This document shows, piece after piece, positions 1-64,000 of a stretch of DNA of 64,000 nucleotides. Below the pieces are notes generated by a model. That model saw only the letters and a list, made by a program, of their open reading frames with translations, did no database searches and had not been told where the DNA came from. Origin of the DNA: Eubacterium sp. (lineage in GTDB: Bacteria > Bacillota > Clostridia > Oscillospirales > Acutalibacteraceae); contig JAFUEH010000010.1 of NCBI GenBank assembly GCA_017463985.1, positions 62,001 through 126,000 on the forward strand, written 5' to 3'. A program made the position numbers and the translations under genes. Positions within the stretch are counted from its first letter, which is position 1. Every line of letters begins with the position of its first letter.

Positions 1-2
1 CC

Positions 3-635
3 TGGTGGTGCTGTCTGACCTTCTTCTTACTGGGGAGCGGCGCGGCGTCTCAGCTGTTACTGCCAAAGTATGATGTGTATGATTTTGAATTTTGGCTGTT
101 CTTTGGCGTAGCTGTTGCGATCGGCATCGTTTGCGCGGCATTATCAAAATACCTGTTTCGTGTACAGCTCGCCGTCTCCACTTACCTGAGTGTTTTGGCA
201 GCGCTGCCGGCGTTTGTGGCGCAAATAGGAAAGCCGCTTGCCGTGACGGTCAGCGTGGTCGCGTCGCTGGCTTTTGTATTTCTGTTTGTAAAATACCGCT
301 ATCTGATCACGATCGCTACTACCTCCTTTAGCGGCGCCTTTGTTTTTATGGATGTGGCCGACTCAATGGTCGGGATAAAGCTGAAAACCCTGTGGGCGGT
401 GCTGCTTGGCGTGTTTGCGCTCTTTTTCCAAATACTGCTGAACCATGATATGCTGGAGGACACCTATCTTGATGTGCGTAAAAAGGTGATCAAAACCGGA
501 AAGGGAATGGTGCGTGCCGAGGAGGCGATCGCAGCACGTCACCGCCAAGCAGAGGCGCTGCCGGCAGAAGAACAAGCGTCACCTGACGCGTTAACAATAG
601 CGGAACAACAAAATAATGAAGATAAAGCAGAGTAA
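3..635 (+). CDS. Multi-pass membrane protein, 5' end outside window
   Basis: The reading frame is open from base 3 to the stop at 633-635, so the gene begins left of the window. A GTG at 75 is the first possible in-window start, but the residues before it are themselves hydrophobic and continue the same protein, so I treat it as truncated. About five or six membrane helices are visible, followed by a charged Ala/Glu/Gln-rich cytoplasmic tail of roughly 60 residues. I do not recognise the family; a DUF4203-like membrane protein is one weak possibility. A strong terminator overlaps its stop codon, so it is the last gene of its transcript. Confidence 0.7.
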   Translation, partial: WWCCLTFFLLGSGAASQLLLPKYDVYDFEFWLFFGVAVAIGIVCAALSKYLFRVQLAVSTYLSVLAALPAFVAQIGKPLAVTVSVVASLAFVFLFVKYRYLITIATTSFSGAFVFMDVADSMVGIKLKTLWAVLLGVFALFFQILLNHDMLEDTYLDVRKKVIKTGKGMVRAEEAIAARHRQAEALPAEEQASPDALTIAEQQNNEDKAE

Positions 636-656
636 TTCATTCTGCTTTATTTTTTT
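622..656 (+). terminator. Rho-independent terminator overlapping a stop codon
   Basis: A perfect 10-bp stem (622-631 with 641-650) and a 9-nt loop that contains the stop codon of the membrane gene are followed by a run of T. Confidence 0.85.
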
Positions 657-738
657 GCCAGAAAATGTCACATTCTGTCGAACGGCGCATAGCTTGTAAT
701 GTACGGCGCTGTACAAAAAGTTTTAAAGGAGGTAAACA

Positions 739-1827
739 ATGAAGGTTTACAACAATACAACCAATCCGTTTAACGATTGCGGCTGCTCAGGCGGCTGTAT
801 TTCCAACTGTACCTGCGTGCTGACCGGCCCGACAGGACCTACCGGCCCGATGGGGCCAACCGGTCCGCAAGGTGTGCAGGGTATTCAAGGTGTGCAGGGC
901 CCGCTAGGCCCGACCGGCCCACAGGGCATTCCTGGCCCATCCGGCGCTACCGGTCCGACCGGTCCGCAGGGTATTCCCGGTGCTGACGGTGCTGTCGGCC
1001 CAATCGGCCCTACCGGTCCAACCGGTCCTGCCGGTGCTACCGGTGCGACCGGTCCGACTGGTCCACAGGGTCTTCCCGGTTCGATCGGTGCTGTCGGTCC
1101 AACCGGTCCTGTTGGTGCTACTGGTGCGACTGGCCCGACTGGTCCACAGGGTCTTCCCGGTTCGATCGGTGCTGTCGGTCCAACCGGTCCTGTCGGTGCT
1201 ACTGGTGCGACCGGCCCGACTGGTCCACAGGGTCTTCCCGGTTCGATCGGCGCTGTCGGTCCAACCGGTCCTGTCGGTGCTACCGGTGCGACTGGTCCGA
1301 CTGGTCCACAGGGCCTTCCTGGTTCGATCGGTGCTGTCGGTCCAACCGGTCCTGTCGGTGCTACCGGTGCAACTGGCCCAACCGGCCCACAGGGTATTCC
1401 TGGTCCTGATGGCGGTACTGCTACCAACGCTTATGCCAATTACTATGCGATCAATACGGTTGACAATACCGACGCAATCGCCCCTGGTGAGGCTATTGCA
1501 TTTCCGCAAGATGCCGCTGTCAGCAATACGGATATTACCAGACTGACGGACACTACCTTTAATTTGGCTGTTGCCGGCGCCTATTTGGTATCCTTTGTTA
1601 TCAATGTGGCGAACGCGTCAAAGCTTGCGCTTGCTTTGAACGGCGCAACGCTTGCCTATACTGCAACGGAGTTTTCTACCGGCAATACGCAAATCGTCGG
1701 AACGTATGTGGTCGCAACGACGACAGCCAATGCTGTTTTGAGCGTCGTCAATGACAACGACAACAATTTGAATATGGACAATAATCAGACGGGTAACTCT
1801 CAACTGGTCATCATCAGACTAGCATAA
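739..1827 (+). CDS. Collagen-like surface protein (BclA-type)
   Basis: This 362-residue protein has a short Cys-rich head (about residues 14-27), a Gly-X-Y collagen-like region (about 30-228) dominated by GPT and GAT triplets, and a globular C-terminal domain of about 130 residues resembling the C1q/TNF-like trimerisation domain of Bacillus and Clostridium exosporium proteins. Thr-rich triplets are typical O-glycosylation targets. The ribosome binding site AAAGGAGG lies at 725-732. A glycosyltransferase follows after a hairpin, the same arrangement as bclA1-sgtA in C. difficile, so spore-surface or cell-surface display is likely. No signal peptide is visible, as in BclA proteins. I could not identify a convincing sigma-A promoter; a weak dyad TGTAC-N6-GTACA sits at 700-715. 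A sporulation-specific promoter is possible but unproven. Confidence 0.85.
1066..1389 (+). repeat. Four tandem 81-bp collagen repeats
   Basis: Four nearly identical 81-bp units begin at 1066, 1147, 1228 and 1309. Each encodes 27 residues (nine Gly-X-Y triplets, including LPGSIGAV). Only scattered third-position changes separate them, so the expansion looks recent and the copy number may vary between strains. Confidence 0.9.
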
Positions 1828-1832
1828 AAATG

Positions 1833-1857
1833 CAGGCGGCTTTGCGCCGCCTGTTCT
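1833..1857 (+). terminator. GC-rich hairpin after collagen-like gene
   Basis: An 8-bp stem (1833-1840 with 1846-1853) has a 5-nt loop and only a weak T tract (TTCT). It probably terminates partially or protects mRNA, leaving some read-through into the glycosyltransferase. Confidence 0.5.
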
Positions 1858-1872
1858 CATGGAGCTGACAGT

Positions 1873-2973
1873 ATGAAGCAATTAAAGGTGATCGTCTATG
1901 CGATCTGTAAAAATGAAGAAAAATTTGTGAAACGGTGGATGGCGTCCATGCGCGAGGCGGACGCAGTTTATGTGGCGGATACCGGCTCAGAGGACAATAC
2001 GGTTGCACTGCTGCGCCAAGCAGGCGCAGTCGTCAATGAAATCAACGTAACGCCGTGGCGCTTTGACACAGCGCGGAATCAGTCGTTGTCCTTTGTGCCG
2101 GAGGACGCTGATATATGCGTTTGCACCGATTTAGACGAAGTGTTAGAGCCGGGCTGGCGGAAAGCGCTGGAGGCTGCTTGGCAACCGGGGCTTACCACGC
2201 GCGCACGCTATCATTATACGTGGTCGTTTACACAGGAAGGAAAGCCTGACGTGTACTTTCTGCTGGATAAGGTGCATATACGCTGCGGTTACCGTTGGAC
2301 CCATCCGGTGCACGAGGTGCTTACCTATCAGAACGGGGCAGAGCATTATACGGATGTACCGGGAATGCAGCTAAATCATTATCCAGATCACGAAAAGTCA
2401 CGGGCACAATATCTTCCGCTGCTGGAATTATCCGTTAAGGAGCAGCCTGACGACGACAGAAACCGTCATTACCTCGGCAGGGAATACCTGTATTACGGTG
2501 AGTGGGATAAATGTATCGCGACGCTGCAGCAGCATTTGGCTATGCCGCGTGCTGTCTGGCGCGATGAGCGTGCTGCTTCTATGCGCTACATTGCCCGCGC
2601 CTTTCGGGAAAAGGGAGAGCTGACAGCAGCACAAGGCTGGTATTACCGCGCCATCGCGGAAGCACCCTATCTGCGCGAGGGCTACGCAGAGCAGGCGATA
2701 TTGGCCTATCATCAGGGGAACGACGCGTTAACGGTAGCCATGGTGAGCGAAGCGTTGAAAATCACGAAGCAGCCTGTGAGCTATATCAGCGAGGGCTTCT
2801 GTTATGACAGTACGCTGTATGACATCGGTTCTGTCTGTGCCGCTCGTCTTGGGATGATGCGTCAGGCCGCAGAATGGGGCGAACAAGCGCTGCGGCTGGC
2901 ACCGCAGGATGCGCGCATTCGGGATAATGTGAAGTTTTTTTATAAAATGCTTGAAAACCTACCAAAATTGTAG
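1873..2973 (+). CDS. Family 2 glycosyltransferase with TPR-like tail
   Basis: The 366-residue protein starts with a GT-A nucleotide-sugar binding fold: an Ile/Val-rich strand, then CKNEE, the DTGSEDNT loop, and the DLDE metal-binding motif near residue 80. From about residue 190 the sequence becomes helical repeats with TPR character (patterns such as YLGREYLYYGEWDKC). This architecture matches SgtA-like enzymes encoded beside bclA genes, which glycosylate collagen-like proteins. The gene starts 45 bp after the collagen-like gene, separated by a hairpin without a strong T run, so partial co-transcription is plausible. The protein is cytoplasmic with no membrane segment. The donor sugar cannot be read from sequence. 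Its last codons carry the promoter of the next gene. Confidence 0.85.
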   Translation: MKQLKVIVYAICKNEEKFVKRWMASMREADAVYVADTGSEDNTVALLRQAGAVVNEINVTPWRFDTARNQSLSFVPEDADICVCTDLDEVLEPGWRKALEAAWQPGLTTRARYHYTWSFTQEGKPDVYFLLDKVHIRCGYRWTHPVHEVLTYQNGAEHYTDVPGMQLNHYPDHEKSRAQYLPLLELSVKEQPDDDRNRHYLGREYLYYGEWDKCIATLQQHLAMPRAVWRDERAASMRYIARAFREKGELTAAQGWYYRAIAEAPYLREGYAEQAILAYHQGNDALTVAMVSEALKITKQPVSYISEGFCYDSTLYDIGSVCAARLGMMRQAAEWGEQALRLAPQDARIRDNVKFFYKMLENLPKL

Positions 2974-2979
2974 TATATT
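2951..2979 (+). promoter_or_regulatory. Sigma-A promoter inside end of glycosyltransferase
   Basis: TTGAAA (2951-2956), a 17-bp spacer and TATATT (2974-2979). The -10 box begins directly after the glycosyltransferase stop codon. It drives the Rrf2 regulator. Confidence 0.8.
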
Positions 2980-3017
2980 GTATCTGTAGACAATGACAGT
3001 AACAAAGGACTGATAAA

Positions 3018-3455
3018 ATGAAGATATCTACAAAAGGGAGATATGCGCTGCGTATGCTGCTGGATTTAGCGGAGCATCAGGAGGACGGCTTTGTCTCGCT
3101 GAAGGACATCGCCGCCCGTCAGGAAATCTCAAAAAAATACCTGGAGCAGATCGTTGCCATGCTCAATAGACCTGACTTTTTAAGAACTAACCGCGGTTAT
3201 CAGGGCGGCTATCGCTTAGCAAAGCCGGCCAGTGAATACACGGTTGGCGATATTCTCAGAATCACGGAAGGCGGTCTGACGCCGGTTACCTGCCTTGAAA
3301 ACGATGCGGTGCACTGCGATAAAGCAGATTCCTGCGCAACTTTGCCGATCTGGCAGGGACTGAGCAGGGTGATCAATGAGTATTTGGATTCTATTACACT
3401 GCAGGATATTTTAGACGAGCAACGGGCAAAATATTCTTATGATTACGTTATTTAA
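3018..3455 (+). CDS. Rrf2-family transcriptional regulator
   Basis: The 145-residue protein begins with the MKISTKGRYALR signature of the Rrf2 family (IscR, CymR). A winged helix-turn-helix occupies about residues 1-80. Three cysteines follow at 92, 100 and 106, close to the IscR pattern that binds an Fe-S cluster, so it may sense iron-sulfur or redox status; CymR-like proteins act instead in cysteine metabolism. No isc/suf or cysteine genes are beside it, so the target regulon is not visible here. It has its own promoter at 2951-2979. Confidence 0.85.
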   Translation: MKISTKGRYALRMLLDLAEHQEDGFVSLKDIAARQEISKKYLEQIVAMLNRPDFLRTNRGYQGGYRLAKPASEYTVGDILRITEGGLTPVTCLENDAVHCDKADSCATLPIWQGLSRVINEYLDSITLQDILDEQRAKYSYDYVI

Positions 3456-3460
3456 AACAT

Positions 3461-3482
3461 GGGCGGAGTGTTCCGCCCGTTT
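3461..3482 (+). terminator. Hairpin after Rrf2 gene
   Basis: A 7-bp GC-rich stem (3461-3467 with 3472-3478) has a 4-nt loop and only GTTTG after it. It is a weak terminator that probably allows read-through to the peptidase gene. Confidence 0.5.
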
Positions 3483-3501
3483 GCATTAAGGAGAGATGGC
3501 A

Positions 3502-4617
3502 ATGGTCAATACGGAAAGAATTTTAGAGAACTTTAAAGCGATGGTAGCACTGGACAGCCCGTCGCTGGATGAACGGCTGGTATGCGAGTACATAAAGCGC
3601 TATTTGGCCGACCTCGGCATTACTTGTACGGAGGATAACGCCGGCGAGGCGATCCACGGTACTACTGGTAACCTGTATGCTTTCGTTGACGGCGAGGTTC
3701 CGGCAGCGCCGCTGGTTTTTTCCGCTCATACGGATACGGTGGAGCCGTCTCACGGTAAAACGGCGATCGTACACGAGGACGGCACCATCACATCTGACGG
3801 TACGACTGTCCTTGGCTCGGACGATTTAGCCGGCGTGGTGGCTATCTTGGAAGCAATCACACAGATCAAGGAGAATAATCTGCCGCACCGTCCGTTGGAA
3901 TTACTGTTTACGGTGTGCGAGGAAAGCCACTGCGGCGGCGTTTCGTTCTTTGATTTTGACAGCCTGAAGTCTAAGCAGGCGTATGTGTTCGACATGGACG
4001 GCGATGTCGGTTCTGCCGCTTCCTCTGCACCGACGATCCTGACCTATCAGGTGCATTTTCACGGTAAGGCCGCTCATGCAGGCTTTGACGCTGATAACGG
4101 TATTCATGCGATCAAGGCAGCAGCAAAAGCGGTAACACTGATTCCGTGCGGTAATATTGACCGCGGCGTTACGGCCAACGTCGGTATCATCAGCGGCGGC
4201 AAGGCTACGAATGTTGTACCGGATCTGTGTACGATCACCGGCGAGATCAGAAGCTTTGATAACAGCAAGGTACAGGAAAAACTGCAACAGGTGCTGGATA
4301 TCTGCAAAGCCTGTGCCGAGGAAATCGGCGCGACTGTCGAAAGCAGCCATGAGATCGCAGTGACCGCATTCAATACACCGGACGATACCGAGGTAGTGCA
4401 GCGCTTTAAGGCGTGCTGCAAAGAGCTTGGCATGAGCGGCGACACGTATCCCACCTTTGGCGGTTCTGATAATAACGTATTGGCGGCGCACGGTGTGGAA
4501 GGTATTGTGGTGGCAACCGCTATGAATAACTGCCATTCCGTGACGGAGTTCACCTCTTTAAAAGGCCTGACGGATGCCGCAGAGCTGGCATTAAAACTGA
4601 TGCTTTCAAAGGATTAA
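3502..4617 (+). CDS. M20-family (PepT-like) metallopeptidase
   Basis: A cytoplasmic di-zinc aminopeptidase of 371 residues. The metal and catalytic motifs are visible: SAHTDTVEP (His76/Asp78), LGSDDLAGV, and CEESHCGG with the catalytic Glu. A central dimerisation domain (about 175-290) contains the HFHGKAAHAG motif, and FGGSDNN lies near the C terminus. The arrangement fits PepT-like proteins that trim tripeptides, but M20 substrate specificity is hard to predict. I chose ATG 3502 over ATG 3496 because the AAGGAG at 3488-3493 is only 2 nt from 3496 but 8 nt from 3502. The C39-like gene follows 8 bp downstream, so they are probably one operon. Confidence 0.85.
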   Translation: MVNTERILENFKAMVALDSPSLDERLVCEYIKRYLADLGITCTEDNAGEAIHGTTGNLYAFVDGEVPAAPLVFSAHTDTVEPSHGKTAIVHEDGTITSDGTTVLGSDDLAGVVAILEAITQIKENNLPHRPLELLFTVCEESHCGGVSFFDFDSLKSKQAYVFDMDGDVGSAASSAPTILTYQVHFHGKAAHAGFDADNGIHAIKAAAKAVTLIPCGNIDRGVTANVGIISGGKATNVVPDLCTITGEIRSFDNSKVQEKLQQVLDICKACAEEIGATVESSHEIAVTAFNTPDDTEVVQRFKACCKELGMSGDTYPTFGGSDNNVLAAHGVEGIVVATAMNNCHSVTEFTSLKGLTDAAELALKLMLSKD

Positions 4618-4625
4618 CGACTGCT

Positions 4626-5246
4626 ATGAAAAATCCGCTTCACTATCAGCTATCTGAATATGACTGCGGCCCTACGTCGGTACTTAACGCGGTGAATTAT
4701 CTGTTTGAACGTGAGCAGATTCCGCCGGAGATCGTCAGAAACGTGATGCTGTATTGTCTGGACTGCCATGGACTTGACGGCACGGCCGGCAAGCTCGGCA
4801 CCTCGACTTCTGCTATGATGTTTCTTTCCAACTGGCTGGATAACTTCGGCAAGGTGGGTCTGTTACCGCTTGCTTCCCAGTATCTCAGCGGTGAGACGGT
4901 CTATATCGGTCCGTCCGGCTCCATCAACGACGCCCTGCAGCGCAACGGCGCTGCGGTAGTGCGTGTGTTTACCGATGAATGGCACTATATTTTGCTGACC
5001 GGACTCGATGGCGATCGGGTCTATGCCTTTGACCCGTATTACCAGATAGAGCCTTATACACAGCCGGATATCCTGACCGTGGACGATCAGCCGTTTCGCT
5101 ATAATCGGATCATTCCGGCGTCATATCTGAACAGTACAGCAGAAAGTCTGTATGCCTTGGCAACGCCGGAAACACGCGAAGCAGTGATCCTTTTTAATGA
5201 AGAAACAAAGATCACCGCCGAGGATACAGTGGAATATTTTATTTGA
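4626..5246 (+). CDS. C39-like papain-fold protein
   Basis: A 206-residue protein with the catalytic layout of C39-like cysteine peptidases: Cys14 in YDCGPTS, His120 in EWHYILLTG and Asp136 in FDPYYQ. There is no signal peptide and no attached ABC transporter, so it differs from bacteriocin-processing C39 exporters. It follows the M20 peptidase with 8 bp between, suggesting a joint role in intracellular peptide breakdown or modification. It could instead be an amidase or acyltransferase of the same fold. A terminator follows at 5302-5333. Confidence 0.7.
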   Translation: MKNPLHYQLSEYDCGPTSVLNAVNYLFEREQIPPEIVRNVMLYCLDCHGLDGTAGKLGTSTSAMMFLSNWLDNFGKVGLLPLASQYLSGETVYIGPSGSINDALQRNGAAVVRVFTDEWHYILLTGLDGDRVYAFDPYYQIEPYTQPDILTVDDQPFRYNRIIPASYLNSTAESLYALATPETREAVILFNEETKITAEDTVEYFI

Positions 5247-5275
5247 TAAATAAGGTGCAAAGTGTATAAAATCAG

Positions 5276-5304
5276 TTGAAAATCGGAAATGATTATGCGA
5301 TAAT
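5276..5304 (+). promoter_or_regulatory. Sigma-A promoter overlapping a terminator
   Basis: TTGAAA (5276-5281), a 17-bp spacer and GATAAT (5299-5304). The -10 overlaps the left arm of the upstream terminator, so a transcript from this promoter starts near the hairpin loop and cannot refold the terminator. Confidence 0.65.
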
Positions 5305-5333
5305 AGAGGCGTAGGAATATGCCTCTATTTTTT
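5302..5333 (+). terminator. Rho-independent terminator
   Basis: A 9-bp stem (5302-5310 with 5321-5329) has a 10-nt loop and is followed by T6. It ends the M20/C39 transcript. Confidence 0.8.
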
Positions 5334-5350
5334 ATGAAAGGATGAACGGC

Positions 5351-6376
5351 ATGAGGAACCACGAGGTGACAGAGGTCCATAAGCTTTTGGATGAACAGGG
5401 CAGATTGACGGAACCCGGCTGGAGCAGACGGTTAGTACAGCTGTATGACCGGCGGGATATTAAAAAACGAAAAACACGTATTAAGGAATGGGATTATTAC
5501 TATATTCTATCCAACAAGCATCAATTTTGCCTGTGCTTGACGGTATCTGATCTTGGTTATATCGGTATGAACAGCGTCAGCTTTGTGGATTTAGCGGCGG
5601 CGAAAGAAAAAACGGAGTCGGTGCTGGTGCCGTTCCCGATGGGCAGCTTTTGTATGCCCTCTACAACGGCAGCCGGCGATGTGCTGTATGGCACGAAAAA
5701 GCTGGCGATGGAGTTTGCTCATTCTCCGAAGGGGAGAGTCCTGCGCGTGAATTATCCCTCCTTTGACGGCGGCAAGGGGCTTCGCTGTAATATCCTGCTG
5801 AGCGAGGAGCCGGACGAATCGATGGTGATCGCTACGCCGTGGGACAGCGATCCAAAGGCCTTTTACTATAATCAAAAAATTAATTGTATGCGCGCCAGCG
5901 GCAAAGTGCAGTACGGCGATACGACCTACGAGCTTGATCCGTCGACGGATTTCGGCGGGCTGGACTGGGGCCGCGGTGTTTGGACCTACGATAATTATTG
6001 GTATTGGGGCTCCGGCTCCGGACAGGTGGACGGTGTGCCGTTCGGCTTTAACATCGGTTACGGTTTCGGCAACACGAGCGCTGCGAGTGAAAATGTGCTG
6101 TTCTATGACGGAAAGGTGCATAAGCTGGATGACATCCAGTTTCATATCAGTTCTAACTATACCGATCCCTGGACCTTTACCTCCAGTGACGGTCGGTTTG
6201 AAATGGCGTTTGTGCCGATCATTGACCGTGCGGCAAAGATCGATCTGAAGGCAATCATTACCGATCAGCATCAGGTATTCGGGAAAATGAGCGGTACGGC
6301 GGTGCTTGACGACGGCACAAGGATCGAAATCAGGGATTTTCTCTGCTTTGCAGAAGAGGTTCATAATAAATATTAA
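5351..6376 (+). CDS. DUF2804 family protein
   Basis: This 341-residue protein shows the hallmarks of DUF2804: a Tyr/Trp-rich beta-structure, the LDWGRGVWTY motif near residue 206, and a following GFNIGYGFG segment. The family resembles lipocalin/AttH-like beta-barrels and has no assigned function. There is no signal peptide or membrane segment. I chose ATG 5351 rather than 5342 because the GAAAGG at 5336-5341 abuts 5342 but is well spaced for 5351. The next gene, 31 bp downstream, may be co-transcribed. Confidence 0.75.
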   Translation: MRNHEVTEVHKLLDEQGRLTEPGWSRRLVQLYDRRDIKKRKTRIKEWDYYYILSNKHQFCLCLTVSDLGYIGMNSVSFVDLAAAKEKTESVLVPFPMGSFCMPSTTAAGDVLYGTKKLAMEFAHSPKGRVLRVNYPSFDGGKGLRCNILLSEEPDESMVIATPWDSDPKAFYYNQKINCMRASGKVQYGDTTYELDPSTDFGGLDWGRGVWTYDNYWYWGSGSGQVDGVPFGFNIGYGFGNTSAASENVLFYDGKVHKLDDIQFHISSNYTDPWTFTSSDGRFEMAFVPIIDRAAKIDLKAIITDQHQVFGKMSGTAVLDDGTRIEIRDFLCFAEEVHNKY

Positions 6377-6407
6377 TAAATTTTGATGAAAAAGGAGTGT
6401 ATGAATA

Positions 6408-7043
6408 ATGTATTATAATTCTGCTTTTACGGCGCTGGTTATCATCGGTGTTGTGACAACGTTATTATCGATCGGAGCAAGAGTGCTCTTTATGCTGGCG
6501 GTCGGTTCTGACGCCAAAGGAAGAGGCACTGCCAAGCGCGGTGCGTGGATGGCGCTGACCTTTTTCTTTCCGTATGCTGCGATTGTATATGCGTGTGTGA
6601 GAAAGAGCTTGCCAAAGGGCGTTCCGCAGCTTTGTAACAAATGCGGCGCAACCGTGATGACCGGCGTAGAATGCCCGACCTGCGGCAGCGGTGACCTGCT
6701 GCCGATGACGGCAAAGACGCCGGAGCAGCAGAAGAAAACAACGAAGGGTCTTTTGATCGGTGCCGCGGTTGCCTATTGTCTGTCGGCAGTGCTGGTGGTT
6801 GTTGTGAACATCCTGTCCTTTGCTACCGTGCTGAGCTCCGGTTTGGACGATCTGGAGGACTTCTTTGACGGCGGCTACGGCTATTACGACGATTATGATC
6901 TCTACGATTATGACGATTTCTTTGACCATTTTGATGATGATTATGATTATGATTACGATTATGACTATGATTATGATTGGGACGATGACTGGGATTATGA
7001 CGACGGTTGGGATTACGACTATGGATATGATAATTACGGATAA
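6408..7043 (+). CDS. Zinc-ribbon membrane protein with Asp/Tyr tail
   Basis: In order, the 211-residue protein has an N-terminal membrane helix (about 5-35), a second hydrophobic segment (about 46-65), a CNKCG...CPTCG zinc ribbon (about 77-97), a third membrane helix (about 113-140), and a C-terminal tail of about 65 residues made almost only of Asp, Tyr, Phe, Trp and Gly. The tail is strongly acidic and aromatic, with a (GATTAT)n-like stretch. The next gene is a clear paralog with the same order of parts. I know of no function; metal binding, phase separation or a surface-charge role are speculation. The ribosome binding site AAAGGAG precedes ATG 6408. Confidence 0.75.
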   Translation: MYYNSAFTALVIIGVVTTLLSIGARVLFMLAVGSDAKGRGTAKRGAWMALTFFFPYAAIVYACVRKSLPKGVPQLCNKCGATVMTGVECPTCGSGDLLPMTAKTPEQQKKTTKGLLIGAAVAYCLSAVLVVVVNILSFATVLSSGLDDLEDFFDGGYGYYDDYDLYDYDDFFDHFDDDYDYDYDYDYDYDWDDDWDYDDGWDYDYGYDNYG

Positions 7044-7092
7044 ATCGCGATAGCTTGCTTGCTTGATTGTCTGCCCAAATGATAGAAATCGG

Positions 7093-7120
7093 AACGGCCG
7101 GCAGCACTGCCGACCGTTTT
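7093..7120 (+). terminator. Hairpin between the two paralogs
   Basis: A ten-pair stem with one internal mismatch (7093-7103 with 7108-7118), a 4-nt loop and T4 afterwards. It is a moderate terminator or attenuator. Confidence 0.5.
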
Positions 7121-7143
7121 GTTATGAAAAGAGGAATGAGATT

Positions 7144-8022
7144 ATGGCTTTCAGTCCACGGTTTGCCATTTTGATAATTATTATCACATTATTGCTGGTG
7201 CTTGCGCCGCGTCTGCTGCTGATGCTGGCGGTCGGCGCGGATGCCAAGGGGAGAGGAAACGCCATGCGCGGCGGTTGGATGGCGCTGGCGTTCTTACTGC
7301 CGTACAGCGCCGTTGTGTATGCCTGCGTTTGTAAATGCCTGCCGAAGGGTGTAGTGCAGCACTGTGATCACTGCGGTGCGGCGCTTGCTGCAAAGCAGGT
7401 TGAATGTCCTGCTTGCGGTAGCGGCAAGCTGCTGCCGGAGACAGGTATTTCCCCGGAAAAAGCACAGAAAAAGACAAGACGCTGTCTGCTGGCGGCCGCT
7501 ATTACCTGGGCGTTGTCCTCCGTTGCGGTTACCGCTTGCTTTTTGTTGATGATGGCCGGCAGCTTTGCAATGCTGGACATGGTTCCGAATGATCTCTTTG
7601 GGGATTACCTCCCGAACGATTACAGTTATTTCAGTCAAAACGAAACCGGAGGCGATTACGGTACGATCAGCTTTTATGAAGGCGAGGATACTACCGTTGC
7701 CGCAGAGGAGCCGACCACAGCACCACCCGAAAGCACCACCAACAGCAGTAATAGCAGCGGTAATAATAGCAGCAGCGGCGGTTCGCAGTATTACTACTAC
7801 GACGACAGTGATGATTATGATTACGATTACGATGATGATTATTACTATTATTATGACGACTGGGACGATGACGACTGGGACGACGATGACGACTGGTATT
7901 ACTACGACGATGACGATGACTGGTATTATGATGATGACGATTGGGATGACGACGACTGGGATTATTATTACGACGACGATGACTGGGACAGCTGGGATGA
8001 TGATTGGGACGATTGGGACTAA
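7144..8022 (+). CDS. Zinc-ribbon membrane protein with long Asp/Trp/Tyr tail
   Basis: This 292-residue paralog of the preceding gene shares the helix pair with the LMLAVGADAKGRG motif, the CDHCG...CPACG zinc ribbon (about 79-101) and the third helix (about 120-147). After a Ser/Thr/Asn linker (about 190-218), a tail of about 70 residues consists almost only of Asp, Tyr and Trp, with recurring DDDDW and YYYDD blocks. I chose ATG 7144: GAGG sits 10 nt upstream, and the longer frame from 7063 would run through the intergenic hairpin. The membrane topology probably places the tail and the zinc ribbon on opposite sides. Function unknown. Confidence 0.75.
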   Translation: MAFSPRFAILIIIITLLLVLAPRLLLMLAVGADAKGRGNAMRGGWMALAFLLPYSAVVYACVCKCLPKGVVQHCDHCGAALAAKQVECPACGSGKLLPETGISPEKAQKKTRRCLLAAAITWALSSVAVTACFLLMMAGSFAMLDMVPNDLFGDYLPNDYSYFSQNETGGDYGTISFYEGEDTTVAAEEPTTAPPESTTNSSNSSGNNSSSGGSQYYYYDDSDDYDYDYDDDYYYYYDDWDDDDWDDDDDWYYYDDDDDWYYDDDDWDDDDWDYYYDDDDWDSWDDDWDDWD

Positions 8023-8078
8023 TCTGCGTTGTTTATACTTATTTAATAATCTGTTTGGGCAAAATATCTAAAAATATC

Positions 8079-8107
8079 TTGTAATCATACGGTGTTTCTG
8101 TTAAAAT
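8079..8107 (+). promoter_or_regulatory. Sigma-A promoter of GPH transporter
   Basis: TTGTAA (8079-8084), a 17-bp spacer and TAAAAT (8102-8107). Confidence 0.7.
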
Positions 8108-8120
8108 AGATTTATTAAGA

Positions 8121-8143
8121 ATTAATTAATCCAATTAATTAAT
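8121..8143. repeat. Duplicated palindrome in transporter leader
   Basis: The palindromic word ATTAATTAAT occurs twice (8121-8130 and 8134-8143), separated by CCA, between the -10 and the ribosome binding site. It is a candidate operator for a sugar-responsive repressor. Confidence 0.5.
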
Positions 8144-8166
8144 TTGTAAAGAAAAGGAGAAATTGT

Positions 8167-9843
8167 ATGGGCGACAAAGTTCAGAAAAAAACCTATGGCA
8201 AGGGCGAAATGTTCGGCTATCTGGTAGGTATGTTCGGTCAGAATATTATTTATCAGGTTGTGGCTGCCGGTCTTGTCAGCATATACCTTGGCTCGGTTGT
8301 GTATCTTCCGGCCGGTATCGTCAGCGGTATTATTTTCATAGCAAGAATTTGGGATGCTATCAACGACCCGATGATGGGTACGATCGTTGATAAAACGCAC
8401 ACGAAGTGGGGCAAGTGCAGACCGTATCTGATTTTCTTCCCGGTTATTATCGGTGCGATTACGATCCTTTGCTTCATGAACGGAAGATATGACGAGTCAT
8501 TAGGCTTTTGGAACAAAGGCAACCTTTTGATTTTTGCGTGGGCAGCTATTTCCTATATTGTTTGGGGTATGCTGTTTACCGTTTGTGATATTCCGCTGTG
8601 GGGTATTACCTCTTTGATGACCGATGATGAAAACGACCGTTCAAAGATCATTGGCCTGGCTCGTATGGCTGCCGGTATCGGCGGTATTGGTACAGCGGTT
8701 AGCTTTATTCCTGGCTTCTTGACCGGTATGTTCAGCGGTAAATACGAACCGATGATCGGTACAATTGTTGACGGTGTGGAATATACCAAAGAAATGGCTG
8801 AGGACGACAAGCTGAAGGCGGCTTGGATTGCAACGGTTGTTGTTCTGACTGTACTTGGTACGCTCTGCTTCCAGATCGCCGGTCTTGTTACTCGCGAGCG
8901 TGTACCCGGTGATGCCAAGGATAAGCGCGGTATGATCGAAAACTTTAAGATCATGTTTGCTTGCCATCCGTTCCGTCAGATCCTGATTTCAGGCGTTATC
9001 AGAAGCCCTCTGCAGCTGCTGATGATTTTAGCAATGCCGCTCATGCTGTACTATTATACTGAGTATAATATGGACAACGCCTTTGTACTGGACGGCGGAC
9101 AGCGTGTGATCAAAATTGCGCTGATTGCAATTGCCGTATTCGTTCCGCAGTTTGCAGCAATGGCCTTAACACCGGCTTTTGTTAAAAAACATGAAAACAC
9201 AAAAATTTACAATTTCTATTCTGTTGTCGGTGCGATTCCTTATGCGTTGATTTTCGTAGCCTATTTCGTATTCAGGGGCAACCTTCTCAGCTGGGCAGGC
9301 GTTATCGTTACAGCAATTTGTATCGGCCTTGCTTCCGCTTCCATGGGCGGTATCAACGTTATGCAGTCTATCATGATCGCGGACTGTGTTGACTATGAAG
9401 AGTATCATAAGGGCTACCGTCCTGACGGTGTATTCTTCTCAGGTCAGTCCTTCCTCACTAAGCTGTCGGGCGGTATTGCTGCGCTGATTCAGGGTATTGT
9501 TTATACGATCGTAGGCTTTTCTGGCGATAATTTGAAGGCTATTAACCAAACGTTATTGACAACGGACTATTCCGCTGAGACTGCCGACACCGTTCATTTC
9601 TATGCGATGGATGGCGGTAAATATGCAATGGCAATGTTCTTCTTGATTTCTGTTCCGGTTGCGATCGGTATGCTGCTCTCTGCTATCCCGATGCGTTCCT
9701 ACGGTATGACGGATGCCGAGCATTCTGAAATGCTGGAGGCTCTGGTTGAGAGACGTAAGGAAACCGCTGATGGTGCAGCTACAGAAATTTTAGAAAACGC
9801 AACAGATGACGTTGAGAAAATCGGCTCCGGTGACGATGTTTGA
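8167..9843 (+). CDS. GPH-family sugar:cation symporter
   Basis: A 558-residue 12-helix transporter of the glycoside-pentoside-hexuronide family (MelB/XylP/LacS type). Family motifs are visible: NDPMMGTIVDKTHTKWGKCRP after helix 2 with the conserved Asp and RP, and DYEEYHKGYRPDGVFFSG near residues 413-430. It would couple uptake of an oligosaccharide or glycoside to Na+ or H+. No glycosidase is adjacent, so the substrate is open. The long acidic C-terminal extension ends at TGA 9841-9843, but the same frame continues for 21 sensible codons to TAA 9907-9909 just before the terminator, so the annotated end may be a recent nonsense mutation. Confidence 0.85.
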   Translation: MGDKVQKKTYGKGEMFGYLVGMFGQNIIYQVVAAGLVSIYLGSVVYLPAGIVSGIIFIARIWDAINDPMMGTIVDKTHTKWGKCRPYLIFFPVIIGAITILCFMNGRYDESLGFWNKGNLLIFAWAAISYIVWGMLFTVCDIPLWGITSLMTDDENDRSKIIGLARMAAGIGGIGTAVSFIPGFLTGMFSGKYEPMIGTIVDGVEYTKEMAEDDKLKAAWIATVVVLTVLGTLCFQIAGLVTRERVPGDAKDKRGMIENFKIMFACHPFRQILISGVIRSPLQLLMILAMPLMLYYYTEYNMDNAFVLDGGQRVIKIALIAIAVFVPQFAAMALTPAFVKKHENTKIYNFYSVVGAIPYALIFVAYFVFRGNLLSWAGVIVTAICIGLASASMGGINVMQSIMIADCVDYEEYHKGYRPDGVFFSGQSFLTKLSGGIAALIQGIVYTIVGFSGDNLKAINQTLLTTDYSAETADTVHFYAMDGGKYAMAMFFLISVPVAIGMLLSAIPMRSYGMTDAEHSEMLEALVERRKETADGAATEILENATDDVEKIGSGDDV

Positions 9844-9909
9844 ACGTCAGCTGCCAAGACGCTTGAAGCAAACCTTGACGAAATCGTAAAACAGATCAAT
9901 GAGCTATAA
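9844..9909 (+). other. In-frame coding-like tail beyond the TGA
   Basis: Directly after the transporter's TGA the same frame encodes 21 residues with amphipathic-helix character (ending LDEIVKQINEL) and then TAA. The terminator stem starts 4 bp later. This suggests that the ancestral stop was at 9909. Confidence 0.5.
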
Positions 9910-9912
9910 AAC

Positions 9913-9944
9913 AATCCCCGAACCGTTTCGGTTCGGGGATTTTG
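9913..9944. terminator. Bidirectional terminator
   Basis: A perfect 12-bp stem (9913-9924 with 9930-9941) has a 5-nt loop with T4 on the plus side. It sits between the convergent transporter and minus-strand small gene, ending exactly beside the minus-strand stop codon at 9945. Confidence 0.85.
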
Positions 9945-10086
9945 CTATGTCTTTCGTTTGGTTAATAGATGAAAGATAATGCGCACTGCTTGTATAATCA
10001 CTGTTAACAGCAAGGCAATCAGAAAAATCGGAAAAAAGCAGCGTCATAATGATCAATACGATATGTGTTATTTTTAAAGCTCTCAT
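9945..10086 (-). pseudogene. Small membrane protein broken by a frameshift
   Basis: From ATG at 10086 the minus strand encodes MRALKITHIVLIIMTLLF, a membrane helix. The frame then turns into non-coding-looking sequence. Shifting by one base at the A6 tract (10032-10037 on the plus strand) restores a good frame that begins PIFLIALLLTVIIQ, has a basic end, and stops with TAG at 9945-9947, right at the shared terminator. The repaired product would be about 46 residues with two helices. One extra base in the homopolymer explains it; sequencing error or slippage are alternatives. It is the last gene of the DUF2975/XRE/YdcF operon. Confidence 0.5.
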
Positions 10087-10118
10087 AACGGTTTCATCTC
10101 TGCTTTGACCGATGACTG

Positions 10119-10958
10119 TCAGCGCTTGATCCACTGGAGCCAGATGCCGAAAACCTCTCTTGTAAAGAAGGTGGCCTTGCTCCAGTGCACTGATCCGCAG
10201 GGCAGGGAGGCCGGTGTTAATCCGTTCTTTTCAGCAATGATGGAGGCGCGCAGCTGGTGATAATCATGCGTGGCGATCGCCACGTTGGCGGATAAGGTGT
10301 TTTCTTCCATGATTTTTTTAGAGAAGGCAAAATTTTCATCGGTACTCGTGCTTTTGTCCTCTACAAAATAGCGGCTTTCGTCGATGCCGGCTTCCTCCAT
10401 GATATGCTTCATACATTCCGCTTCACTGATGCCCTCGTCCCAGCCCTGTCCGCCGGAGAGAATCGCTACCGCATCTGGATGTGTTTCTAGGTATTTGACG
10501 GCCGTGTCCGTCCGGTTCCAAAGCGCATAGCTCGGCTCAGTGCCGTTGACCTTACAGCCCAGCACGATGACGGTAGTCTGGTCGGTAGCGCTCGTTTCAC
10601 TGAACTGCACGACGCGGATCAGCGTTGGAATGAACACAGCAGTGAAGATAACCGCAGCAGCACAGAGAAGGAGCAGCGCAGCACGGCCGGCACTATGACC
10701 CCAAAGCCGCGAGATCAGCGCTTTTAGATGATTCATCAGCAGACCGCTGCCGATACAGACGGCTGCCATCGCCAGTCCAAAGGCGTTACCGCTATTCAGT
10801 ATCAGCTTGTAGATCAGCGGCGGTATATATTCATAAATTAGAAATATGCCAAAGGCAATGAGTGCGAAGCGCAAGAGCATAGTAATCACCTGTGATAAGA
10901 TTTTTCCCCGTGTAAAACAGGGTAATTCTGCTTTTATTATTGTTTTTAGTCGCTTCAT
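10119..10958 (-). CDS. YdcF/SanA-like DUF218 membrane protein
   Basis: The 279-residue protein has three or four N-terminal membrane helices (about 20-125) and then a DUF218 domain with VIVLGCKVNG (about 148), LSGGQG (about 185) and conserved Glu/Asp/Asn positions including the STDENF segment. SanA and ElyC proteins of this family influence envelope integrity and undecaprenyl-phosphate-linked steps; YdcF binds SAM. The start has AAGGAAT upstream. It follows the XRE gene by 3 bp, so it is part of that operon. Confidence 0.8.
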   Translation of the reverse strand: MKRLKTIIKAELPCFTRGKILSQVITMLLRFALIAFGIFLIYEYIPPLIYKLILNSGNAFGLAMAAVCIGSGLLMNHLKALISRLWGHSAGRAALLLLCAAAVIFTAVFIPTLIRVVQFSETSATDQTTVIVLGCKVNGTEPSYALWNRTDTAVKYLETHPDAVAILSGGQGWDEGISEAECMKHIMEEAGIDESRYFVEDKSTSTDENFAFSKKIMEENTLSANVAIATHDYHQLRASIIAEKNGLTPASLPCGSVHWSKATFFTREVFGIWLQWIKR

Positions 10959-10961
10959 GCT

Positions 10962-11177
10962 TTATTCCTTTTTGAATTCTAAAATATCGCCCGGTTGGCA
11001 ATCCAACGCTTCACAGAGCTTTGCCAGCGTCGACACTTTGAGCGCTTTGGCTTTGCCGTTCTTTAGAATCGACATATTTGCCATGGTAATGCCAACCTTT
11101 TCCGACAACTCGGTGACGCTCATCTTTCGCTTAGCAAGCATAACGTCAATGTTGAAAATAATTCTTTTATCTTCCAA
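10962..11177 (-). CDS. Small XRE/Cro-type regulator (YozG-like)
   Basis: A 71-residue helix-turn-helix protein that starts with TTG. Recognition helices lie around residues 17-45 (SVTELSEKVGITMANMSILK). This small type is usually encoded next to a DUF2975 membrane protein, as here (23 bp downstream of it), and the pair probably forms a membrane-linked sensing switch. A dyad overlapping the operon promoter (11719-11740) is its likely target. Confidence 0.85.
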   Translation of the reverse strand: MEDKRIIFNIDVMLAKRKMSVTELSEKVGITMANMSILKNGKAKALKVSTLAKLCEALDCQPGDILEFKKE

Positions 11178-11200
11178 AACCTGTCCCGTCCTTTATATCG

Positions 11201-11671
11201 TTATATCGTGAAATCACTTTGCTCCTGTAATGACGTAGCGTTGCGCAGTAAGTAGGAGCAGGAGAAGGCGCATACAGCAGCCGCAAAAAAGCACGCCACA
11301 ATGAGAAATACCGCAATGAAGAAGGCGAAGAATGATCTGCCGATGGCGTAGAGGACGGTGTTTGTTATCAGTACGAGTACGGTATCGCACACCATCAGCC
11401 AGCCGATCGCCCGCATGCTTTTGGCGGTTGAGAGCGTAAAGGAACGGTTGCGGCGGATATTGCCGGCAATGCGCCAAGCAGGCAGTAACGCCATGAAGCA
11501 GGGAAAGGCGCAAGCGTAAATCGCATAAAGCCAGTAGCTGTGCGTTCTGACGCTGAAGCCCGGCAGCAGGTATTCTACGATCCGGTGCATCATCAGCAGG
11601 CAAACGAGACCGGTGACAGCCAGCAGTATCAGCATCACCCGGATGAGTATCGTAACGGTTTGTTTCGTCAT
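11201..11671 (-). CDS. DUF2975 membrane protein
   Basis: A 156-residue protein with four membrane helices (about 8-28, 45-65, 85-110 and 115-142). The RIAGNIRRNRSFT loop between helices 2 and 3 is characteristic of DUF2975. Its partner is the small XRE protein downstream. The ribosome binding site AAGGAGG precedes the start. It probably modulates the regulator; the signal is unknown. Confidence 0.8.
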   Translation of the reverse strand: MTKQTVTILIRVMLILLAVTGLVCLLMMHRIVEYLLPGFSVRTHSYWLYAIYACAFPCFMALLPAWRIAGNIRRNRSFTLSTAKSMRAIGWLMVCDTVLVLITNTVLYAIGRSFFAFFIAVFLIVACFFAAAVCAFSCSYLLRNATSLQEQSDFTI

Positions 11672-11695
11672 CTTTCAATTCCTCCTTACAGCCAC

Positions 11696-11724
11696 AGTAT
11701 AGCACAAGGAAAACATAATTGCAA
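11696..11724 (-). promoter_or_regulatory. Sigma-A promoter of DUF2975 operon
   Basis: On the minus strand: TTGCAA (11724-11719), a 17-bp spacer and TATACT (11701-11696). Confidence 0.75.
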
Positions 11725-11740
11725 TAAAAATTTATTGTAA
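11719..11740. promoter_or_regulatory. Candidate operator for XRE regulator
   Basis: Inverted repeat TTGCAATAAA-AA-TTTATTGTAA with one mismatch. It overlaps the -35 of the DUF2975 operon, a classic position for autorepression. Confidence 0.5.
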
Positions 11741-11768
11741 CACGATAAATATGTGCCTTTAGATATAC

Positions 11769-11797
11769 TTGACGGATTTCGACAACTATGGTAAAAT
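11769..11797 (+). promoter_or_regulatory. Sigma-A promoter of TM2 gene
   Basis: TTGACG (11769-11774), a 17-bp spacer and TAAAAT (11792-11797), divergent from the DUF2975 promoter. Confidence 0.75.
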
Positions 11798-11828
11798 ATA
11801 TAAGAATTTTAATAAGGGGGAGATTCCA

Positions 11829-12233
11829 ATGAACGGACAGACAAAATTTTGCCAAAACTGCGGTGCGCAGTTACCGGCAGACGCAGCGGTTTGCAGCGTG
11901 TGCGGCAGCCAGCAGGCAGGCGTACAGCCTAACTACCAGCAGCCCAATTATCAGCAACCGAACTATCAGCAGCCGAATTATCAGCAGCCCAACTACCAGC
12001 AGCCGCAGCAGCAGGTGTATATCAACAACACTTATGTGACGCCCGGCAAGCCAATCAATAAATGGGTTGCCTTCCTGCTTTGCTTTTTCCTTGGCGAATT
12101 CGGTGCGCATAAGTTTTATGAAGGCAAGGTCGGAATGGGTATCCTGTATCTGTTTACCGCAGGCCTCTTTGGTATCGGCTGGCTGATTGACTGGATCATG
12201 ATCCTGACAAAGCCAAATCCGTATTACGTATAA
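11829..12233 (+). CDS. Zinc-ribbon, PNYQQ-repeat, TM2-domain protein
   Basis: The 134-residue protein has three parts: a CQNCG...CSVCG zinc ribbon (residues 8-26), five PNYQQ repeats (34-58), and a TM2 domain (about 74-130) with [20 protein letters not shown] and a second helix ending [12 protein letters not shown]2 proteins are small membrane proteins of unclear role. The longer frame from 11769 begins inside the promoter; ATG 11829 has GGGGGAG upstream and is the real start. A terminator follows, so it is monocistronic. Confidence 0.85.
11928..12002 (+). repeat. Five 15-bp PNYQQ-coding repeats
   Basis: Five consecutive 15-bp units encode PNYQQ. Synonymous codons vary between copies, so the peptide rather than the DNA appears to be under selection. 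Confidence 0.9.
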
Positions 12234-12238
12234 ACCAA

Positions 12239-12270
12239 TAGCCCAACACACCTGTGTTGGGTTATTTTTC
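12239..12270 (+). terminator. Rho-independent terminator
   Basis: A stem of about 12 bp centred on 12251 (CCCAACAC with GTGTTGGG, extended by A/T pairs) is followed by T5. Confidence 0.8.
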
Positions 12271-12298
12271 TTTACGGGAATTTACATTCCTGTATAAT
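12271..12298 (+). promoter_or_regulatory. Promoter of ABC exporter operon
   Basis: TTTACG (12271-12276), a 16-bp spacer and TATAAT (12293-12298). A second overlapping TAAAAT lies a few bases downstream. Confidence 0.55.
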
Positions 12299-12341
12299 TA
12301 TGTTAAAATAAGTATCACTGATTAACAAAGTAGGTGAGAAG

Positions 12342-14171
12342 ATGCCTCCGGGAAGATGGGTGCCGGTTCATGAAAAGGTGGATGTACCGGTGTTTAAAAA
12401 TATTATTTATGCGGTTAAGATACTGTTTAAGGCGGATAAAACGATTATGCCGGCAGTGATCATTGCACAGCTGACGACGGAGGTGTTTACGAACTTTATC
12501 CAGGGGATCCTCTTCTTAAAGGTATTGCTCGGGATCATTGAAGGTAACGGTTCCTTTGAATATTATACGCGGATCCTGCTGATCTTTTTCGCATCTGCAG
12601 TGGTTTATGAAATCATTATTATTGCCAGCGATTATGCGCAGAATATAGCGATGAAGCGCGTGTTTAAAGGGCTGAATAATATGATTTTTAAAAAGGCGTG
12701 CGAGGTTGACGTCGCGTGCTATGAGGATCCGGTGTTCTATGATGCTTACCAGCGTGCGACGGACATTCTGACCGGCAGTATTTTTATGGCGTTTGTGATG
12801 GATTTTTCCATGCTGATCGGTGATATACTGGCGTTAGTGCTGGTGATCGGTGTGGTCACCTCCATCGATCCCAGCTATTTGATCTTTCTGGCGCCGGTAG
12901 CGATCGTGTTTGCGGTCGAGATCAAGAAGAGTAAGCTGCTGTATCAACGCGATCTTTCCATGACGACGAATAACCGTATGAAGGCTTATTCACAGCGCAC
13001 GGTATTCCTGAAAGATTTTTCAAAGGATATACGCACCTCTAATATTTTTGCTGTCATTCTGCGGCGCTTTGACAGAGCGGTGCAGGATAATATCTACATT
13101 ATTAAAAATTACGGTATGAAGCTGTTTTTTTACAGCCTGATCGGTTCGCTGTTCGGTGAATTTACCCCGATCGTCGGTACGTATGCTTATGCTTCTTACC
13201 GCTTTATTAACGATACAGGACTGGACATTACCGGCTTTTCTGTGGTGCTTTCCTCGATCAATTCTGTGCGGCAGACCACGACCGGTATCGCTAATTCGCT
13301 GGCAGATCTGACAAATATGGCGCTGTATTTTCAGAATCTGCATGACTTTTTCGACTATGAGGCCAAGGTAGTGCCCGGCAGTAGACCGGCAGAGCCGTTT
13401 GAGTTGTTAGAATTTCGGCACGTTTCTTTCCGCTATCCCAGCGCAGAGGAGGATGCAATCCGCGATATGAGCTTTACGATCCGTCGCGGTGAGACGGTCG
13501 CGTTGGTAGGCGTTAACGGTGCCGGTAAAACAACGCTGGTGAAGCTGCTGCTGCGCTTTTACGATGTGACGGAAGGCGAGATCCTATATAACGGCGTGAA
13601 CATAAAGGAGTATGATACAGCCTCGCTGCGTCGCCGGTTTGCGACGGTGTTTCAGGATTACAAGACCTTTGCACTGTCCGTCAATGAAAATGTGCTGTGC
13701 CATGCTGTGCAGGACGGAGAACGTGCGCTCGCAGAGGAGGCGCTGAAGCAGAGCGGCGTATGGGATAAAATAGCGACGCTGCCGGAGGGTGCCGATACGG
13801 TACTGACGCGTGAGTTTGACGAAAATGGCGCCGGCCTGTCGGGAGGAGAAGCGCAAAAAACAGCGGTTGCGAGAATGTTTGCAAAGTCGTTTGACATTGC
13901 TATTTTAGACGAACCGTCCTCAGCGCTGGACCCGATTGCGGAATATAAAATGTATGAAAATCTGATTGCGGCTACGGAGAACAAGACCGTCCTGTATATT
14001 TCACATCGGCTGTCCTCCGCGGTGCTCAGCGATAAAATACTGGTCGTCAGCGGCGGCAGATTGGCGGAAGTCGGCACGCATACGGAGCTGATGGCGGCCG
14101 ACGGCGAATATGCCAAGATGTTTTCCTTGCAGGCGTCACGGTATGCGGAGGAGGTGCAGGAGCTTGGCTGA
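12342..14171 (+). CDS. ABC exporter half-transporter A
   Basis: The 609-residue protein fuses a six-helix membrane domain (about 25-330) to an ATPase domain. Walker A is GVNGAGKTT (about 389), the signature is LSGGEAQK (about 499), Walker B is AILDEPSSALDP (about 520), and the H-loop is ISHRLSS. The next gene is a second half-transporter overlapping by 8 bp, so the two probably form a heterodimer in the inner membrane. Both have intact catalytic Glu and His, so a degenerate site is not obvious. The substrate is unknown; coupling to a beta-mannosidase hints at a glycan or glycopeptide, but lipid or drug export is equally possible. Confidence 0.9.
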   Translation: MPPGRWVPVHEKVDVPVFKNIIYAVKILFKADKTIMPAVIIAQLTTEVFTNFIQGILFLKVLLGIIEGNGSFEYYTRILLIFFASAVVYEIIIIASDYAQNIAMKRVFKGLNNMIFKKACEVDVACYEDPVFYDAYQRATDILTGSIFMAFVMDFSMLIGDILALVLVIGVVTSIDPSYLIFLAPVAIVFAVEIKKSKLLYQRDLSMTTNNRMKAYSQRTVFLKDFSKDIRTSNIFAVILRRFDRAVQDNIYIIKNYGMKLFFYSLIGSLFGEFTPIVGTYAYASYRFINDTGLDITGFSVVLSSINSVRQTTTGIANSLADLTNMALYFQNLHDFFDYEAKVVPGSRPAEPFELLEFRHVSFRYPSAEEDAIRDMSFTIRRGETVALVGVNGAGKTTLVKLLLRFYDVTEGEILYNGVNIKEYDTASLRRRFATVFQDYKTFALSVNENVLCHAVQDGERALAEEALKQSGVWDKIATLPEGADTVLTREFDENGAGLSGGEAQKTAVARMFAKSFDIAILDEPSSALDPIAEYKMYENLIAATENKTVLYISHRLSSAVLSDKILVVSGGRLAEVGTHTELMAADGEYAKMFSLQASRYAEEVQELG

Positions 14172-15960
14172 TTACAGAGCTGATAAACCGAACCATTCTA
14201 CCTTCTCTAATGTGCTTTATTTCTTAAAGCTGATGTACAAAATATCGCCGCTGCTGGTGCTGGGAGAATGCTTTTGGGGCGTGGTCATGCGCCTGCCTAC
14301 GAGAGTCATATCTGTGCTGGGTGCAAAATATGTGATCGACGCGATCGCGAGCGGCGAGGATACGAAAAAAATTGTGATCGCTGTGGTAGTGATTGCCGTG
14401 GTTCTGCTGCTGACGGAGGTCGGCAACGCGCTGTACCGCGACCTGTTTTTCAGTGTTCAGCGCGAAAAGCTGACCAAAGGCCTGTCACAGATGCTGTATC
14501 AAAAGGCGAAGGAGCTGGATCTTGCGTCTTATGACGATCCTGATTTTTACAATAATTTCATTTTAGTCATTCAGTCCTCCGGCGAACGTGTTACGTTTGT
14601 GCTTGGCTTAGTGCAGCGATATATCGGTGAAGTCGTTTCGCTGATCACGATCGCCTCCATCCTGTTGACGATCGACCCGATCTGTCTGTTGATTGTGCTC
14701 GGCGTGGTAGCCGTATTTACGCCGGTCAGCCGGAAGATCGGCAATCTGCAGGCGGAACGGCAAATAGAGAATAATAAGCTCCACCGTCGGGCGGATTACT
14801 TTGCACGTATCTTTTATCTACAGGATTATGTGAAGGAAGTGCGGATGAACGATATCCAGCCGCTGCTGATCGAACGGTATAATGAAGCGGCGGATGACGT
14901 GATCAACAACCAAATCAAGTATGTCAGAAAGATCGATTTTATCTACTTCTTTCAGGAAACAGGCGTACAGATGGTCGGTTTTATGCTGCTGTTGCCGCTT
15001 TACCTTGGCTACTGTGTGCTGAAAACACATACGCTTTCTGCCGGCGATTTCGTGGCGACCTTTAACGGTGCCTTCTCTATTGCCACTTCGTTTTCATTTT
15101 TGACTGTCGGCGTTGTCAGAATGTTTTCCGAAACGGCGAGACTGATTGAAAAATACCGAGAGTTTCTGCATCGCGATTATCAGGTGAAAGACGGGGCGAA
15201 CGAGGTGCCGATGACAGAGCCGAAGGAGATCACCCTGAAAAACGTCGGCTTTACCTATCCGGGGAACGATCATCCGACGTTGAAAAATATTAACATGACG
15301 ATCCGTCCGGGTGAAAAAATTGCGCTCGTCGGTTATAACGGCGCCGGTAAAACAACGCTGACGAATCTGCTGTTGCGGCTTTACGATGTATCGGAGGGCA
15401 GTATTTGTATTGACGGCACTGATATTCGTGATGCTACCGTAAAATCGCACCGTAACCGCTTTGCTGCTGTTTTTCAGGATTTCCAAATATTCGCGGCAGA
15501 GTTAGGAGAGAACGTGGCGCTTGATACGGAATATGACGAGCAGCGTACCCTTGAAGCGCTGCGTCATAGCGGCTTTACCAAAAAAACAGCTAACGGATTG
15601 CAAACACATCTGCTGCGTGAATTTGACGATGACGGAATGATGTTTTCCGGCGGTGAGAGCCAAAAGGTGGCCATTGCCCGTGCATTCTATAAAAACTGTC
15701 CTTATGTGATTTTAGATGAACCGTCCGCCAATCTTGACCCGATTGCAGAGTACAATCTAAATCAGGCCATGATCGAGGCGGCAGAGAATAAAACCGTCGT
15801 GTTTATTTCTCATCGATTGTCAACGACCGTCAATGCCGATCGGATCTATGTGATGGAAAACGGTGAAATTGTAGAAGAGGGAAGTCATGCGGTTTTGATG
15901 GAACAAAACGGTATTTATGCCACGATGTTCCGTTTACAGGCGGAGAAATATCAACAATGA
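14164..15960 (+). CDS. ABC exporter half-transporter B
   Basis: A 598-residue partner of the preceding gene with the same architecture: membrane domain (about 20-330), Walker A GYNGAGKTT (about 390), signature FSGGESQK (about 494), Walker B VILDEPSANLDP (about 515) and ISHRLST. I chose TTG 14164, which overlaps the upstream stop and has GGAGGAGG about 10 nt before it. The in-frame ATG at 14110 would add an Arg/Cys-rich stretch that is just upstream coding sequence in another frame. The downstream GH2 gene overlaps by 4 bp (ATGA), indicating translational coupling. Confidence 0.88.
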   Translation: MADYRADKPNHSTFSNVLYFLKLMYKISPLLVLGECFWGVVMRLPTRVISVLGAKYVIDAIASGEDTKKIVIAVVVIAVVLLLTEVGNALYRDLFFSVQREKLTKGLSQMLYQKAKELDLASYDDPDFYNNFILVIQSSGERVTFVLGLVQRYIGEVVSLITIASILLTIDPICLLIVLGVVAVFTPVSRKIGNLQAERQIENNKLHRRADYFARIFYLQDYVKEVRMNDIQPLLIERYNEAADDVINNQIKYVRKIDFIYFFQETGVQMVGFMLLLPLYLGYCVLKTHTLSAGDFVATFNGAFSIATSFSFLTVGVVRMFSETARLIEKYREFLHRDYQVKDGANEVPMTEPKEITLKNVGFTYPGNDHPTLKNINMTIRPGEKIALVGYNGAGKTTLTNLLLRLYDVSEGSICIDGTDIRDATVKSHRNRFAAVFQDFQIFAAELGENVALDTEYDEQRTLEALRHSGFTKKTANGLQTHLLREFDDDGMMFSGGESQKVAIARAFYKNCPYVILDEPSANLDPIAEYNLNQAMIEAAENKTVVFISHRLSTTVNADRIYVMENGEIVEEGSHAVLMEQNGIYATMFRLQAEKYQQ

Positions 15961-18287
15961 AAATAATTGATTTAAACGGAGATTATCAGCTGTATTGCTG
16001 TAAAAACAATCAACTGCTTTGTACGGCTACCGTGCCCGGCTCTGATTTTGGCGCACTGTTACAAAGCGGTATTATCACCGCGCAACAGCTCTATGATGAA
16101 AAGGAAAATGCCGCGTTCAGTGAAAGTGATATGGCGTTTGAGTGCAGCTTCTGCTTAGAGGCGCTGGATACGCCGCACGCCGTCCTCTGCTGTGAAAAGC
16201 TGGATACGCTGTGTGATATTTACCTGAACGGTCAGCTGATTGCGCATACGGAAAATGCGCATCTTGCCTACCGGTTTGAGGTCAAACCCTACCTGAAAAC
16301 AGGGGAGAACCGACTGCGCTTTGTGATGCGCTCACCGGTGCAATATATAACGGAGCGGCAGAAGGAAAAGCCGCTGCCGAAAAATGCAAACGGTATCGAC
16401 GGTGCGGCGTATCTGAGAAAACCCGCCTGCCATTTCGGTTGGGATTGGGGACCGTGCGTACCGTATAAGTATATCGGTGATGTAAAGCTGAAATGCTTTA
16501 CGAGTGAAATCCGGCTATTAGCGGTTTATCAAAAGCACCGTGAAAGCTGTGTAACCGTAACGGTAGAGGCAGAAAATGCCGAGACCGTGCAGCTGTTTAG
16601 CCCGGATGGCAAGGAAATGCCTGTAAAGCAGAATACCTTTACGATAAAACATCCTCAGTTGTGGTACAGCCGCGATCTGAACGGCCTGGACGAACAGCCT
16701 CTGTATACCCTGATACTAAAAAACAGTGAGATGACAGTGACCAAAAAGCTGGGACTGCGTACCGTTACGCTCAACCGTGAGCGAGATGCTTACGGCAGCA
16801 ACTTCCAGCTGACGGTCAACGGTCAGCGCGTGTTTGCCAAAGGCGCCAATTTAATCCCGTTTGCGGCGATTCCTGAGCAGGCGGACCGTGCCACAGTGGA
16901 CAAATACCTGGCGTTAGCGGTGCGTGCCAACTTCAATATCATACGGGTTTGGGGCGGTGCCGGTTATGCTGATGAATACCTGCTGGAGCAATGTGATCGC
17001 TTGGGACTTTTGGTATGGCAGGATTTCGCTTTTGCCTGTCTGATGTATCCGTTTTATGAACCGGCGTTCTATGACAGTGTACTGCAGGAGGTGCGTCAAA
17101 ACGTAAAGCGCATGACTTTACACCCGTGTCTTGCCCTGTGGTGCGGTAACAATGAAATAGAAGCCATGTTCAATTACCTGCCAAAAACAACAAAGCTGAT
17201 GAAGGCGTATACGGCGTTCTTTTACCGGCAGTTGCCGTCCGCCATCAAGGACTTGACCGCGGTACCGTATATTCCGTCCTCGCCGTTGGGAGAAGCGCCG
17301 TTTGAAGCCAATACAGCGGACAGTGTCGGTGATACACATCTGTGGAACGTGTGGCACGGTTTGCAGCCGCTGGATTATTACGGCCGTCGTTACACGCGTT
17401 TTCTTTCCGAATTTGGACTGGAGTCGCTGCCGTCAATGCAGGCGATCCGTAGCTTTGCGGAGGAGGACAGCCTTGATCTGAGCAGCAAAGCCTTCCTCCA
17501 ACGCCAAAAATGCCGTGGCGGCAATGAGAAGATGCTGTTCTACCTGCAGGAACGTTTTGATTTACCTGATAAGTTTGAGGCCCTGCCGTATATGACCGGT
17601 CTGGTGCAGGCGGAATGTGTGCAGGTGGCTGCCGAACATTTTCGGCGGAACAAGGGACGCTGTAACGGCGCGATCTTCTGGCAGTTTAACGATGTGTGGA
17701 GCTGCCCCAGCTGGTCAGCGGTGGATTTCCTCGGTTTACCTAAAGCGCTGTTGTATAAAGCGCGATACTTTTTTGCACCGATTGCACTCAGCCTGAAAGA
17801 GGATGTGCTCTATCTGCATAACGATACGCTGTTTGATAAGCGATATACCCTGCAGGTTGGCAGCAAGACGGTCAGTGTTGATGCGAGGGCTGACAGCGTG
17901 GTGCCGGTGATGAAAATGCGCTTGCACAGCGGTGCGGCGGTGAAGGTAACGGTCGACGGCTTGAGCTATTATTTTGACCGTATCAAAACCTTGAAAAGAG
18001 CTACTTTCGAGGTAAAAACGGAAGGGAACCGTGTGATCCTGAAGACAGATACTTATGCGCGTAATATTTATGCGGAAAGTGAAGCGATTTTTGAGGATAA
18101 CTATTTTTCGTTGCTGCCCGGCGAAGAAAAGGTGCTGACAGCAGACAGACCCGTGAAGCACGTCAGGGTTTGGTGTGAAAACAATTTGGAGCAACAAAAC
18201 GGTGGAATCAAAAAAGCAGCGCGCCGGCTGGCCTACCGCCTCAGACCGGAAAATATTGCGAATTTTCTCTATTATCAGTTCAATTAA
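15957..18287 (+). CDS. GH2 beta-mannosidase
   Basis: A 776-residue cytoplasmic glycosidase (no signal peptide). The N-terminal sugar-binding jelly roll (about 1-170) contains the HFGWDWGP motif typical of beta-mannosidases. An Ig-like domain follows (about 170-270), then a TIM barrel with the acid/base Glu400 in GNNE and the nucleophile Glu485 in SEFG. It cleaves terminal beta-mannose from oligosaccharides such as N-glycan cores or mannan fragments. It is translationally coupled to the ABC exporter genes, an unusual partnership: an importer would be expected. Confidence 0.88.
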   Translation: MKIIDLNGDYQLYCCKNNQLLCTATVPGSDFGALLQSGIITAQQLYDEKENAAFSESDMAFECSFCLEALDTPHAVLCCEKLDTLCDIYLNGQLIAHTENAHLAYRFEVKPYLKTGENRLRFVMRSPVQYITERQKEKPLPKNANGIDGAAYLRKPACHFGWDWGPCVPYKYIGDVKLKCFTSEIRLLAVYQKHRESCVTVTVEAENAETVQLFSPDGKEMPVKQNTFTIKHPQLWYSRDLNGLDEQPLYTLILKNSEMTVTKKLGLRTVTLNRERDAYGSNFQLTVNGQRVFAKGANLIPFAAIPEQADRATVDKYLALAVRANFNIIRVWGGAGYADEYLLEQCDRLGLLVWQDFAFACLMYPFYEPAFYDSVLQEVRQNVKRMTLHPCLALWCGNNEIEAMFNYLPKTTKLMKAYTAFFYRQLPSAIKDLTAVPYIPSSPLGEAPFEANTADSVGDTHLWNVWHGLQPLDYYGRRYTRFLSEFGLESLPSMQAIRSFAEEDSLDLSSKAFLQRQKCRGGNEKMLFYLQERFDLPDKFEALPYMTGLVQAECVQVAAEHFRRNKGRCNGAIFWQFNDVWSCPSWSAVDFLGLPKALLYKARYFFAPIALSLKEDVLYLHNDTLFDKRYTLQVGSKTVSVDARADSVVPVMKMRLHSGAAVKVTVDGLSYYFDRIKTLKRATFEVKTEGNRVILKTDTYARNIYAESEAIFEDNYFSLLPGEEKVLTADRPVKHVRVWCENNLEQQNGGIKKAARRLAYRLRPENIANFLYYQFN

Positions 18288-18294
18288 AAAAACA

Positions 18295-18324
18295 ATGCCG
18301 ACGGATCTCTCCGTCGGCATCTTT
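18295..18324 (+). terminator. Terminator of ABC/GH2 operon
   Basis: A perfect 11-bp stem (18295-18305 with 18310-18320) has a TCTC loop and a short T tract. Confidence 0.7.
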
Positions 18325-18359
18325 AATATTATATCACAAAATTGTTCACATTACAATAC

Positions 18360-18388
18360 TTTTATTACAGCGCCATAAGGGATATAAT
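18360..18388 (+). promoter_or_regulatory. Promoter of hpf
   Basis: A perfect -10 TATAAT lies at 18383-18388. The matching -35 region (18360-18365, TTTTAT) is weak, so an alternative sigma factor or an activator may help. A small dyad (GGATA...TATCC, about 18399-18412) precedes the ribosome binding site. Confidence 0.5.
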
Positions 18389-18434
18389 AAAACTAGAGGA
18401 TAGGAATATCCTATTATTCAAAGGAGGTATCATT

Positions 18435-18983
18435 ATGATCAACATTACGGCAAGAGGCTTTGAGCTCAAGCAGGGTGCCAAGGACGGCATTGAAAAGGAG
18501 CTTCACAGAATTGAAAAAATGCTTCCGGAGAATGCCGCCTTCGATGTTACACTGAAAAAGCAGAAAGACGGCTATGAATGTGACATCACCGTAAAACACT
18601 TTGGCTCCTTCATCAGAGGTGAAGCAAAGGCGGACAAAATCGAGCCGGTGATCGACGAGGCTGTGGATGATCTTAAGAGGAAAATCCGTAAGCTTAAGAC
18701 CTATTTTGTGGACAAGAAGCGCAAGGGCGGTATTGATGAAATTGCCGATGCCATGAACGACCTCAGCGAAGAAGTTACAATGGATAACTTCGACGAGTTG
18801 TATTTTGAGAGCGTGGATATTACCAGGAGAAAGTCGATCGCACTGAATATGATGACGGACGACGAGGCGGTGGTACAGATGGAAATGCTCGGACATTCCT
18901 TCTTTGTTTACCTCGGCGTGGACGGCGAAACGAAAGTTATTTATAAAAGAAAGAGCGGCTATGGCCTGCTGATCTGTGAATAA
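18435..18983 (+). CDS. hpf: Ribosome hibernation promoting factor, long form
   Basis: A 182-residue protein. The N-terminal HPF/YfiA domain (about 1-95) binds between ribosomal subunits, and the C-terminal domain (about 122-180, with the SIALNMMTDDEAVVQMEMLG region) dimerises to form 100S ribosomes in resting cells, as in Firmicutes generally. The start is ATG 18435 after AAAGGAGG; the longer frame from 18342 covers the promoter. A strong terminator follows. Confidence 0.93.
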   Translation: MINITARGFELKQGAKDGIEKELHRIEKMLPENAAFDVTLKKQKDGYECDITVKHFGSFIRGEAKADKIEPVIDEAVDDLKRKIRKLKTYFVDKKRKGGIDEIADAMNDLSEEVTMDNFDELYFESVDITRRKSIALNMMTDDEAVVQMEMLGHSFFVYLGVDGETKVIYKRKSGYGLLICE

Positions 18984-18996
18984 AGGAACTCAAAAA

Positions 18997-19028
18997 CCTC
19001 TCGGTCGAAAGACCGAGAGGCTTTTTTT
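18997..19028. terminator. Bidirectional terminator with GAAA tetraloop
   Basis: A perfect 10-bp stem (18997-19006 with 19011-19020), a GAAA loop, and T7 on one side with A5 on the other. It serves hpf and the convergent XRE gene. Confidence 0.92.
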
Positions 19029-19029
19029 G

Positions 19030-19506
19030 CTATTCGTCATCTTCGCCGCCGTTGATGCGATCCATGGTGTCCAGCAGTGAGCCGAGCACCTCGCTGACCT
19101 TTTGCCGGTCTGTGGTGTTGAGACGGCGCAGCTGCATCAAAAAGATTTTTTCATAATCTGATAACTCTGTGATCAGTCTGTCGCCGTAAATGTTGCCGTC
19201 ATCCAATGGTGAGCCGGCAGCGAGCTTACTGCTTGGTGATATTTTTGCTTTGTCCGTTATGGTTGCCTCCCCGTCTTCGTGCGGCTGCATTAAATAATCA
19301 ACCGATACGCCGTATATTTTCGCCAGCTGCAAAAGATAGTAATTCTTAATACCGTTTTTACCGTTGATGTTTTCCCAAATCCGGTAGGTATTCGGCTTCA
19401 CACCCAGTGTGAGGGCGACATCCTTTTTTTTCATCCCGTATAGCTCTCTTAATCGGGTCAGGTTAGCGCTGATGATCTCATTGACCGTTTGCCTGTCTTT
19501 TTCCAT
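19030..19506 (-). CDS. XRE-family regulator
   Basis: A 158-residue protein with an N-terminal helix-turn-helix (about 14-70: LRELYGMKKKDVALTLGV then the recognition segment PNTYRIWENI) and a C-terminal helical region ending in an acidic tail. I start it at ATG 19506, with AAGGGG 9 nt upstream, because the longer frame from 19569 runs through its own promoter. The target is unknown; the divergent wall-binding protein gene (19719) is a candidate. Confidence 0.8.
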   Translation of the reverse strand: MEKDRQTVNEIISANLTRLRELYGMKKKDVALTLGVKPNTYRIWENINGKNGIKNYYLLQLAKIYGVSVDYLMQPHEDGEATITDKAKISPSSKLAAGSPLDDGNIYGDRLITELSDYEKIFLMQLRRLNTTDRQKVSEVLGSLLDTMDRINGGEDDE

Positions 19507-19548
19507 GATGTGATTACCCCTTGTGTGGCATTTTGACAACTTTCTGTT

Positions 19549-19577
19549 ATTATATACAAATTCCGACATTTTTTCAA
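19549..19577 (-). promoter_or_regulatory. Sigma-A promoter of XRE gene
   Basis: Minus strand: TTGAAA (19577-19572), a 17-bp spacer and TATAAT (19554-19549). Confidence 0.8.
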
Positions 19578-19627
19578 CCGGTTCTTTGCAAAAAAAGCAC
19601 CGTAATGCGTGTCACAAAAGCAAAAAT

Positions 19628-19656
19628 TTGACAAAACGGTTACAAAATGGTATCAT
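19628..19656 (+). promoter_or_regulatory. Sigma-A promoter of wall protein gene
   Basis: TTGACA (19628-19633), a 17-bp spacer and TATCAT (19651-19656). Confidence 0.8.
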
Positions 19657-19718
19657 AAGAGAAATTGCGAAGAAAAATGTTTTGACATAACGGGATTTTA
19701 GGAAGTACGAGGTAGCTT

Positions 19719-21968
19719 ATGAAGAAAAAAATCATATCACTGATGTTATCGTTAATTATGCTGGCAGCAAGTCTTTCCTGCTTCGGTACGGCAGCAAGCG
19801 CCGCTACCTTCTCGGAGGAGCTGAAAAACGCAGGCTTCCCGGCGAGCTATATATCGGCGCTGGTAACGCTGCATAACCAGTATCCGAACTGGACCTTTAA
19901 GCCAATCAAAACGGGACTGGACTGGTTAACAGCGATTGCCGGGGAACGTAAGAACCATGCCGACCAGGTGTTGGAAAGCGGCTATGGAAGCGAGTATTAC
20001 TGCACCTGTGCGAAGTGCTCCTCCAAGTCGGGCAATTCGATCCGACCAGCCTCTGAATTTGCGGTGGGATACTATATGGATCCGCGCAACTGGCTGGACG
20101 AAAAGCATATTTTTCAATTTGAATCAACCGAATATAACAGTGCGCATAACCAGGCCGGTGTAGAGGCGATCATCAAGTCCACCTGGATGAACAATGCCAA
20201 TATTACCTATTTGGATGGCTACGGCAACACTAAAACCTACAAAAACAGCGCCGGCAACACTGTGAAGTATTCCACAGCGATCATGGAGGCATCTAAAAAA
20301 AGCAATCTTTCTGCCTATTACATCGCCGGCAGAATCGTCAAAGAGGTCGGTTCTACAACGCCGAAGGCTTCCGGCGTTGCCGGTAATAAAACGCCGTTTA
20401 CCGGCATCTATAATTACTATTCAATCGGCGCCAGCTCGACCGGTACACAGGGCTTGGAGTGGGCGGCAGGTTATCTGAAAACAACGCAGAGCACAACCCT
20501 GTATAACAGCGGCAATGCGGTGGTATCAGGACAAAAGCTGTCCTATATTGACGAAAGCAAGAACTATTATTATGTCCGCCTCTATTCCAAGAGCGGCACT
20601 TCCTATTCCGGCGGTACGGTTGACTGGGTGCCGAAATCGGCGGTGTCTACGCAGTATTTTACTTATGAAAGACCATGGACGAATCCGTACAAGGCGATCG
20701 TCGGCGGCGCAGAATATATTGCGGCTTCTTATTCTAAGCAGTATACGCCGTACTTACAGAAGTTTAATGTTAACCCGAACGGCGAGCTGTATAGCCATGA
20801 GTATATGACGAATATCAACGCGGTTTCTATTGAAGCGGTATCTACCTATAACGCCTATAAGAACGCAGGCCAGCTGTCTGCTGCCAAAACGTTTTATATT
20901 CCGGTATTTAACAATATGCCTAACAACACCTCCTCCTACGGCACTTGGGAAAAGAGCGACGGCAAGTGGTACTATTACTACGGTGATGAAAAAGCGACCG
21001 GCTGGCAGGAGATCGACGGCAAGTGGTACTACTTTGATGATAAGGGCGTGATGCAGACCGGTTGGATCCAGTCCGGCGGCAAGTGGTACTATTTCAACAC
21101 CGGCGGCACCATGCGCACCGGCTGGTTAAAGGATAACGGTAAATGGTACTATCTCAACGCTGACGGCCAAATGGTCGTGTACCTGAATAAAATTGACGGT
21201 AAGTATTATTACTTTACCGGATCCGGCGCCATGCGTACCGGCTGGATCACCTTTAGCGACGGCAGCAAGCGCTATTTTGATCTGAATAACGGCGATGCAG
21301 CGGTAGGCTTTAAGACGCTGGACGGTAAGACCTACTACTTCGGCACCACCGGCATCATGCAAACAAAATGGGTGAAGCTGGACGGCAGCTGGTATTATTT
21401 CGGTACAGACGGCGTTATGGTAAAATATCGCCAGAGCATTGACGGCGATAATTACTATTTCACCGGTGCCGGCGTAATGAAAACCGGCTGGCTGAAGATC
21501 GGCGGCGATTGGTATTATTACCAGTCGAGCGGTAAGATGAAGAAAAACGGCTGGCAGTATATCAATAAGGTTTATTACTATTTTGATAAATCCGGTAAAA
21601 TGCAGACCGGCTGGCTGGAGTTGACAGACGGAAAGTATTATCTTGCGTCCAGCGGCGCTATGCTGAAGGGCTGGCAGCTGATCGACAACAACTATTATTA
21701 TTTCAACAATTCCGGCAGGATGCAAACGGGCTTCGTGACCCTTAGCGGAAAGGTGTATTACCTGGATAGCACCGGCAAAATGCTGAAGTACCGTCAGAAG
21801 ATCAACGGTAAGCTGTATTATTTCACCGGTGCCGGCGTGATGAAAACCGGCTGGATGACCATCAGCGGCAACCGCTACTACTTCGGTACTGACGGTGCTG
21901 CCTATACCGGTACGCATACGATCGACAAGGTACAGTATACCTTTAACAGCGACGGTGTGCTGCAATAA
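19719..21968 (+). CDS. Secreted glucosaminidase-like protein with wall-binding repeats
   Basis: The 749-residue preprotein has a signal peptide (about 1-29, cleavage after ASA), an N-terminal region (about 30-390) resembling the glucosaminidase (GH73/LytB-like) domain of clostridial autolysins, with an FPASYISALVTLHNQYPNW opening and an SH3-like insert (about 265-310), and a C-terminal array of about 17 choline-binding-type repeats of about 20 residues (GKWYYF...G.M.TGW). It is probably exported and bound to the cell wall to cut or remodel peptidoglycan. The exact hydrolase class is inferred from overall pattern. It has its own promoter and terminator. Confidence 0.8.
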   Translation: MKKKIISLMLSLIMLAASLSCFGTAASAATFSEELKNAGFPASYISALVTLHNQYPNWTFKPIKTGLDWLTAIAGERKNHADQVLESGYGSEYYCTCAKCSSKSGNSIRPASEFAVGYYMDPRNWLDEKHIFQFESTEYNSAHNQAGVEAIIKSTWMNNANITYLDGYGNTKTYKNSAGNTVKYSTAIMEASKKSNLSAYYIAGRIVKEVGSTTPKASGVAGNKTPFTGIYNYYSIGASSTGTQGLEWAAGYLKTTQSTTLYNSGNAVVSGQKLSYIDESKNYYYVRLYSKSGTSYSGGTVDWVPKSAVSTQYFTYERPWTNPYKAIVGGAEYIAASYSKQYTPYLQKFNVNPNGELYSHEYMTNINAVSIEAVSTYNAYKNAGQLSAAKTFYIPVFNNMPNNTSSYGTWEKSDGKWYYYYGDEKATGWQEIDGKWYYFDDKGVMQTGWIQSGGKWYYFNTGGTMRTGWLKDNGKWYYLNADGQMVVYLNKIDGKYYYFTGSGAMRTGWITFSDGSKRYFDLNNGDAAVGFKTLDGKTYYFGTTGIMQTKWVKLDGSWYYFGTDGVMVKYRQSIDGDNYYFTGAGVMKTGWLKIGGDWYYYQSSGKMKKNGWQYINKVYYYFDKSGKMQTGWLELTDGKYYLASSGAMLKGWQLIDNNYYYFNNSGRMQTGFVTLSGKVYYLDSTGKMLKYRQKINGKLYYFTGAGVMKTGWMTISGNRYYFGTDGAAYTGTHTIDKVQYTFNSDGVLQ
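20940..21965 (+). repeat. About 17 wall-binding repeats
   Basis: Repeats of 57-66 bp encode the GKWYYF-x(n)-G-x-M-x-TGW pattern of CW_binding_1 modules. Copies differ in sequence, unlike the near-identical collagen repeats at 1066-1389, so this array is older. Confidence 0.85.
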
Positions 21969-21994
21969 GTGAATCCATAAGTGAATCAATCTAT

Positions 21995-22026
21995 AATCCG
22001 ACTGCCTTTACGGCGGTCGGATTTTT
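21995..22026 (+). terminator. Rho-independent terminator
   Basis: A 12-bp stem with one G-T wobble (21995-22006 with 22012-22023), a 5-nt loop, then T5. Confidence 0.85.
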
Positions 22027-22040
22027 CCTGTTAGTTTTTG

Positions 22041-22069
22041 TTGACAAGCGGTGGGTTTAGTGATAGAAT
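22041..22069 (+). promoter_or_regulatory. Promoter of DUF4418/FtsX/ATPase operon
   Basis: TTGACA (22041-22046), a 17-bp spacer and TAGAAT (22064-22069). The shared dyad operator follows immediately. Confidence 0.8.
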
Positions 22070-22077
22070 AAGCAAAT

Positions 22078-22095
22078 AGTTAGCGAGGACTAACC
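22078..22095. promoter_or_regulatory. Shared dyad operator, site 1
   Basis: GTTAG (22079-22083), 6 bp, CTAAC (22090-22094), about 3-19 bases after the expected transcription start, where a bound repressor would block transcription. Confidence 0.65.
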
Positions 22096-22120
22096 AACCT
22101 AATAATAGGAGGCAGTTATT

Positions 22121-22549
22121 ATGAAGCAAAATAAACTAACCCAATATGTGATTCCTGCGATGCTTTTTATTGTGAGCGCTGTGCTTTGCGCGGGCTCCTT
22201 CACTTTTTTAAGGACCTGCGGTCCGATGGAGGACGGCAGCTGGATGACCTGCCACTGGGCAGGACAGGCGATCAGTGCTGTCACCTGTGTGATGGCAATC
22301 CTTGCCTGCGTGAATCTGTTTGTCAAAAACAGCGGTTTCCGTGCCGGTATCAGCTTAGGTCTATTACTGATGTCAGTGACGGCGGCGTTCCTACCGGGCA
22401 AGGTGATTCCGACCTGTATGATGCCGGATATGCAGTGCAATGCGGTTACAAGACCCGGCGTAGCGGTGCTTTGCGCTGTGCTTGCGCTGCTTTCGCTTAT
22501 TAATTTGCTGGTAGCCGTCAAGGGTATTAAAAAGGAAAATAAGGAATGA
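22121..22549 (+). CDS. DUF4418 membrane protein
   Basis: A 142-residue protein with four membrane helices (about 8-28, 46-66, 75-95 and 112-134). Conserved DUF4418 features are the MTCHWAGQA segment (about 42) and the CMMPDMQC segment (about 100), a Cys/Met/His cluster that could bind metal. The family is typically found next to FtsX/ABC exporters, and here it overlaps the permease gene by 4 bp. Function unknown; the operator suggests metal-linked control. Confidence 0.8.
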   Translation: MKQNKLTQYVIPAMLFIVSAVLCAGSFTFLRTCGPMEDGSWMTCHWAGQAISAVTCVMAILACVNLFVKNSGFRAGISLGLLLMSVTAAFLPGKVIPTCMMPDMQCNAVTRPGVAVLCAVLALLSLINLLVAVKGIKKENKE

Positions 22550-23748
22550 ATATTAACACCTTACCGATCAAAAATTTAAAACGCAAATCCGGCAGAAGCG
22601 CTGCGCTGATCGTAGTGGTGATGCTGCTTTCACTCTCGATGCTCGGCGGGTTGCTCGTGGTGGATAGCCTGCAGCAGGGGCTGGACAGTCTTGAAACAAG
22701 GCTCGGCGCGGATATTATCGTGGTTCCCGATGAGGCAAAAAGTAAAAAGGACCTCGAGTCGATCCTGCTCGACGGTGTGCCGGGCTATTTTTACATGGAT
22801 AAAGCCTACTACGATAAGATTGCGGCGCGTGAAGGCATCGGTAGAATATCAGCGCAATACTATCTGGCCTCTACGAAGGCCGGCTGTTGTACAGTACCGG
22901 TGCAGATCATTGGCTTTGATCCGGAAACCGACTTTACGGTGACGCCGTGGATTCAAAAGAGCGGCGGTCGGGAGTTAGGACTGCATGACGTGGTAGCCGG
23001 CTATAATATCAATAAGGCGGTTAGCGGAAAAATACAGTTTTTCGGCGTGGAATGTACGGTCGTTTCTAAGCTGGATAAAACTGGTACGGAGCTGGACAAT
23101 GCTGTATATGCCAATTACGATACGATCAAGGATTTGATCGAGGCCTCTAAAAGCAATAGCTTTCCGTTTTTTTCGCAGCAAAATCCGGATAACATTGTGT
23201 CGTCTGTTTTGATCGATGTAGCCGACGGCTATGAGATAGAGGACGTGGTAGCCGACATCAATATTCATGTCCGCGGTGTAGAGGCGACGGCAACAAAGAG
23301 TATGCTGTCCGGCGTCTCGGACAGCCTGCAGGGCATTTCCAACATCATTAAATTACTCATTGGCGTGATATGGGGCTTACTGCTGGTGATCTTGGTGGTT
23401 GTATTTTCCTCCACAGTCAATGAGCGTAAAAAGGAATTTGCTGTTTTGCGTGTGGCAGGTATGTCGCGCGGTATGTTAGCAAAGACCGTGCTGACGGAGT
23501 CCGCTTTGGTCAGCTTGATCGGCGGCGCGATCGGCGTCGTGCTTTCTGTCGTGATGATTTATCCTTTTAGCACGATCATTGAAAATGAGCTGGGACTGCC
23601 GTTTTTAACACCGCAGCTCCCCCAAATGCTGGTAATGGCGGCGGTGACGCTGCTGCTGACGCTTTGTGCCGGTTCGCTTGCCTCGGCTTATGAGGCGGTG
23701 CAGCTCAGCAAGGTGGACACCGGTCTGATTTTAAGGGAGGGTAACTAA
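22546..23748 (+). CDS. FtsX/MacB-type ABC permease
   Basis: A 400-residue permease with one N-terminal helix (about 18-40), a large extracytoplasmic MacB-like domain (about 45-255) and three C-terminal helices (about 265-290, 315-340 and 360-385) forming the FtsX domain. Such permeases work mechanically on envelope substrates instead of simple import. It overlaps DUF4418 upstream and touches the ATPase downstream, giving a tight three-gene operon. Confidence 0.88.
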   Translation: MNINTLPIKNLKRKSGRSAALIVVVMLLSLSMLGGLLVVDSLQQGLDSLETRLGADIIVVPDEAKSKKDLESILLDGVPGYFYMDKAYYDKIAAREGIGRISAQYYLASTKAGCCTVPVQIIGFDPETDFTVTPWIQKSGGRELGLHDVVAGYNINKAVSGKIQFFGVECTVVSKLDKTGTELDNAVYANYDTIKDLIEASKSNSFPFFSQQNPDNIVSSVLIDVADGYEIEDVVADINIHVRGVEATATKSMLSGVSDSLQGISNIIKLLIGVIWGLLLVILVVVFSSTVNERKKEFAVLRVAGMSRGMLAKTVLTESALVSLIGGAIGVVLSVVMIYPFSTIIENELGLPFLTPQLPQMLVMAAVTLLLTLCAGSLASAYEAVQLSKVDTGLILREGN

Positions 23749-24431
23749 TGAAGCTCTCTGCGCAAGGTATTGCTAAAAAATATCCGAGAAAGCTGAAGGA
23801 CGCGAACTTTTTCTATGCGGTACAGCCAACGGATTTTACACTGGAAAGCGGTGCGGTAACCGAGATCATCGGGCGCAGCGGCAGCGGTAAGACGACGTTG
23901 CTGAATATGCTTTCCGGACTGCTTTCTCCTTCGGAAGGGCAAGTGCTGTTAGACGGTGAAGATCTGTACAGCCAGGAGGATAAGGCGCTTTCTGTGCTGC
24001 GTAATCAGCACCTCGGCGTTGTACCGCAGGGACAGACGGGGCTTAACAGCCTGACAGTGCTGGAAAATGTGCTGCTGCCTTATGCGTTGTATCACAAGGA
24101 TAACGGCGCCGAGGCTTATGCCAAGGAGCTGTTAGAGGCTGTCGGTATTGCAGCGCTTGCTGACGCGTATCCCGATGAGCTGTCCGGCGGTGAGGTACGG
24201 CGGCTGGCAATCGCCAGAGCGCTGATCATGAAGCCGGCGATTATCCTGGCGGATGAACCGACCGGCGATCTGGATGATGAAAATACCGCGGTGGTATTAC
24301 AGCTATTCCGGCGGCTGGCCGACGAGGGTGCTTCCGTGCTGATGGTAACGCATGAGGCCGAGGCCAAGCAGTATGCGGATCATATTTATAAGATGTCATC
24401 GGGTACGTTAGAAAAGGTTAGCGAAGGCTAA
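23748..24431 (+). CDS. ABC ATPase (LolD/MacB class)
   Basis: A 227-residue ATPase with Walker A GRSGSGKTT (about 42), signature LSGGEVRR (about 145), Walker B IILADEPTGDLD (about 165) and H-loop VTHE (about 204). Start and permease stop overlap by one base. It powers the FtsX permease upstream. Confidence 0.9.
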   Translation: MKLSAQGIAKKYPRKLKDANFFYAVQPTDFTLESGAVTEIIGRSGSGKTTLLNMLSGLLSPSEGQVLLDGEDLYSQEDKALSVLRNQHLGVVPQGQTGLNSLTVLENVLLPYALYHKDNGAEAYAKELLEAVGIAALADAYPDELSGGEVRRLAIARALIMKPAIILADEPTGDLDDENTAVVLQLFRRLADEGASVLMVTHEAEAKQYADHIYKMSSGTLEKVSEG

Positions 24432-24449
24432 TTAATTTTAAAAATCCTA

Positions 24450-24478
24450 TTGACAACTTAGATTTTTTATGATATAAA
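24450..24478 (+). promoter_or_regulatory. Promoter of FTR1 operon
   Basis: TTGACA (24450-24455), a 17-bp spacer and TATAAA (24473-24478). Confidence 0.82.
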
Positions 24479-24493
24479 CTTAATCGAATTAAG

Positions 24494-24511
24494 GGTTAGC
24501 AACGGTTAACT
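24494..24511. promoter_or_regulatory. Shared dyad operator, site 2
   Basis: GTTAG (24495-24499), 6 bp, TTAAC (24506-24510); one mismatch from the consensus. It lies just after the expected transcription start. Confidence 0.6.
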
Positions 24512-24512
24512 G

Positions 24513-24535
24513 TATGGTCAGCAGGGCTGGCCATA
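24513..24535 (+). other. Leader hairpin between two operators
   Basis: A 10-bp stem with one wobble (24513-24522 with 24526-24535), a 3-nt loop and a following A6. Having A instead of T, it is not a terminator; mRNA stability or a protein-binding role is possible. Confidence 0.4.
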
Positions 24536-24549
24536 AAAAATGATTAGGA

Positions 24550-24567
24550 AGTTAGCGTATACTAACT
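24550..24567. promoter_or_regulatory. Shared dyad operator, site 3
   Basis: GTTAG (24551-24555), 6 bp, CTAAC (24562-24566), immediately upstream of the ribosome binding site. It is the second copy in the same leader. Confidence 0.65.
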
Positions 24568-24587
24568 GTTGTGGGAGGCGATGATGG

Positions 24588-25982
24588 ATGGCACAGAGAG
24601 TGTCCAATAAACGAATCATAGCATTCCTGTTCGCTGTTTTGGTGGCATTAGTGGCGATCGCTCCGTTCAGTGCTTTTGCTGAAGGGGAGGAGATCGAGCA
24701 TTACGCCACTTGGGAGGAAGCTAAGCCCGTCTATTTTCCGGACAGCACAACGACGAACATGAATGAAGTGGCGTATGCCATTGAGCAGTGTATGAACGCC
24801 GGTCTTGCCAACTATGAGGCAGGCAATATGGACGCTGCTTATAAATGTATGCAGGACGGTTATTACGGCTATTACGAGGTCTGCGGCTTTGAACGGCAGA
24901 CGATGAGCCGTATTTCAGGCGCCCGTAAAAATGAGATCGAGCTGCTCTATAAGGCTTGCCGTCAGGCTGTTAAGAAAGATCAGGGCCTTGACGTGGCGCA
25001 GGCGACGGTAGAGGAGCTGACGACGAAGCTGTATGAGGACGCGCTGCTGTTAAGCCCGACTACGGAGGCTTTTGAAAAGCTGACCGGCTCGGCAGCAGGC
25101 GGTACGACCGTCACGTCCGGTGCTTTCTTCCTGGAAGCGTTCATTATTCTGCTGCGTGAGGGTCTGGAAGCGATCCTGGTTATCGGCGGTATTATTGCAT
25201 ACCTGGTGAAATCCGGTAACAAGAAGAAGCTGAAGCCTGTTTATATCGGCTCTGTGGTGGCAATCGCGTGCAGTGCGCTGGCCACATGGGCGTTGAGTAT
25301 CCTTAAGGCGAAGAGCACGATGTTCGGCGCTTCACAAGAGGTGATCGAGGGCGTTACGGCGCTGCTTGCCGTGATGGTACTGTTCTATGTCAGCAACTGG
25401 ATGCTGAATAAATCCGAAACGGAAACCTGGAACCGTTATATTGACGACAAGGTGGAGGGCTCGGTTTCAAAGGGTAATATGTTTGCGCTTGGCTTTACGG
25501 CGTTCCTCGCTGTATTCCGTGAGGGCGCGGAGGTTATCCTGTTCTATCAGCCGATGCTGGCTGACGCACAGTCGCAGAATATCGGTTCCGGTGCGATCTG
25601 GCTGGGCGTTGTTGCCGCCGTTGCGATCCTGGCAGTTGTCTTTATTGCCATCCGCTTCTTCTCGGTCAAGCTGCCGCTCAAGCCGTTCTTCTTAGCGACC
25701 AGTATCCTGATGGCGATCATGTCGATTGCATTCCTCGGCTCCGGTATCAAGGAACTGCTGGAGGGCGACGCGATCAACCTGTGGAATGTCCATATTCCGA
25801 TTCTGTCAGACCTTGTTGCTAAGATTCCTGAAAACGACGTGCTCGATACCTTCGGTATTTATCCGCATATCGAAACCGTTGTACCGCAGCTGATCCTGCT
25901 TGTGATTACGGTCATTCTGTTTATTATCGCTCAGAAGAAAAACAAGAAGATCAAGAAAGAGGCTGCCGAAAAGGCCGAATAA
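24588..25982 (+). CDS. FTR1-family iron permease (EfeU/FetM-like)
   Basis: The 464-residue protein has a signal peptide (about 1-31), an extracytoplasmic helical domain (about 32-175) and a seven-helix FTR1 permease. The two iron-handling motifs are REGLE at 190-194 and REGAE at 312-316, as expected for a working FTR1 channel. It transports iron across the membrane, typically oxidised iron delivered by a partner. The partner here is the P19-like lipoprotein 69 bp downstream, reproducing the FetM-FetP pair. ATG 24588 has GGAGG 10 nt before it. Two operator copies in the leader predict tight iron control. Confidence 0.92.
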   Translation: MAQRVSNKRIIAFLFAVLVALVAIAPFSAFAEGEEIEHYATWEEAKPVYFPDSTTTNMNEVAYAIEQCMNAGLANYEAGNMDAAYKCMQDGYYGYYEVCGFERQTMSRISGARKNEIELLYKACRQAVKKDQGLDVAQATVEELTTKLYEDALLLSPTTEAFEKLTGSAAGGTTVTSGAFFLEAFIILLREGLEAILVIGGIIAYLVKSGNKKKLKPVYIGSVVAIACSALATWALSILKAKSTMFGASQEVIEGVTALLAVMVLFYVSNWMLNKSETETWNRYIDDKVEGSVSKGNMFALGFTAFLAVFREGAEVILFYQPMLADAQSQNIGSGAIWLGVVAAVAILAVVFIAIRFFSVKLPLKPFFLATSILMAIMSIAFLGSGIKELLEGDAINLWNVHIPILSDLVAKIPENDVLDTFGIYPHIETVVPQLILLVITVILFIIAQKKNKKIKKEAAEKAE

Positions 25983-26051
25983 ATTCAGATTTAACTCTTA
26001 TGACATAAAAGAGTAAATTATAAATTAGTTCTTTTGAAAGGAGAAAAAATT

Positions 26052-26708
26052 ATGTCAAAGAAAATGAAGAGCATTATCGCCGTTCTGCTTGCTGTAGCTA
26101 TGATCGCTGTTGTATTTGTAGCTTGCTCCAACAAGAACACGAATGACGCTGAGGAGACCACCCCTGCTGCTGAGGATGCGGTTGTTACCGATGCTGCTGA
26201 GGAAGAGGAAGAAGACGCCGGCTTTACCGAAATCCCGATCTTTGAGGATTATGAGTTTGAAGGCTTCTGCAACCTTTCCGCTGTTTACTTCCAGCCGGTT
26301 CCGATGAGCGATGGCACAAAGGCTGAGGATTATGACATCCACCTTGAGGCTGACATCTCTGCTCTTGAGAACGAATTCGGTTATGAGCTTGGCTCTTGGA
26401 TTCCTTATCTGACAGTGGATTACGATGTAATCGGTGCTGACGGCGTTAGCGTTGCTCAGGGTACCTTCATGGAAATGGCTGCTTCTGACGGCCCGCACTA
26501 CGGTGCTAACATTAAGCTTCCTGATGCCGGTACTTACAGCCTGAAGATCACACTTCACAGCCCTGCAGACAACGATTATCTGCTTCATACCGACTCTCTG
26601 ACCGGCCCTGGCGCTCAGTCCTTTGATGAAGTTTTCACCAACGGCGTACTTGAGTACACCTTTGAAGGCTGGAACTACGAAGGTCCTGTGCCGATCCCGG
26701 CTAACTAA
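26052..26708 (+). CDS. P19/Tpd-like iron-binding lipoprotein
   Basis: The 218-residue lipoprotein has a lipobox Cys at residue 25 and an acidic linker (about 30-60), followed by the Tpd/P19 beta-sandwich. The metal ligands of P19 are recognisable: Met in QPVPM, His in DIHLEAD, His in GPHYGAN and His in TLHSP. P19 proteins bind Cu and Fe and feed FTR1 permeases. Start: ATG 26052 after AAAGGAG; the in-frame TTG at 26034 overlaps that site. A terminator follows, so FTR1 and P19 form one unit, with a small AAGAGT hairpin (25994-26014) between them. Confidence 0.9.
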   Translation: MSKKMKSIIAVLLAVAMIAVVFVACSNKNTNDAEETTPAAEDAVVTDAAEEEEEDAGFTEIPIFEDYEFEGFCNLSAVYFQPVPMSDGTKAEDYDIHLEADISALENEFGYELGSWIPYLTVDYDVIGADGVSVAQGTFMEMAASDGPHYGANIKLPDAGTYSLKITLHSPADNDYLLHTDSLTGPGAQSFDEVFTNGVLEYTFEGWNYEGPVPIPAN

Positions 26709-26728
26709 GCGATTATCAATTATACTGA

Positions 26729-26757
26729 AAAGCTGTCCGTTTTCGGACAGCTTTTTT
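26729..26757 (+). terminator. Rho-independent terminator
   Basis: An 11-bp stem (26729-26739 with 26744-26754), a TTTT loop and T6. Confidence 0.9.
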
Positions 26758-26792
26758 GTGCGTATTTTTATTTATATTTATAGAAAAAATTG

Positions 26793-26820
26793 TTGATTTT
26801 TTTTAATAAAGTATTATAAT
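26793..26820 (+). promoter_or_regulatory. Promoter of the DUF2318-to-FrdB operon
   Basis: TTGATT (26793-26798), a 16-bp spacer and a perfect TATAAT (26815-26820). Confidence 0.7.
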
Positions 26821-26824
26821 AGCA

Positions 26825-26848
26825 TTGAGTTATCTATTGCTAACTCAA
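26825..26848. promoter_or_regulatory. Shared dyad operator, site 4
   Basis: Arms TTGAGTTA (26825-26832) and TAACTCAA (26841-26848) are perfectly complementary. The core is GTTAT-N6-CTAAC. It starts 5 bp after the -10 box. Confidence 0.68.
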
Positions 26849-26871
26849 ATTCCGCCATCGAGGTAAAAAAT

Positions 26872-28146
26872 ATGCTGAAATACTTGGTGTTATTAACAAG
26901 CGATCTAATGTCGGCAGGGATCATTATCGGAATGCTCTTTGCTTACATAAAATATAATTTCAAGGAAATCGGAAGGAAAATACTGATCGGCGCGTTCGGC
27001 TTCTCAGTCGTCGCGTCTGCCGTGATGACAGCGCTGCTGAATACGCGTAATGCCTTTAGCCAAAAAATGAATATCGGTTATCTGGCGTATATCAATATCA
27101 CCCTATTTGCAATTTTCTTGCTGGCCTATCTCTTGCTGATCGTTTTCGGTATTACGCCGGTTCGCAAAAAGACGAAGGCCGTCGGTGAGATGATCACGTT
27201 TGTGGCAGCGTCGCTGATGATATTTGTGCTTTGCTTTTATAAGCTGCCGACGGTATTTGCCTATCCGTTCCACTTTGATTTGTCGGACAATACCGTCCTG
27301 TCTACCGACTTTATTTACCGTTTTCTTGGCTGTACCTTCGGTTTCCTGCTTTCCCTTATTTCCGCCGTTGCTGCCTATAAGGCTGAAAAGGTGCTAAAGC
27401 AGCCGCTGAATAAGGTTTTCCTGTTTGTGATCATGTTCATTCAGGCATTTTGCTTTGTGGGTACCGGCGTACAGCTGCTGCGGCAGAGAAGGCTGATCCC
27501 GCAGTCAACGCTGGCATTTAAGCTGATCATGCTGGTGAATAACTACTATGAATATTTCATCATTGCGATCGTTGTCGTTGCCTTGATGGCCGCTGTTTAT
27601 CTGTATTTTGATAACCGGAAGGTGAAGGAGGAATATGCCAACTCTGCACAGCTGCGGAAAATTAAGGCACGGATGAGACGGCAAAGACGTTGGTCAGTAG
27701 TGCTGCTGGTGTGCACCGTATTGGCGGTAGTTAACCTGACAGCGATCGATGCCTATAATAACAAAGAGCCTGACGAGGCGCCTGTTGAGGAGTGTATCGA
27801 CGAGGGTGACAACCTGATTGTACCGTACTCCATGGTAGAGGACGGACACCTTCATCGCTTCGGTTACACGACAGAGGATGGCATCCAGGTGAAGTTTATT
27901 GTCGTACAAAAGCCCGGCTCCGCCACTTACGGCGTCGGCCTGGATGCGTGCGATATCTGCGGCGACGCAGGCTATTATGAGAGAGACGATCAGATTGTAT
28001 GCAGACGCTGTGATGTTGTGATGAACAAGAATACCATCGGCTTTAAAGGCGGCTGTAACCCGATCGTGATTGAGTACAGTGTGGAGGACGGACAGATTAT
28101 TGTGCCAAAATCCACGCTGGTGGAACATCAGGATGAGTTTAAGTAA
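26872..28146 (+). CDS. DUF2318 Fe-S-type membrane protein (FlsA/Cj1660-like)
   Basis: The 424-residue protein has about eight membrane helices (1-265), another at about 280-300, and an extracytoplasmic DUF2318 domain. That domain carries CDICG...CRRC (about 358-382) followed by GGCNP; these cysteines are thought to hold a metal or Fe-S centre. DUF2318 proteins are constant companions of FTR1/P19, FtsX permeases and an ATPase in the P19 (Campylobacter) and FetMP-Fls (enterobacterial) iron systems. It opens the long operon under operator site 4. Confidence 0.88.
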   Translation: MLKYLVLLTSDLMSAGIIIGMLFAYIKYNFKEIGRKILIGAFGFSVVASAVMTALLNTRNAFSQKMNIGYLAYINITLFAIFLLAYLLLIVFGITPVRKKTKAVGEMITFVAASLMIFVLCFYKLPTVFAYPFHFDLSDNTVLSTDFIYRFLGCTFGFLLSLISAVAAYKAEKVLKQPLNKVFLFVIMFIQAFCFVGTGVQLLRQRRLIPQSTLAFKLIMLVNNYYEYFIIAIVVVALMAAVYLYFDNRKVKEEYANSAQLRKIKARMRRQRRWSVVLLVCTVLAVVNLTAIDAYNNKEPDEAPVEECIDEGDNLIVPYSMVEDGHLHRFGYTTEDGIQVKFIVVQKPGSATYGVGLDACDICGDAGYYERDDQIVCRRCDVVMNKNTIGFKGGCNPIVIEYSVEDGQIIVPKSTLVEHQDEFK

Positions 28147-28158
28147 GGAGGTGCTGAT

Positions 28159-29448
28159 ATGTTTTTACGAATGGTAAGAGGCGCACTCTTCCGTCAAAAG
28201 GGCAAAATGCTGATGATTGCATTTACCATTCTGCTCGGCGCTTCGCTGGCAACGGCCATGCTGAACGTCATGCTGGATGTAGGCGATAAGGTCAATCAGG
28301 AGCTGAAGGCTTACGGTGCCAATATTACGGTTGTTCCTAAGGAAAACAGCGTGATCGACGATATCTATGAATTAGAGGGCGATGACCGTGATGAAATCAA
28401 AAGCGCCTACCTCAAAGAGGAGGAGCTCGGTAAAATAAAAACGATTTTCTGGGCCTTTAATATTGTTGATTTTGCGCCGTTTATTGATTCGACCGTCACG
28501 CTCAACGGTACGGATGTGACGGTGGTCGGCTCATGGTATAACCACCACCTGGCTTTGCCGACCGGCGAGGAGTTGGACACCGGTGTAACGAACCTCCGCT
28601 CGTGGTGGGAGATCACGGACGGCGAATGGCTGGACGAGCAAAAAAATGAAAATGGCGTGATGGTCGGTACACTATTGGCTGCCTCGCAAGGAATACACGT
28701 AGGCGATACGATTACACTCTCCGGTAAAGCGGCGCAGAAGGAGCTGCAGGTTGTCGGTATCTTCGATTGCGGTTCGGATGAGGATAATCAGCTGTTCACC
28801 TCGCTCGATAATGCGCAGCTGCTGTCCGGAACGGACGGACTGTTATCCAGTATTGAAGTCAGTGCGCTGACAACGCCTGATAACGAATTAGCCAGAAAAG
28901 CGGCCAAGGATCCTAGCTCGCTTTCTATTGCCGACTATGAAACCTGGTATTGTACCGCGTATGCCAGCTCGATCTGTTATCAGATTCAGGAGGTCATCAC
29001 GGATTCCGTCGCTTCTCCTGTACGGCAGGTGGCAGAGTCGGAAGGTGCGATCATGGAAAAAACCGAGCTGCTGATGATATTAATTACGATTTTGTCGTTG
29101 GTCGGCTCTGCGCTGGGTATTTCTAACCTGGTAACGGCGAGCGTGATGGAGCGCTCTAACGAAATCGGCCTGTTGAAGGCGGTCGGTGCAAAGGACGGCG
29201 CGGTGTCGGCGCTGGTGCTGACAGAAATTATGATCACCGCGATTATCGGCGGTGTGGCTGGCTATTTCCTGGGCTACGGCTTTGCTCAAATTATCGGCCA
29301 AACCGTGTTTGGCTCGGCAATCGAGATGAAGCTGCTGGTGATTCCGATCGTAGCGGTGCTGATCGTTGTGGTGACGCTGTTCGGCAGTATTCCTGCCATC
29401 AGAACACTCCTGCGCATGAAGCCGGCGGAGGTATTACACGGCCGTTAA
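28159..29448 (+). CDS. FtsX-type permease 1 (FlsB/C-like)
   Basis: A 429-residue permease with an N-terminal helix (about 15-38), an extracytoplasmic MacB-like domain (about 40-300) and three C-terminal helices with the conserved GLLKAVGAKDG cytoplasmic loop. It sits 12 bp after DUF2318, as in Campylobacter cj1660-cj1661. It is probably paired with the second permease and the following ATPase. Confidence 0.88.
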   Translation: MFLRMVRGALFRQKGKMLMIAFTILLGASLATAMLNVMLDVGDKVNQELKAYGANITVVPKENSVIDDIYELEGDDRDEIKSAYLKEEELGKIKTIFWAFNIVDFAPFIDSTVTLNGTDVTVVGSWYNHHLALPTGEELDTGVTNLRSWWEITDGEWLDEQKNENGVMVGTLLAASQGIHVGDTITLSGKAAQKELQVVGIFDCGSDEDNQLFTSLDNAQLLSGTDGLLSSIEVSALTTPDNELARKAAKDPSSLSIADYETWYCTAYASSICYQIQEVITDSVASPVRQVAESEGAIMEKTELLMILITILSLVGSALGISNLVTASVMERSNEIGLLKAVGAKDGAVSALVLTEIMITAIIGGVAGYFLGYGFAQIIGQTVFGSAIEMKLLVIPIVAVLIVVVTLFGSIPAIRTLLRMKPAEVLHGR

Positions 29449-29455
29449 GGCTTCC

Positions 29456-29476
29456 GCAGGGCAATTATTGTCCTGC
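29456..29476 (+). other. Intercistronic hairpin
   Basis: An 8-bp stem with one wobble (29456-29463 with 29469-29476) and no T tract. It probably tunes mRNA stability between the two permease genes; not a terminator. Confidence 0.45.
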
Positions 29477-29505
29477 TGCAGAACGATAAATGATGGGAGA
29501 ATAAA

Positions 29506-30690
29506 ATGATGCAAAAGCGAAAAATGTTTTTCCGTATGATAACGGCCTCGCTGATACGGCGGCGTTCCAGAATGTTCGTTGCCCTGCTGGCGATCGCTGT
29601 TGGTGCTACGATCCTGTCCGGCTTGACGACGATCTATTATGATGTGCCAAAGCAGATGGGTGAGCAGTTCCGTAATTACGGTGCGAACATGATATTTGTT
29701 GCCTCTGCCGAATCAGAGGGACTGACAAAGGAAAATACGGAAGCCGCACTGGGCTATATTAAGGACGACCAAATGGTCGGCGTTGCACCGTATCGCTACG
29801 AAACGGTAACGGTGAACGAGCAGCCAGTGATTGTAGCCGGTACGGATTTTGAAGCGGTTCAGAAAACCAGTCCTTATTGGTATATTGACGGTGAATGGCC
29901 TTCGGCTGACGGACAAATACTGGTAGGTAAGGAAACCGCAGAGCTGCTTTCTGTCAAGCTTGGTGATACGCTGACCATGACCTATTCAAAGGAAGCAGTG
30001 GAGAACCCTGATCAACCTGCTGATACTGACAGAAGCCAAAACGAGGACGCTGTTAATTTGCCGTTCACGGTGCAGGGTATTCTTGACACCGGCGGCAAGG
30101 AGGAGTCTTATGTATTCATGTCGCTGGCTGACGTGGCAGCGCTGACAGGCGATGACGGCACTTATGATGTGGTTGAGCTTTCTGTATCCGCCACGCAGGA
30201 CGAGCTGGAGGATTATGTCAATACGATCACAGACGGTGTTGCCTCAGTGACGCCGCGTTTGGTAAAGCGCGTGACCCAGTCCGAGACAACGGTACTGTCG
30301 AAACTGCAGTCGCTGGTACTGCTTGTGACGATCGTGGTACTGCTGCTGATGATGATCTGCGTGGCGACTACGATGATGGCGGTGGTAACGGAGCGCCGTA
30401 AGGAGATAGGACTGCGTAAGTCGCTTGGCGCTTCCAACGGCAGCATCGTGGCAGAATTTTTAGGCGAAGGAATGCTGCTCGGCGCTGTGGGCGGTCTGCT
30501 TGGCTCTGTGCTTGGCTTTGTATTTGCACAGGCAGTCAGCGTGAATGTATTCAACAGCACGATCACCTTCCGGCCGCTGTTAGTACCGATAACTATATTT
30601 GCCTCAATCTTTGTCACCGGCGCAGCCTGTCTGCTGCCTGTCAGAAATGCTACTGAGGTTGATCCGGCTCTTGTACTGAAGGGCGAATAA
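29506..30690 (+). CDS. FtsX-type permease 2 (FlsC-like)
   Basis: A 394-residue permease with the same topology as its neighbour: helix about 20-42, extracytoplasmic domain about 45-255 and three C-terminal helices, with the ERRKEIGLRKSLGAS loop. ATG 29506 and ATG 29509 are both possible. The ATPase follows 13 bp later. Two distinct FtsX permeases with one ATPase is the known Fls arrangement. Confidence 0.88.
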   Translation: MMQKRKMFFRMITASLIRRRSRMFVALLAIAVGATILSGLTTIYYDVPKQMGEQFRNYGANMIFVASAESEGLTKENTEAALGYIKDDQMVGVAPYRYETVTVNEQPVIVAGTDFEAVQKTSPYWYIDGEWPSADGQILVGKETAELLSVKLGDTLTMTYSKEAVENPDQPADTDRSQNEDAVNLPFTVQGILDTGGKEESYVFMSLADVAALTGDDGTYDVVELSVSATQDELEDYVNTITDGVASVTPRLVKRVTQSETTVLSKLQSLVLLVTIVVLLLMMICVATTMMAVVTERRKEIGLRKSLGASNGSIVAEFLGEGMLLGAVGGLLGSVLGFVFAQAVSVNVFNSTITFRPLLVPITIFASIFVTGAACLLPVRNATEVDPALVLKGE

Positions 30691-30703
30691 GGAGGATAAC
30701 AAG

Positions 30704-31405
30704 ATGAGTTTACTTGAATTAAAAAATGTTTCCAAAATATACGGCCCGCTGAAGGCGCTTGACGATGTCAGCCTGAAGGTGGAAAAGGGCGACTGGGTAG
30801 CAATCATGGGTCCGTCAGGCTCCGGTAAAAGCACGATGATGAATATTATCAGCTGTCTGGATAAGCCTTCGCTCGGTGAAGTACTGCTGGACGGCGTGGA
30901 TATTGCGAAGGAAAGCTCTAAAAATCTGACGGAGATCAGACGCGATAAAATCGGCTTGATCTTCCAGCAGTTCCACCTTGTGAATTATCTGACCGCGGTT
31001 GAAAATGTTATGGTGGCGCAGTATTACCACAGTATGCCCGATGAGAAGGAGGCGCTGGAGGCGCTCGAACGTGTCGGACTGCGCGACAGAGCAAAGCATC
31101 TTCCGAGCCAGCTGTCCGGCGGTGAGCAGCAGCGTGTTTGTATTGCGCGTGCGCTGATTAATCATCCGGAGATCATTTTGGCGGATGAACCGACAGGTAA
31201 CCTGGACGAAGCGAATGAAAATATTGTGCTGGATCTGTTCCGTCAGCTCCATGAGGAGGGAACGACACTGATCGTCGTTACTCACGATCCGGAAGTCGGT
31301 GAAGTGGCGCAGCGCACGATCGTATTAAATCACGGTAAAATCGATCGGGAGATTATTAACGAGAATTTTGGTAAAGAGACAGAGGAGGCACATGATGAAG
31401 CTTAA
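30704..31405 (+). CDS. ABC ATPase of Fls-like transporter
   Basis: A 233-residue ATPase with Walker A GPSGSGKST (about 37), the Q-loop in IFQQFHLV, signature LSGGEQQR (about 140), Walker B IILADEPTGNLDEA (about 160) and VTHD. It is of the MacB/LolD class and fits the two FtsX permeases upstream. The last 11 bp overlap the FMN-protein gene. Confidence 0.9.
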   Translation: MSLLELKNVSKIYGPLKALDDVSLKVEKGDWVAIMGPSGSGKSTMMNIISCLDKPSLGEVLLDGVDIAKESSKNLTEIRRDKIGLIFQQFHLVNYLTAVENVMVAQYYHSMPDEKEALEALERVGLRDRAKHLPSQLSGGEQQRVCIARALINHPEIILADEPTGNLDEANENIVLDLFRQLHEEGTTLIVVTHDPEVGEVAQRTIVLNHGKIDREIINENFGKETEEAHDEA

Positions 31406-31835
31406 GAAAGCAGTAGCAGTGTTGTTGGCTGTTACCTTGATTGCGTTTGCCTTTGCCGGCTGCGGCGCTAAAACGTATGCAGACGGTACGTATACCGGTA
31501 AGAGCAGCGTCTATGACGATAATAACGGTGAGGGCGACGGCTACGGTGAGGTAACCATTACCATTACGGACGGAAAAATTACCGCCTGCGAATTCAATAC
31601 TTATGAAACGAACGGCGATCTCAAGGACGAGGAATATGGTATGCAGAACGGAGAGATCGCTAATCAGGATTATTATAACAAGGCGCAAAAGGCGCTTGCA
31701 GGCTCTAAGGAATATGCCAAGTTGCTCGTAGAGACCGGCGATTATCATTCCATCGACGCGATCAGCGGCGCAACGATCTCTTACGATCAGTTTATGGAAG
31801 CCGTTGACGACGCCCTTTCACAGGCAGAGGAATAA
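31395..31835 (+). CDS. FMN-binding lipoprotein
   Basis: A 146-residue lipoprotein: signal peptide with the lipobox Cys in FAFAGC (residue 22), then an FMN_bind domain. The C-terminal DAISGATIS motif is the site where ApbE-type flavin transferases attach FMN to the Thr. Such proteins carry electrons on the outer face of the membrane in Rnf, NQR and extracellular electron transfer systems. ATG 31395 is preferred because AGGAGG at 31383-31388 is correctly spaced; ATG 31392 is too close. No ApbE gene is in the window. Its place in an iron operon suggests reduction of iron or of a carrier. Confidence 0.87.
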   Translation: MKLKKAVAVLLAVTLIAFAFAGCGAKTYADGTYTGKSSVYDDNNGEGDGYGEVTITITDGKITACEFNTYETNGDLKDEEYGMQNGEIANQDYYNKAQKALAGSKEYAKLLVETGDYHSIDAISGATISYDQFMEAVDDALSQAEE

Positions 31836-31837
31836 GC

Positions 31838-32329
31838 ATGAAAGCAGTAGCGCGCTGGCTGATGCGTATTGCGGTGCTGGTGCTGATTCTCGGAATTCCG
31901 TTTACGGCCTTAGGCGGTATGTCGTTACTGCGCAGCGACGGCGCCGACGCGGTTTCTTCCGCTACCGCTTATACCTTTGATCCGAACGATGTGTCGGGGG
32001 AATATGTCGTCTTTATTAATAATGAGCGCCATCCGGACACGTTGATGGTATGGGAGTCATTCTTTAAGGGAGAGGATATTCCTGTTGTGCTCGACGATAT
32101 ATCATGCCTGATTTGTAACGGCGATACGTTGGCGGCGGACTATGCTGAGATTTGTCAGGCCAGGCTGCCTGAAAATCAAATGACGGTAAAAAGCGATACC
32201 AGCCTGTTGGTGTTGTCAAAGGGTGAATACAGACAGTTTGACATTATTATTTTGTCAAAGGAGCTGGCGGAGGCCTACGGGGCTGAATCTGTCAGCGGTC
32301 AGGGTATCACAACGGTAAATGTAATATGA
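31838..32329 (+). CDS. Unknown membrane-anchored extracytoplasmic protein
   Basis: A 163-residue protein with an N-terminal helix (about 8-30) and an extracytoplasmic domain of about 130 residues that contains an SCLIC cysteine pair (near residue 90) and a third Cys soon after (near 108). I do not recognise a family. It lies 2 bp after the FMN lipoprotein and overlaps the next gene by 4 bp, so it is an integral part of the operon and probably a partner in the electron-transfer module. It is not homologous in any visible way to thioredoxin-like proteins that end the P19 operon elsewhere, though the Cys pair could play a similar redox role. Confidence 0.7.
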   Translation: MKAVARWLMRIAVLVLILGIPFTALGGMSLLRSDGADAVSSATAYTFDPNDVSGEYVVFINNERHPDTLMVWESFFKGEDIPVVLDDISCLICNGDTLAADYAEICQARLPENQMTVKSDTSLLVLSKGEYRQFDIIILSKELAEAYGAESVSGQGITTVNVI

Positions 32330-32865
32330 GAAAAGCGAACGCAGTTATCAGCCATTGTATTTTGGTGTTGTTTTTAATACACGGTGTGCTGGGAGCCTTC
32401 AACCTGATGGGTGTAGGCTCTGTTACGACGCGCGTGATTGCATGGACGATGGTCGGATTGATCGCGGTTCATACCGTTTTGGGGACCGTTCTGACGGCAC
32501 AGACGCTGCAGGCGCAGAAACGGGCCGGTACCGCCTATTGGAAGGAAAATAGGCTGTTTTGGGCCAGACGCCTCAGCGGTTTTGTGATCATGGTGCTGAT
32601 CTGTTTTCATATCCTTGCGTTCAGCGGCGTGAGCGCTGCCCATTATCGCTTGCCGCAGTTTGATGTATTTCAGCTGATTACGCAAATATTGCTGGTGCTT
32701 GCGATCGCTTTTCATGTTATCACTAATGTCAAACCGATGCTGATTTCGTTCGGCATCAAGCGGCTGAAGCCGCGGGTCAATGACTTGGTGTTTTGGATTG
32801 CGGCGTTATTACTGGTGATGGCAATCGCCTTTATCCTGTACTATGTAAGGTGGCGCGCAGTATGA
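32326..32865 (+). CDS. Cytochrome-b-like five-helix membrane protein
   Basis: A 179-residue protein with five membrane helices (about 5-27, 34-56, 80-100, 115-135 and 155-175). Histidines sit inside or at the ends of helices (10, 19, 48, about 95, about 106 and about 129), as in di-heme cytochrome b anchors of succinate dehydrogenase/fumarate reductase. The two following genes are the flavoprotein and Fe-S subunits of such a complex, which supports this role. No sequence match to a named family is claimed. It overlaps genes on both sides by 4 bp. Confidence 0.65.
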   Translation: MRKANAVISHCILVLFLIHGVLGAFNLMGVGSVTTRVIAWTMVGLIAVHTVLGTVLTAQTLQAQKRAGTAYWKENRLFWARRLSGFVIMVLICFHILAFSGVSAAHYRLPQFDVFQLITQILLVLAIAFHVITNVKPMLISFGIKRLKPRVNDLVFWIAALLLVMAIAFILYYVRWRAV

Positions 32866-34427
32866 GAAAGATTAATATTATCGGCGCAGGCTTGGCCGGC
32901 CTTTCGGCAGCGATCCATCTGGCGCAAGAGGGAATTGCCTGTCGGTTGATCTCTTTGCAGCCGTCAGAGCGTGCGCAATCGGTGATGGCAGAGGGCGGTA
33001 TCAATGCGGCGCTGAACACAATGGGCGAGGAAGATACCGTAGAGCAGCACTTTGCGGATACTGTCCGCGGCGGCGCTTACCTTGCTGATGAAAATGCCGT
33101 TCAAGGGTTAACGGAGCATGCGCCTGAAATCGTTCGGCGGTTGTGCTCCATAGGCGTTCCTTTTAATAGAAAGGGACAGGAGCTGGTTTTGCGTAATTTC
33201 GGCGGACAAAAGAAAAAGCGTACTGCCTATTCTAAGAGCAGCACCGGTAAAATATTAATGTCCGCACTAATTGACGAGGCGAGGAAATATGAGGCAAAGG
33301 GCTTGATTAAACGCTATCCTCATCATTGCTTGACCTCTCTTATCATTGAAAATAACGCCTGTATCGGCGTTGAAATAACGGATTTGTATACCGGAAATGA
33401 AGGAAAGCTCTACGGCGCTGTTATTCTGGCAAGCGGCGGCATGAACAGCTTGTTCCCTGAAATGACTACCGGTACGGCGGTCAATACCGGCGACGCTACC
33501 GCAATCGCCTTTTCACAGGGCGTAGAGCTTGCGAATCTGGAATTTATTCAATATCATCCTACTACCGCCGCGATTGCCGGAAAGCGTATGTTGATTTCTG
33601 AGGCGGCGCGCGGCGAAGGCGGAAGATTATATGTATGGGAAAATAATCAACCATATTATTTTATGGAAGAGAAATACCCTGAGCTTGGCAATTTAATGCC
33701 GCGTGATGTTATTTCACGAGAGATGATAAAAACCGGAAAACAGGTTTATCTTGAAATGGCCGGAATCCCTTCCGAGGCTTGGAGCCGTCTTTCGGATTTG
33801 AGAGACGAATGTATCCGCCTTTTGGGCGTTGACCCTCACGGCTGCGCGATTGAGGTCTCTCCGGGTATTCACTATTTTATGGGCGGCATCTATGTTGATG
33901 AAAAGCACCGAACCAGCCTGAGCGGACTTTTTGCCGCCGGCGAATGTGCGTGCCAATACCACGGAGCGAACCGCTTAGGCGGTAACTCTATGCTCGGCGC
34001 GATATACGGCGGAAGCGTGGCGGCTGAGAGCGCATCAGCGTATATCGGAAATTCGGCGGTGAAGGAGCCGGAATGGAACGAAAAGCACCAAAGCAGGCTT
34101 CTCAACGATTATGCCGTTAACGATGAGGTGGCGAAAATATTGAGAGACGCCCTCGGTATTTTCAGAACAGAGGAAACGCTTGTCAAAGCGCTGAATGATT
34201 TAAATACGCTCGATAGCAGCGGCTATTCGGAAAATGATAAAAAACGCCTTGAAGTTGCGAAGGCAATGGTGATGTCTGCACTCAACCGAAAAGAGAGCAG
34301 AGGCGCTCATACGAGAACGGATTATCCCGAAACCTCGGAGGCGTTTCAAAAAACGACGGTAGTGCAGTATCAAAACGGAAACATTACCCTCTCAATGCGC
34401 GATATTGCAAGGAGGGTTGCCGAATGA
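32862..34427 (+). CDS. Fumarate reductase-like flavoprotein subunit
   Basis: A 521-residue flavoprotein of the FrdA/SdhA/NadB family: the dinucleotide-binding GAGLAGLSAA at the N terminus, MAEGGINAAL, EFIQYHPTT, SEAARGEGG, MPRDVISRE, the catalytic-site HYFMGGI, the NRLGGNSML FAD loop and the C-terminal ESRGAHTRTDYP. Substrate-binding His and Arg residues appear intact. The His that binds FAD covalently in membrane fumarate reductases is Gln here (RAQSVMAEGG where FrdA has RSHTVAAEGG), so FAD is probably non-covalent, as in L-aspartate oxidase. The frame from 32793 is longer, but ATG 32862 overlaps the upstream stop and is the likely start. No NAD genes are adjacent, arguing against NadB. Confidence 0.85.
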   Translation: MRKINIIGAGLAGLSAAIHLAQEGIACRLISLQPSERAQSVMAEGGINAALNTMGEEDTVEQHFADTVRGGAYLADENAVQGLTEHAPEIVRRLCSIGVPFNRKGQELVLRNFGGQKKKRTAYSKSSTGKILMSALIDEARKYEAKGLIKRYPHHCLTSLIIENNACIGVEITDLYTGNEGKLYGAVILASGGMNSLFPEMTTGTAVNTGDATAIAFSQGVELANLEFIQYHPTTAAIAGKRMLISEAARGEGGRLYVWENNQPYYFMEEKYPELGNLMPRDVISREMIKTGKQVYLEMAGIPSEAWSRLSDLRDECIRLLGVDPHGCAIEVSPGIHYFMGGIYVDEKHRTSLSGLFAAGECACQYHGANRLGGNSMLGAIYGGSVAAESASAYIGNSAVKEPEWNEKHQSRLLNDYAVNDEVAKILRDALGIFRTEETLVKALNDLNTLDSSGYSENDKKRLEVAKAMVMSALNRKESRGAHTRTDYPETSEAFQKTTVVQYQNGNITLSMRDIARRVAE

Positions 34428-35110
34428 AATATACCATTAACGTTTTACGCAGACGTTCGTCTTCGGATTCTCCGCAATGGAAAAGCTATTTCTTTGAGAC
34501 GGAGAAACAGGGCGCTACGGTAGCAACCGCATTAACGGCCTTGAATCAAGAGCTGGACGAAAAAATTATGTGGGAGTGCTCCTGCCTGCAAAAGAAATGC
34601 GGCGCCTGCGCTATGGTGATTAACGGAAGACCGCAACTTGCCTGTGACGCGCGGCTGACGGATTTTAAAACAAACACCATTTCCGTTGAGCCTTTACGCA
34701 AGTTTCCGGTTATCGCCGATTTGGTAGTTGACAGAAGTGTGCTGTATGAAAACTTAGCCCTGATTGGCGCCTTTCTGAGCAGCGACGTCAGCGTGAAGGA
34801 AAAGCAGACGGACTTTTTGTATGAGGCGTCACGCTGCTTGCAATGCGGCTGCTGTTTAGAAATCTGCCCGAATTTTTATTCCGGCGGAGCCTTCTTCGGA
34901 ATGGCGGCGATGGCGCCGGTTTCCCGATTATTGGAGGAGCTGCCGTCAAGCGAGCAAAGGGCGTTGAGAAAAAAATACCAAAAGCATATTTATAGCGGCT
35001 GCGGCAAATCGCTGGCCTGCCGTGATATTTGCCCGGCAGGGTTAGATATGGAACGGCTGTTGGTCAACTCCAATGCCATAGCGCTGTGGAAATATTTGCT
35101 GAAAAAATAA
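34424..35110 (+). CDS. Fumarate reductase-like iron-sulfur subunit
   Basis: A 228-residue protein with a plant-type [2Fe-2S] domain (cysteines in ECSCLQKKCGAC and later LAC, about residues 51-75), then a ferredoxin domain with CLQCGCCLEICP (about 138-149) and a CGKSLACRDICP cluster (about 191-203). This is the FrdB/SdhB layout, linking the flavoprotein to a membrane quinone or heme subunit. It overlaps the flavoprotein by 4 bp and ends the operon at a terminator. Confidence 0.88.
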   Translation: MKYTINVLRRRSSSDSPQWKSYFFETEKQGATVATALTALNQELDEKIMWECSCLQKKCGACAMVINGRPQLACDARLTDFKTNTISVEPLRKFPVIADLVVDRSVLYENLALIGAFLSSDVSVKEKQTDFLYEASRCLQCGCCLEICPNFYSGGAFFGMAAMAPVSRLLEELPSSEQRALRKKYQKHIYSGCGKSLACRDICPAGLDMERLLVNSNAIALWKYLLKK

Positions 35111-35132
35111 AGGCTTCACGCCTTTGTTTTTT
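35109..35132 (+). terminator. Terminator of the iron/electron-transfer operon
   Basis: A 6-bp stem (35109-35114 with 35120-35125), a 5-nt loop, then G and T6. The left arm overlaps the frdB-like stop codon. Confidence 0.7.
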
Positions 35133-35139
35133 GAAAAAG

Positions 35140-35171
35140 AAGTTAGCGGCAGCTAACTTTGACAATATCAT
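35140..35171. promoter_or_regulatory. Shared dyad operator, site 5, with putative promoter
   Basis: A perfect palindrome AAGTTAGC-GGCA-GCTAACTT (35140-35159) is the best copy of the series. The nearest -10 candidate is TATCAT (35166-35171), whose -35 would lie inside the operator; an alternative is TTGAAA (35131-35136)-N17-TAACTT. Either way the operator overlaps the core promoter. Confidence 0.65.
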
Positions 35172-35195
35172 TATTATTATGAAAAAGGAGTTAGT

Positions 35196-35897
35196 ATGAG
35201 CTTTGTAACCATTAGCGGCATCAAAAAGCATTACGGAGAGGGCGACAGCTTTGTGCAGGCGCTGGACGGCATTGACCTGGATATTGAAAAGGGCGAGGTT
35301 TGCGTGCTGCTCGGACCGTCCGGCTCCGGTAAGTCGACGCTGTTGAACATCATCGGCGGTATCGAATCGGCCGATCAGGGCGATATTGCCATTGACGGAG
35401 AAAAAATTAAGTTTATGAGCGAAAAAAGACTGACGCAGTACCGTCGTAAGCACCTTGGATACGTGTTCCAGTCGTATAACCTGATTCCGAATCTGAGCGT
35501 GCGTGAAAATATTGAGGTTGGCGCTTATCTTGGCAGCGATACGCTCGATGTGGATGAGCTGATGCAGACGCTCGGTATCTATGAACAAAAGGATAAACTG
35601 CCGTCACAGCTGTCTGGCGGTCAGCAGCAGCGCACCTCCATCGGCAGAGCGATCGTAAAAAATCCTGACATCCTGTTGTGTGATGAGCCTACTGGCGCGC
35701 TGGATTACCATACCTCTAAGGAGATCCTGAAATTGATTGAGGAGGTCAATCAAAAATACGGTAACACCGTTATCATGGTAACACACAACGATGCGATTAA
35801 AAACATGGCCGACCGCGTGTTTACGCTGAAGGATGGCAGAATTATTGACAACTATACGAATGAGCATAAGGTACCGGCTGCGGAGCTGGAATGGTAA
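35196..35897 (+). CDS. ABC ATPase (MacB/LolD class)
   Basis: A 233-residue ATPase: Walker A GPSGSGKST (about 40), VFQSYNL Q-loop, LSGGQQQR (about 142), Walker B ILLCDEPTGALD (about 162) and VTHND. It is translationally coupled to the giant FtsX permease downstream (overlap of 7 bp). Operator site 5 is directly upstream, placing it in the same putative iron regulon. Confidence 0.9.
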   Translation: MSFVTISGIKKHYGEGDSFVQALDGIDLDIEKGEVCVLLGPSGSGKSTLLNIIGGIESADQGDIAIDGEKIKFMSEKRLTQYRRKHLGYVFQSYNLIPNLSVRENIEVGAYLGSDTLDVDELMQTLGIYEQKDKLPSQLSGGQQQRTSIGRAIVKNPDILLCDEPTGALDYHTSKEILKLIEEVNQKYGNTVIMVTHNDAIKNMADRVFTLKDGRIIDNYTNEHKVPAAELEW

Positions 35898-38638
35898 TGG
35901 TAATGCGTAAGAGAAATCCTTTAAATAAGCGTTTTAAGAAGGAATTGAAGAGCGATTGCGGTAAGTATATTGCTATGTTCCTGTTTTTAGTATTTTTTAT
36001 CGGCGCGATGTCCGGCTTTTTTGTGACGGACAATTCTGTGGCTGCCAACTATTATGAAAGCCAGATCGTATATAAAGTAGAGGATGGGCATATTGCCTTT
36101 AATACTGAACCGGAGGAAGCAGTCCTTGAGCAGATCGCGTCGCAAAACGGACTCACGCTCTATAACCTGTTCTATAAGGAAGAAAGCATCAGCGAGCTGT
36201 CGAATACGGTACGTATCTACGCAGACAGGGAAGAGGTTAATTTGGAATCGGTGCTTAGCGGTCGGATGCCGGAGACGGCTGACGAGATTGCCCTTGATCG
36301 AATGTATGCCGACAATAACGGCGTCAAGGTGGGGGATAAGGTCACAATCCGTGATCAGATCTATACCGTGTCGGGGCTGATCGCTGTACCGGACTATTCC
36401 TGTTTGTTTGAAAGTAATTCCGATATGATGTTTGACGCCATCAATTTTGGTGTTGCGGTGATGAGCCGAGAGGGCTTTGCAGCGCTCAGTGACGCACATT
36501 TGACGTATAATTATGCTTACCGATATAACGATCCGCTGACAGACGATACGGACGCAAATACGCGTTCCGAGGCACTGATCGACTCGCTGGAGACGATCCT
36601 CAAGGCTTATGATGAGCCGCTGATTCAGGCACAGGTGGACAGCATCTACGAGGAAGCACGTGGCACGATTGAAGCTTTAACGGAAGAATTTGAAACAGCC
36701 GGTAATGAGCTGGAAACGAAAATACGCGCTGCTATGCGTCAGGCCGGTATGATGAATACTGCCGGTATTGCTGCAGCCCTCGGCACAACGGAGGAGCGGT
36801 ACAATGCGATGATGGATGCCTTTGAAGAGGCGGAAAGCATGGAGGCGGATTTTGACCTTGATGCACTGGAGACAGCGCCAACCGTCAGTCTGGACGATTA
36901 TGAAAACGAGGCCGGCTTTGACGCTAAGCTGAACGAAGCGATGGATACGGTCTATAAGATTATCGATGCCGTGGAGGCGACAGGATTGTATGATTGTACG
37001 TCGATTCGGCAGCATCTTGACACACTTGACGGTATGCTGGATTTCGACATTGACGACAGCGGTATTTTAACGGTGGAGGACTATAATCCGCGTTATACGA
37101 ATAAAGCCATTGCCTTTGTCATCGAGGACTCGACCTCTGACAAGGCATCCGCCACGCTGATGCTGTACATCATTATTGCCGTGATTGCCTTTGTGTTTGC
37201 CGTTACCGCTGCGAACACGATCAGCCGAGAGGCGAACGTGATCGGTACGCTGCGTGCGTCCGGCTATTCGCGCGGTGAGCTGATACGTCACTATATGTTT
37301 CTGCCACTGCTGATCACACTGGTTGCGGCACTGGTGGGTAATGTGCTCGGTTATACCGTTTTTCAAAAAATGTTTATTCAGGTGTATTACGGAAACTACT
37401 CGTTGACGGAATATAAGGTGCTGTGGAACGGCGATGCGTTTATCAGAACGACGGTAGTCCCGCTCTTACTGATGCTCATTATCAATTTTGCGGTGCTTCA
37501 TGCGAAGCTCAAAATTTCACCGCTTCATTTTTTGCGCGGCGAATTGAAAAAGAAAAGCAAAAAGTCCGTGATGAAGCTACCGAAAAGGATGCCGTTCATG
37601 GCGAAATTCAGAATCAGGATCTTGTTCCAAAACCTGCCGTCTTACCTGACGCTGCTCGTCGGTATCGTACTGGGAGGTATGCTGGTAATCTTTGGTACCA
37701 TGTTCGGTCCGCTGATACAGGACTATACTGCGCTGGTGAACGAAACAAAGCTGTCAAGCTATCAGTATATCCTGAAGGAAGAGGTCGAAACTGCCGATCC
37801 GTCTGCAGAAACATACTGCGTGACGTCACTCGAAACGATGTATAATCAATATATGACTGACGACGTGATGATTTACGGTATTAACAGCGACAGCCAATAT
37901 GTTAAGGCGGCGATTCCGACCGGCGAAGTACTGTTATCCAACGGTATGATGGATAAGTTTGGTCTCAAGGAGGGCGATACCGTTGATCTGAAAGAGCCTT
38001 ATGGCAGCACGGTGTACAGCTTTAAGATCGCAGGGCAGTATCAGTATGACGCAGCCCTATCCGTATTTATGAATCGCAGTGATTACCTCACCATGTTCAA
38101 TAAGGACGCCGATTATTTCACAGGCTATTTCAGCAATGAGCCGCTGACCGATATCGATGAGGACGCCATTGTCACGGTGATTACAGAGGCTGATTTAATC
38201 AAAATCGTGACGCAGCTGGAATCCTCTATGCTGGAGTTTATGAGCGTATTTAAGGCGCTGGGTGTCGTGATCTTCCTACTATTGATGTATATTCTCACGA
38301 AGCAAATCATTGAGAAGAATACCAAGTCCATTGCCATGACAAAAATCCTTGGTTTTACGGATATGGAGATCGGCAGGCTTTACCTGGTGATTACCTCCTT
38401 TGCTGTGCTGGCCTCCTTGCTGCTGGCGATCCCGATCGTAGACGCGCTGCTGCGGTGGATGTTCCATTCCTATATGTATACCGAAATGACCGGTTATATT
38501 CCCTATATTCCCAGTCAGTCAAGCTATCTGACCATGGTGGTGCTCGGCGTCGTCTGTTATGCGGTGGTGGCCGCCGGCATGATGATTAAAATTAAGCGCA
38601 CACCAAAGGGAGAAGCCTTGAAAAATCAGTCGTTGTAA
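35891..38638 (+). CDS. Large FtsX-family permease
   Basis: A 915-residue permease: N-terminal helix (about 18-42), an extracytoplasmic region with a helical insertion (about 230-400, rich in Glu/Ala), three helices forming FtsX domain 1 (about 415-540), another helix (about 590-615), a second extracytoplasmic domain (about 620-770) and a second set of three helices (about 790-905). This duplicated layout occurs in ABC exporters that move lipoproteins, peptides or envelope material. Three in-frame ATG codons (35891, 35897 and 35903) compete as starts. A bidirectional terminator follows. Confidence 0.85.
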   Translation: MVMVMRKRNPLNKRFKKELKSDCGKYIAMFLFLVFFIGAMSGFFVTDNSVAANYYESQIVYKVEDGHIAFNTEPEEAVLEQIASQNGLTLYNLFYKEESISELSNTVRIYADREEVNLESVLSGRMPETADEIALDRMYADNNGVKVGDKVTIRDQIYTVSGLIAVPDYSCLFESNSDMMFDAINFGVAVMSREGFAALSDAHLTYNYAYRYNDPLTDDTDANTRSEALIDSLETILKAYDEPLIQAQVDSIYEEARGTIEALTEEFETAGNELETKIRAAMRQAGMMNTAGIAAALGTTEERYNAMMDAFEEAESMEADFDLDALETAPTVSLDDYENEAGFDAKLNEAMDTVYKIIDAVEATGLYDCTSIRQHLDTLDGMLDFDIDDSGILTVEDYNPRYTNKAIAFVIEDSTSDKASATLMLYIIIAVIAFVFAVTAANTISREANVIGTLRASGYSRGELIRHYMFLPLLITLVAALVGNVLGYTVFQKMFIQVYYGNYSLTEYKVLWNGDAFIRTTVVPLLLMLIINFAVLHAKLKISPLHFLRGELKKKSKKSVMKLPKRMPFMAKFRIRILFQNLPSYLTLLVGIVLGGMLVIFGTMFGPLIQDYTALVNETKLSSYQYILKEEVETADPSAETYCVTSLETMYNQYMTDDVMIYGINSDSQYVKAAIPTGEVLLSNGMMDKFGLKEGDTVDLKEPYGSTVYSFKIAGQYQYDAALSVFMNRSDYLTMFNKDADYFTGYFSNEPLTDIDEDAIVTVITEADLIKIVTQLESSMLEFMSVFKALGVVIFLLLMYILTKQIIEKNTKSIAMTKILGFTDMEIGRLYLVITSFAVLASLLLAIPIVDALLRWMFHSYMYTEMTGYIPYIPSQSSYLTMVVLGVVCYAVVAAGMMIKIKRTPKGEALKNQSL

Positions 38639-38655
38639 ACCGGACAGATAAAAGA

Positions 38656-38688
38656 AAAACAGTGACGGAGCAAATCCGTCACTGTTTT
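38656..38688. terminator. Bidirectional terminator
   Basis: A perfect 14-bp stem (38656-38669 with 38675-38688), a 5-nt loop, with A4 on the left and T4 on the right. It separates the convergent FtsX and minus-strand rex operons. Confidence 0.88.
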
Positions 38689-38704
38689 CATGAATAGAGA
38701 CTTA

Positions 38705-39388
38705 TTATTCATCCTCACCGATATAAGCGCCGTTTGCAGTACAAAGCAGCGATATCTTGCCAAAGCGGTAAAACCGCGTCAGCTGTGGGATGCCGTCGCT
38801 GACATCGCTGACTGTCAGGTCTGTCAGATCGATCTTGCGCAGCCGTTTTCCCTCACAGCAAACATAGATGCCTTCGCCGTCAGAAGAAACAAAGGTGGGG
38901 GAACGGAAGGTATCTGCCTCCTTGCCGCCGATCCGCAGATCAACCTTGAAATTGTCGGCAGCATAGCGAATGACACAGTTTTCCTCCGTACAGCAGCACC
39001 AAAGGTAGCCGTTCTCATACGCCAGAGAATGTACTTCCTTATCGTTATAAGACAGTGTTTTGTTCCACTGCAGCTCGCCATAGCTGCTGAACAGGCCGCA
39101 CTGACCGTTCGGGAACAGTACGAACACTTCTCTAGAGGGCAGAATGACAGCGTCGCACTGCGGCACAGCTGTCAGCTGCTCTGTGATTTTTTGATACGAG
39201 GAGGCACCGAATTTTTTCATCAGATAAACGCTTTTGGTGACAGCTTCCTTTTCAAACGTTTTCAGATTCAGCACGTAATAGTTGGCGTTTGGCTTTGTCA
39301 GTGCCGCCGGTATTTTTTCAACGATAATGATTTTATCGTCAGCATATCTCACCACATCGGTGATTTCGTGTTGACTGATCTTTTTCAC
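38705..39388 (-). CDS. Beta-propeller-like hypothetical protein
   Basis: A 227-residue protein without signal or membrane segments. Repeating beta-strand blocks with NGQCGLFSSYGE, ENGYLWCCC and DGEGIYVCCEG resemble degenerate blades of a beta-propeller; I do not recognise the family. It is Cys-rich (CCC at about residue 132, CC at about 176). It overlaps rex by 4 bp and is the last gene of the acn-icd-rex operon. A long plus-strand frame covers the same DNA but lacks a ribosome binding site. Confidence 0.65.
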   Translation of the reverse strand: MKKISQHEITDVVRYADDKIIIVEKIPAALTKPNANYYVLNLKTFEKEAVTKSVYLMKKFGASSYQKITEQLTAVPQCDAVILPSREVFVLFPNGQCGLFSSYGELQWNKTLSYNDKEVHSLAYENGYLWCCCTEENCVIRYAADNFKVDLRIGGKEADTFRSPTFVSSDGEGIYVCCEGKRLRKIDLTDLTVSDVSDGIPQLTRFYRFGKISLLCTANGAYIGEDE

Positions 39389-40038
39389 GGTTCTTCATCC
39401 TCATTACGGTTATTTGCCAGATAGCTCAGCGTCATCAGGCTGTCTGTCAGATGGACGCTTTCGACCAGCACCTCCGGATGTGCCAGCGCAATGTCATAAT
39501 TTGAGAAGTTCCAAAAGCACTGAATACCGAGCCTGCACAATAGATCCGTCAGCTCCTTCATATCGTTGGAGGGAATGCAGATAACGGCACAGACCGGATG
39601 ATTGTCAATACAGAAATTCTCTAAATAGTCGATATGGCGCACCGGAATGCCGTGGATCATCTTACCGGCGATCGCTTCGTTTTTATCAAAGATGCCGGTT
39701 AAGCGGAAGCCGCTTTGCCGTGTGAAAATTTTAGAGGCAACGGCCTTACCGAGATTGCCGGCACCGATCAGAATCGTTTTAGCCTCTTGGCCGACGCACA
39801 GAATTTCACCGATTTTATGGTAGAGCTCCGGTACATTGTAGCCGTAGCCCTGTTGACCGAAGCCGCCGAAGCAGTTGAAATCGTGCCGTATCTGCGACGC
39901 AGTCAGCCCCATCCGTTCGGCCAGCTCCTTAGAGCTGATACGGACGATGCCGTTGTTTTTTAAATTTTCCAAAAAGCGGTAGTAACGCGGTAATCTTTTG
40001 ATAACTGAGATAGAGATCGTATTATTGTGATTATCCAT
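39385..40038 (-). CDS. rex: Redox-sensing transcriptional repressor Rex
   Basis: A 217-residue Rex: N-terminal winged helix (about 10-80: SVIKRLPRYYRFLE and LTASQIRHDFNCFG), then a Rossmann domain with IGAGNLGKA (about 92-100) that senses the NADH/NAD+ ratio, and the C-terminal domain-swapped helix. It represses fermentation and reduction genes when NADH is low. Here it is the third gene of an operon with aconitase and isocitrate dehydrogenase, an unusual location that links it to 2-oxoglutarate production. A Rex-like dyad lies upstream of the operon promoter. Confidence 0.93.
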   Translation of the reverse strand: MDNHNNTISISVIKRLPRYYRFLENLKNNGIVRISSKELAERMGLTASQIRHDFNCFGGFGQQGYGYNVPELYHKIGEILCVGQEAKTILIGAGNLGKAVASKIFTRQSGFRLTGIFDKNEAIAGKMIHGIPVRHIDYLENFCIDNHPVCAVICIPSNDMKELTDLLCRLGIQCFWNFSNYDIALAHPEVLVESVHLTDSLMTLSYLANNRNEDEEP

Positions 40039-40053
40039 CTTTCTCGTTCCTCA

Positions 40054-41229
40054 TTACATATTGGCGATGGTCTCCATGACGTAATCACCGAATTCCTCGC
40101 AGGTGCAGCCGGTATCTCTACCGGTGATCACGAGCTTCTTTTCTTCAAACATACATTTGTCCAGTGCCTTTTCCAGTGCGTCCGCCTGCGCCTGATAACC
40201 GATGTGGGACAGCAGCATAACTGTAGCACGCAGCATGGAGCAGGGATCAGCGTATTGCTCACGTCCTTCTGCGATCATACGCGGCGCAGAACCGTGAATC
40301 GCCTCAAACATGGCATATTTTTTACCAATGTTAGCAGAGCCGGCAGTGCCGACGCCGCCCTGGAACTCGGCCGCCTCATCCGTGATGATGTCACCGTACA
40401 GGTTCGGCAGTACAAATACCTTGAAGCCGGTTCTTCTTGCCGGGTCGATCAGCTTTGCCGTCGTAATATCAATGAACCAGTCGTCTGTCTCAATTTCGGG
40501 ATATTCCTCTCCCACTTTCTTGGCGGTGTTCAGGAACTTACCGTCGGTGGTTTTGATGATGTTCGCCTTGGTAATGATCGATACCTTGCCCTTATTATTT
40601 TTCTTGGCATAATCGTAGGCTAAACGAGCGATACGGTCGCAGCCCTCCTGTGAGGCAACGGTGAAGTCAACGGCAAGATCGTCGGTGATATTCACACCGT
40701 AGGAGCCGACAGCATAGCCGCCCTCGGTATTTTCACGGAAGAAGGTCCAATCGATGCCTTCCTCCGGCACCTTTACCGGTCTGACGTTAGCAAACAGATC
40801 AAGCGCTTTTCTCATAGCGACGTTCGCGCTTTCGATGTTCGGCATACCGTCGCCCTGGTGCGGTGTGGTGGTAGGGCCTTTCAAAATGACGTGGCACTGC
40901 TTCAGCTCGGCCAGTACGTCGTCAGGAATCGCCTGCAGATGTGCGATTCTGTTTTCAATCGTCAGTCCGTCAATGATCTTGAATTCTACCTTGCCGGCAG
41001 CAACCTCCTCCTTGAGCAGGTATTCCATCACGCGCATACTTTCCTTCGTGATCTTCGGACCGATGCCGTCGCCGCCGCAGATACCGATAATGATTTTATC
41101 CAGTGCCTGATAGTCGGTAAATTCTTTTTCCTCTTTAATTCTTTTTGCTCTTTCCAGCTGTGATTCCATCAATGCGCGGAACTGTTCCACTGCTGCGTCT
41201 AATGCTTTCTTATCTGTTTCGTTGATCAT
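40054..41229 (-). CDS. icd: Isocitrate dehydrogenase (isocitrate/isopropylmalate family)
   Basis: A 391-residue enzyme with the GGDGIGPKIT start of the family (about 51), the TENTEGGY-like FFRENTEGGYAVG (about 163), KANIIK (about 221) and NLYGDIITDEAAEFQGG (about 280). It converts isocitrate to 2-oxoglutarate. The cofactor-discriminating segment after HGSAP is RMIAEGR, neither the Lys-Tyr of NADP-enzymes nor a plain Asp of NAD-enzymes, so I leave cofactor open. The aconitase gene is 18 bp upstream, giving the oxidative half-cycle for glutamate synthesis. GGAGG precedes the start. Confidence 0.9.
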   Translation of the reverse strand: MINETDKKALDAAVEQFRALMESQLERAKRIKEEKEFTDYQALDKIIIGICGGDGIGPKITKESMRVMEYLLKEEVAAGKVEFKIIDGLTIENRIAHLQAIPDDVLAELKQCHVILKGPTTTPHQGDGMPNIESANVAMRKALDLFANVRPVKVPEEGIDWTFFRENTEGGYAVGSYGVNITDDLAVDFTVASQEGCDRIARLAYDYAKKNNKGKVSIITKANIIKTTDGKFLNTAKKVGEEYPEIETDDWFIDITTAKLIDPARRTGFKVFVLPNLYGDIITDEAAEFQGGVGTAGSANIGKKYAMFEAIHGSAPRMIAEGREQYADPCSMLRATVMLLSHIGYQAQADALEKALDKCMFEEKKLVITGRDTGCTCEEFGDYVMETIANM

Positions 41230-41247
41230 TTGTTTGTCCTCCGATAC

Positions 41248-43185
41248 TTATTGATTCATTTCTCTGGTGTAGTCAAGCAGGCCGCCGCACAGCAGCATGG
41301 CGCGCTGTCTGTCCGATAGGTGAGAGGAATCCAGCTTGTATTCCTCGCCCTTCGTCAGGTTCGTCAACACGACCTGCTTCTTGTTGGCAATACAGTCGCG
41401 GATCGCTGTCAGCGCCAGCTCATCCATCTGGTCAATACGGTCGTAATCACTGTCGTTCTCAAAGGTGAAGGGTAGGATACCGGCGTTGACCAGGTTTGCA
41501 ATATGAATACGGGCGAAGCTCTTCGCAATGACCGCCTTCACACCGAGATACAACGGAACCAGTGCTGCGTGCTCACGGGAGGAGCCTTGACCGTAGTTGG
41601 CGCCGCCGATAATGATACCCTTGCCCTCGGCCTTGATCCTTTCAGGGAAGCTTTCATCACAAACAGCAAAGCAGTACTGTGACAGGTGCGGAATGTTGGA
41701 ACGGTAGGGGAGTATTTTTGCGCCGGCCGGCATAATATGGTCGGTGGTGATGTTGTCGCCCACCTTCAGCACCGCCTTAGCGGTGATGTCCTGCGGCAGC
41801 GGTTCCGTTTTCGGGAACGGCTTGATGTTCGGACCGCGCAGTACCTCTACGTTCTTAGCCTCCTCCGGTGACGCCGGCGGCTCAATCATATTATCGTTGA
41901 CAATGAAGTGCTCCGGCATGGTAATGTCAGGTGCTTCGCCAAGCTCTCTCGGATCGGTTAAATATCCGGTGAGGGCGGAAGCGGCCGCTACCTCGGGCGA
42001 TACCAGATAGATCTGTCCGTCCTTGGTGCCGGAACGGCCTTCAAAGTTACGGTTAAAGGTACGCAGCGATACGCCGCCGCTGTTCGGGCTTTGGCCCATG
42101 CCGATACAAGGACCGCACGCGGATTCCAAAATTCTGGCACCGGCGCTGATCATGTCAGACAGCGCGCCGTTGAGCGCCAGCATATTCAGCACCTGCTTTG
42201 AGCCGGGCGCGATACACAGCGATACACTCGGATCGACCGTTTTGCCCTTCAGAATGGCGGCCACCTTCATCATATCGGTATAGGAGGAGTTCGTGCAGGA
42301 GCCAATGGCTACCTGGTCAACCTTGATCTTGCCGATCTCGTCGGTGGTCTTTACCTTATCCGGCATGTGCGGACAGGCTGCCATCGGCGTTAGCGCACAA
42401 AGGTCGATGTCAATGATCTCATCATATTCTGCGTCATCGTCCGGTAAGATCTCCGTCCAGTCGTTTTCGCGTCCCTGCGCCTTTAAAAAAGCTAAAGTGA
42501 TCTCGTCAGACGGGAAGATCGACGTGGTCGCACCGAGCTCAGCGCCCATATTCGTGATCGTTGCGCGTTCCGGAACCGACAGCGTTTTAACACCGTCGCC
42601 GCCGTATTCAATGATTTTGCCGACGCCGCCCTTAACGCTCATAATTCTCAGTACCTCAAGGATGACGTCCTTAGCGGATACCCAGGGCTTTAAATAGCCG
42701 TGCAGGTTGATGCGGGTCATCTTTGGCATCGGGATATAATAAGTGCCGCCGCCCATGGCCACAGCGACATCGAGACCGCCGGCGCCCATTGCCAGCATAC
42801 CGATACCGCCGCCGGTCGGTGTGTGGCTGTCAGAGCCGATCAGGGTCTTGCCGGGGATACCGAAGCGCTCTAAATGCACTTGGTGACAAATACCGTTACC
42901 CGGACGTGAAAAATAGATACCGTGCTTTTTCGTCACCGTTTGAATGAAGCGGTGATCGTCCGCATTTTCGAAGCCGGTCTGCAGGGTATTGTGGTCAATA
43001 TAAGCGACAGAGCGTTCTGTTTTTACTCTGTCCACACCCATGGCTTCGAATTCAAGATAAGCCATGGTGCCGGTGGCGTCCTGCGTTAGCGTCTGGTCAA
43101 TGCGCAGCCCGATTTCGCTGCCCTTCACCATTTCGCCCTCTACCAGATGCGCCTTAATCAGCTTTTCGGCGAGTGTATAGCCCAT
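41248..43185 (-). CDS. acnA: Aconitate hydratase
   Basis: A 645-residue aconitase of the compact (mitochondrial-like) type. The [4Fe-4S] ligands are Cys297 (GSCTNSS), Cys357 and Cys360 (ACGPC). The C-terminal swivel domain has GQGSSREHAA. It isomerises citrate to isocitrate in the cytosol. The real start is ATG 43185 with AAAGGAGG just upstream; the frame extending to 43284 reads through the leader. First gene of the acn-icd-rex-propeller operon. Confidence 0.93.
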   Translation of the reverse strand: MGYTLAEKLIKAHLVEGEMVKGSEIGLRIDQTLTQDATGTMAYLEFEAMGVDRVKTERSVAYIDHNTLQTGFENADDHRFIQTVTKKHGIYFSRPGNGICHQVHLERFGIPGKTLIGSDSHTPTGGGIGMLAMGAGGLDVAVAMGGGTYYIPMPKMTRINLHGYLKPWVSAKDVILEVLRIMSVKGGVGKIIEYGGDGVKTLSVPERATITNMGAELGATTSIFPSDEITLAFLKAQGRENDWTEILPDDDAEYDEIIDIDLCALTPMAACPHMPDKVKTTDEIGKIKVDQVAIGSCTNSSYTDMMKVAAILKGKTVDPSVSLCIAPGSKQVLNMLALNGALSDMISAGARILESACGPCIGMGQSPNSGGVSLRTFNRNFEGRSGTKDGQIYLVSPEVAAASALTGYLTDPRELGEAPDITMPEHFIVNDNMIEPPASPEEAKNVEVLRGPNIKPFPKTEPLPQDITAKAVLKVGDNITTDHIMPAGAKILPYRSNIPHLSQYCFAVCDESFPERIKAEGKGIIIGGANYGQGSSREHAALVPLYLGVKAVIAKSFARIHIANLVNAGILPFTFENDSDYDRIDQMDELALTAIRDCIANKKQVVLTNLTKGEEYKLDSSHLSDRQRAMLLCGGLLDYTREMNQ

Positions 43186-43255
43186 AAGAATTCCTCCTTT
43201 TTGTGCTGTGCTGTCAAGGAGATAGCACAAACTTATCCATTTTAATAACAAACTT

Positions 43256-43284
43256 ATTATAATTGATAACGCGCAAACTGTCAA
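43256..43284 (-). promoter_or_regulatory. Sigma-A promoter of acn operon
   Basis: Minus strand: TTGACA (43284-43279), a 17-bp spacer and TATAAT (43261-43256): perfect boxes. Confidence 0.88.
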
Positions 43285-43297
43285 TTATTTATCAATA

Positions 43298-43317
43298 TTG
43301 TTAATATTTTTTAACAA
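43298..43317. promoter_or_regulatory. Rex-like dyad upstream of acn promoter
   Basis: TTGTTAA (43298-43304), 6 bp, TTAACAA (43311-43317). The half-sites match the clostridial Rex box, but Rex boxes normally have a 4-bp spacer. It lies about 50-68 bases upstream of the acn start of transcription. Confidence 0.45.
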
Positions 43318-43393
43318 TAATACCGTCTGTAATAACTAATTAATTACCAAGTGTAAATTGTGCCGATATTATACAAATAGTCTAAAGATTATG

Positions 43394-43434
43394 CTTGACA
43401 GTCAAGTGAACTTGTGATATAATCAAGTAAACTA
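43394..43434. promoter_or_regulatory. Clustered CTTG/CAAG dyads over promoter
   Basis: CTTGAC-A-GTCAAG (43394-43406) spans the -35, CAAGT-GA-ACTTG (43403-43414) sits in the spacer, and a TCAAGTNAAC word is repeated directly at about 43402 and 43424. They are likely operators for the DUF1836 regulator encoded first in the operon. Confidence 0.55.
43395..43423 (+). promoter_or_regulatory. Sigma-A promoter of DUF1836/TelA operon
   Basis: Perfect TTGACA (43395-43400), a 17-bp spacer and perfect TATAAT (43418-43423). Confidence 0.9.
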
Positions 43435-43456
43435 ATAGAGAAACGGAGGTGTCACG

Positions 43457-44035
43457 ATGGGCTATAATACAATTCCGGGAACTAATATGGTCATTAAGGA
43501 AAACGACGGTATGTTCGCAAAATTCAAGCCGCTGATCAGCGCCACCGAGGGGCTGACGCTCGGGCAGGTTTGCGCCATTACCGGACTGGAATCGTCCACG
43601 ATTCAGAATTGGGTGAAGCGTAAGTTTGTGGCAAGGCCGGTCAATAAAAAATACCATGAGCGCCAGTTGGCAAGGATCCTGTTGATTTCTTCCTTGCGCG
43701 ACGCGATGAAAATTGACAGTATTGGCGAGCTGATGAGCCTTGTCAACGGAAACACCGACGACGAAGCGGATGATATTATTACAGAAGAAAATATGTATGA
43801 TTACTTCTGTAAAATTTCAAAATCTGCAAAAGATAAGGAAGTCAATAAGAACGAGATCGCGTCGTTAGTGGCTGACACGATCAGCGACTATGAAGCACCG
43901 GACAGCCTGGCTTTTAATAAGCTGCGTGACGCGCTGACGGTGATGGTATATGCCTACATCGCTTCGGAATATAAACGCGAGGCGGAAAATATGCTCAATG
44001 ATATGCGAAACGAAACGGAGGTTGATGCGTCGTGA
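43457..44035 (+). CDS. DUF1836 helix-turn-helix regulator
   Basis: A 192-residue protein with a MerR-like helix-turn-helix (about 33-75: TLGQVCAITGLESSTIQNWVKR, then RPVNKKYHERQLARILL) and the C-terminal helical DUF1836 region. The family is found in Firmicutes and presumed to be transcription factors. It is the first gene of a four-gene operon and its promoter is full of symmetric sites, so autoregulation is likely. It overlaps the next gene by 4 bp. Confidence 0.8.
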   Translation: MGYNTIPGTNMVIKENDGMFAKFKPLISATEGLTLGQVCAITGLESSTIQNWVKRKFVARPVNKKYHERQLARILLISSLRDAMKIDSIGELMSLVNGNTDDEADDIITEENMYDYFCKISKSAKDKEVNKNEIASLVADTISDYEAPDSLAFNKLRDALTVMVYAYIASEYKREAENMLNDMRNETEVDAS

Positions 44036-44775
44036 ATAAAATGTGGAAGCTACTGATCTTTAATTCTGTCTTTGCCTGCGCTTGTATATTCCTGTTTTCA
44101 CCGGGTTATGCAGCGCTGTCGCCTGCATCGGACATGGCTTATAAGGTCATACTGTTCTTTGTCGCTGTGCTGGGACTGTTAGCGGTCTTTATCTATGTGA
44201 ATTCAGCAATTCTGTCCGGCACGAAACGGCAGAAAAAAATCAAGCTGGTCAATCAGGAACAGCTGGAAACACCGAAGGATTATATCCGGGCGCTGCAAAG
44301 CTACCAGTATAAAAAGGATTTTGAAAAGCCGATCGGTATTTTAGTGGATCAGGTCCGCCGTGTATCCCCAAAGCAGGCGAGCCTGCAGGTGATACTCGAT
44401 CAGAATTTTGAAAAAACAGAAATGACTTATTCAAAATTCAGCACAACGCTGGATGACGTGATGAAGCTGTTTTACGATAATACGAAAAAGGCGATCAATC
44501 GCATCGGCGTATTTGATGAGAATGAGTACCGTATGCTGCTGGCGAATCAGCTGAATCTTCCCGATCAGAGCAAGCAGCTGAAGCTGAATATTTATCGGGA
44601 GCATATCGAGTATGTAAATGCGATCGTCAAGCGCAACGAATATATCATCACGCTGATCGACAATCTGATTCTCGAGATTTCTAAATTAGAGGATATTAAT
44701 TCTCAAAATGCGGAAACCATTGAAATTATTCAGGATATGAAAAAGCTGATCGAGAATACGAAATATTATGCATAA
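44032..44775 (+). CDS. XpaC-like membrane protein
   Basis: A 247-residue protein with two N-terminal membrane helices (about 7-27 and 37-60) followed by a long helical cytoplasmic domain. Size, topology and position next to a TelA homolog match XpaC (the 5-bromo-4-chloroindolyl phosphate hydrolysis family), as in the xpaC-yaaN pair of Bacillus. The biochemical role of XpaC is unclear; an envelope stress role is an inference. It starts with GTG overlapping the regulator stop. Confidence 0.65.
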   Translation: MNKMWKLLIFNSVFACACIFLFSPGYAALSPASDMAYKVILFFVAVLGLLAVFIYVNSAILSGTKRQKKIKLVNQEQLETPKDYIRALQSYQYKKDFEKPIGILVDQVRRVSPKQASLQVILDQNFEKTEMTYSKFSTTLDDVMKLFYDNTKKAINRIGVFDENEYRMLLANQLNLPDQSKQLKLNIYREHIEYVNAIVKRNEYIITLIDNLILEISKLEDINSQNAETIEIIQDMKKLIENTKYYA

Positions 44776-44812
44776 GCTCGACCGTACCTGATGTTTGTCA
44801 AAGGAGATAACC

Positions 44813-46501
44813 ATGAATAAAAAAGTAATTGCCATTGTTCTGGTGCTGGCCTTAGTGGTCGGCGGTGTGGTTGCCATCGGTATTAACCGCACGAAGGATC
44901 ACGGTAAGACGAAAAATACGATATCGCAGGAGCAAGCGCTGCGTGATCTCGATAAGCTTTATAAGAATGTCGATATCACTACCGCTTCGCCGCAAAAGGC
45001 CGCGATCGACTCGCTGGCAGGTAACGTGGCGGACGAGCTGCCGGATATCGATACCTCTTACCCATTAACGGTTACCGGCAACGGCGATGTCGATATAGAG
45101 ATCTTTACCTCTACTGAAAAGGGAGGTACCGGTACTGACGGCTGGCTGAACGATGTGGCAAAGGATTTCAACGCCCAAGGCTATACAGTGGACGGCAAAA
45201 CAATGAGCGTTTCTGTTCGTTCCATTGCTACCGGCACAGCCGTGGATTATATCAATTCCGGCGTCTACGTGCCGGAGGCCTATACCCCTTCTAACGAGCT
45301 GTTTGGCGAGATGGTGGCCGCCGGCGGTGTGCCGATCCGTAAGGTCAATGACAGCCTGATCGGTAACACAGCAGGTATTCTGCTGAGCAGCAAAGCGCAG
45401 CAGACCATTAACGAGCAATATGGGGACGTAACGTTTGAAAGCATTGTGAAGGCAACGCAGGACGGTGTGATCACGATGGGTTACACCAATCCGTTTTCCA
45501 GCGCTACCGGTCTGAATTTCCTGATCAGTACGCTGACGGCAGCAGATCCCGATGACATTCTGTCTGCTGACGCAATCGCCGGCTTCAACGCCTTTCAGGC
45601 CAACGTGCCGCTGGTTTCCTTCACAACGCTGCAGATGAGAGAGTCGGCAGAATCCGGCGTGCTGGACGGCTTTATTATGGAATATCAGACGTATGTGAAC
45701 GATAAATCGCTGTCTGCCTACAGCTTTATCCCGTTTGGCGTTGATCATAATAATCCGCTGTACGCTGTCGGCGTACTGTCTGACGATAAGGAAGCGGTAC
45801 TGGAAAAATTCAGTGAGTTTGCCGACGGTGCTTCTGCCCAAAAGCTGGCGGAAAAATACGGCTTCAATGTAGATCTGGGTTATCAGAGCACAACGCCGAC
45901 ACCGGACGGAAAAACCTGTATTGCGGCGCAGAAGCTGTGGAAGGATAACAAGGATAACGGACAGGAGATCGTGGCGGTATTTGTTGTGGATACCTCCGGT
46001 TCCATGGACGGCGATCCGATGAATTCGCTGAAATCATCGCTCATTAATTCAATCAACTATATTGATAACGACGCGTACGTAGGGCTGATCACCTATAACG
46101 ATGTGGTCACGAAGCAGCTTGACATTGCCCAGTTTGACCTGAACCAAAAGGCTTATTTTAAGGGTGCGGTGCAGGGAATGAAAGCCAGCGGCGGTACGGC
46201 AATGTACAGCGGTATTGTGGTAGGGCTGCGTATGCTCGAGGACGCGATGGCAGCACACCCGAACGCTAAGCCGATGCTGTTTGTGCTGACGGACGGTGTA
46301 CCGACGGAATGGTTGAGTCTGAATGATGTGGACAACGTGATCGACGGGCTGAACATTCCGGTATATACGATCGGTTACGGCAGCGGCGCGGATATGGATA
46401 CACTCGGCAAGATCTCCTCCATTAATGAGGCTGCAAGCATCAGCGCCAGCACGGATGATGTTATCTATAAAATTAAAAATCTGTTTAACGCAGAATTATA
46501 A
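44813..46501 (+). CDS. Binding-protein/VWA fusion protein
   Basis: The 562-residue protein has an N-terminal anchor helix (about 5-24), an extracytoplasmic domain resembling ABC solute-binding proteins (about 75-370), and a C-terminal von Willebrand A domain with a complete MIDAS motif: DTSGS beginning at Asp393, the SGGTAMYSG Thr and LTDG. VWA domains bind ligands through a divalent metal. ATG 44813 follows AAAGGAG; the in-frame TTG at 44795 overlaps that site. Neighbours XpaC and TelA suggest a tellurite/envelope-stress type module, analogous to TerY VWA proteins but on the outside of the membrane. Confidence 0.8.
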   Translation: MNKKVIAIVLVLALVVGGVVAIGINRTKDHGKTKNTISQEQALRDLDKLYKNVDITTASPQKAAIDSLAGNVADELPDIDTSYPLTVTGNGDVDIEIFTSTEKGGTGTDGWLNDVAKDFNAQGYTVDGKTMSVSVRSIATGTAVDYINSGVYVPEAYTPSNELFGEMVAAGGVPIRKVNDSLIGNTAGILLSSKAQQTINEQYGDVTFESIVKATQDGVITMGYTNPFSSATGLNFLISTLTAADPDDILSADAIAGFNAFQANVPLVSFTTLQMRESAESGVLDGFIMEYQTYVNDKSLSAYSFIPFGVDHNNPLYAVGVLSDDKEAVLEKFSEFADGASAQKLAEKYGFNVDLGYQSTTPTPDGKTCIAAQKLWKDNKDNGQEIVAVFVVDTSGSMDGDPMNSLKSSLINSINYIDNDAYVGLITYNDVVTKQLDIAQFDLNQKAYFKGAVQGMKASGGTAMYSGIVVGLRMLEDAMAAHPNAKPMLFVLTDGVPTEWLSLNDVDNVIDGLNIPVYTIGYGSGADMDTLGKISSINEAASISASTDDVIYKIKNLFNAEL

Positions 46502-46534
46502 ACCGATATTGAATGATTAAAAAGGAGTAAATCA

Positions 46535-47698
46535 ATGGCTAACACTGACAACAACAAGTTCACCCTTTCGCTCCCCACCGAGGAAGAAATTAAAAAAGAG
46601 GTAGAGGAAAAGGCAAAGGTCGACGAGGAGAAAACGGAAGCGCTGACCTCTGCGGCAGAGCAGCAGGTACAGGCGGTCATGAATATTGACCTGACGGATG
46701 TTTCACAGCGCAGCGCTGTGATGAAAACGATTGAAAACTTCGGTCAGGACGCCGTGGTCGCCAGCCAGCGTAAAAACGATTTTCTGGCAAAAAGAATTGC
46801 TACTTTTAAGAGTGATTCTGATGAAACCAGCACCGTGGCGACGAACCTGACGGAGCTGTCTGTGCAGATGAAAGAGCTGGATCCGAGCGGGATCGACTTT
46901 TCTAAGGGTTTCAAAAATAAAATTATGAATCCTGTCAGAAGATACTTCACCAAGTATGAGAAGGCGGACACCGTGATTGAGGGCATCCTTACCGTGATCA
47001 CTAACGGTGAAAAGACCCTGCGTAACGACAATAAGACCCTGCTGATCGAGCAGCAGTCCCTTGAGGAAGCAACCGCCAAGCTGAACGAATACATTGAACT
47101 GGGTAACCAGTTTGATGCGGCGCTGAGCCAGGCGATTGAACAGGCAAAGTTTGACGGCGTTGACGATAAGAAGATCACCTTCTTTGAAACAGAGGTACTG
47201 TTCCCGCTGCGTCAAAAGATCATGGATATGGGTACGCTGTTGGTTGTCAATTACCAGGGCATCGGCGCCATCGACGTGATCAGAAAGAACAATCTTGAGC
47301 TGATCCGTGGCGTAGACAGAGCAAAGCAGGTATCGGTTGCGGCGCTCAGAATCGGCGTTATGTGCGCGCAGGCGCTGTATAATCAAAAACTTGTGCTGAC
47401 GGCTGTACAGACGCTGAATGACAGCACGACAAAGATGATCGAAGCGAACGCGCAAATGCTCGGTAAGCAGTCCGGCGCTATTCAGGAGATGTCTGCTAAT
47501 CCGATGATCGCCATTGAAACGCTGCAGGAATCCTTCAGAACCGTGTTTGATGTCATGGATGCATGCGAAGAATATAAGCGTGAAGCGCTGCCGCAGATGG
47601 CGCAGACGGTACAGACCTTTATCGAGCTTGGCGAGGAGGGCAAGGAGCGCGTAGAGCGTATGCAGGCTGCTCGAGAGCTTAAGGATGCAAACGAATAA
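46535..47698 (+). CDS. TelA/YaaN-family toxic anion resistance protein
   Basis: A 387-residue, almost wholly alpha-helical cytoplasmic protein of the TelA/KlaA family, recognisable by the RRYFTKYEKA region (about 133) and the long helical repeats with the NLELIRGVDRAK and MIEANAQMLGKQSG segments. Family members are linked to tellurite and antimicrobial tolerance, but the mechanism is not settled. Last gene of the DUF1836-XpaC-VWA operon, followed by a strong terminator. Confidence 0.88.
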   Translation: MANTDNNKFTLSLPTEEEIKKEVEEKAKVDEEKTEALTSAAEQQVQAVMNIDLTDVSQRSAVMKTIENFGQDAVVASQRKNDFLAKRIATFKSDSDETSTVATNLTELSVQMKELDPSGIDFSKGFKNKIMNPVRRYFTKYEKADTVIEGILTVITNGEKTLRNDNKTLLIEQQSLEEATAKLNEYIELGNQFDAALSQAIEQAKFDGVDDKKITFFETEVLFPLRQKIMDMGTLLVVNYQGIGAIDVIRKNNLELIRGVDRAKQVSVAALRIGVMCAQALYNQKLVLTAVQTLNDSTTKMIEANAQMLGKQSGAIQEMSANPMIAIETLQESFRTVFDVMDACEEYKREALPQMAQTVQTFIELGEEGKERVERMQAARELKDANE

Positions 47699-47717
47699 TT
47701 TCCCTATAATAAAAACG

Positions 47718-47750
47718 AACGGTTTACCGCGTCAGCGGTAAACCGTTTTG
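47718..47750. terminator. Bidirectional terminator
   Basis: A perfect 13-bp stem (47718-47730 with 47735-47747), a GTCA loop and T4. It is shared by telA and the convergent SCIFF maturase gene. Confidence 0.88.
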
Positions 47751-47760
47751 TTGTTTTAGG

Positions 47761-49155
47761 TTAATAGGTTACTTGAAAGCCCTCCTCAGCCTCAGCGACC
47801 TTTAGCATGATAGCGCATTCAATGCGCTTACGGTGCAGCTCACAACCGAATTCATACACTCCGTTGACGCTGCCGGTGGTATGGTAGGCGTTAGCAGCGC
47901 AGCCGCCGGAGCAGTAGAGCTTTGCAAAGCAATCCTTACATTCCGGATGAGAATAGACGTTGCAGGCCTTAAACTGCTCTAATACCGTCGGGTTGGTAAT
48001 GCCTTCATAGATGCTGCCTAGCCGGAATTGATCGTCTCCGACGAACTGATGGCAGGGGAATAGGTCGCCGCTCGGCGTGACGGCAAGATATTCTGTGCCA
48101 ACGCCGCAGCCGCTGATCCGCTTGACGATGCACGGGCCTGCGTCAAGGTCGATCATATAGTGGTAGAAGGTGAAACCGTTGCCGTTACGGTAACGCCGCA
48201 GCATTTCGTTCGCCAGGATTTCATATTGCTCCTTCAGTACCGGCAGATCGCTTTCTTGTAATGCCCACGGCTCGTGCGGATCACTGACGACCGGTTCTAC
48301 GCTCAGCTCTTTAAAGCCGAGGTCAGCGAGATGCAGTAGGTCCTTGGAAAAATCCGTGTTGAAATGCGTGTAAGTGCCGCGCATATAATAATTTGTTTGG
48401 TTTCTTGCGTCTGCAAAGCGCTTGAATTTGTCTACGATCAGGTCATAGCTGCCGTGTCCGTTCGGCGTCTTGCGCAGCCGGTCATGTACGCTTTTTCGAC
48501 CGTCCAGCGACAGTACCACGTTACCCATCTCACGGTTACAGAAGTCGATGACTTCATCGTTGACCAGTACGCCGTTCGTGGTCAGCGTAAAACGAAAGTG
48601 CTTATCCGTTTTTTTCTCCAGCGTACGGCCGTACCGTACCAGCTCCTTGCAGACGTCCCAGTTCAGCAGCGGTTCGCCGCCGAAAAAGTCTACTTCCAGG
48701 TTTCGACGAGTGCCGCTGTTTTCTACCAAAAAGTCAAGCGCACGCTTGCCGGTTTCCAAACTCATCAGGCCTTTGTCGGCGCCGCCGTATTCTCCCTTGC
48801 CGGCGAAACAGTATTCACAGTTGAGGTTACAGCCGTGCGCTACGTGCAGGCAGATCGCCTTGATCACGCCTTGCCGTTGTTTAAAATCGGCGGCGGTCGC
48901 TTCAAAGCTGTCTTCGGCAAACAGTCTGCTGTCCGCGATCAAGCTTTCGATGTCCTCAAAACAAAGGTTGATATCCTCGTCTGTTACATCGGCGCGGTCG
49001 GCATATTTTTGCAGTATGTACTGTTTGATTTCTTCTTTCGGGGTAGTTTCAAAACGGGTGATAATATCATAAGCGACCTCGTCTACGCTGTGCACACAGC
49101 CGCTGTTTTGGTCAAGAATGATGTTATAGCCGTTCATTTTATAGGCGTGTATCAT
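47761..49155 (-). CDS. scfB: SCIFF radical SAM maturase
   Basis: A 464-residue radical SAM/SPASM enzyme. An N-terminal peptide-binding (RRE-like) domain (about 1-90) precedes the CNLNCEYC cluster motif (about 109-116, CX3CX2C). The SPASM domain (about 345-450) has the auxiliary-cluster cysteines in ISGCG, PCHQ, CKDC, LYCSGGC and FGC. It installs Cys-to-Thr/Ser thioether bridges in the small SCIFF peptide encoded 57 bp upstream. A large hairpin lies between precursor and maturase. Confidence 0.93.
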   Translation of the reverse strand: MIHAYKMNGYNIILDQNSGCVHSVDEVAYDIITRFETTPKEEIKQYILQKYADRADVTDEDINLCFEDIESLIADSRLFAEDSFEATAADFKQRQGVIKAICLHVAHGCNLNCEYCFAGKGEYGGADKGLMSLETGKRALDFLVENSGTRRNLEVDFFGGEPLLNWDVCKELVRYGRTLEKKTDKHFRFTLTTNGVLVNDEVIDFCNREMGNVVLSLDGRKSVHDRLRKTPNGHGSYDLIVDKFKRFADARNQTNYYMRGTYTHFNTDFSKDLLHLADLGFKELSVEPVVSDPHEPWALQESDLPVLKEQYEILANEMLRRYRNGNGFTFYHYMIDLDAGPCIVKRISGCGVGTEYLAVTPSGDLFPCHQFVGDDQFRLGSIYEGITNPTVLEQFKACNVYSHPECKDCFAKLYCSGGCAANAYHTTGSVNGVYEFGCELHRKRIECAIMLKVAEAEEGFQVTY

Positions 49156-49169
49156 GAAAAGCTCCTTCT

Positions 49170-49210
49170 AAATTAAACGGGCGACCACAGGCCGCCCCAC
49201 CGTTTAATTT
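49170..49210 (-). other. Strong hairpin between SCIFF and maturase
   Basis: An outer 9-11 bp stem (AAATTAAAC with GTTTAATTT) and an inner 8-bp GC stem with one wobble and a TGT loop. No T tract follows on the minus strand; the maturase ribosome binding site comes 3-9 nt later. It probably stabilises the precursor mRNA or reduces downstream expression. Confidence 0.65.
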
Positions 49211-49212
49211 GC

Positions 49213-49359
49213 TTATTTCTTAAGCTGTTCACACTGCTGGTTAGCAACAGAGCAAGAGGTTTTGCTAGCTGACTGACAAGAGGTCTGGCACTCACCGCAG
49301 CCGCCCTTCTTGGCAGATTCGCAAAGATTTCTGGAGCTCAATGTGTTAATTCTTTTCAT
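49213..49359 (-). CDS. scfA: SCIFF precursor peptide
   Basis: A 48-residue peptide too short for standard ORF calling. It starts MKRINTLSSRNLCE and contains six cysteines at 13, 21, 24, 28, 36 and 43: the Six-Cysteines-in-Forty-Five pattern, universal in Clostridia. A Thr/Ser-rich stretch between cysteines supplies thioether acceptors. GAGGTG lies about 6 nt before the start, and a consensus promoter lies upstream. The biological role of SCIFF is unknown. Confidence 0.92.
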   Translation of the reverse strand: MKRINTLSSRNLCESAKKGGCGECQTSCQSASKTSCSVANQQCEQLKK

Positions 49360-49391
49360 AAGAACACCTCGTTATAATTTATTTCGCTAGT

Positions 49392-49420
49392 ATTATAGTT
49401 TAATTATCGGCTTTTGTCAA
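49392..49420 (-). promoter_or_regulatory. Sigma-A promoter of SCIFF gene
   Basis: Minus strand: TTGACA (49420-49415), a 17-bp spacer and TATAAT (49397-49392). Both boxes are perfect, and the promoter overlaps the end of the decarboxylase gene. Confidence 0.85.
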
Positions 49421-50716
49421 TAAGTAATCGGGAAGTAATCCGCTGTCTGATACTAAATTTACGCCGCCGCTCTGCATCCGCTGCAGGTATTGCAGCGTCG
49501 CTTCGGTGATCACCTCGCCGGGTACCAGCAACGGAATATCCGGCGGATAGGCATAGACGAATTCCGCAGCCACCTTATCCGCTGCGACCTGTAGCAGCGT
49601 CTTTTCCGTTGCAGCAGGAAAAGCAATCCGCTGTACGTCGGACGGAACTGGCGGCTTTTTGTAGATTGTCTCGTGCCGCGTCATCAGCGTGCTGTCGACT
49701 GCCTTGAGTGCGGCGGTGAGACGGTCAAACGCCTCCTGTGTGTCACCGACAGAGGTTACCAGCACGACGTAATTCAGGCTTGCCATTTCTACCTCTAGCC
49801 GGTAGCTGCTTCTGAGCAAATCGGCTAACGCTGCGCCGGTGATGTTCGTGTTTTCCGTGGAAATCACGATTTTGGAAATATCATCGCTATATTTCAGATG
49901 GAGCGCATATAAATCAATCTGACGGAAATCGCTCAGCCGTCGGTAGTATTCACGGAACAGCTCCGGTTGACGGAGAATAATGTCGCAGCAGACAGAAACG
50001 GAATTCATCAGCACATAGCTTGGCGATGTGGTTTCAAAAATATCCAGATAGCGGCGGACAGCAGGTGTGTAGCCGTTATCGTATACGTTCAGCACAGCGG
50101 TCTGCGTGAGTGCCGGCAGGGTTTTGTGTAACGAAGAGATCACCAGGCTGCCCTTTGGATATGCAGGGAAGTGCGCAAGTCCTAAGTGCGCGCCGTGCGC
50201 CGCGTCGATGATCAGCGGAATAGGACTGGTGATATTGCTGATTCTTCCCTCATAAGTCGGTGTGGTGATGACCATAGCCGCTGCGTCACTGTGCGCGCGC
50301 AGTACGGCGTTGACACGATCCTGCATAACGCCGGTATAGCAGCAGTTAACGGTGTCAAATTCCGGCTCCAGATATACCACGCGCAGCTTGCGCAGCAAGC
50401 AGGCGTTATAAACGCTCTTGTGACAGTTACGGGCGACGATGATCTTGTCTCCCTCGTTGCAAACAGCAAAGATAGCAGCAAGCAGACCGACCGTTGAACC
50501 GTTGACCAGCAGGAAAGAGCGCTTACTTTTATAGATCTGCTGCAATCTTTTTTCCGTCTCCAGCAATACGCCGGTCGGACAGTGCAGGTTATCAAAGCCG
50601 TCGATCTCGGTAATATCGATCTCTGCACCGCAGATGCCGAAAGCGGTGTTGCGCTTGTGTCCCGGCGTATGGAACGGATAGCAGTCAAGCTGCTGTAGCT
50701 TGTGGTGTAGCTTCAA
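49400..50716 (-). CDS. YaaO-like Orn/Lys/Arg decarboxylase
   Basis: A 438-residue PLP enzyme of the Orn/Lys/Arg decarboxylase major domain: PFHTPGHKR opening, PLP phosphate loop NGSTVG (about 72), DAAHGAH (about 168), the Schiff-base Lys in SSLHKTLPALTQ (about 193) and a reduced C-terminal domain. B. subtilis YaaO is a close relative, encoded next to a TelA homolog (YaaN), as is nearly the case here. It likely makes a polyamine or cadaverine. TTG 50716 is 8 nt after AAGGAG and is preferred to GTG 50725, which lies within that site. Confidence 0.85.
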   Translation of the reverse strand: MKLHHKLQQLDCYPFHTPGHKRNTAFGICGAEIDITEIDGFDNLHCPTGVLLETEKRLQQIYKSKRSFLLVNGSTVGLLAAIFAVCNEGDKIIVARNCHKSVYNACLLRKLRVVYLEPEFDTVNCCYTGVMQDRVNAVLRAHSDAAAMVITTPTYEGRISNITSPIPLIIDAAHGAHLGLAHFPAYPKGSLVISSLHKTLPALTQTAVLNVYDNGYTPAVRRYLDIFETTSPSYVLMNSVSVCCDIILRQPELFREYYRRLSDFRQIDLYALHLKYSDDISKIVISTENTNITGAALADLLRSSYRLEVEMASLNYVVLVTSVGDTQEAFDRLTAALKAVDSTLMTRHETIYKKPPVPSDVQRIAFPAATEKTLLQVAADKVAAEFVYAYPPDIPLLVPGEVITEATLQYLQRMQSGGVNLVSDSGLLPDYLLTKADN

Positions 50717-51260
50717 GTTTATCACTCCTTCGATTAACGGCTCCCAGCATCAGATAGCCTGCAAAAATAGGTACTGTCTCAATCAGTCCGGTTTCCTGAA
50801 CCGTTATTAAAAAAACGGTATCCGTCAGTGTGATGACAGCGGTCAATACAGCAAACAGGCGAAAGATAAAATGCTTCTTCCATCCCAGCAAAAATACCAA
50901 AAAGACCGTGACGCTCATCGTGACGGAGAAGGTCAGCGATCCAATGCAGTGCAGTATGTATTCTGTATGATATCTATAGGCAAAGCGGCAGGACAGCGTC
51001 AGCACCATGCCTGCCGCGCTCACTGCGAGCAGGGGAATATAGAGCCGTGTTTGATGATAGGTTCTGAAAGCAGCGATGACACCGAGCGAAAGCGCTGACA
51101 GGGTCAATAACCCCCATAAGGTGAATAGCCAGCGATGGGTCAGACCGATGGTGGAGAGCGCTCCGTCGTTTGTCCACGGCTTGTCAAAATGCATATACCA
51201 AACCGTGTAAATTACCGCGATAAGGCTTAGACAGTATGAAAGTCGTTTTGTTTTCTTCAT
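50685..51260 (-). CDS. Six-helix membrane protein, unknown
   Basis: A 191-residue protein with about six membrane helices and no motif I recognise. Its start overlaps the exonuclease III stop by 4 bp and its last 32 bp overlap the decarboxylase gene, so the three form one operon. Histidines in a HRWLF segment and CRFAYRYH may be functional. Confidence 0.65.
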
Positions 51261-52018
51261 AGTGCAATATCCAGCTCGATCGGACAGTGATCCGAGCCGA
51301 GCACCTCGGTGTGGAGCTTTGCGTCAGTCAGTCTGTCAGCAAGCTCCTCGGAGGCAAGAAAATAGTCAATACGCCATCCGGCGTTCTTTTCACGCGCATG
51401 GAAGCGATAGCTCCACCAAGAATAGCAGCCGGTCGCCTCCGGATAAAAATAGCGGAACGTATCAATATAGCCGCTCGCCAGCAGTGTGGAGAAGCTGGCG
51501 CGTTCCTCGTCCGTAAAGCCGGCGTTATGTCGGTTCGTGTTTGGATTTTTTAAATCGATTTCCGTGTGCGCTACGTTCAGATCGCCGCACACGATCACGG
51601 GCTTGCTTTGGCGCAGCTGCTGCAGATAGGCTAAAAAATCCTCCTCCCAACGCAGACGGTACGGCAACCGCTTCAATTCATTTTGAGAATTAGGCGTATA
51701 TACGGTGACCAGAAAAAAGGCAGGGAAGTCCAGCGTAATCACTCTGCCCTCATGGTCATGCTCGTCGATGCCGATACCGTAACGGACAGCCGTTGGCTCT
51801 TCTTTAGAGAATACGGCCGTGCCGGAATAGCCTTTTTTATCGGCATAATTCCAATAGGCGTAGTAGCCCTCCGGTGCAAAATCCAGTTGTCCCTCCTGTA
51901 GCTTTGTTTCCTGTACACAGAAAATATCGGCATTCATGCTGTTGAAGAAGTCTGTAAAGCCTTTGTTGACGCAGGCACGCAGTCCGTTGACGTTCCACGA
52001 AATCATTTTTTTACTCAT
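51257..52018 (-). CDS. xth: Exodeoxyribonuclease III
   Basis: A 253-residue AP endonuclease/3'-exonuclease for base-excision repair. Catalytic motifs are visible: [15 protein letters not shown] (metal Glu), the Tyr in VYTPNSQ, GDLNVAH, WRIDYF and the terminal GSDHCPI. In-frame starts at ATG 52024 and GTG 52027 also exist. The promoter -10 ends at 52035, so the transcript begins near 52028 and has almost no leader. Confidence 0.92.
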
Positions 52019-52034
52019 TTTCATCACCCAGTAT

Positions 52035-52063
52035 ATTATATCATATTTATCCGGCCATTACAA
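52035..52063 (-). promoter_or_regulatory. Sigma-A promoter of xth operon
   Basis: Minus strand: TTGTAA (52063-52058), a 17-bp spacer and TATAAT (52040-52035). Confidence 0.8.
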
Positions 52064-52071
52064 ATCCTCAT

Positions 52072-52105
52072 AAAAAACGGCTCCGCAGTAAGCCTGCAGA
52101 GCCGT
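52072..52105 (-). terminator. Terminator of hppA
   Basis: An 11-pair stem with one mismatch (52105-52094 with 52088-52077), a 5-nt loop and T6 on the minus strand. Confidence 0.85.
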
Positions 52106-52118
52106 ATCGATCAGCTGT

Positions 52119-54200
52119 TTAGTTAAACGGGATAATACCGTTGCCTTCATTGACCAGCATGAATGCGGCGGCAAATACCAGCGAAACGATGGTCATGAGC
52201 TTGATCAGGATATTGATGGCAGGACCGGAGGTATCCTTAAACGGATCACCGACGGTATCACCGACAACGGCTGCTTTGTGGGCTTCAGAGCCCTTGCCGC
52301 CGTCCTTAAGGCTTTCTATGTACTTCTTAGCGTTATCCCAGGCACCGCCCGAATTGGCCATGAAGATCGCCATCATCACGCCGCTGACCAGTGCGCCGGC
52401 CAGCAGACCGCCGAGGGCTTCTACGCCCAGCAGGAAGCCGACAAGCAGCGGCGTTACCACTGCCATAATGCCCGGTAAGATCATTTCGTGCAGGGCGGCG
52501 GTGGTGGAGATCGATACACATTTTTTGTAATCCGGCTTATCCTTACCCTCTAAGATGCCCGGCATCTCTCGGAACTGACGGCGAACCTCTTCGATCATCT
52601 TGTTCGCGGCTCTGCCGACGCTGTTCATGGTGAAGGCTGAGAACAGGAACGGCAGCATACCGCCGATGAATAAGCCTACAACGACCTTAGCATTTAAAAT
52701 ACTCATGCCTTCCTTAATGCCTGTTGCTTCCGCAAAGGAGGCAAAGAGCGCCAGCGCTGTCAGCGCCGCAGAGCCGATGGCAAAGCCCTTGCCGATGGCA
52801 GCCGTGGTGTTGCCGACGGAGTCGAGCTTGTCAGTGATCTCTCTGACCTCCGGCTCCAGCTCGCTCATTTCTGCAATGCCGCCGGCGTTGTCAGCAATCG
52901 GACCGTAAGCATCTACGGCGATCGTCATACCAGTGGTGGAAAGCATACCGACAGCGGCCAGTGCAATACCGTACAGATCCATGAATTTATAGGCGACTAA
53001 AATGCCAATGGCGATGAAGATGATCGGCAGGGCCGTGGATTTCATACCGACGGCAAGACCGCTGATGATATTGGTAGCAGAGCCTGTTTTGGAGGACTCA
53101 GCAATTTCTTTAACGCTCTTATATTTTTCAGACGTATACATTTCTGTCAGCTTACCGATGATCGTACCGACAGCAAGACCGGAGAGAACGCACCAAAAAG
53201 CCTTCCAGTTGGCGGCTGTGCCGAAGCTGCCGTCGCCAAGGAGCTTGACGCTCATGACAGCAGAGGCGATCAGCACTAAACCGGTGGAAATATATTCGCC
53301 CAGATTCAGTGATTTTTGCGGATCATTGCCTTTAGAATTAGCGACGATCAGGGTGGAGATAATGGCTGCGATGATACCGACGGCGCAAAGTATGATCGGG
53401 AAGATAGCTGCCTTGATCTTATCACCGCCGGTGAAGGTGGCAAACGCCAGTGTGATAGCAGAAATGATAGAACCGACATAGCTTTCAAACAGGTCGGCGC
53501 CCATACCGGCAACGTCGCCTACGTTGTCGCCAACGTTATCAGCGATGGTGGCAGGGTTACGCGGGTCATCCTCAGGAATACCGGCCTCTACCTTACCGAC
53601 AAGGTCCGCACCGACGTCAGCTGCTTTTGTATAGATACCGCCGCCTACACGGGCAAACAGCGCGATAGAGGAGGCACCGAGCGAGAAGCCGGTCAGTACG
53701 TTCAGCTGGCTGGCATCATCGATTAAGTCAGTTGTTTTAGTGATAATGCAGAAGATCGCGCCGATACCGAGTACACCAAGTCCGACGACGCTCATACCCA
53801 TGACGGCACCGCCGGAGAAAGCGACCTTTAATGCCTGATTCATACCCTTTGCCTTCGCTGCCTGCGCGGTCCTGACGTTCGCTTTGGTAGCAACCGTCAT
53901 ACCAAAATAGCCGGCCAGGGTAGAGAACAGTGCGCCGATCACAAAGCAGACGGCCGTCAGCCAACTATGAAGCAGTACACCGATCAGAACAAATAATACG
54001 ATCACAAAGAAAATCAGTATCTTATATTCTGAATACAGGAACGCCTTGGCACCCTGCGCAATGTTCGTCGAGATTTCCTTCATGCGCTCGTTGCCGGCGT
54101 CCTTTTTGCTGATCGATACTGCGATGATAACCGCAAATATCAACGCAATGATGCCGACAAGCGGTGCTGCCACTGTTAAAATGTTGTTTACCTTATCCAT
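52119..54200 (-). CDS. hppA: Membrane-bound ion-pumping pyrophosphatase
   Basis: A 693-residue protein with about 16 membrane helices and the pyrophosphate-binding [21 protein letters not shown] region split by a conserved Asp/Lys pattern ([19 protein letters not shown]). It pumps H+ or Na+ using pyrophosphate energy. The [11 protein letters not shown] motif has Ala in the position that marks K+-dependent enzymes (Lys in K+-independent ones). H+ versus Na+ cannot be decided from what I can see. GGAGG lies just upstream of ATG 54200. Confidence 0.94.
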
Positions 54201-54234
54201 ATTTGCCTCCTAAGTCCCGTTCCTGCGTACGGGA

Positions 54235-54270
54235 AAATATTGCCGGGACTGATGTGTCGCCATCAGCCCC
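54235..54270 (-). terminator. Weak terminator after GPH transporter
   Basis: A 10-bp stem with one wobble (54270-54261 with 54254-54245) and a 6-nt loop, then a loose AT tract ending TTTT on the minus strand. Some read-through into hppA is possible, since I see no separate hppA promoter. Confidence 0.5.
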
Positions 54271-54286
54271 GTTGTTGCTGAAATCA

Positions 54287-55834
54287 TTATTCTTCGCTGC
54301 TCTTTTGTGCCTGTGCAGCGTTGATTTTTTCCTGTTCCTTTAATCGCTCTGCTCGAATATCCGCCAGTTCGACAATCATTTCCTGCTGCACTCTGCCGTG
54401 AATCGGATAGAGAATAAAGGAAATACCGTAAAGGCCTCGCGCCAGCGCGGGCAGGATACAGAACACGGCCCATATACCTTTCAGCATACCCGGGTCTGTT
54501 TGCGGAATCGCGTTACCGAGCGAGTCTGTCAGCGGTATGTAGTTGATCCAAGTCAGTACCATACCGGACAGCCAGCCGGTGACCGAGGTCGCGAGCTTGA
54601 TAAAATAGCCCTGCACGGTGGTGACGAGTGCTTCGTTACGCAGACCGTGCTTCCATTCCATCCAGTCAAGCGCTTCGGCGGTCAGAATCGGATTGGCCAC
54701 CTGAATGATCTTGTTGGGCAGACCGCAGATCGTCAAGCCAAAGATAACGAACGCCAAATTGGCGATTTTGTTGTCCTCAAAGGTTTGTCCAAACGGGTGA
54801 TAGCCGATGAAGTACAGGCTCATATAGGCCACGAAGCCAAAGACGCCGGCAATGATCGCTGTCATACGCGCGCCGAACTTTTTGACCATCTTCGCCGCCA
54901 GCGGCACCATGACATAATTCGGGATGCCGGTGAAGAGACCGCATACCGTCTGATTCAGGAGTGAGCCGGTGTTGTTGAGCCAAAAATATTGCTCTGACGA
55001 ACCGCCGACAGCCTTGAAGCTGTTGAAGAATTCTGCCAGTATCGTTGCCAGCAGCGGACGGTTGGAAAAGATATTTTTAATGGATTCCAGCACTGACGTT
55101 TCGTTCATTTCCTCACGGCTCATCAACGGAACGCGTTCACGCATATTGAAGAAGCCGAAGATCGAAAAAGCCGCTGCCAGTATCAGCATGAAATAGGCAA
55201 AGCCGCTGTATACGCCGATCATCGTGAATTTCGGGCTGAGCTTTGGCAGTACCGTTACCAGTACCGGTACCAACGACGGCAGCCAAGTGCCGAACAGCTC
55301 AAAGAATTTGGTGGTGGTGATCAGGTTATTACGCTCGTTGGTGTTTGGCGTAATGTTGTAGATCATCAGTCCCCATGCGCCGAAATAGCTCATGCCAAGA
55401 CCGTAGATAATGATAGCGATCAGCGCCCACGCCGCTTTCGTCCCCGAGGTCATGTGGCTGCTTGGTACAGTGAACATCATGTATCCGCCGGCAAGCCAAA
55501 GCGGCAGGGGAATGATAAAGAACGGTCGCACACGCCCCCAGCGTGTACGCGTACGGTCAATGATTAAGCCGGAAATCGTATCGTCCACCGCGTCATAGAT
55601 GGAGGCGAACAGATTGATGTTGGCGTAAGTGGTCGTATTCAGCTTTAAAAACTGAATCATGAAAAACTCTTTAAACGCGCTGACGAACTGACTTAAATTC
55701 TTTTGACCGAAATTCACCAGCACATAGGCGGCGATCTCTTTCGGAGTCAGATAATTCTTTTTTGTGTAGGCAAGCTTATCCAGCTCCTCTTGTTCTGCTT
55801 CAGTCAGCCGATCAGCCGCTGTTGCTTCCGCCAT
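54287..55834 (-). CDS. GPH-family/MFS sugar transporter
   Basis: A 515-residue 12-helix transporter with GPH motifs: DDTISGLIIDRTRTRWGRVRP after helix 2 and an NPILTAEALDWMEWKHGLRNEA motif late in the protein in the place of the usual DYxE segment. Both ends carry charged cytoplasmic extensions. The substrate is probably a glycoside or pentoside. It has its own promoter and a leader dyad. It shares only family-level similarity with the transporter at 8167. Confidence 0.82.
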   Translation of the reverse strand: MAEATAADRLTEAEQEELDKLAYTKKNYLTPKEIAAYVLVNFGQKNLSQFVSAFKEFFMIQFLKLNTTTYANINLFASIYDAVDDTISGLIIDRTRTRWGRVRPFFIIPLPLWLAGGYMMFTVPSSHMTSGTKAAWALIAIIIYGLGMSYFGAWGLMIYNITPNTNERNNLITTTKFFELFGTWLPSLVPVLVTVLPKLSPKFTMIGVYSGFAYFMLILAAAFSIFGFFNMRERVPLMSREEMNETSVLESIKNIFSNRPLLATILAEFFNSFKAVGGSSEQYFWLNNTGSLLNQTVCGLFTGIPNYVMVPLAAKMVKKFGARMTAIIAGVFGFVAYMSLYFIGYHPFGQTFEDNKIANLAFVIFGLTICGLPNKIIQVANPILTAEALDWMEWKHGLRNEALVTTVQGYFIKLATSVTGWLSGMVLTWINYIPLTDSLGNAIPQTDPGMLKGIWAVFCILPALARGLYGISFILYPIHGRVQQEMIVELADIRAERLKEQEKINAAQAQKSSEE

Positions 55835-55855
55835 AGTATCCCCTCGCTTTAAAAA

Positions 55856-55873
55856 TAGGGTAAAATATCCCTA
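55856..55873. promoter_or_regulatory. Leader dyad of GPH gene
   Basis: TAGGG-N8-CCCTA between the -10 and the start codon; a candidate repressor site. Confidence 0.4.
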
Positions 55874-55886
55874 ATATAATAAAAAT

Positions 55887-55915
55887 ATTTTAGCATACGC
55901 AACGCAGTAAATCAA
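55887..55915 (-). promoter_or_regulatory. Sigma-A promoter of GPH gene
   Basis: Minus strand: TTGATT (55915-55910), a 17-bp spacer and TAAAAT (55892-55887). Confidence 0.7.
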
Positions 55916-55962
55916 CTAAATTTTCAATTAATAAAATATTTTTGTAAGATTGGCGATTTCGG

Positions 55963-55991
55963 TTGACTTTGATCTGAAAACAGGATAAAAT
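55963..55991 (+). promoter_or_regulatory. Sigma-A promoter of zinc-ribbon gene
   Basis: TTGACT (55963-55968), a 17-bp spacer and TAAAAT (55986-55991). Confidence 0.78.
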
Positions 55992-56038
55992 ATCTTTGAT
56001 TATGATAATTTTACTTTGATTTCAAAAGAGGTGTCGCT

Positions 56039-56956
56039 ATGGCAAGTACCTGCCCTAATTGCGGTAGAAAGCTAAAATGGTATGAAATCAAGGCGGAATG
56101 TAAGGCGTGCGGCGTCAGTATACCGAACTTCAACTGGGAGGCCCGGTTGGAGGAGGACAGCGCCCGTGCCGAGGCACAGTCCTTAAAATTCCACAGGGGA
56201 CTGAGCCTGTTCACGTATTCCGTGTGGGGGACAAAGCTGCGTATAGCGCGTATCATTTTGTCGTTTATTCCGATCGTTGGCTTTATTGTTCCGTGGGCGT
56301 CGCTGCAAAGCGAGTCCGGCAGCGTCGGCTTCGACCTGTTGGGACTGTTTACCGGCGGACGGAGTCTGTTGGCGCTGTTTCAAAGCTTCTTCGCTGACTC
56401 CGGTTTATATTTTACGAATATGGCTTATGAGGGCTACAGCGGTCCTTTGACGTTCAGTATGCTCGGCGTGCTGTTCATGGTGCTGACGCTGCTCATGGCG
56501 GTGATCGCCTTTTTCCTGATTTTATTCACGAACAAAAAGCCGAAAAACCTGTCGATGACGGTATTTGAATGTCTGTCCGTCATCTGTGCTGTGACGGCGG
56601 CAGTGATGTTTACACGTGCCGGCAAGGCGGCTGAAAGCGTGACGGCGTTTAATTTTGGCGATTTGCCGATGTTTCAGGCGCACAGCGGCGTGATGTGGGG
56701 CTTCTTTGTGGCGCTGGTGCTCCTTTGCGTGGCTGCGCTCGCTAACCTGCTGGTGGCGAAAGCGCCGGCCAAATCCGTAGAGGAGCTGGAGACGGAACGG
56801 CTTGCTAAGAAGGCAGCGAAAGAAGAAAAGGAGCGCGAAAATGAGCTCCGTAAAGAAAAGGAACGCCGCGAGGCAGAGGCTGCTGCCGAGGAAGAACAGA
56901 AGCGTATTGTAGAGGAAGCGCGTGCGAAGCTTCAAAAGGATAAGAAAAAGAATTAA
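56039..56956 (+). CDS. Zinc-ribbon membrane protein with coiled-coil tail
   Basis: A 305-residue protein with an N-terminal CPNCG...CKACG ribbon (5-24), four membrane helices (about 70-90, 138-165, 178-195 and 218-240) and a highly charged Glu/Lys/Ala coiled-coil tail (about 245-305). No family is recognised. It resembles other zinc-ribbon membrane proteins in this window only in general design. The next gene is 15 bp downstream. Confidence 0.7.
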   Translation: MASTCPNCGRKLKWYEIKAECKACGVSIPNFNWEARLEEDSARAEAQSLKFHRGLSLFTYSVWGTKLRIARIILSFIPIVGFIVPWASLQSESGSVGFDLLGLFTGGRSLLALFQSFFADSGLYFTNMAYEGYSGPLTFSMLGVLFMVLTLLMAVIAFFLILFTNKKPKNLSMTVFECLSVICAVTAAVMFTRAGKAAESVTAFNFGDLPMFQAHSGVMWGFFVALVLLCVAALANLLVAKAPAKSVEELETERLAKKAAKEEKERENELRKEKERREAEAAAEEEQKRIVEEARAKLQKDKKKN

Positions 56957-56971
56957 GCTGAGGTAACGATT

Positions 56972-57535
56972 ATGGCACAAGATGTTAGAACGAAAAAAAG
57001 CAGTAAGGGCTTTATTATAAGAGGTATTATTTATTTCCTTATGATCATTCTATTTTCAGCGCTGCTGGTTGTGTTCACCACCACCGATCTGAATAGCAAG
57101 CTGTATTATGCCGCGATTCCGGAATCACAGGAGGTTTCGATCGGCGAGGATGAAACGCTGACGGTTTATTCCGAAATTAAGGAAGAAACCGATGAGTATG
57201 GTGATACGAATACCAACATTTACTATTACTATTTCAGCACGAACGAAAACGGCGAGGAAGAACGAATTGAGATTCCGAACGGTATGTATCCGCATGAGGA
57301 CGGACATGAAACGAGAGTGTCTGTTAGCTTCCTCGGTTATGCGGTGGCTGCACGGATCATTGCCAAAGCGGTAATGATTCTCGGTATTGTTGTATTCACC
57401 TTATTGCTGATCATTTTGTGTATTAAAATTTACCGTTTTGCCACCGGTTTAGATGAGCTTTCAGCCATGAAAAAGCAAGAGAAGAAGGCTAAGAAGGCTG
57501 CTAAGAAGGAAGCAAAAAAGGAAGAAAACGCGTAA
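56972..57535 (+). CDS. Two-helix membrane protein with Lys-rich tail
   Basis: A 187-residue protein: basic N terminus, helix (about 15-37), an extracytoplasmic loop rich in Tyr, Thr and acidic residues (about 40-118), helix (about 122-152) and a Lys/Ala cytoplasmic tail. Its tail resembles the charged tail of the preceding gene, with which it forms an operon. Function unknown. Confidence 0.68.
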   Translation: MAQDVRTKKSSKGFIIRGIIYFLMIILFSALLVVFTTTDLNSKLYYAAIPESQEVSIGEDETLTVYSEIKEETDEYGDTNTNIYYYYFSTNENGEEERIEIPNGMYPHEDGHETRVSVSFLGYAVAARIIAKAVMILGIVVFTLLLIILCIKIYRFATGLDELSAMKKQEKKAKKAAKKEAKKEENA

Positions 57536-57551
57536 CAGAATAAGCACAGTA

Positions 57552-57586
57552 AAGGGAGCGCCGAGCGCTCCCTTATCTTTTTATTT
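57552..57586 (+). terminator. Rho-independent terminator
   Basis: A perfect 10-bp stem (57552-57561 with 57565-57574), a 3-nt loop, then ATC and T5. Confidence 0.85.
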
Positions 57587-57594
57587 TTTCTTAT

Positions 57595-59742
57595 TTATTT
57601 GTTTGGATTTTTCATGGTGAGTGAAATACGCTTTTTAGCGGTGTCGACAGACAGTACCCAAACGGTGACGATATCACCGACCTTCAGCACGTCAGAGGGA
57701 TGCTTAATGAATTTGTTGGTGATCTGACTGATATGGACTAACCCATCCTGATGCACGCCAACGTCCACAAAAGCGCCGAAATCGATGACGTTGCGGACAG
57801 TACCTTTTAGCTCCATGCCTGCCTTTAAATCCTCTAAGCTCATGACATCGGTTCTGAGCATCGGCTGCGGCAGCTCGTCGCGCGGATCACGGCCGGGCTT
57901 TGAAAGCTCACTGATAATGTCCTGCAGCGTCGGTTCACCGATCCCCAGCTTAGCGGCCAGGGCGGCCGTGCCTTCCGTATTGACTGTTTGCTGCAGCTTG
58001 ATGATTTTGCCGCGGCGCACATCATTGTCGCTGACATGACACAGCCGCAGCAGCTCACCGGCAGCCGGATAGCTTTCCGGATGCACCGCCGTATTGTCTA
58101 ACACATTGTCGCTTTCTGCAACGCGCAGGAAACCGGCGCACTGCTCGTAAGCCTTTGGCCCGAGCTTGGCTACCTTCAACAGCTGCTTTCGGGAGGTGAA
58201 GAAGCCGACCTCCTCTCGGAATTTTACAATATTACCGGCGATAGCAGACGACACGCCTGCAACGCGTGCGAGCAGCTGCGGCGACGCTGTGTTCAGGTCG
58301 ACGCCGACGGCGTTGACGCAGTCTTCTACCACGCCGTCCAGCGCTGCCTTCAGCTCTTTTTGCGGCATATCATGCTGGTACTGACCTACGCCAATGGCTT
58401 TTGGATCAATCTTTACCAGCTCTGCCAGCGGATCCTGCAGCCTTCTGGCGATCGAAACCGCGCTGCGCAGGCTGACGTCATATTCGGGGAATTCCTCCGC
58501 CGCCAGCTTCGACGCACTGTATACCGAAGCACCGGCTTCGCTGACGACCATATAGCTAATGCCGCAGTCCAGCTCGCGGATGACCTCAGCGGCAAATACC
58601 TCCGTTTCGTGCGAGGCGGTGCCGTTACCGATGGCAAACAGCTGCACCCCGTAGGTCTTGACCAGCCTTTTAATGATTTTCTTGGCCTCGTCAATCTTTT
58701 TGTGTGGCGGCGCAGGATAGATGACGCCGGTGTCCAGGACCTTTCCGGTGCCGTCTACGACCGCCACCTTACAGCCGGTGCGGTAGCCGGGATCAAGTCC
58801 GATCGTGACGCGGTTTTTGACCGGCGGCTGCATCAGCAGCTGACGGGTGTTTTCGCTGAAAACCTGAATGGATTTTTCACAGGCGCTGTCGGTCAGCTCA
58901 TTACGCAGCTCCCGTTCCAAAGACGGGAAAAGCAGCCGCGTGTAGGCGTCTTCTACGGCGCTGCGCACCTCCTCCGCAGCCGGAGAAGCGTTTTTGCAGT
59001 GTCTGTCGCATAGCAGATTGATGGCGATCGCCTTGTCGTACTCAACGGCAACTTTTAAAAAGCCTTCCTTTTCGCCGCGGTTAATGGCCAATGTCCGATG
59101 CCGCGCCATCGTGCGCAGCGGCTCGCGGTAGTCCGCATACATCTCATAGACGCCAAGCTCCTCTTTTGCTCCCTTTACGACTAAGATGCCGTGCTCACGG
59201 AGCATATATCGCAGTAGCTTTCGTCCCTGCGGATCGTCGGATACCGTCTCGGCAATGATGTCACGCGCGCCTTGCAGTGCGGCCGCAACGTCAGGCACTT
59301 CCTCAGTGAGATAATCCTGCGCCAATACCGCCGGCAACGGCGCATTTTTCTTTTGTGCATAAATAGCGTCTGCGAGCGGCTGTAATCCCTTGTTTCTCGC
59401 TTCAGAGGCCCTTGTTTTACGCTTCGGACGGAACGGACGGTAAAGATCCTCCAATTCGGTCAGGGTCTGCGCGTTTTCAATCGACGCTTTTAATGCTTCG
59501 GTCATCTTGTCCTGTTCTGTGACAGAAGTGATGACTTTTTCCTTCTGCTCCTGCAGATTGCGCAGATAATTCAGTCGGTCATAAAGCTGTCGTAATAATT
59601 GATCGTCGAGCGATCCGGTTGCTTCCTTACGGTAACGGGCAATGAAGGGGATCGTGTTGCCGCCATCGATCAGCTCCACCGTGTTGTCGATCTGCCACGG
59701 CTTTAAACTAAATTCCTGTGCTAACTGCTTATTAATTTCCAT
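57595..59742 (-). CDS. tex: Tex RNA-binding protein
   Basis: A 715-residue Tex: N-terminal helical region with the FIARYRKEATGSLDD signature (about 33), a YqgF RNase-H-like domain starting GLDPGYRTGCK (about 318), helix-hairpin-helix motifs (about 460-530) and a C-terminal S1 RNA-binding domain (about 638-708: KGTVRNVIDFGAFVDVGVH). Tex acts in transcription and RNA handling, with reported roles in expression control. Single-gene unit with its own promoter. Confidence 0.94.
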   Translation of the reverse strand: MEINKQLAQEFSLKPWQIDNTVELIDGGNTIPFIARYRKEATGSLDDQLLRQLYDRLNYLRNLQEQKEKVITSVTEQDKMTEALKASIENAQTLTELEDLYRPFRPKRKTRASEARNKGLQPLADAIYAQKKNAPLPAVLAQDYLTEEVPDVAAALQGARDIIAETVSDDPQGRKLLRYMLREHGILVVKGAKEELGVYEMYADYREPLRTMARHRTLAINRGEKEGFLKVAVEYDKAIAINLLCDRHCKNASPAAEEVRSAVEDAYTRLLFPSLERELRNELTDSACEKSIQVFSENTRQLLMQPPVKNRVTIGLDPGYRTGCKVAVVDGTGKVLDTGVIYPAPPHKKIDEAKKIIKRLVKTYGVQLFAIGNGTASHETEVFAAEVIRELDCGISYMVVSEAGASVYSASKLAAEEFPEYDVSLRSAVSIARRLQDPLAELVKIDPKAIGVGQYQHDMPQKELKAALDGVVEDCVNAVGVDLNTASPQLLARVAGVSSAIAGNIVKFREEVGFFTSRKQLLKVAKLGPKAYEQCAGFLRVAESDNVLDNTAVHPESYPAAGELLRLCHVSDNDVRRGKIIKLQQTVNTEGTAALAAKLGIGEPTLQDIISELSKPGRDPRDELPQPMLRTDVMSLEDLKAGMELKGTVRNVIDFGAFVDVGVHQDGLVHISQITNKFIKHPSDVLKVGDIVTVWVLSVDTAKKRISLTMKNPNK

Positions 59743-59777
59743 CTGTGTTTTCCTTTTCTGAAATGATTGTGTTTATT

Positions 59778-59806
59778 ATCATATCAAAAATGATCTGAAA
59801 TATCAA
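59778..59806 (-). promoter_or_regulatory. Sigma-A promoter of tex
   Basis: Minus strand: TTGATA (59806-59801), a 17-bp spacer and TATGAT (59783-59778). Confidence 0.7.
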
Positions 59807-59832
59807 CATCTATTGAAGCGACAATTTTTTTG

Positions 59833-59861
59833 TTGACAAAATATACTATATCTGCGATAAT
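59833..59861 (+). promoter_or_regulatory. Sigma-A promoter of glmS
   Basis: TTGACA (59833-59838), a 17-bp spacer and GATAAT (59856-59861). A second TATACT lies at 59863-59868. The resulting leader is only about 50 nt. Confidence 0.75.
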
Positions 59862-59918
59862 TATACTATAAATGTAATGTCGCAGTGTGCGCCATTGAAA
59901 CAGAAATGAGGTTTTTCT

Positions 59919-61727
59919 ATGTGCGGAATTATTGGCTATACAGGCTATTCACAGGCAAGGGGCATTTTGCTCAAGGGCCTGAAAACCTTGGAGTACAGAG
60001 GCTATGACAGTGCCGGTATCGCTGTTTACCATCCTGACTTTAACGAAACATTGGTTACCAAGTGCGAAGGCAGGGTGGAAAAGCTGATGGATAAATGCAG
60101 CGACGTCAGAGGCACGGCAGGTATCGGACATACGCGCTGGGCGACGCACGGCGGCGTTTGTGATGCTAACTCCCATCCCCATAAATTCGGCAATGTTACG
60201 CTGGTGCATAACGGTATTATCGAAAACTATGCCGCTATCACTAACCAGCTGGGTATTACCAAAAAGCTGAAGTCGCAGACGGATAGCGAGGTCGTTGCTG
60301 CGCTGATCGATACCTATTATCATGGCGATCCGAAGGAAGCGATCATTAGAGCTGTCAAGGAGCTGAGCGGTACGTTCGGTCTTGCCATCATGTTTGACGA
60401 TATTCCGAACCAGCTCTTTGCCGTTCGTAATGTCAGCCCGATCATCTGCTGTCAAAACGACGACGGCGCTTATATTGCCTCGGATATTATGGCGATCGGT
60501 GAGTATAGCGAAAACTATTTTGTATTGCCGGAGCTGACAATCGCACATATTACTAAGGAAAGCATCGACGTTACCGATTTTAAGGGCAATCCGGTGGAGC
60601 CGAAAATGCTGACCCTTGACTGGGATATCAAAAACAGCGGCAAGAAGGGTTATCCTTTCTATATGGAAAAGGAAATCATGGAGCAGCCCGAGGTGATCAC
60701 AAAGACGATCGAGTCCCGTATCAAGGACGGTAAGCCGGATTTCAGCGGCGAGCAGGTAGACGATTCTATCTTCACGGAATGTGACAATATCACGGTGATT
60801 GCCTGCGGTACAGCCATGCACGCCGGATTGATCGGCAAGCATATTATCGAAAAAATTTGCGGCGTTCCCGTCACCGTGAATATGGCGAGCGAGTATATGT
60901 ATAACGAGCCGATCATCAATGAAAGAACGCTGGTGATCTGCGTGTCACAGAGCGGTGAAACGATCGATACGCTGGAGGCGCTCAAGTATGCCCGTAAGCG
61001 CGGTGCGCGCTCCCTTTCGATCGTGAACGTAAAAGGCTCAACAATCGCGCGTGAGAGCGAAAACGTGATCTATACTAACGCCGGCCCTGAAATTGCCGTG
61101 GCTTCTACGAAGGCTTATACAACGCAGGTGGCGGTGTTCTATCTGATCTGCGCTAAAATGGCTTATCTCAGAGGTAAGCTGGACGAGGCGCAGACGGCTG
61201 ATTTTATGGAGGAGCTGGCCAAGATCCCTGCGGCGGTTCAGAACGTGCTGGACAGACGTGACGAGGTGCATCATCTGTCTAATGGTCTGCTGACGGCGGA
61301 GCATACCTTCATGATCGGCAGAGGCTTGGATTATCCCACACTGCTGGAGGCTTCGTTGAAGCTGAAGGAAATTTCCTATATTCATTCCGAGGCCTTTGCT
61401 TCCGGTGAGTTGAAGCACGGTACCATCGCACTGATCACGGATCAGACGCCGGTCATTGCGCTGCTGACGCAGGATTTCCTGATGAGCAAGCAGGTCTCCA
61501 ATATCCGTGAGGTGCAGTCGAGAGGCGCTAACGTACTGACCTTTATTAAAGAGTCATTGGTCAGCGACCATGTTCATACCTCGTTTACGCTGCCGGCCTT
61601 GCAGGATGACTTTATGGCCATTCCGGCGATCATCGCGATGCAGCTGCTGGCTTATTACGTGTCCAGCGATAAGGGACTGGATGTTGATAAGCCGCGTAAC
61701 CTGGCAAAGGTTGTTACCGTTGAATAA
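59919..61727 (+). CDS. glmS: Glutamine--fructose-6-phosphate aminotransferase
   Basis: A 602-residue enzyme. The N-terminal Cys nucleophile (MCGIIGY) and the glutaminase domain with HTRWATHGG (about 71) and HNGIIENY (about 97) are present. Two SIS sugar-isomerase domains follow (about 285-430 and 455-595), with CGTAMHAG, SQSGET and the terminal LAKVVTVE. It makes glucosamine-6-phosphate for peptidoglycan. The leader is too short for the glmS ribozyme used by many Firmicutes. Confidence 0.96.
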   Translation: MCGIIGYTGYSQARGILLKGLKTLEYRGYDSAGIAVYHPDFNETLVTKCEGRVEKLMDKCSDVRGTAGIGHTRWATHGGVCDANSHPHKFGNVTLVHNGIIENYAAITNQLGITKKLKSQTDSEVVAALIDTYYHGDPKEAIIRAVKELSGTFGLAIMFDDIPNQLFAVRNVSPIICCQNDDGAYIASDIMAIGEYSENYFVLPELTIAHITKESIDVTDFKGNPVEPKMLTLDWDIKNSGKKGYPFYMEKEIMEQPEVITKTIESRIKDGKPDFSGEQVDDSIFTECDNITVIACGTAMHAGLIGKHIIEKICGVPVTVNMASEYMYNEPIINERTLVICVSQSGETIDTLEALKYARKRGARSLSIVNVKGSTIARESENVIYTNAGPEIAVASTKAYTTQVAVFYLICAKMAYLRGKLDEAQTADFMEELAKIPAAVQNVLDRRDEVHHLSNGLLTAEHTFMIGRGLDYPTLLEASLKLKEISYIHSEAFASGELKHGTIALITDQTPVIALLTQDFLMSKQVSNIREVQSRGANVLTFIKESLVSDHVHTSFTLPALQDDFMAIPAIIAMQLLAYYVSSDKGLDVDKPRNLAKVVTVE

Positions 61728-61739
61728 ATCTTATGCAGG

Positions 61740-61766
61740 TGGGAGAGGCACTGCCTCTCCCATTTT
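61740..61766 (+). terminator. Terminator of glmS
   Basis: A 10-bp stem (61740-61749 with 61753-61762), an ACT loop and T4. Confidence 0.8.
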
Positions 61767-61783
61767 GGTATGATAGGTATTAT

Positions 61784-64000
<2,217 letters not shown>

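What the first reader, a model, noticed from the sequence alone, without database searches (positions are those of the whole stretch)
22041..38688. Four adjacent operons forming one putative iron regulon built around FTR1/P19
Seen: four consecutive transcription units, each with its own promoter or operator and terminator, share the same dyad and encode FTR1 permease, P19-like lipoprotein, DUF2318, four FtsX permeases, three ABC ATPases and a redox module. Known: FTR1-P19-DUF2318-FtsX-FtsX-ATPase is the P19/FetMP-Fls iron uptake core of some proteobacteria. Inference: a Gram-positive version has been enlarged with two further FtsX exporters and an electron-transfer complex.
Basis: partly seen in the sequence, partly recalled or inferred. 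Interest (0 to 1): 0.85.

Follow-up and report, generated by a model that had tools for sequence, protein, structure and literature searches.

The report
Iron-uptake operons with flavin-linked fumarate reductase
A gut-type anaerobe carries a known kind of ferrous-iron importer whose main operon also encodes a fumarate reductase and two probable flavin-carrying surface proteins, suggesting a way to dispose of the electrons of iron uptake without oxygen.

Summary
The four units are real. They encode an FTR1/P19/FtrD/FtsX-FtsX-ATPase/FMN iron importer, the kind described as bfeUO/sifABCDE in Bifidobacterium, so a Gram-positive version is already known. Operators GTTAGC-N4-GCTAAC head every unit; the genome gave one DtxR-family hit and no Fur hit, and three operators stand at a flavodoxin unit. 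DUF4418-FtsX-ATPase recurs in such loci; ATPase-FtsX(915 aa) was seen only here. The new part is ORF163-SdhC-FrdA-FrdB behind the FMN lipoprotein. Seven of 52 P19/FtrD genomes hold it beside the cluster (6 physically, 1 at a contig edge). SdhC has five predicted helices and four invariant histidines; FrdA keeps fumarate-site residues but not the covalent-FAD histidine; ORF163 (divergent DUF6921) carries a flavinylation-like motif on a predicted flexible tether. No UbiA prenyltransferase (quinone synthesis) was found in 10 of 10 module genomes tested; ApbE was found in 7 of 7 tested. Best reading: electrons of Fe(II) uptake run through flavins and haems to fumarate. Direction and iron control are inferred; the module also occurs without P19, and no ferrochelatase was found.

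The parts
22041..22069 (+). sigma-70-like promoter of unit 1 (TTGACA-17-TAGAAT)
   Evidence: 11 of 12 matches; consensus match only
22079..22094 (.). operator, exact GTTAGCGAGGACTAAC
22121..22549 (+). DUF4418 membrane protein (Cys/Met/His-rich loops seen by eye)
   Evidence: PF14387 1.1e-24; recurs in P19 loci
22546..23748 (+). FtsXa, FtsX-type permease
   Evidence: PF02687; recurs
23748..24431 (+). ATPa, ABC ATPase partner of FtsXa
   Evidence: PF00005
24495..24510 (.). operator, 1 mismatch
24551..24566 (.). operator, exact
24588..25982 (+). FTR1-family iron permease with two REXXE motifs
   Evidence: PF03239 2.4e-28; motifs
26052..26708 (+). P19 (Iron_transport) lipoprotein
   Evidence: PF10634 2.1e-41; lipoprotein signal by eye
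26727..26756 (+). intrinsic terminator of unit 2
   Evidence: fold of 26712-26775, -22.2 kcal/mol; not listed
26793..26820 (+). sigma-70-like promoter of unit 3
   Evidence: 10 of 12 matches
26829..26844 (.). operator of unit 3, 1 mismatch
26872..28146 (+). FtrD-like membrane protein with CxxC-x13-CxxC-x14-C
   Evidence: PF10080 3.6e-30; motif
28159..29448 (+). FtsXb permease
   Evidence: PF02687, PF12704
29506..30690 (+). FtsXc permease
   Evidence: PF02687, PF12704
30704..31405 (+). ATPb, ABC ATPase
   Evidence: PF00005
31395..31835 (+). FMN_bind lipoprotein with strict flavinylation motif in DAISGAT (31755-31775)
   Evidence: PF04205 2.6e-11; motif; lipoprotein signal by eye
31838..32329 (+). 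ORF163: N-terminal helix, flexible tether with DAVSSAT (31946-31966), alpha/beta domain; divergent DUF6921
   Evidence: no Pfam hit of its own
32326..32865 (+). SdhC-like membrane anchor, 5 long helices, 4 invariant His (19, 49, 95, 130)
   Evidence: (Sdh_cyt below cut-off)
32862..34427 (+). FrdA-like flavoprotein, active-site residues kept, covalent-FAD His replaced by Gln39
34424..35110 (+). FrdB-like protein with three Fe-S cysteine motifs
35109..35132 (+). terminator-like hairpin and T run of unit 3
   Evidence: fold of 35100-35140, -14.2 kcal/mol
35142..35157 (.). operator of unit 4, exact
35196..35897 (+). ATPc, ABC ATPase; same operator, not a regular member of P19 loci
35891..38638 (+). 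FtsXd, 915-aa double-FtsX permease; same operator, found in no other P19 locus examined
38655..38689 (.). terminator of unit 4, symmetric hairpin
   Evidence: (listed for the - strand)

Best explanation
An iron-limitation regulon for ferrous-iron import in an anaerobe. P19 and FTR1 bind and translocate iron, assisted by FtrD, the FtsXb/FtsXc/ATPb transporter and the DUF4418/FtsXa/ATPa set. FTR1-type permeases are thought to take iron through coupled to Fe(II) oxidation; without O2 the electrons need another sink. Here they are proposed to pass from the extracytoplasmic side (P19/FtrD) to the FMN lipoprotein, then to a flavin on the flexible arm of ORF163 at the outer membrane face, through two haems of the SdhC-like protein, into FrdB and FrdA, where fumarate is reduced to succinate in the cytoplasm. 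A DtxR-type repressor at GTTAGC-N4-GCTAAC probably switches the four units on when iron is scarce. Shown: gene content, operator sharing, gene overlap, recurrence and linkage of the module, conserved motifs, no UbiA hit. Inferred: flavinylation of ORF163, haem binding, direction of electron flow, coupling to iron import, repressor identity, response to iron.
For: Iron system: PF03239, PF10634, PF10080, PF04205 hits; the six-gene core in 34 of 34 loci with at least 5 kb on both sides (these loci were chosen by FtrD or P19). Control: operators before each unit; 12 exact sites in the genome, three of them at a flavodoxin/DUF3793 unit (flavodoxin replaces ferredoxin in iron-poor settings, passage of PMC8238504); one DtxR-family hit and no FUR hit. 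Module belongs to the system: directly behind FMN in the window, L057, L073, L076, L077; on the opposite strand beside the cluster in L112 (Pyramidobacter) and L124 (Acidaminococcaceae). Of 52 P19/FtrD genomes, 7 hold the SdhC clade at 237 bits or more: linked in 6 (in L077 the contig begins at FtrD), and in the seventh (G637) its contig begins FMN-ORF163-SdhC-FrdA; the 6 were in the profile, so the test is that no other genome of the 52 showed a high-scoring unlinked copy. In L124 all 3 operator matches (0.21 expected, 0 of 200 shuffles reach 3) lie in the divergent promoter region of the module. No quinone partner: UbiA 0 of 8 (7 module genomes plus G051) against 14 of 14 controls, and none in G500, G400, G311, so 10 of 10 module genomes tested. 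ApbE in 8 of 8 (the same set). Conduit: 5 long helices and 4 invariant His in 7 of 7. ORF163: D, A and A of D-A-x-[ST]-x-A-[ST] invariant in 10 of 10, motif on a low-confidence stretch between TM helix and domain. Direction: fumarate-site residues invariant and the covalent-FAD His replaced by Gln in 7 of 7. [quoted passage not shown] this module would supply one.
Against: 44 of 52 P19/FtrD genomes showed no SdhC match (many are draft assemblies), so the module is not needed for import itself. It also stands alone without P19: G500, G400 and G311 have it and gave no P19 hit, two of them beside a metal P-type ATPase; and G254 (L124) has a second, partial, unlinked copy on another contig. In the class draw P19 (7 of 391) and the module (4 of 391 at 174 bits or more) overlap only in the query genome. 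UbiA is absent from 252 of 391 class genomes anyway, so that absence is common; G311 is only 73% complete. Ferrochelatase was found in 0 of 8 module genomes (8 of 14 controls), so haem for SdhC must come from uptake or another route. The window ORF163 motif is SSAT, not the strict [S/T]GA[S/T]; only 5 of 10 rows are strict. Fe(II) to FMN may be uphill unless the ferric product is tightly bound (recalled). No expression or uptake data. The structure models are of middling confidence (pLDDT 74 and 79) and could not be searched by fold.
Confidence: 0.48

Rival explanations
1. The flavins serve as an assimilatory ferric reductase: electrons flow outward to reduce Fe(III) so that Fe(II) can be imported.
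For: PMC8238504 (passages) suggests that FMN or thioredoxin partners of P19 could engage in redox chemistry like assimilatory iron reductases; FMN potentials suit it (recalled).
Against: The only cytoplasmic redox subunits in the operon are of fumarate-reductase type; no NAD(P)H:flavin reductase family was hit, though FrdA shows the usual weak Rossmann-type hits; loss of the covalent-FAD His fits fumarate reduction rather than succinate oxidation (the biochemical meaning is recalled).
Confidence: 0.17
2. FrdAB-SdhC with ORF163 is an ordinary fumarate-respiration complex fed by scavenged quinones or by another extracytoplasmic flavoprotein (the genome has Rnf-like genes), and sits in the iron operon for unrelated reasons or by chance.
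For: The module occurs without P19 in G500, G400, G311; Rnf-like genes, judged by eye, lie around apbE in the same genome; it is the only long FrdA in the genome.
Against: Beside the FtrD/FTR1 cluster in the 6 genomes where contigs allow the check, and consistent in a seventh, in two lineages by a different arrangement, once under its own copies of the operator; an Fe-S- and haem-rich complex is normally repressed, not induced, when iron is short (recalled).
Confidence: 0.25
3. The redox module matures or repairs a cofactor of the importer (for example FtrD clusters or thiols) in place of the thioredoxins of Gram-negative P19 clusters.
For: Many Gram-negative clusters lack the FMN gene but carry thioredoxin-like genes (PMC8238504, PMC6083913, passages).
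Against: A complete fumarate-reducing complex is more than a thiol pathway needs; no thioredoxin or DsbD Pfam hit in unit 3.
Confidence: 0.1

Closest known systems
Bifidobacterium breve bfeUO / sifABCDE (PMC5449479, passages)
   Same: Iron-permease unit with a terminator, then a unit of an eight-helix membrane protein, two FtsX permeases, an ATPase and an FMN-binding protein; both induced by iron limitation there. That bfeO is P19 and sifA is FtrD is inferred; a Bifidobacteriaceae locus (L082) has FTR1-P19-FtrD-FtsX-FtsX-ATPase
   Different: No FrdAB, SdhC or ORF163 in the passages seen; a different putative operator sequence
P19-FMN clusters, mostly Gram-positive (PMC8238504, passages)
   Same: P19, FTR1 and an FMN-binding protein with [S/T]GA[S/T] motif
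   [quoted passage not shown] here one is encoded
Campylobacter jejuni 1649-1656 (PMC6083913, passages) and Bordetella/Brucella FtrABCD (PMC11966278, passages)
   Same: FTR1, P19, FtrD (DUF2318) and, in Campylobacter, FtsX-FtsX-ATPase
   Different: Thioredoxins or a cupredoxin instead of FMN protein and fumarate reductase
Quinol:fumarate reductase / succinate dehydrogenase (PDB 1qlb, 6lum, 9lay)
   Same: FrdA, FrdB and a membrane anchor with conserved His; five helices and two haems in type-B anchors are recalled
   Different: Short divergent anchor, no covalent-FAD His, no UbiA in the hosts tested, partner ORF163
DUF6921 (PF21914), PDB 3noh
   Same: ORF163-like proteins of G500 (L148), G311 (L150) and L112 score over its cut-off; the 3noh chain begins at the VTGAT motif
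   Different: Window member gives no hit to the Pfam model; no paper on it

Membership tests
P19/FTR1 iron importer (bfeUO-sif type) | FTR1 permease with REXXE motifs | tested here: met
   PF03239 2.4e-28; REGLE and REGAE
P19/FTR1 iron importer (bfeUO-sif type) | P19 iron-binding protein | tested here: met
   PF10634 2.1e-41
P19/FTR1 iron importer (bfeUO-sif type) | FtrD with CxxC-x13-CxxC-x14/15-C, then FtsX-FtsX-ATPase-FMN in order | tested here: met
   motif from PMC6083913 passage
P19/FTR1 iron importer (bfeUO-sif type) | Induction by iron limitation and iron uptake | not testable with these tools
   only operator sharing, and a flavodoxin unit with the same operator
DtxR-type iron regulon | DtxR-family repressor in the genome, no Fur | tested here: met
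   1 PF02742 hit, 0 FUR hits
DtxR-type iron regulon | Repressor binds this palindrome | not testable with these tools
   none
Succinate dehydrogenase/fumarate reductase | Flavoprotein active-site residues | tested here: met
   H232, R281, H337, R371 invariant in 7 of 7 (roles recalled from E. coli FrdA)
Succinate dehydrogenase/fumarate reductase | Covalent FAD histidine | tested here: not met
   Gln39, invariant in 7 of 7, aligns with His in the RSHT of 6lum SdhA (its FAD role recalled)
Succinate dehydrogenase/fumarate reductase | Three Fe-S cysteine motifs in the B subunit | tested here: met
Succinate dehydrogenase/fumarate reductase | Quinone as partner | tested here: inconclusive
   no UbiA hit in 10 of 10 module genomes tested, but scavenged quinones not excluded
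Dihaem anchor (type B SdhC) | Five helices and four haem His | tested here: met
   haem itself not testable
ApbE-flavinylated proteins | [S/T]GA[S/T] motif in an extracytoplasmic FMN-binding protein, ApbE in the genome | tested here: met
   FMN lipoprotein SGAT; ApbE hit
ApbE-flavinylated proteins | Same motif in ORF163 | tested here: inconclusive
   strict in L057, L073, L148, L149, L150 (5 of 10); G replaced by S or A in window, L076, L077, L112, L124
DUF6921 | Score over the Pfam cut-off | tested here: not met
   window member no hit; linked only by profiles, hhalign 92%, E 6.8e-7, and by taking the top 5 of 1277 frames at the same gene position

The most novel reading that the evidence does not exclude
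ORF163/DUF6921 plus SdhC plus FrdAB is a further class of transmembrane electron conduit for flavinylated proteins: a quinone-free fumarate reductase fed by a flavin on a swinging arm outside the membrane. In this lineage it has been recruited to an FTR1/P19 importer so that Fe(II) oxidation, which drives the permease in aerobes with O2, is driven by fumarate in anaerobes.
Probability: 0.33. Interest if true: 0.85.

Novelty: new variant of a known kind. Interest (0 to 1): 0.62.

Why it matters
The role of the FMN or thioredoxin partners of FTR1/P19 importers is described as not defined (PMC8238504, passages). Finding a complete candidate membrane electron path to fumarate in the same operon turns that into a testable proposal for oxygen-free ferrous-iron import, and points to DUF6921-SdhC-FrdAB as a quinone-free fumarate reductase in anaerobes without quinone synthesis genes.

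Tried and rejected
Rejected: that both extra FtsX sets are one enlargement (FtsXa recurs, FtsXd does not). Rejected: that the module is exclusive to iron loci (G500, G400, G311). Rejected as a marker: short FtrD-like proteins (frames of 169-244 aa in 13 genomes of the family, plus a 101-aa fragment); their 14 fetched loci L058-L071 gave no FTR1, P19 or FtsX hit. Led nowhere: co-occurrence in a class draw, too few positives. Genome-wide operator counts with one mismatch are below the reversed control (24 against 44), so only exact sites were interpreted outside the window. L057 has 3 operator matches (0.17 expected); L148, a module locus without P19, has none; L073 and L076 show related but differently spaced repeats upstream of FTR1 and DUF4418, which I did not model. 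ATPa counts are low because some ATPa were labelled as other ATPases. Fold comparison was not obtained. Papers: PMC8238504, PMC5449479, PMC6083913, PMC11966278 and PMC7701253 were seen as search passages only; all others as listings. Library searches behind 'not found in print' for the FrdAB link; for DUF6921 or 3noh: (its 8 listings were unrelated chemistry papers).

Full report
WHAT IS THERE. The region 22041-38688 holds sixteen genes on the + strand in four units: DUF4418, FtsXa, ATPa; FTR1, P19; FtrD, FtsXb, FtsXc, ATPb, an FMN_bind lipoprotein, ORF163, an SdhC-like anchor, FrdA, FrdB; and ATPc, FtsXd. Hairpins with T runs end units 2, 3 and 4; none was seen after unit 1. In unit 3 the genes from ATPb to FrdB overlap or abut (junctions -11, +2, -4, -4, -4), so the redox genes very likely share one transcript with the FtsX transporter.

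REGULATION. The dyad GTTAG-N6-CTAAC stands before every unit (6 matches with at most one mismatch, 1.34 expected, 0 of 100 shuffles reach 6). The genome has 12 exact sites; with one mismatch allowed the count (24) is below the reversed control (44), so only exact sites were interpreted elsewhere. The base after GTTAG is C in 14 of 14 sites tabulated (12 exact, 2 near), though the pattern leaves it free. Of the other exact sites, three stand between a flavodoxin/DUF3793/ABC unit and an ATC_hydrolase-family gene, one before an ATPase with an 824-aa FtsX protein, four at three places before methyltransferase genes, and one before a further ATC_hydrolase-like gene judged by eye. The genome gave one DtxR-family hit and no FUR hit. 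Iron control by a DtxR-type repressor is therefore likely but not shown.

CONSERVATION. A scan with FtrD gave 52 loci; with two further family genomes, four class genomes and the window, 59 were typed. Of 34 with at least 5 kb on both sides, 34 have FTR1, P19, FtrD, FtsXb, FtsXc and ATPb; 16 have FMN, 13 DUF4418, 16 FtsXa, 6 the ORF163-SdhC-FrdA-FrdB module, 1 FtsXd. Outside Synergistota (my sorting, by record title) the figures are 12 of 12 for FMN and FtsXa, 11 of 12 for DUF4418 and 5 of 12 for the module; inside, 4, 4, 2 and 1 of 22. A gene that looks DtxR-like by eye (cluster c5) lies in 22 loci, 21 of them Synergistota, mostly next to ATPb. So DUF4418-FtsXa-ATPa is a regular partner outside Synergistota, the module an occasional one, and FtsXd was found only here.

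THE REDOX MODULE. It lies behind FMN in the window, L057, L073, L076 and L077, and on the other strand beside the cluster in L112 (Pyramidobacter) and L124 (Acidaminococcaceae). Of 52 P19/FtrD genomes searched (50 of the 52 loci, plus G051 and G043), 8 matched the SdhC profile. Seven scored 237 bits or more: six of these were in the profile and are linked on one contig (in L077 the contig begins at FtrD); the seventh, G637, has a contig that begins FMN-ORF163-SdhC-FrdA. The eighth (54.7 bits) is a weaker, unlinked SdhC-like protein, and G254 has in addition a partial second copy on another contig. In L124 three operator matches, and no others in the locus, lie between the module and the exbB-like gene (by eye) upstream of FTR1. 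Against exclusivity: in 391 class genomes the SdhC clade appears at 174 bits or more in G500, G400 and G311 besides the query genome, and those three gave no P19 hit; there ORF163 carries a strict DAVTGAT and, in two, the neighbours are a metal P-type ATPase and an ArsR-like gene (by eye). A tree of 17 FrdA rows needs two changes for the P19-linked label, with L112 among unlinked rows at moderate support (92/92); one origin is not ruled out.

HOW IT COULD WORK. SdhC has four invariant histidines in 7 of 7, five long predicted helices (pLDDT 74) and weak similarity to the anchors of 6lum (3.1e-4) and 9lay (0.0046): a dihaem-type anchor, by inference. FrdA keeps the fumarate-site residues; the position of the histidine that carries FAD covalently in relatives is Gln in 7 of 7; that this favours fumarate reduction is recalled. 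FrdB keeps its cluster motifs. ORF163 has a TM helix, a low-confidence tether with the motif D-A-x-[ST]-[SGA]-A-[TS], then an alpha/beta domain (pLDDT 79). Its divergent relatives include DUF6921 proteins and PDB 3noh (the 3noh hit comes from a profile that includes DUF6921 members). The FMN lipoprotein has the strict motif. ApbE was found in 8 of 8 genomes and UbiA in 0 of 8 (7 with the module, plus G051); UbiA was also not found in G500, G400 and G311, though 252 of 391 class genomes lack it too. The picture is a quinone-free fumarate reductase taking electrons from outside flavins. Since FTR1 permeases are thought to be driven by Fe(II) oxidation (PMC11966278, passages), the simplest use in an iron operon is to accept those electrons. 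It is the only long FrdA in this genome; the next match is a 444-aa frame of 231 bits.

WEAK POINTS. 44 of 52 such genomes showed no SdhC match; the module exists without the importer; no ferrochelatase was found in 8 of 8 module genomes, so the haem source is unknown; the window motif SSAT is not strict; the redox step from Fe(II) to FMN may be unfavourable; nothing here is measured. Fold searches could not be run.

COMPARISON. The importer is of the bfeUO/sifABCDE kind (PMC5449479, passages) and belongs with the P19-FMN clusters of PMC8238504 (passages), which are placed there among clusters lacking a core membrane electron-transfer system. The fumarate-reductase link did not appear in the searches made. 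I rate it a new variant of a known kind.

Noticed in passing
L017 (own genome C10) 4135-5947: Three exact operators between a flavodoxin/DUF3793/two-ABC-protein unit and a divergent ATC_hydrolase-family gene: probably another iron-regulated locus.
   Followed up: partly
L018 (own genome C11) 1453-4679: A second ATPase plus large FtsX permease (824 aa) with an exact operator, a parallel to ATPc-FtsXd of the window.
   Followed up: no
L016 4059, L020 5108, L021 5197 and 5231: Exact operators upstream of methyltransferase genes; unexplained members of the putative iron regulon.
   Followed up: no
L073 395-5278: Directly upstream of the iron cluster: ApbE, a 748-aa protein with repeated flavinylation motifs, a small FMN-type protein and a NapH-like (PF12801) Fe-S membrane protein.
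   Followed up: partly
L148 7504-13610 and L149: ORF163-SdhC-FrdA-FrdB without P19, next to a metal P-type ATPase and an ArsR-like regulator (by eye): a second context for the module.
   Followed up: partly
L169 (genome of L124, contig C72): A second, partial SdhC-FrdA copy close to that of G500/G400; could be a transfer or contamination of the assembly.
   Followed up: no
window 39385-43284: Rex-like redox regulator next to isocitrate dehydrogenase and aconitase genes just downstream of the region (judged by eye).
   Followed up: no
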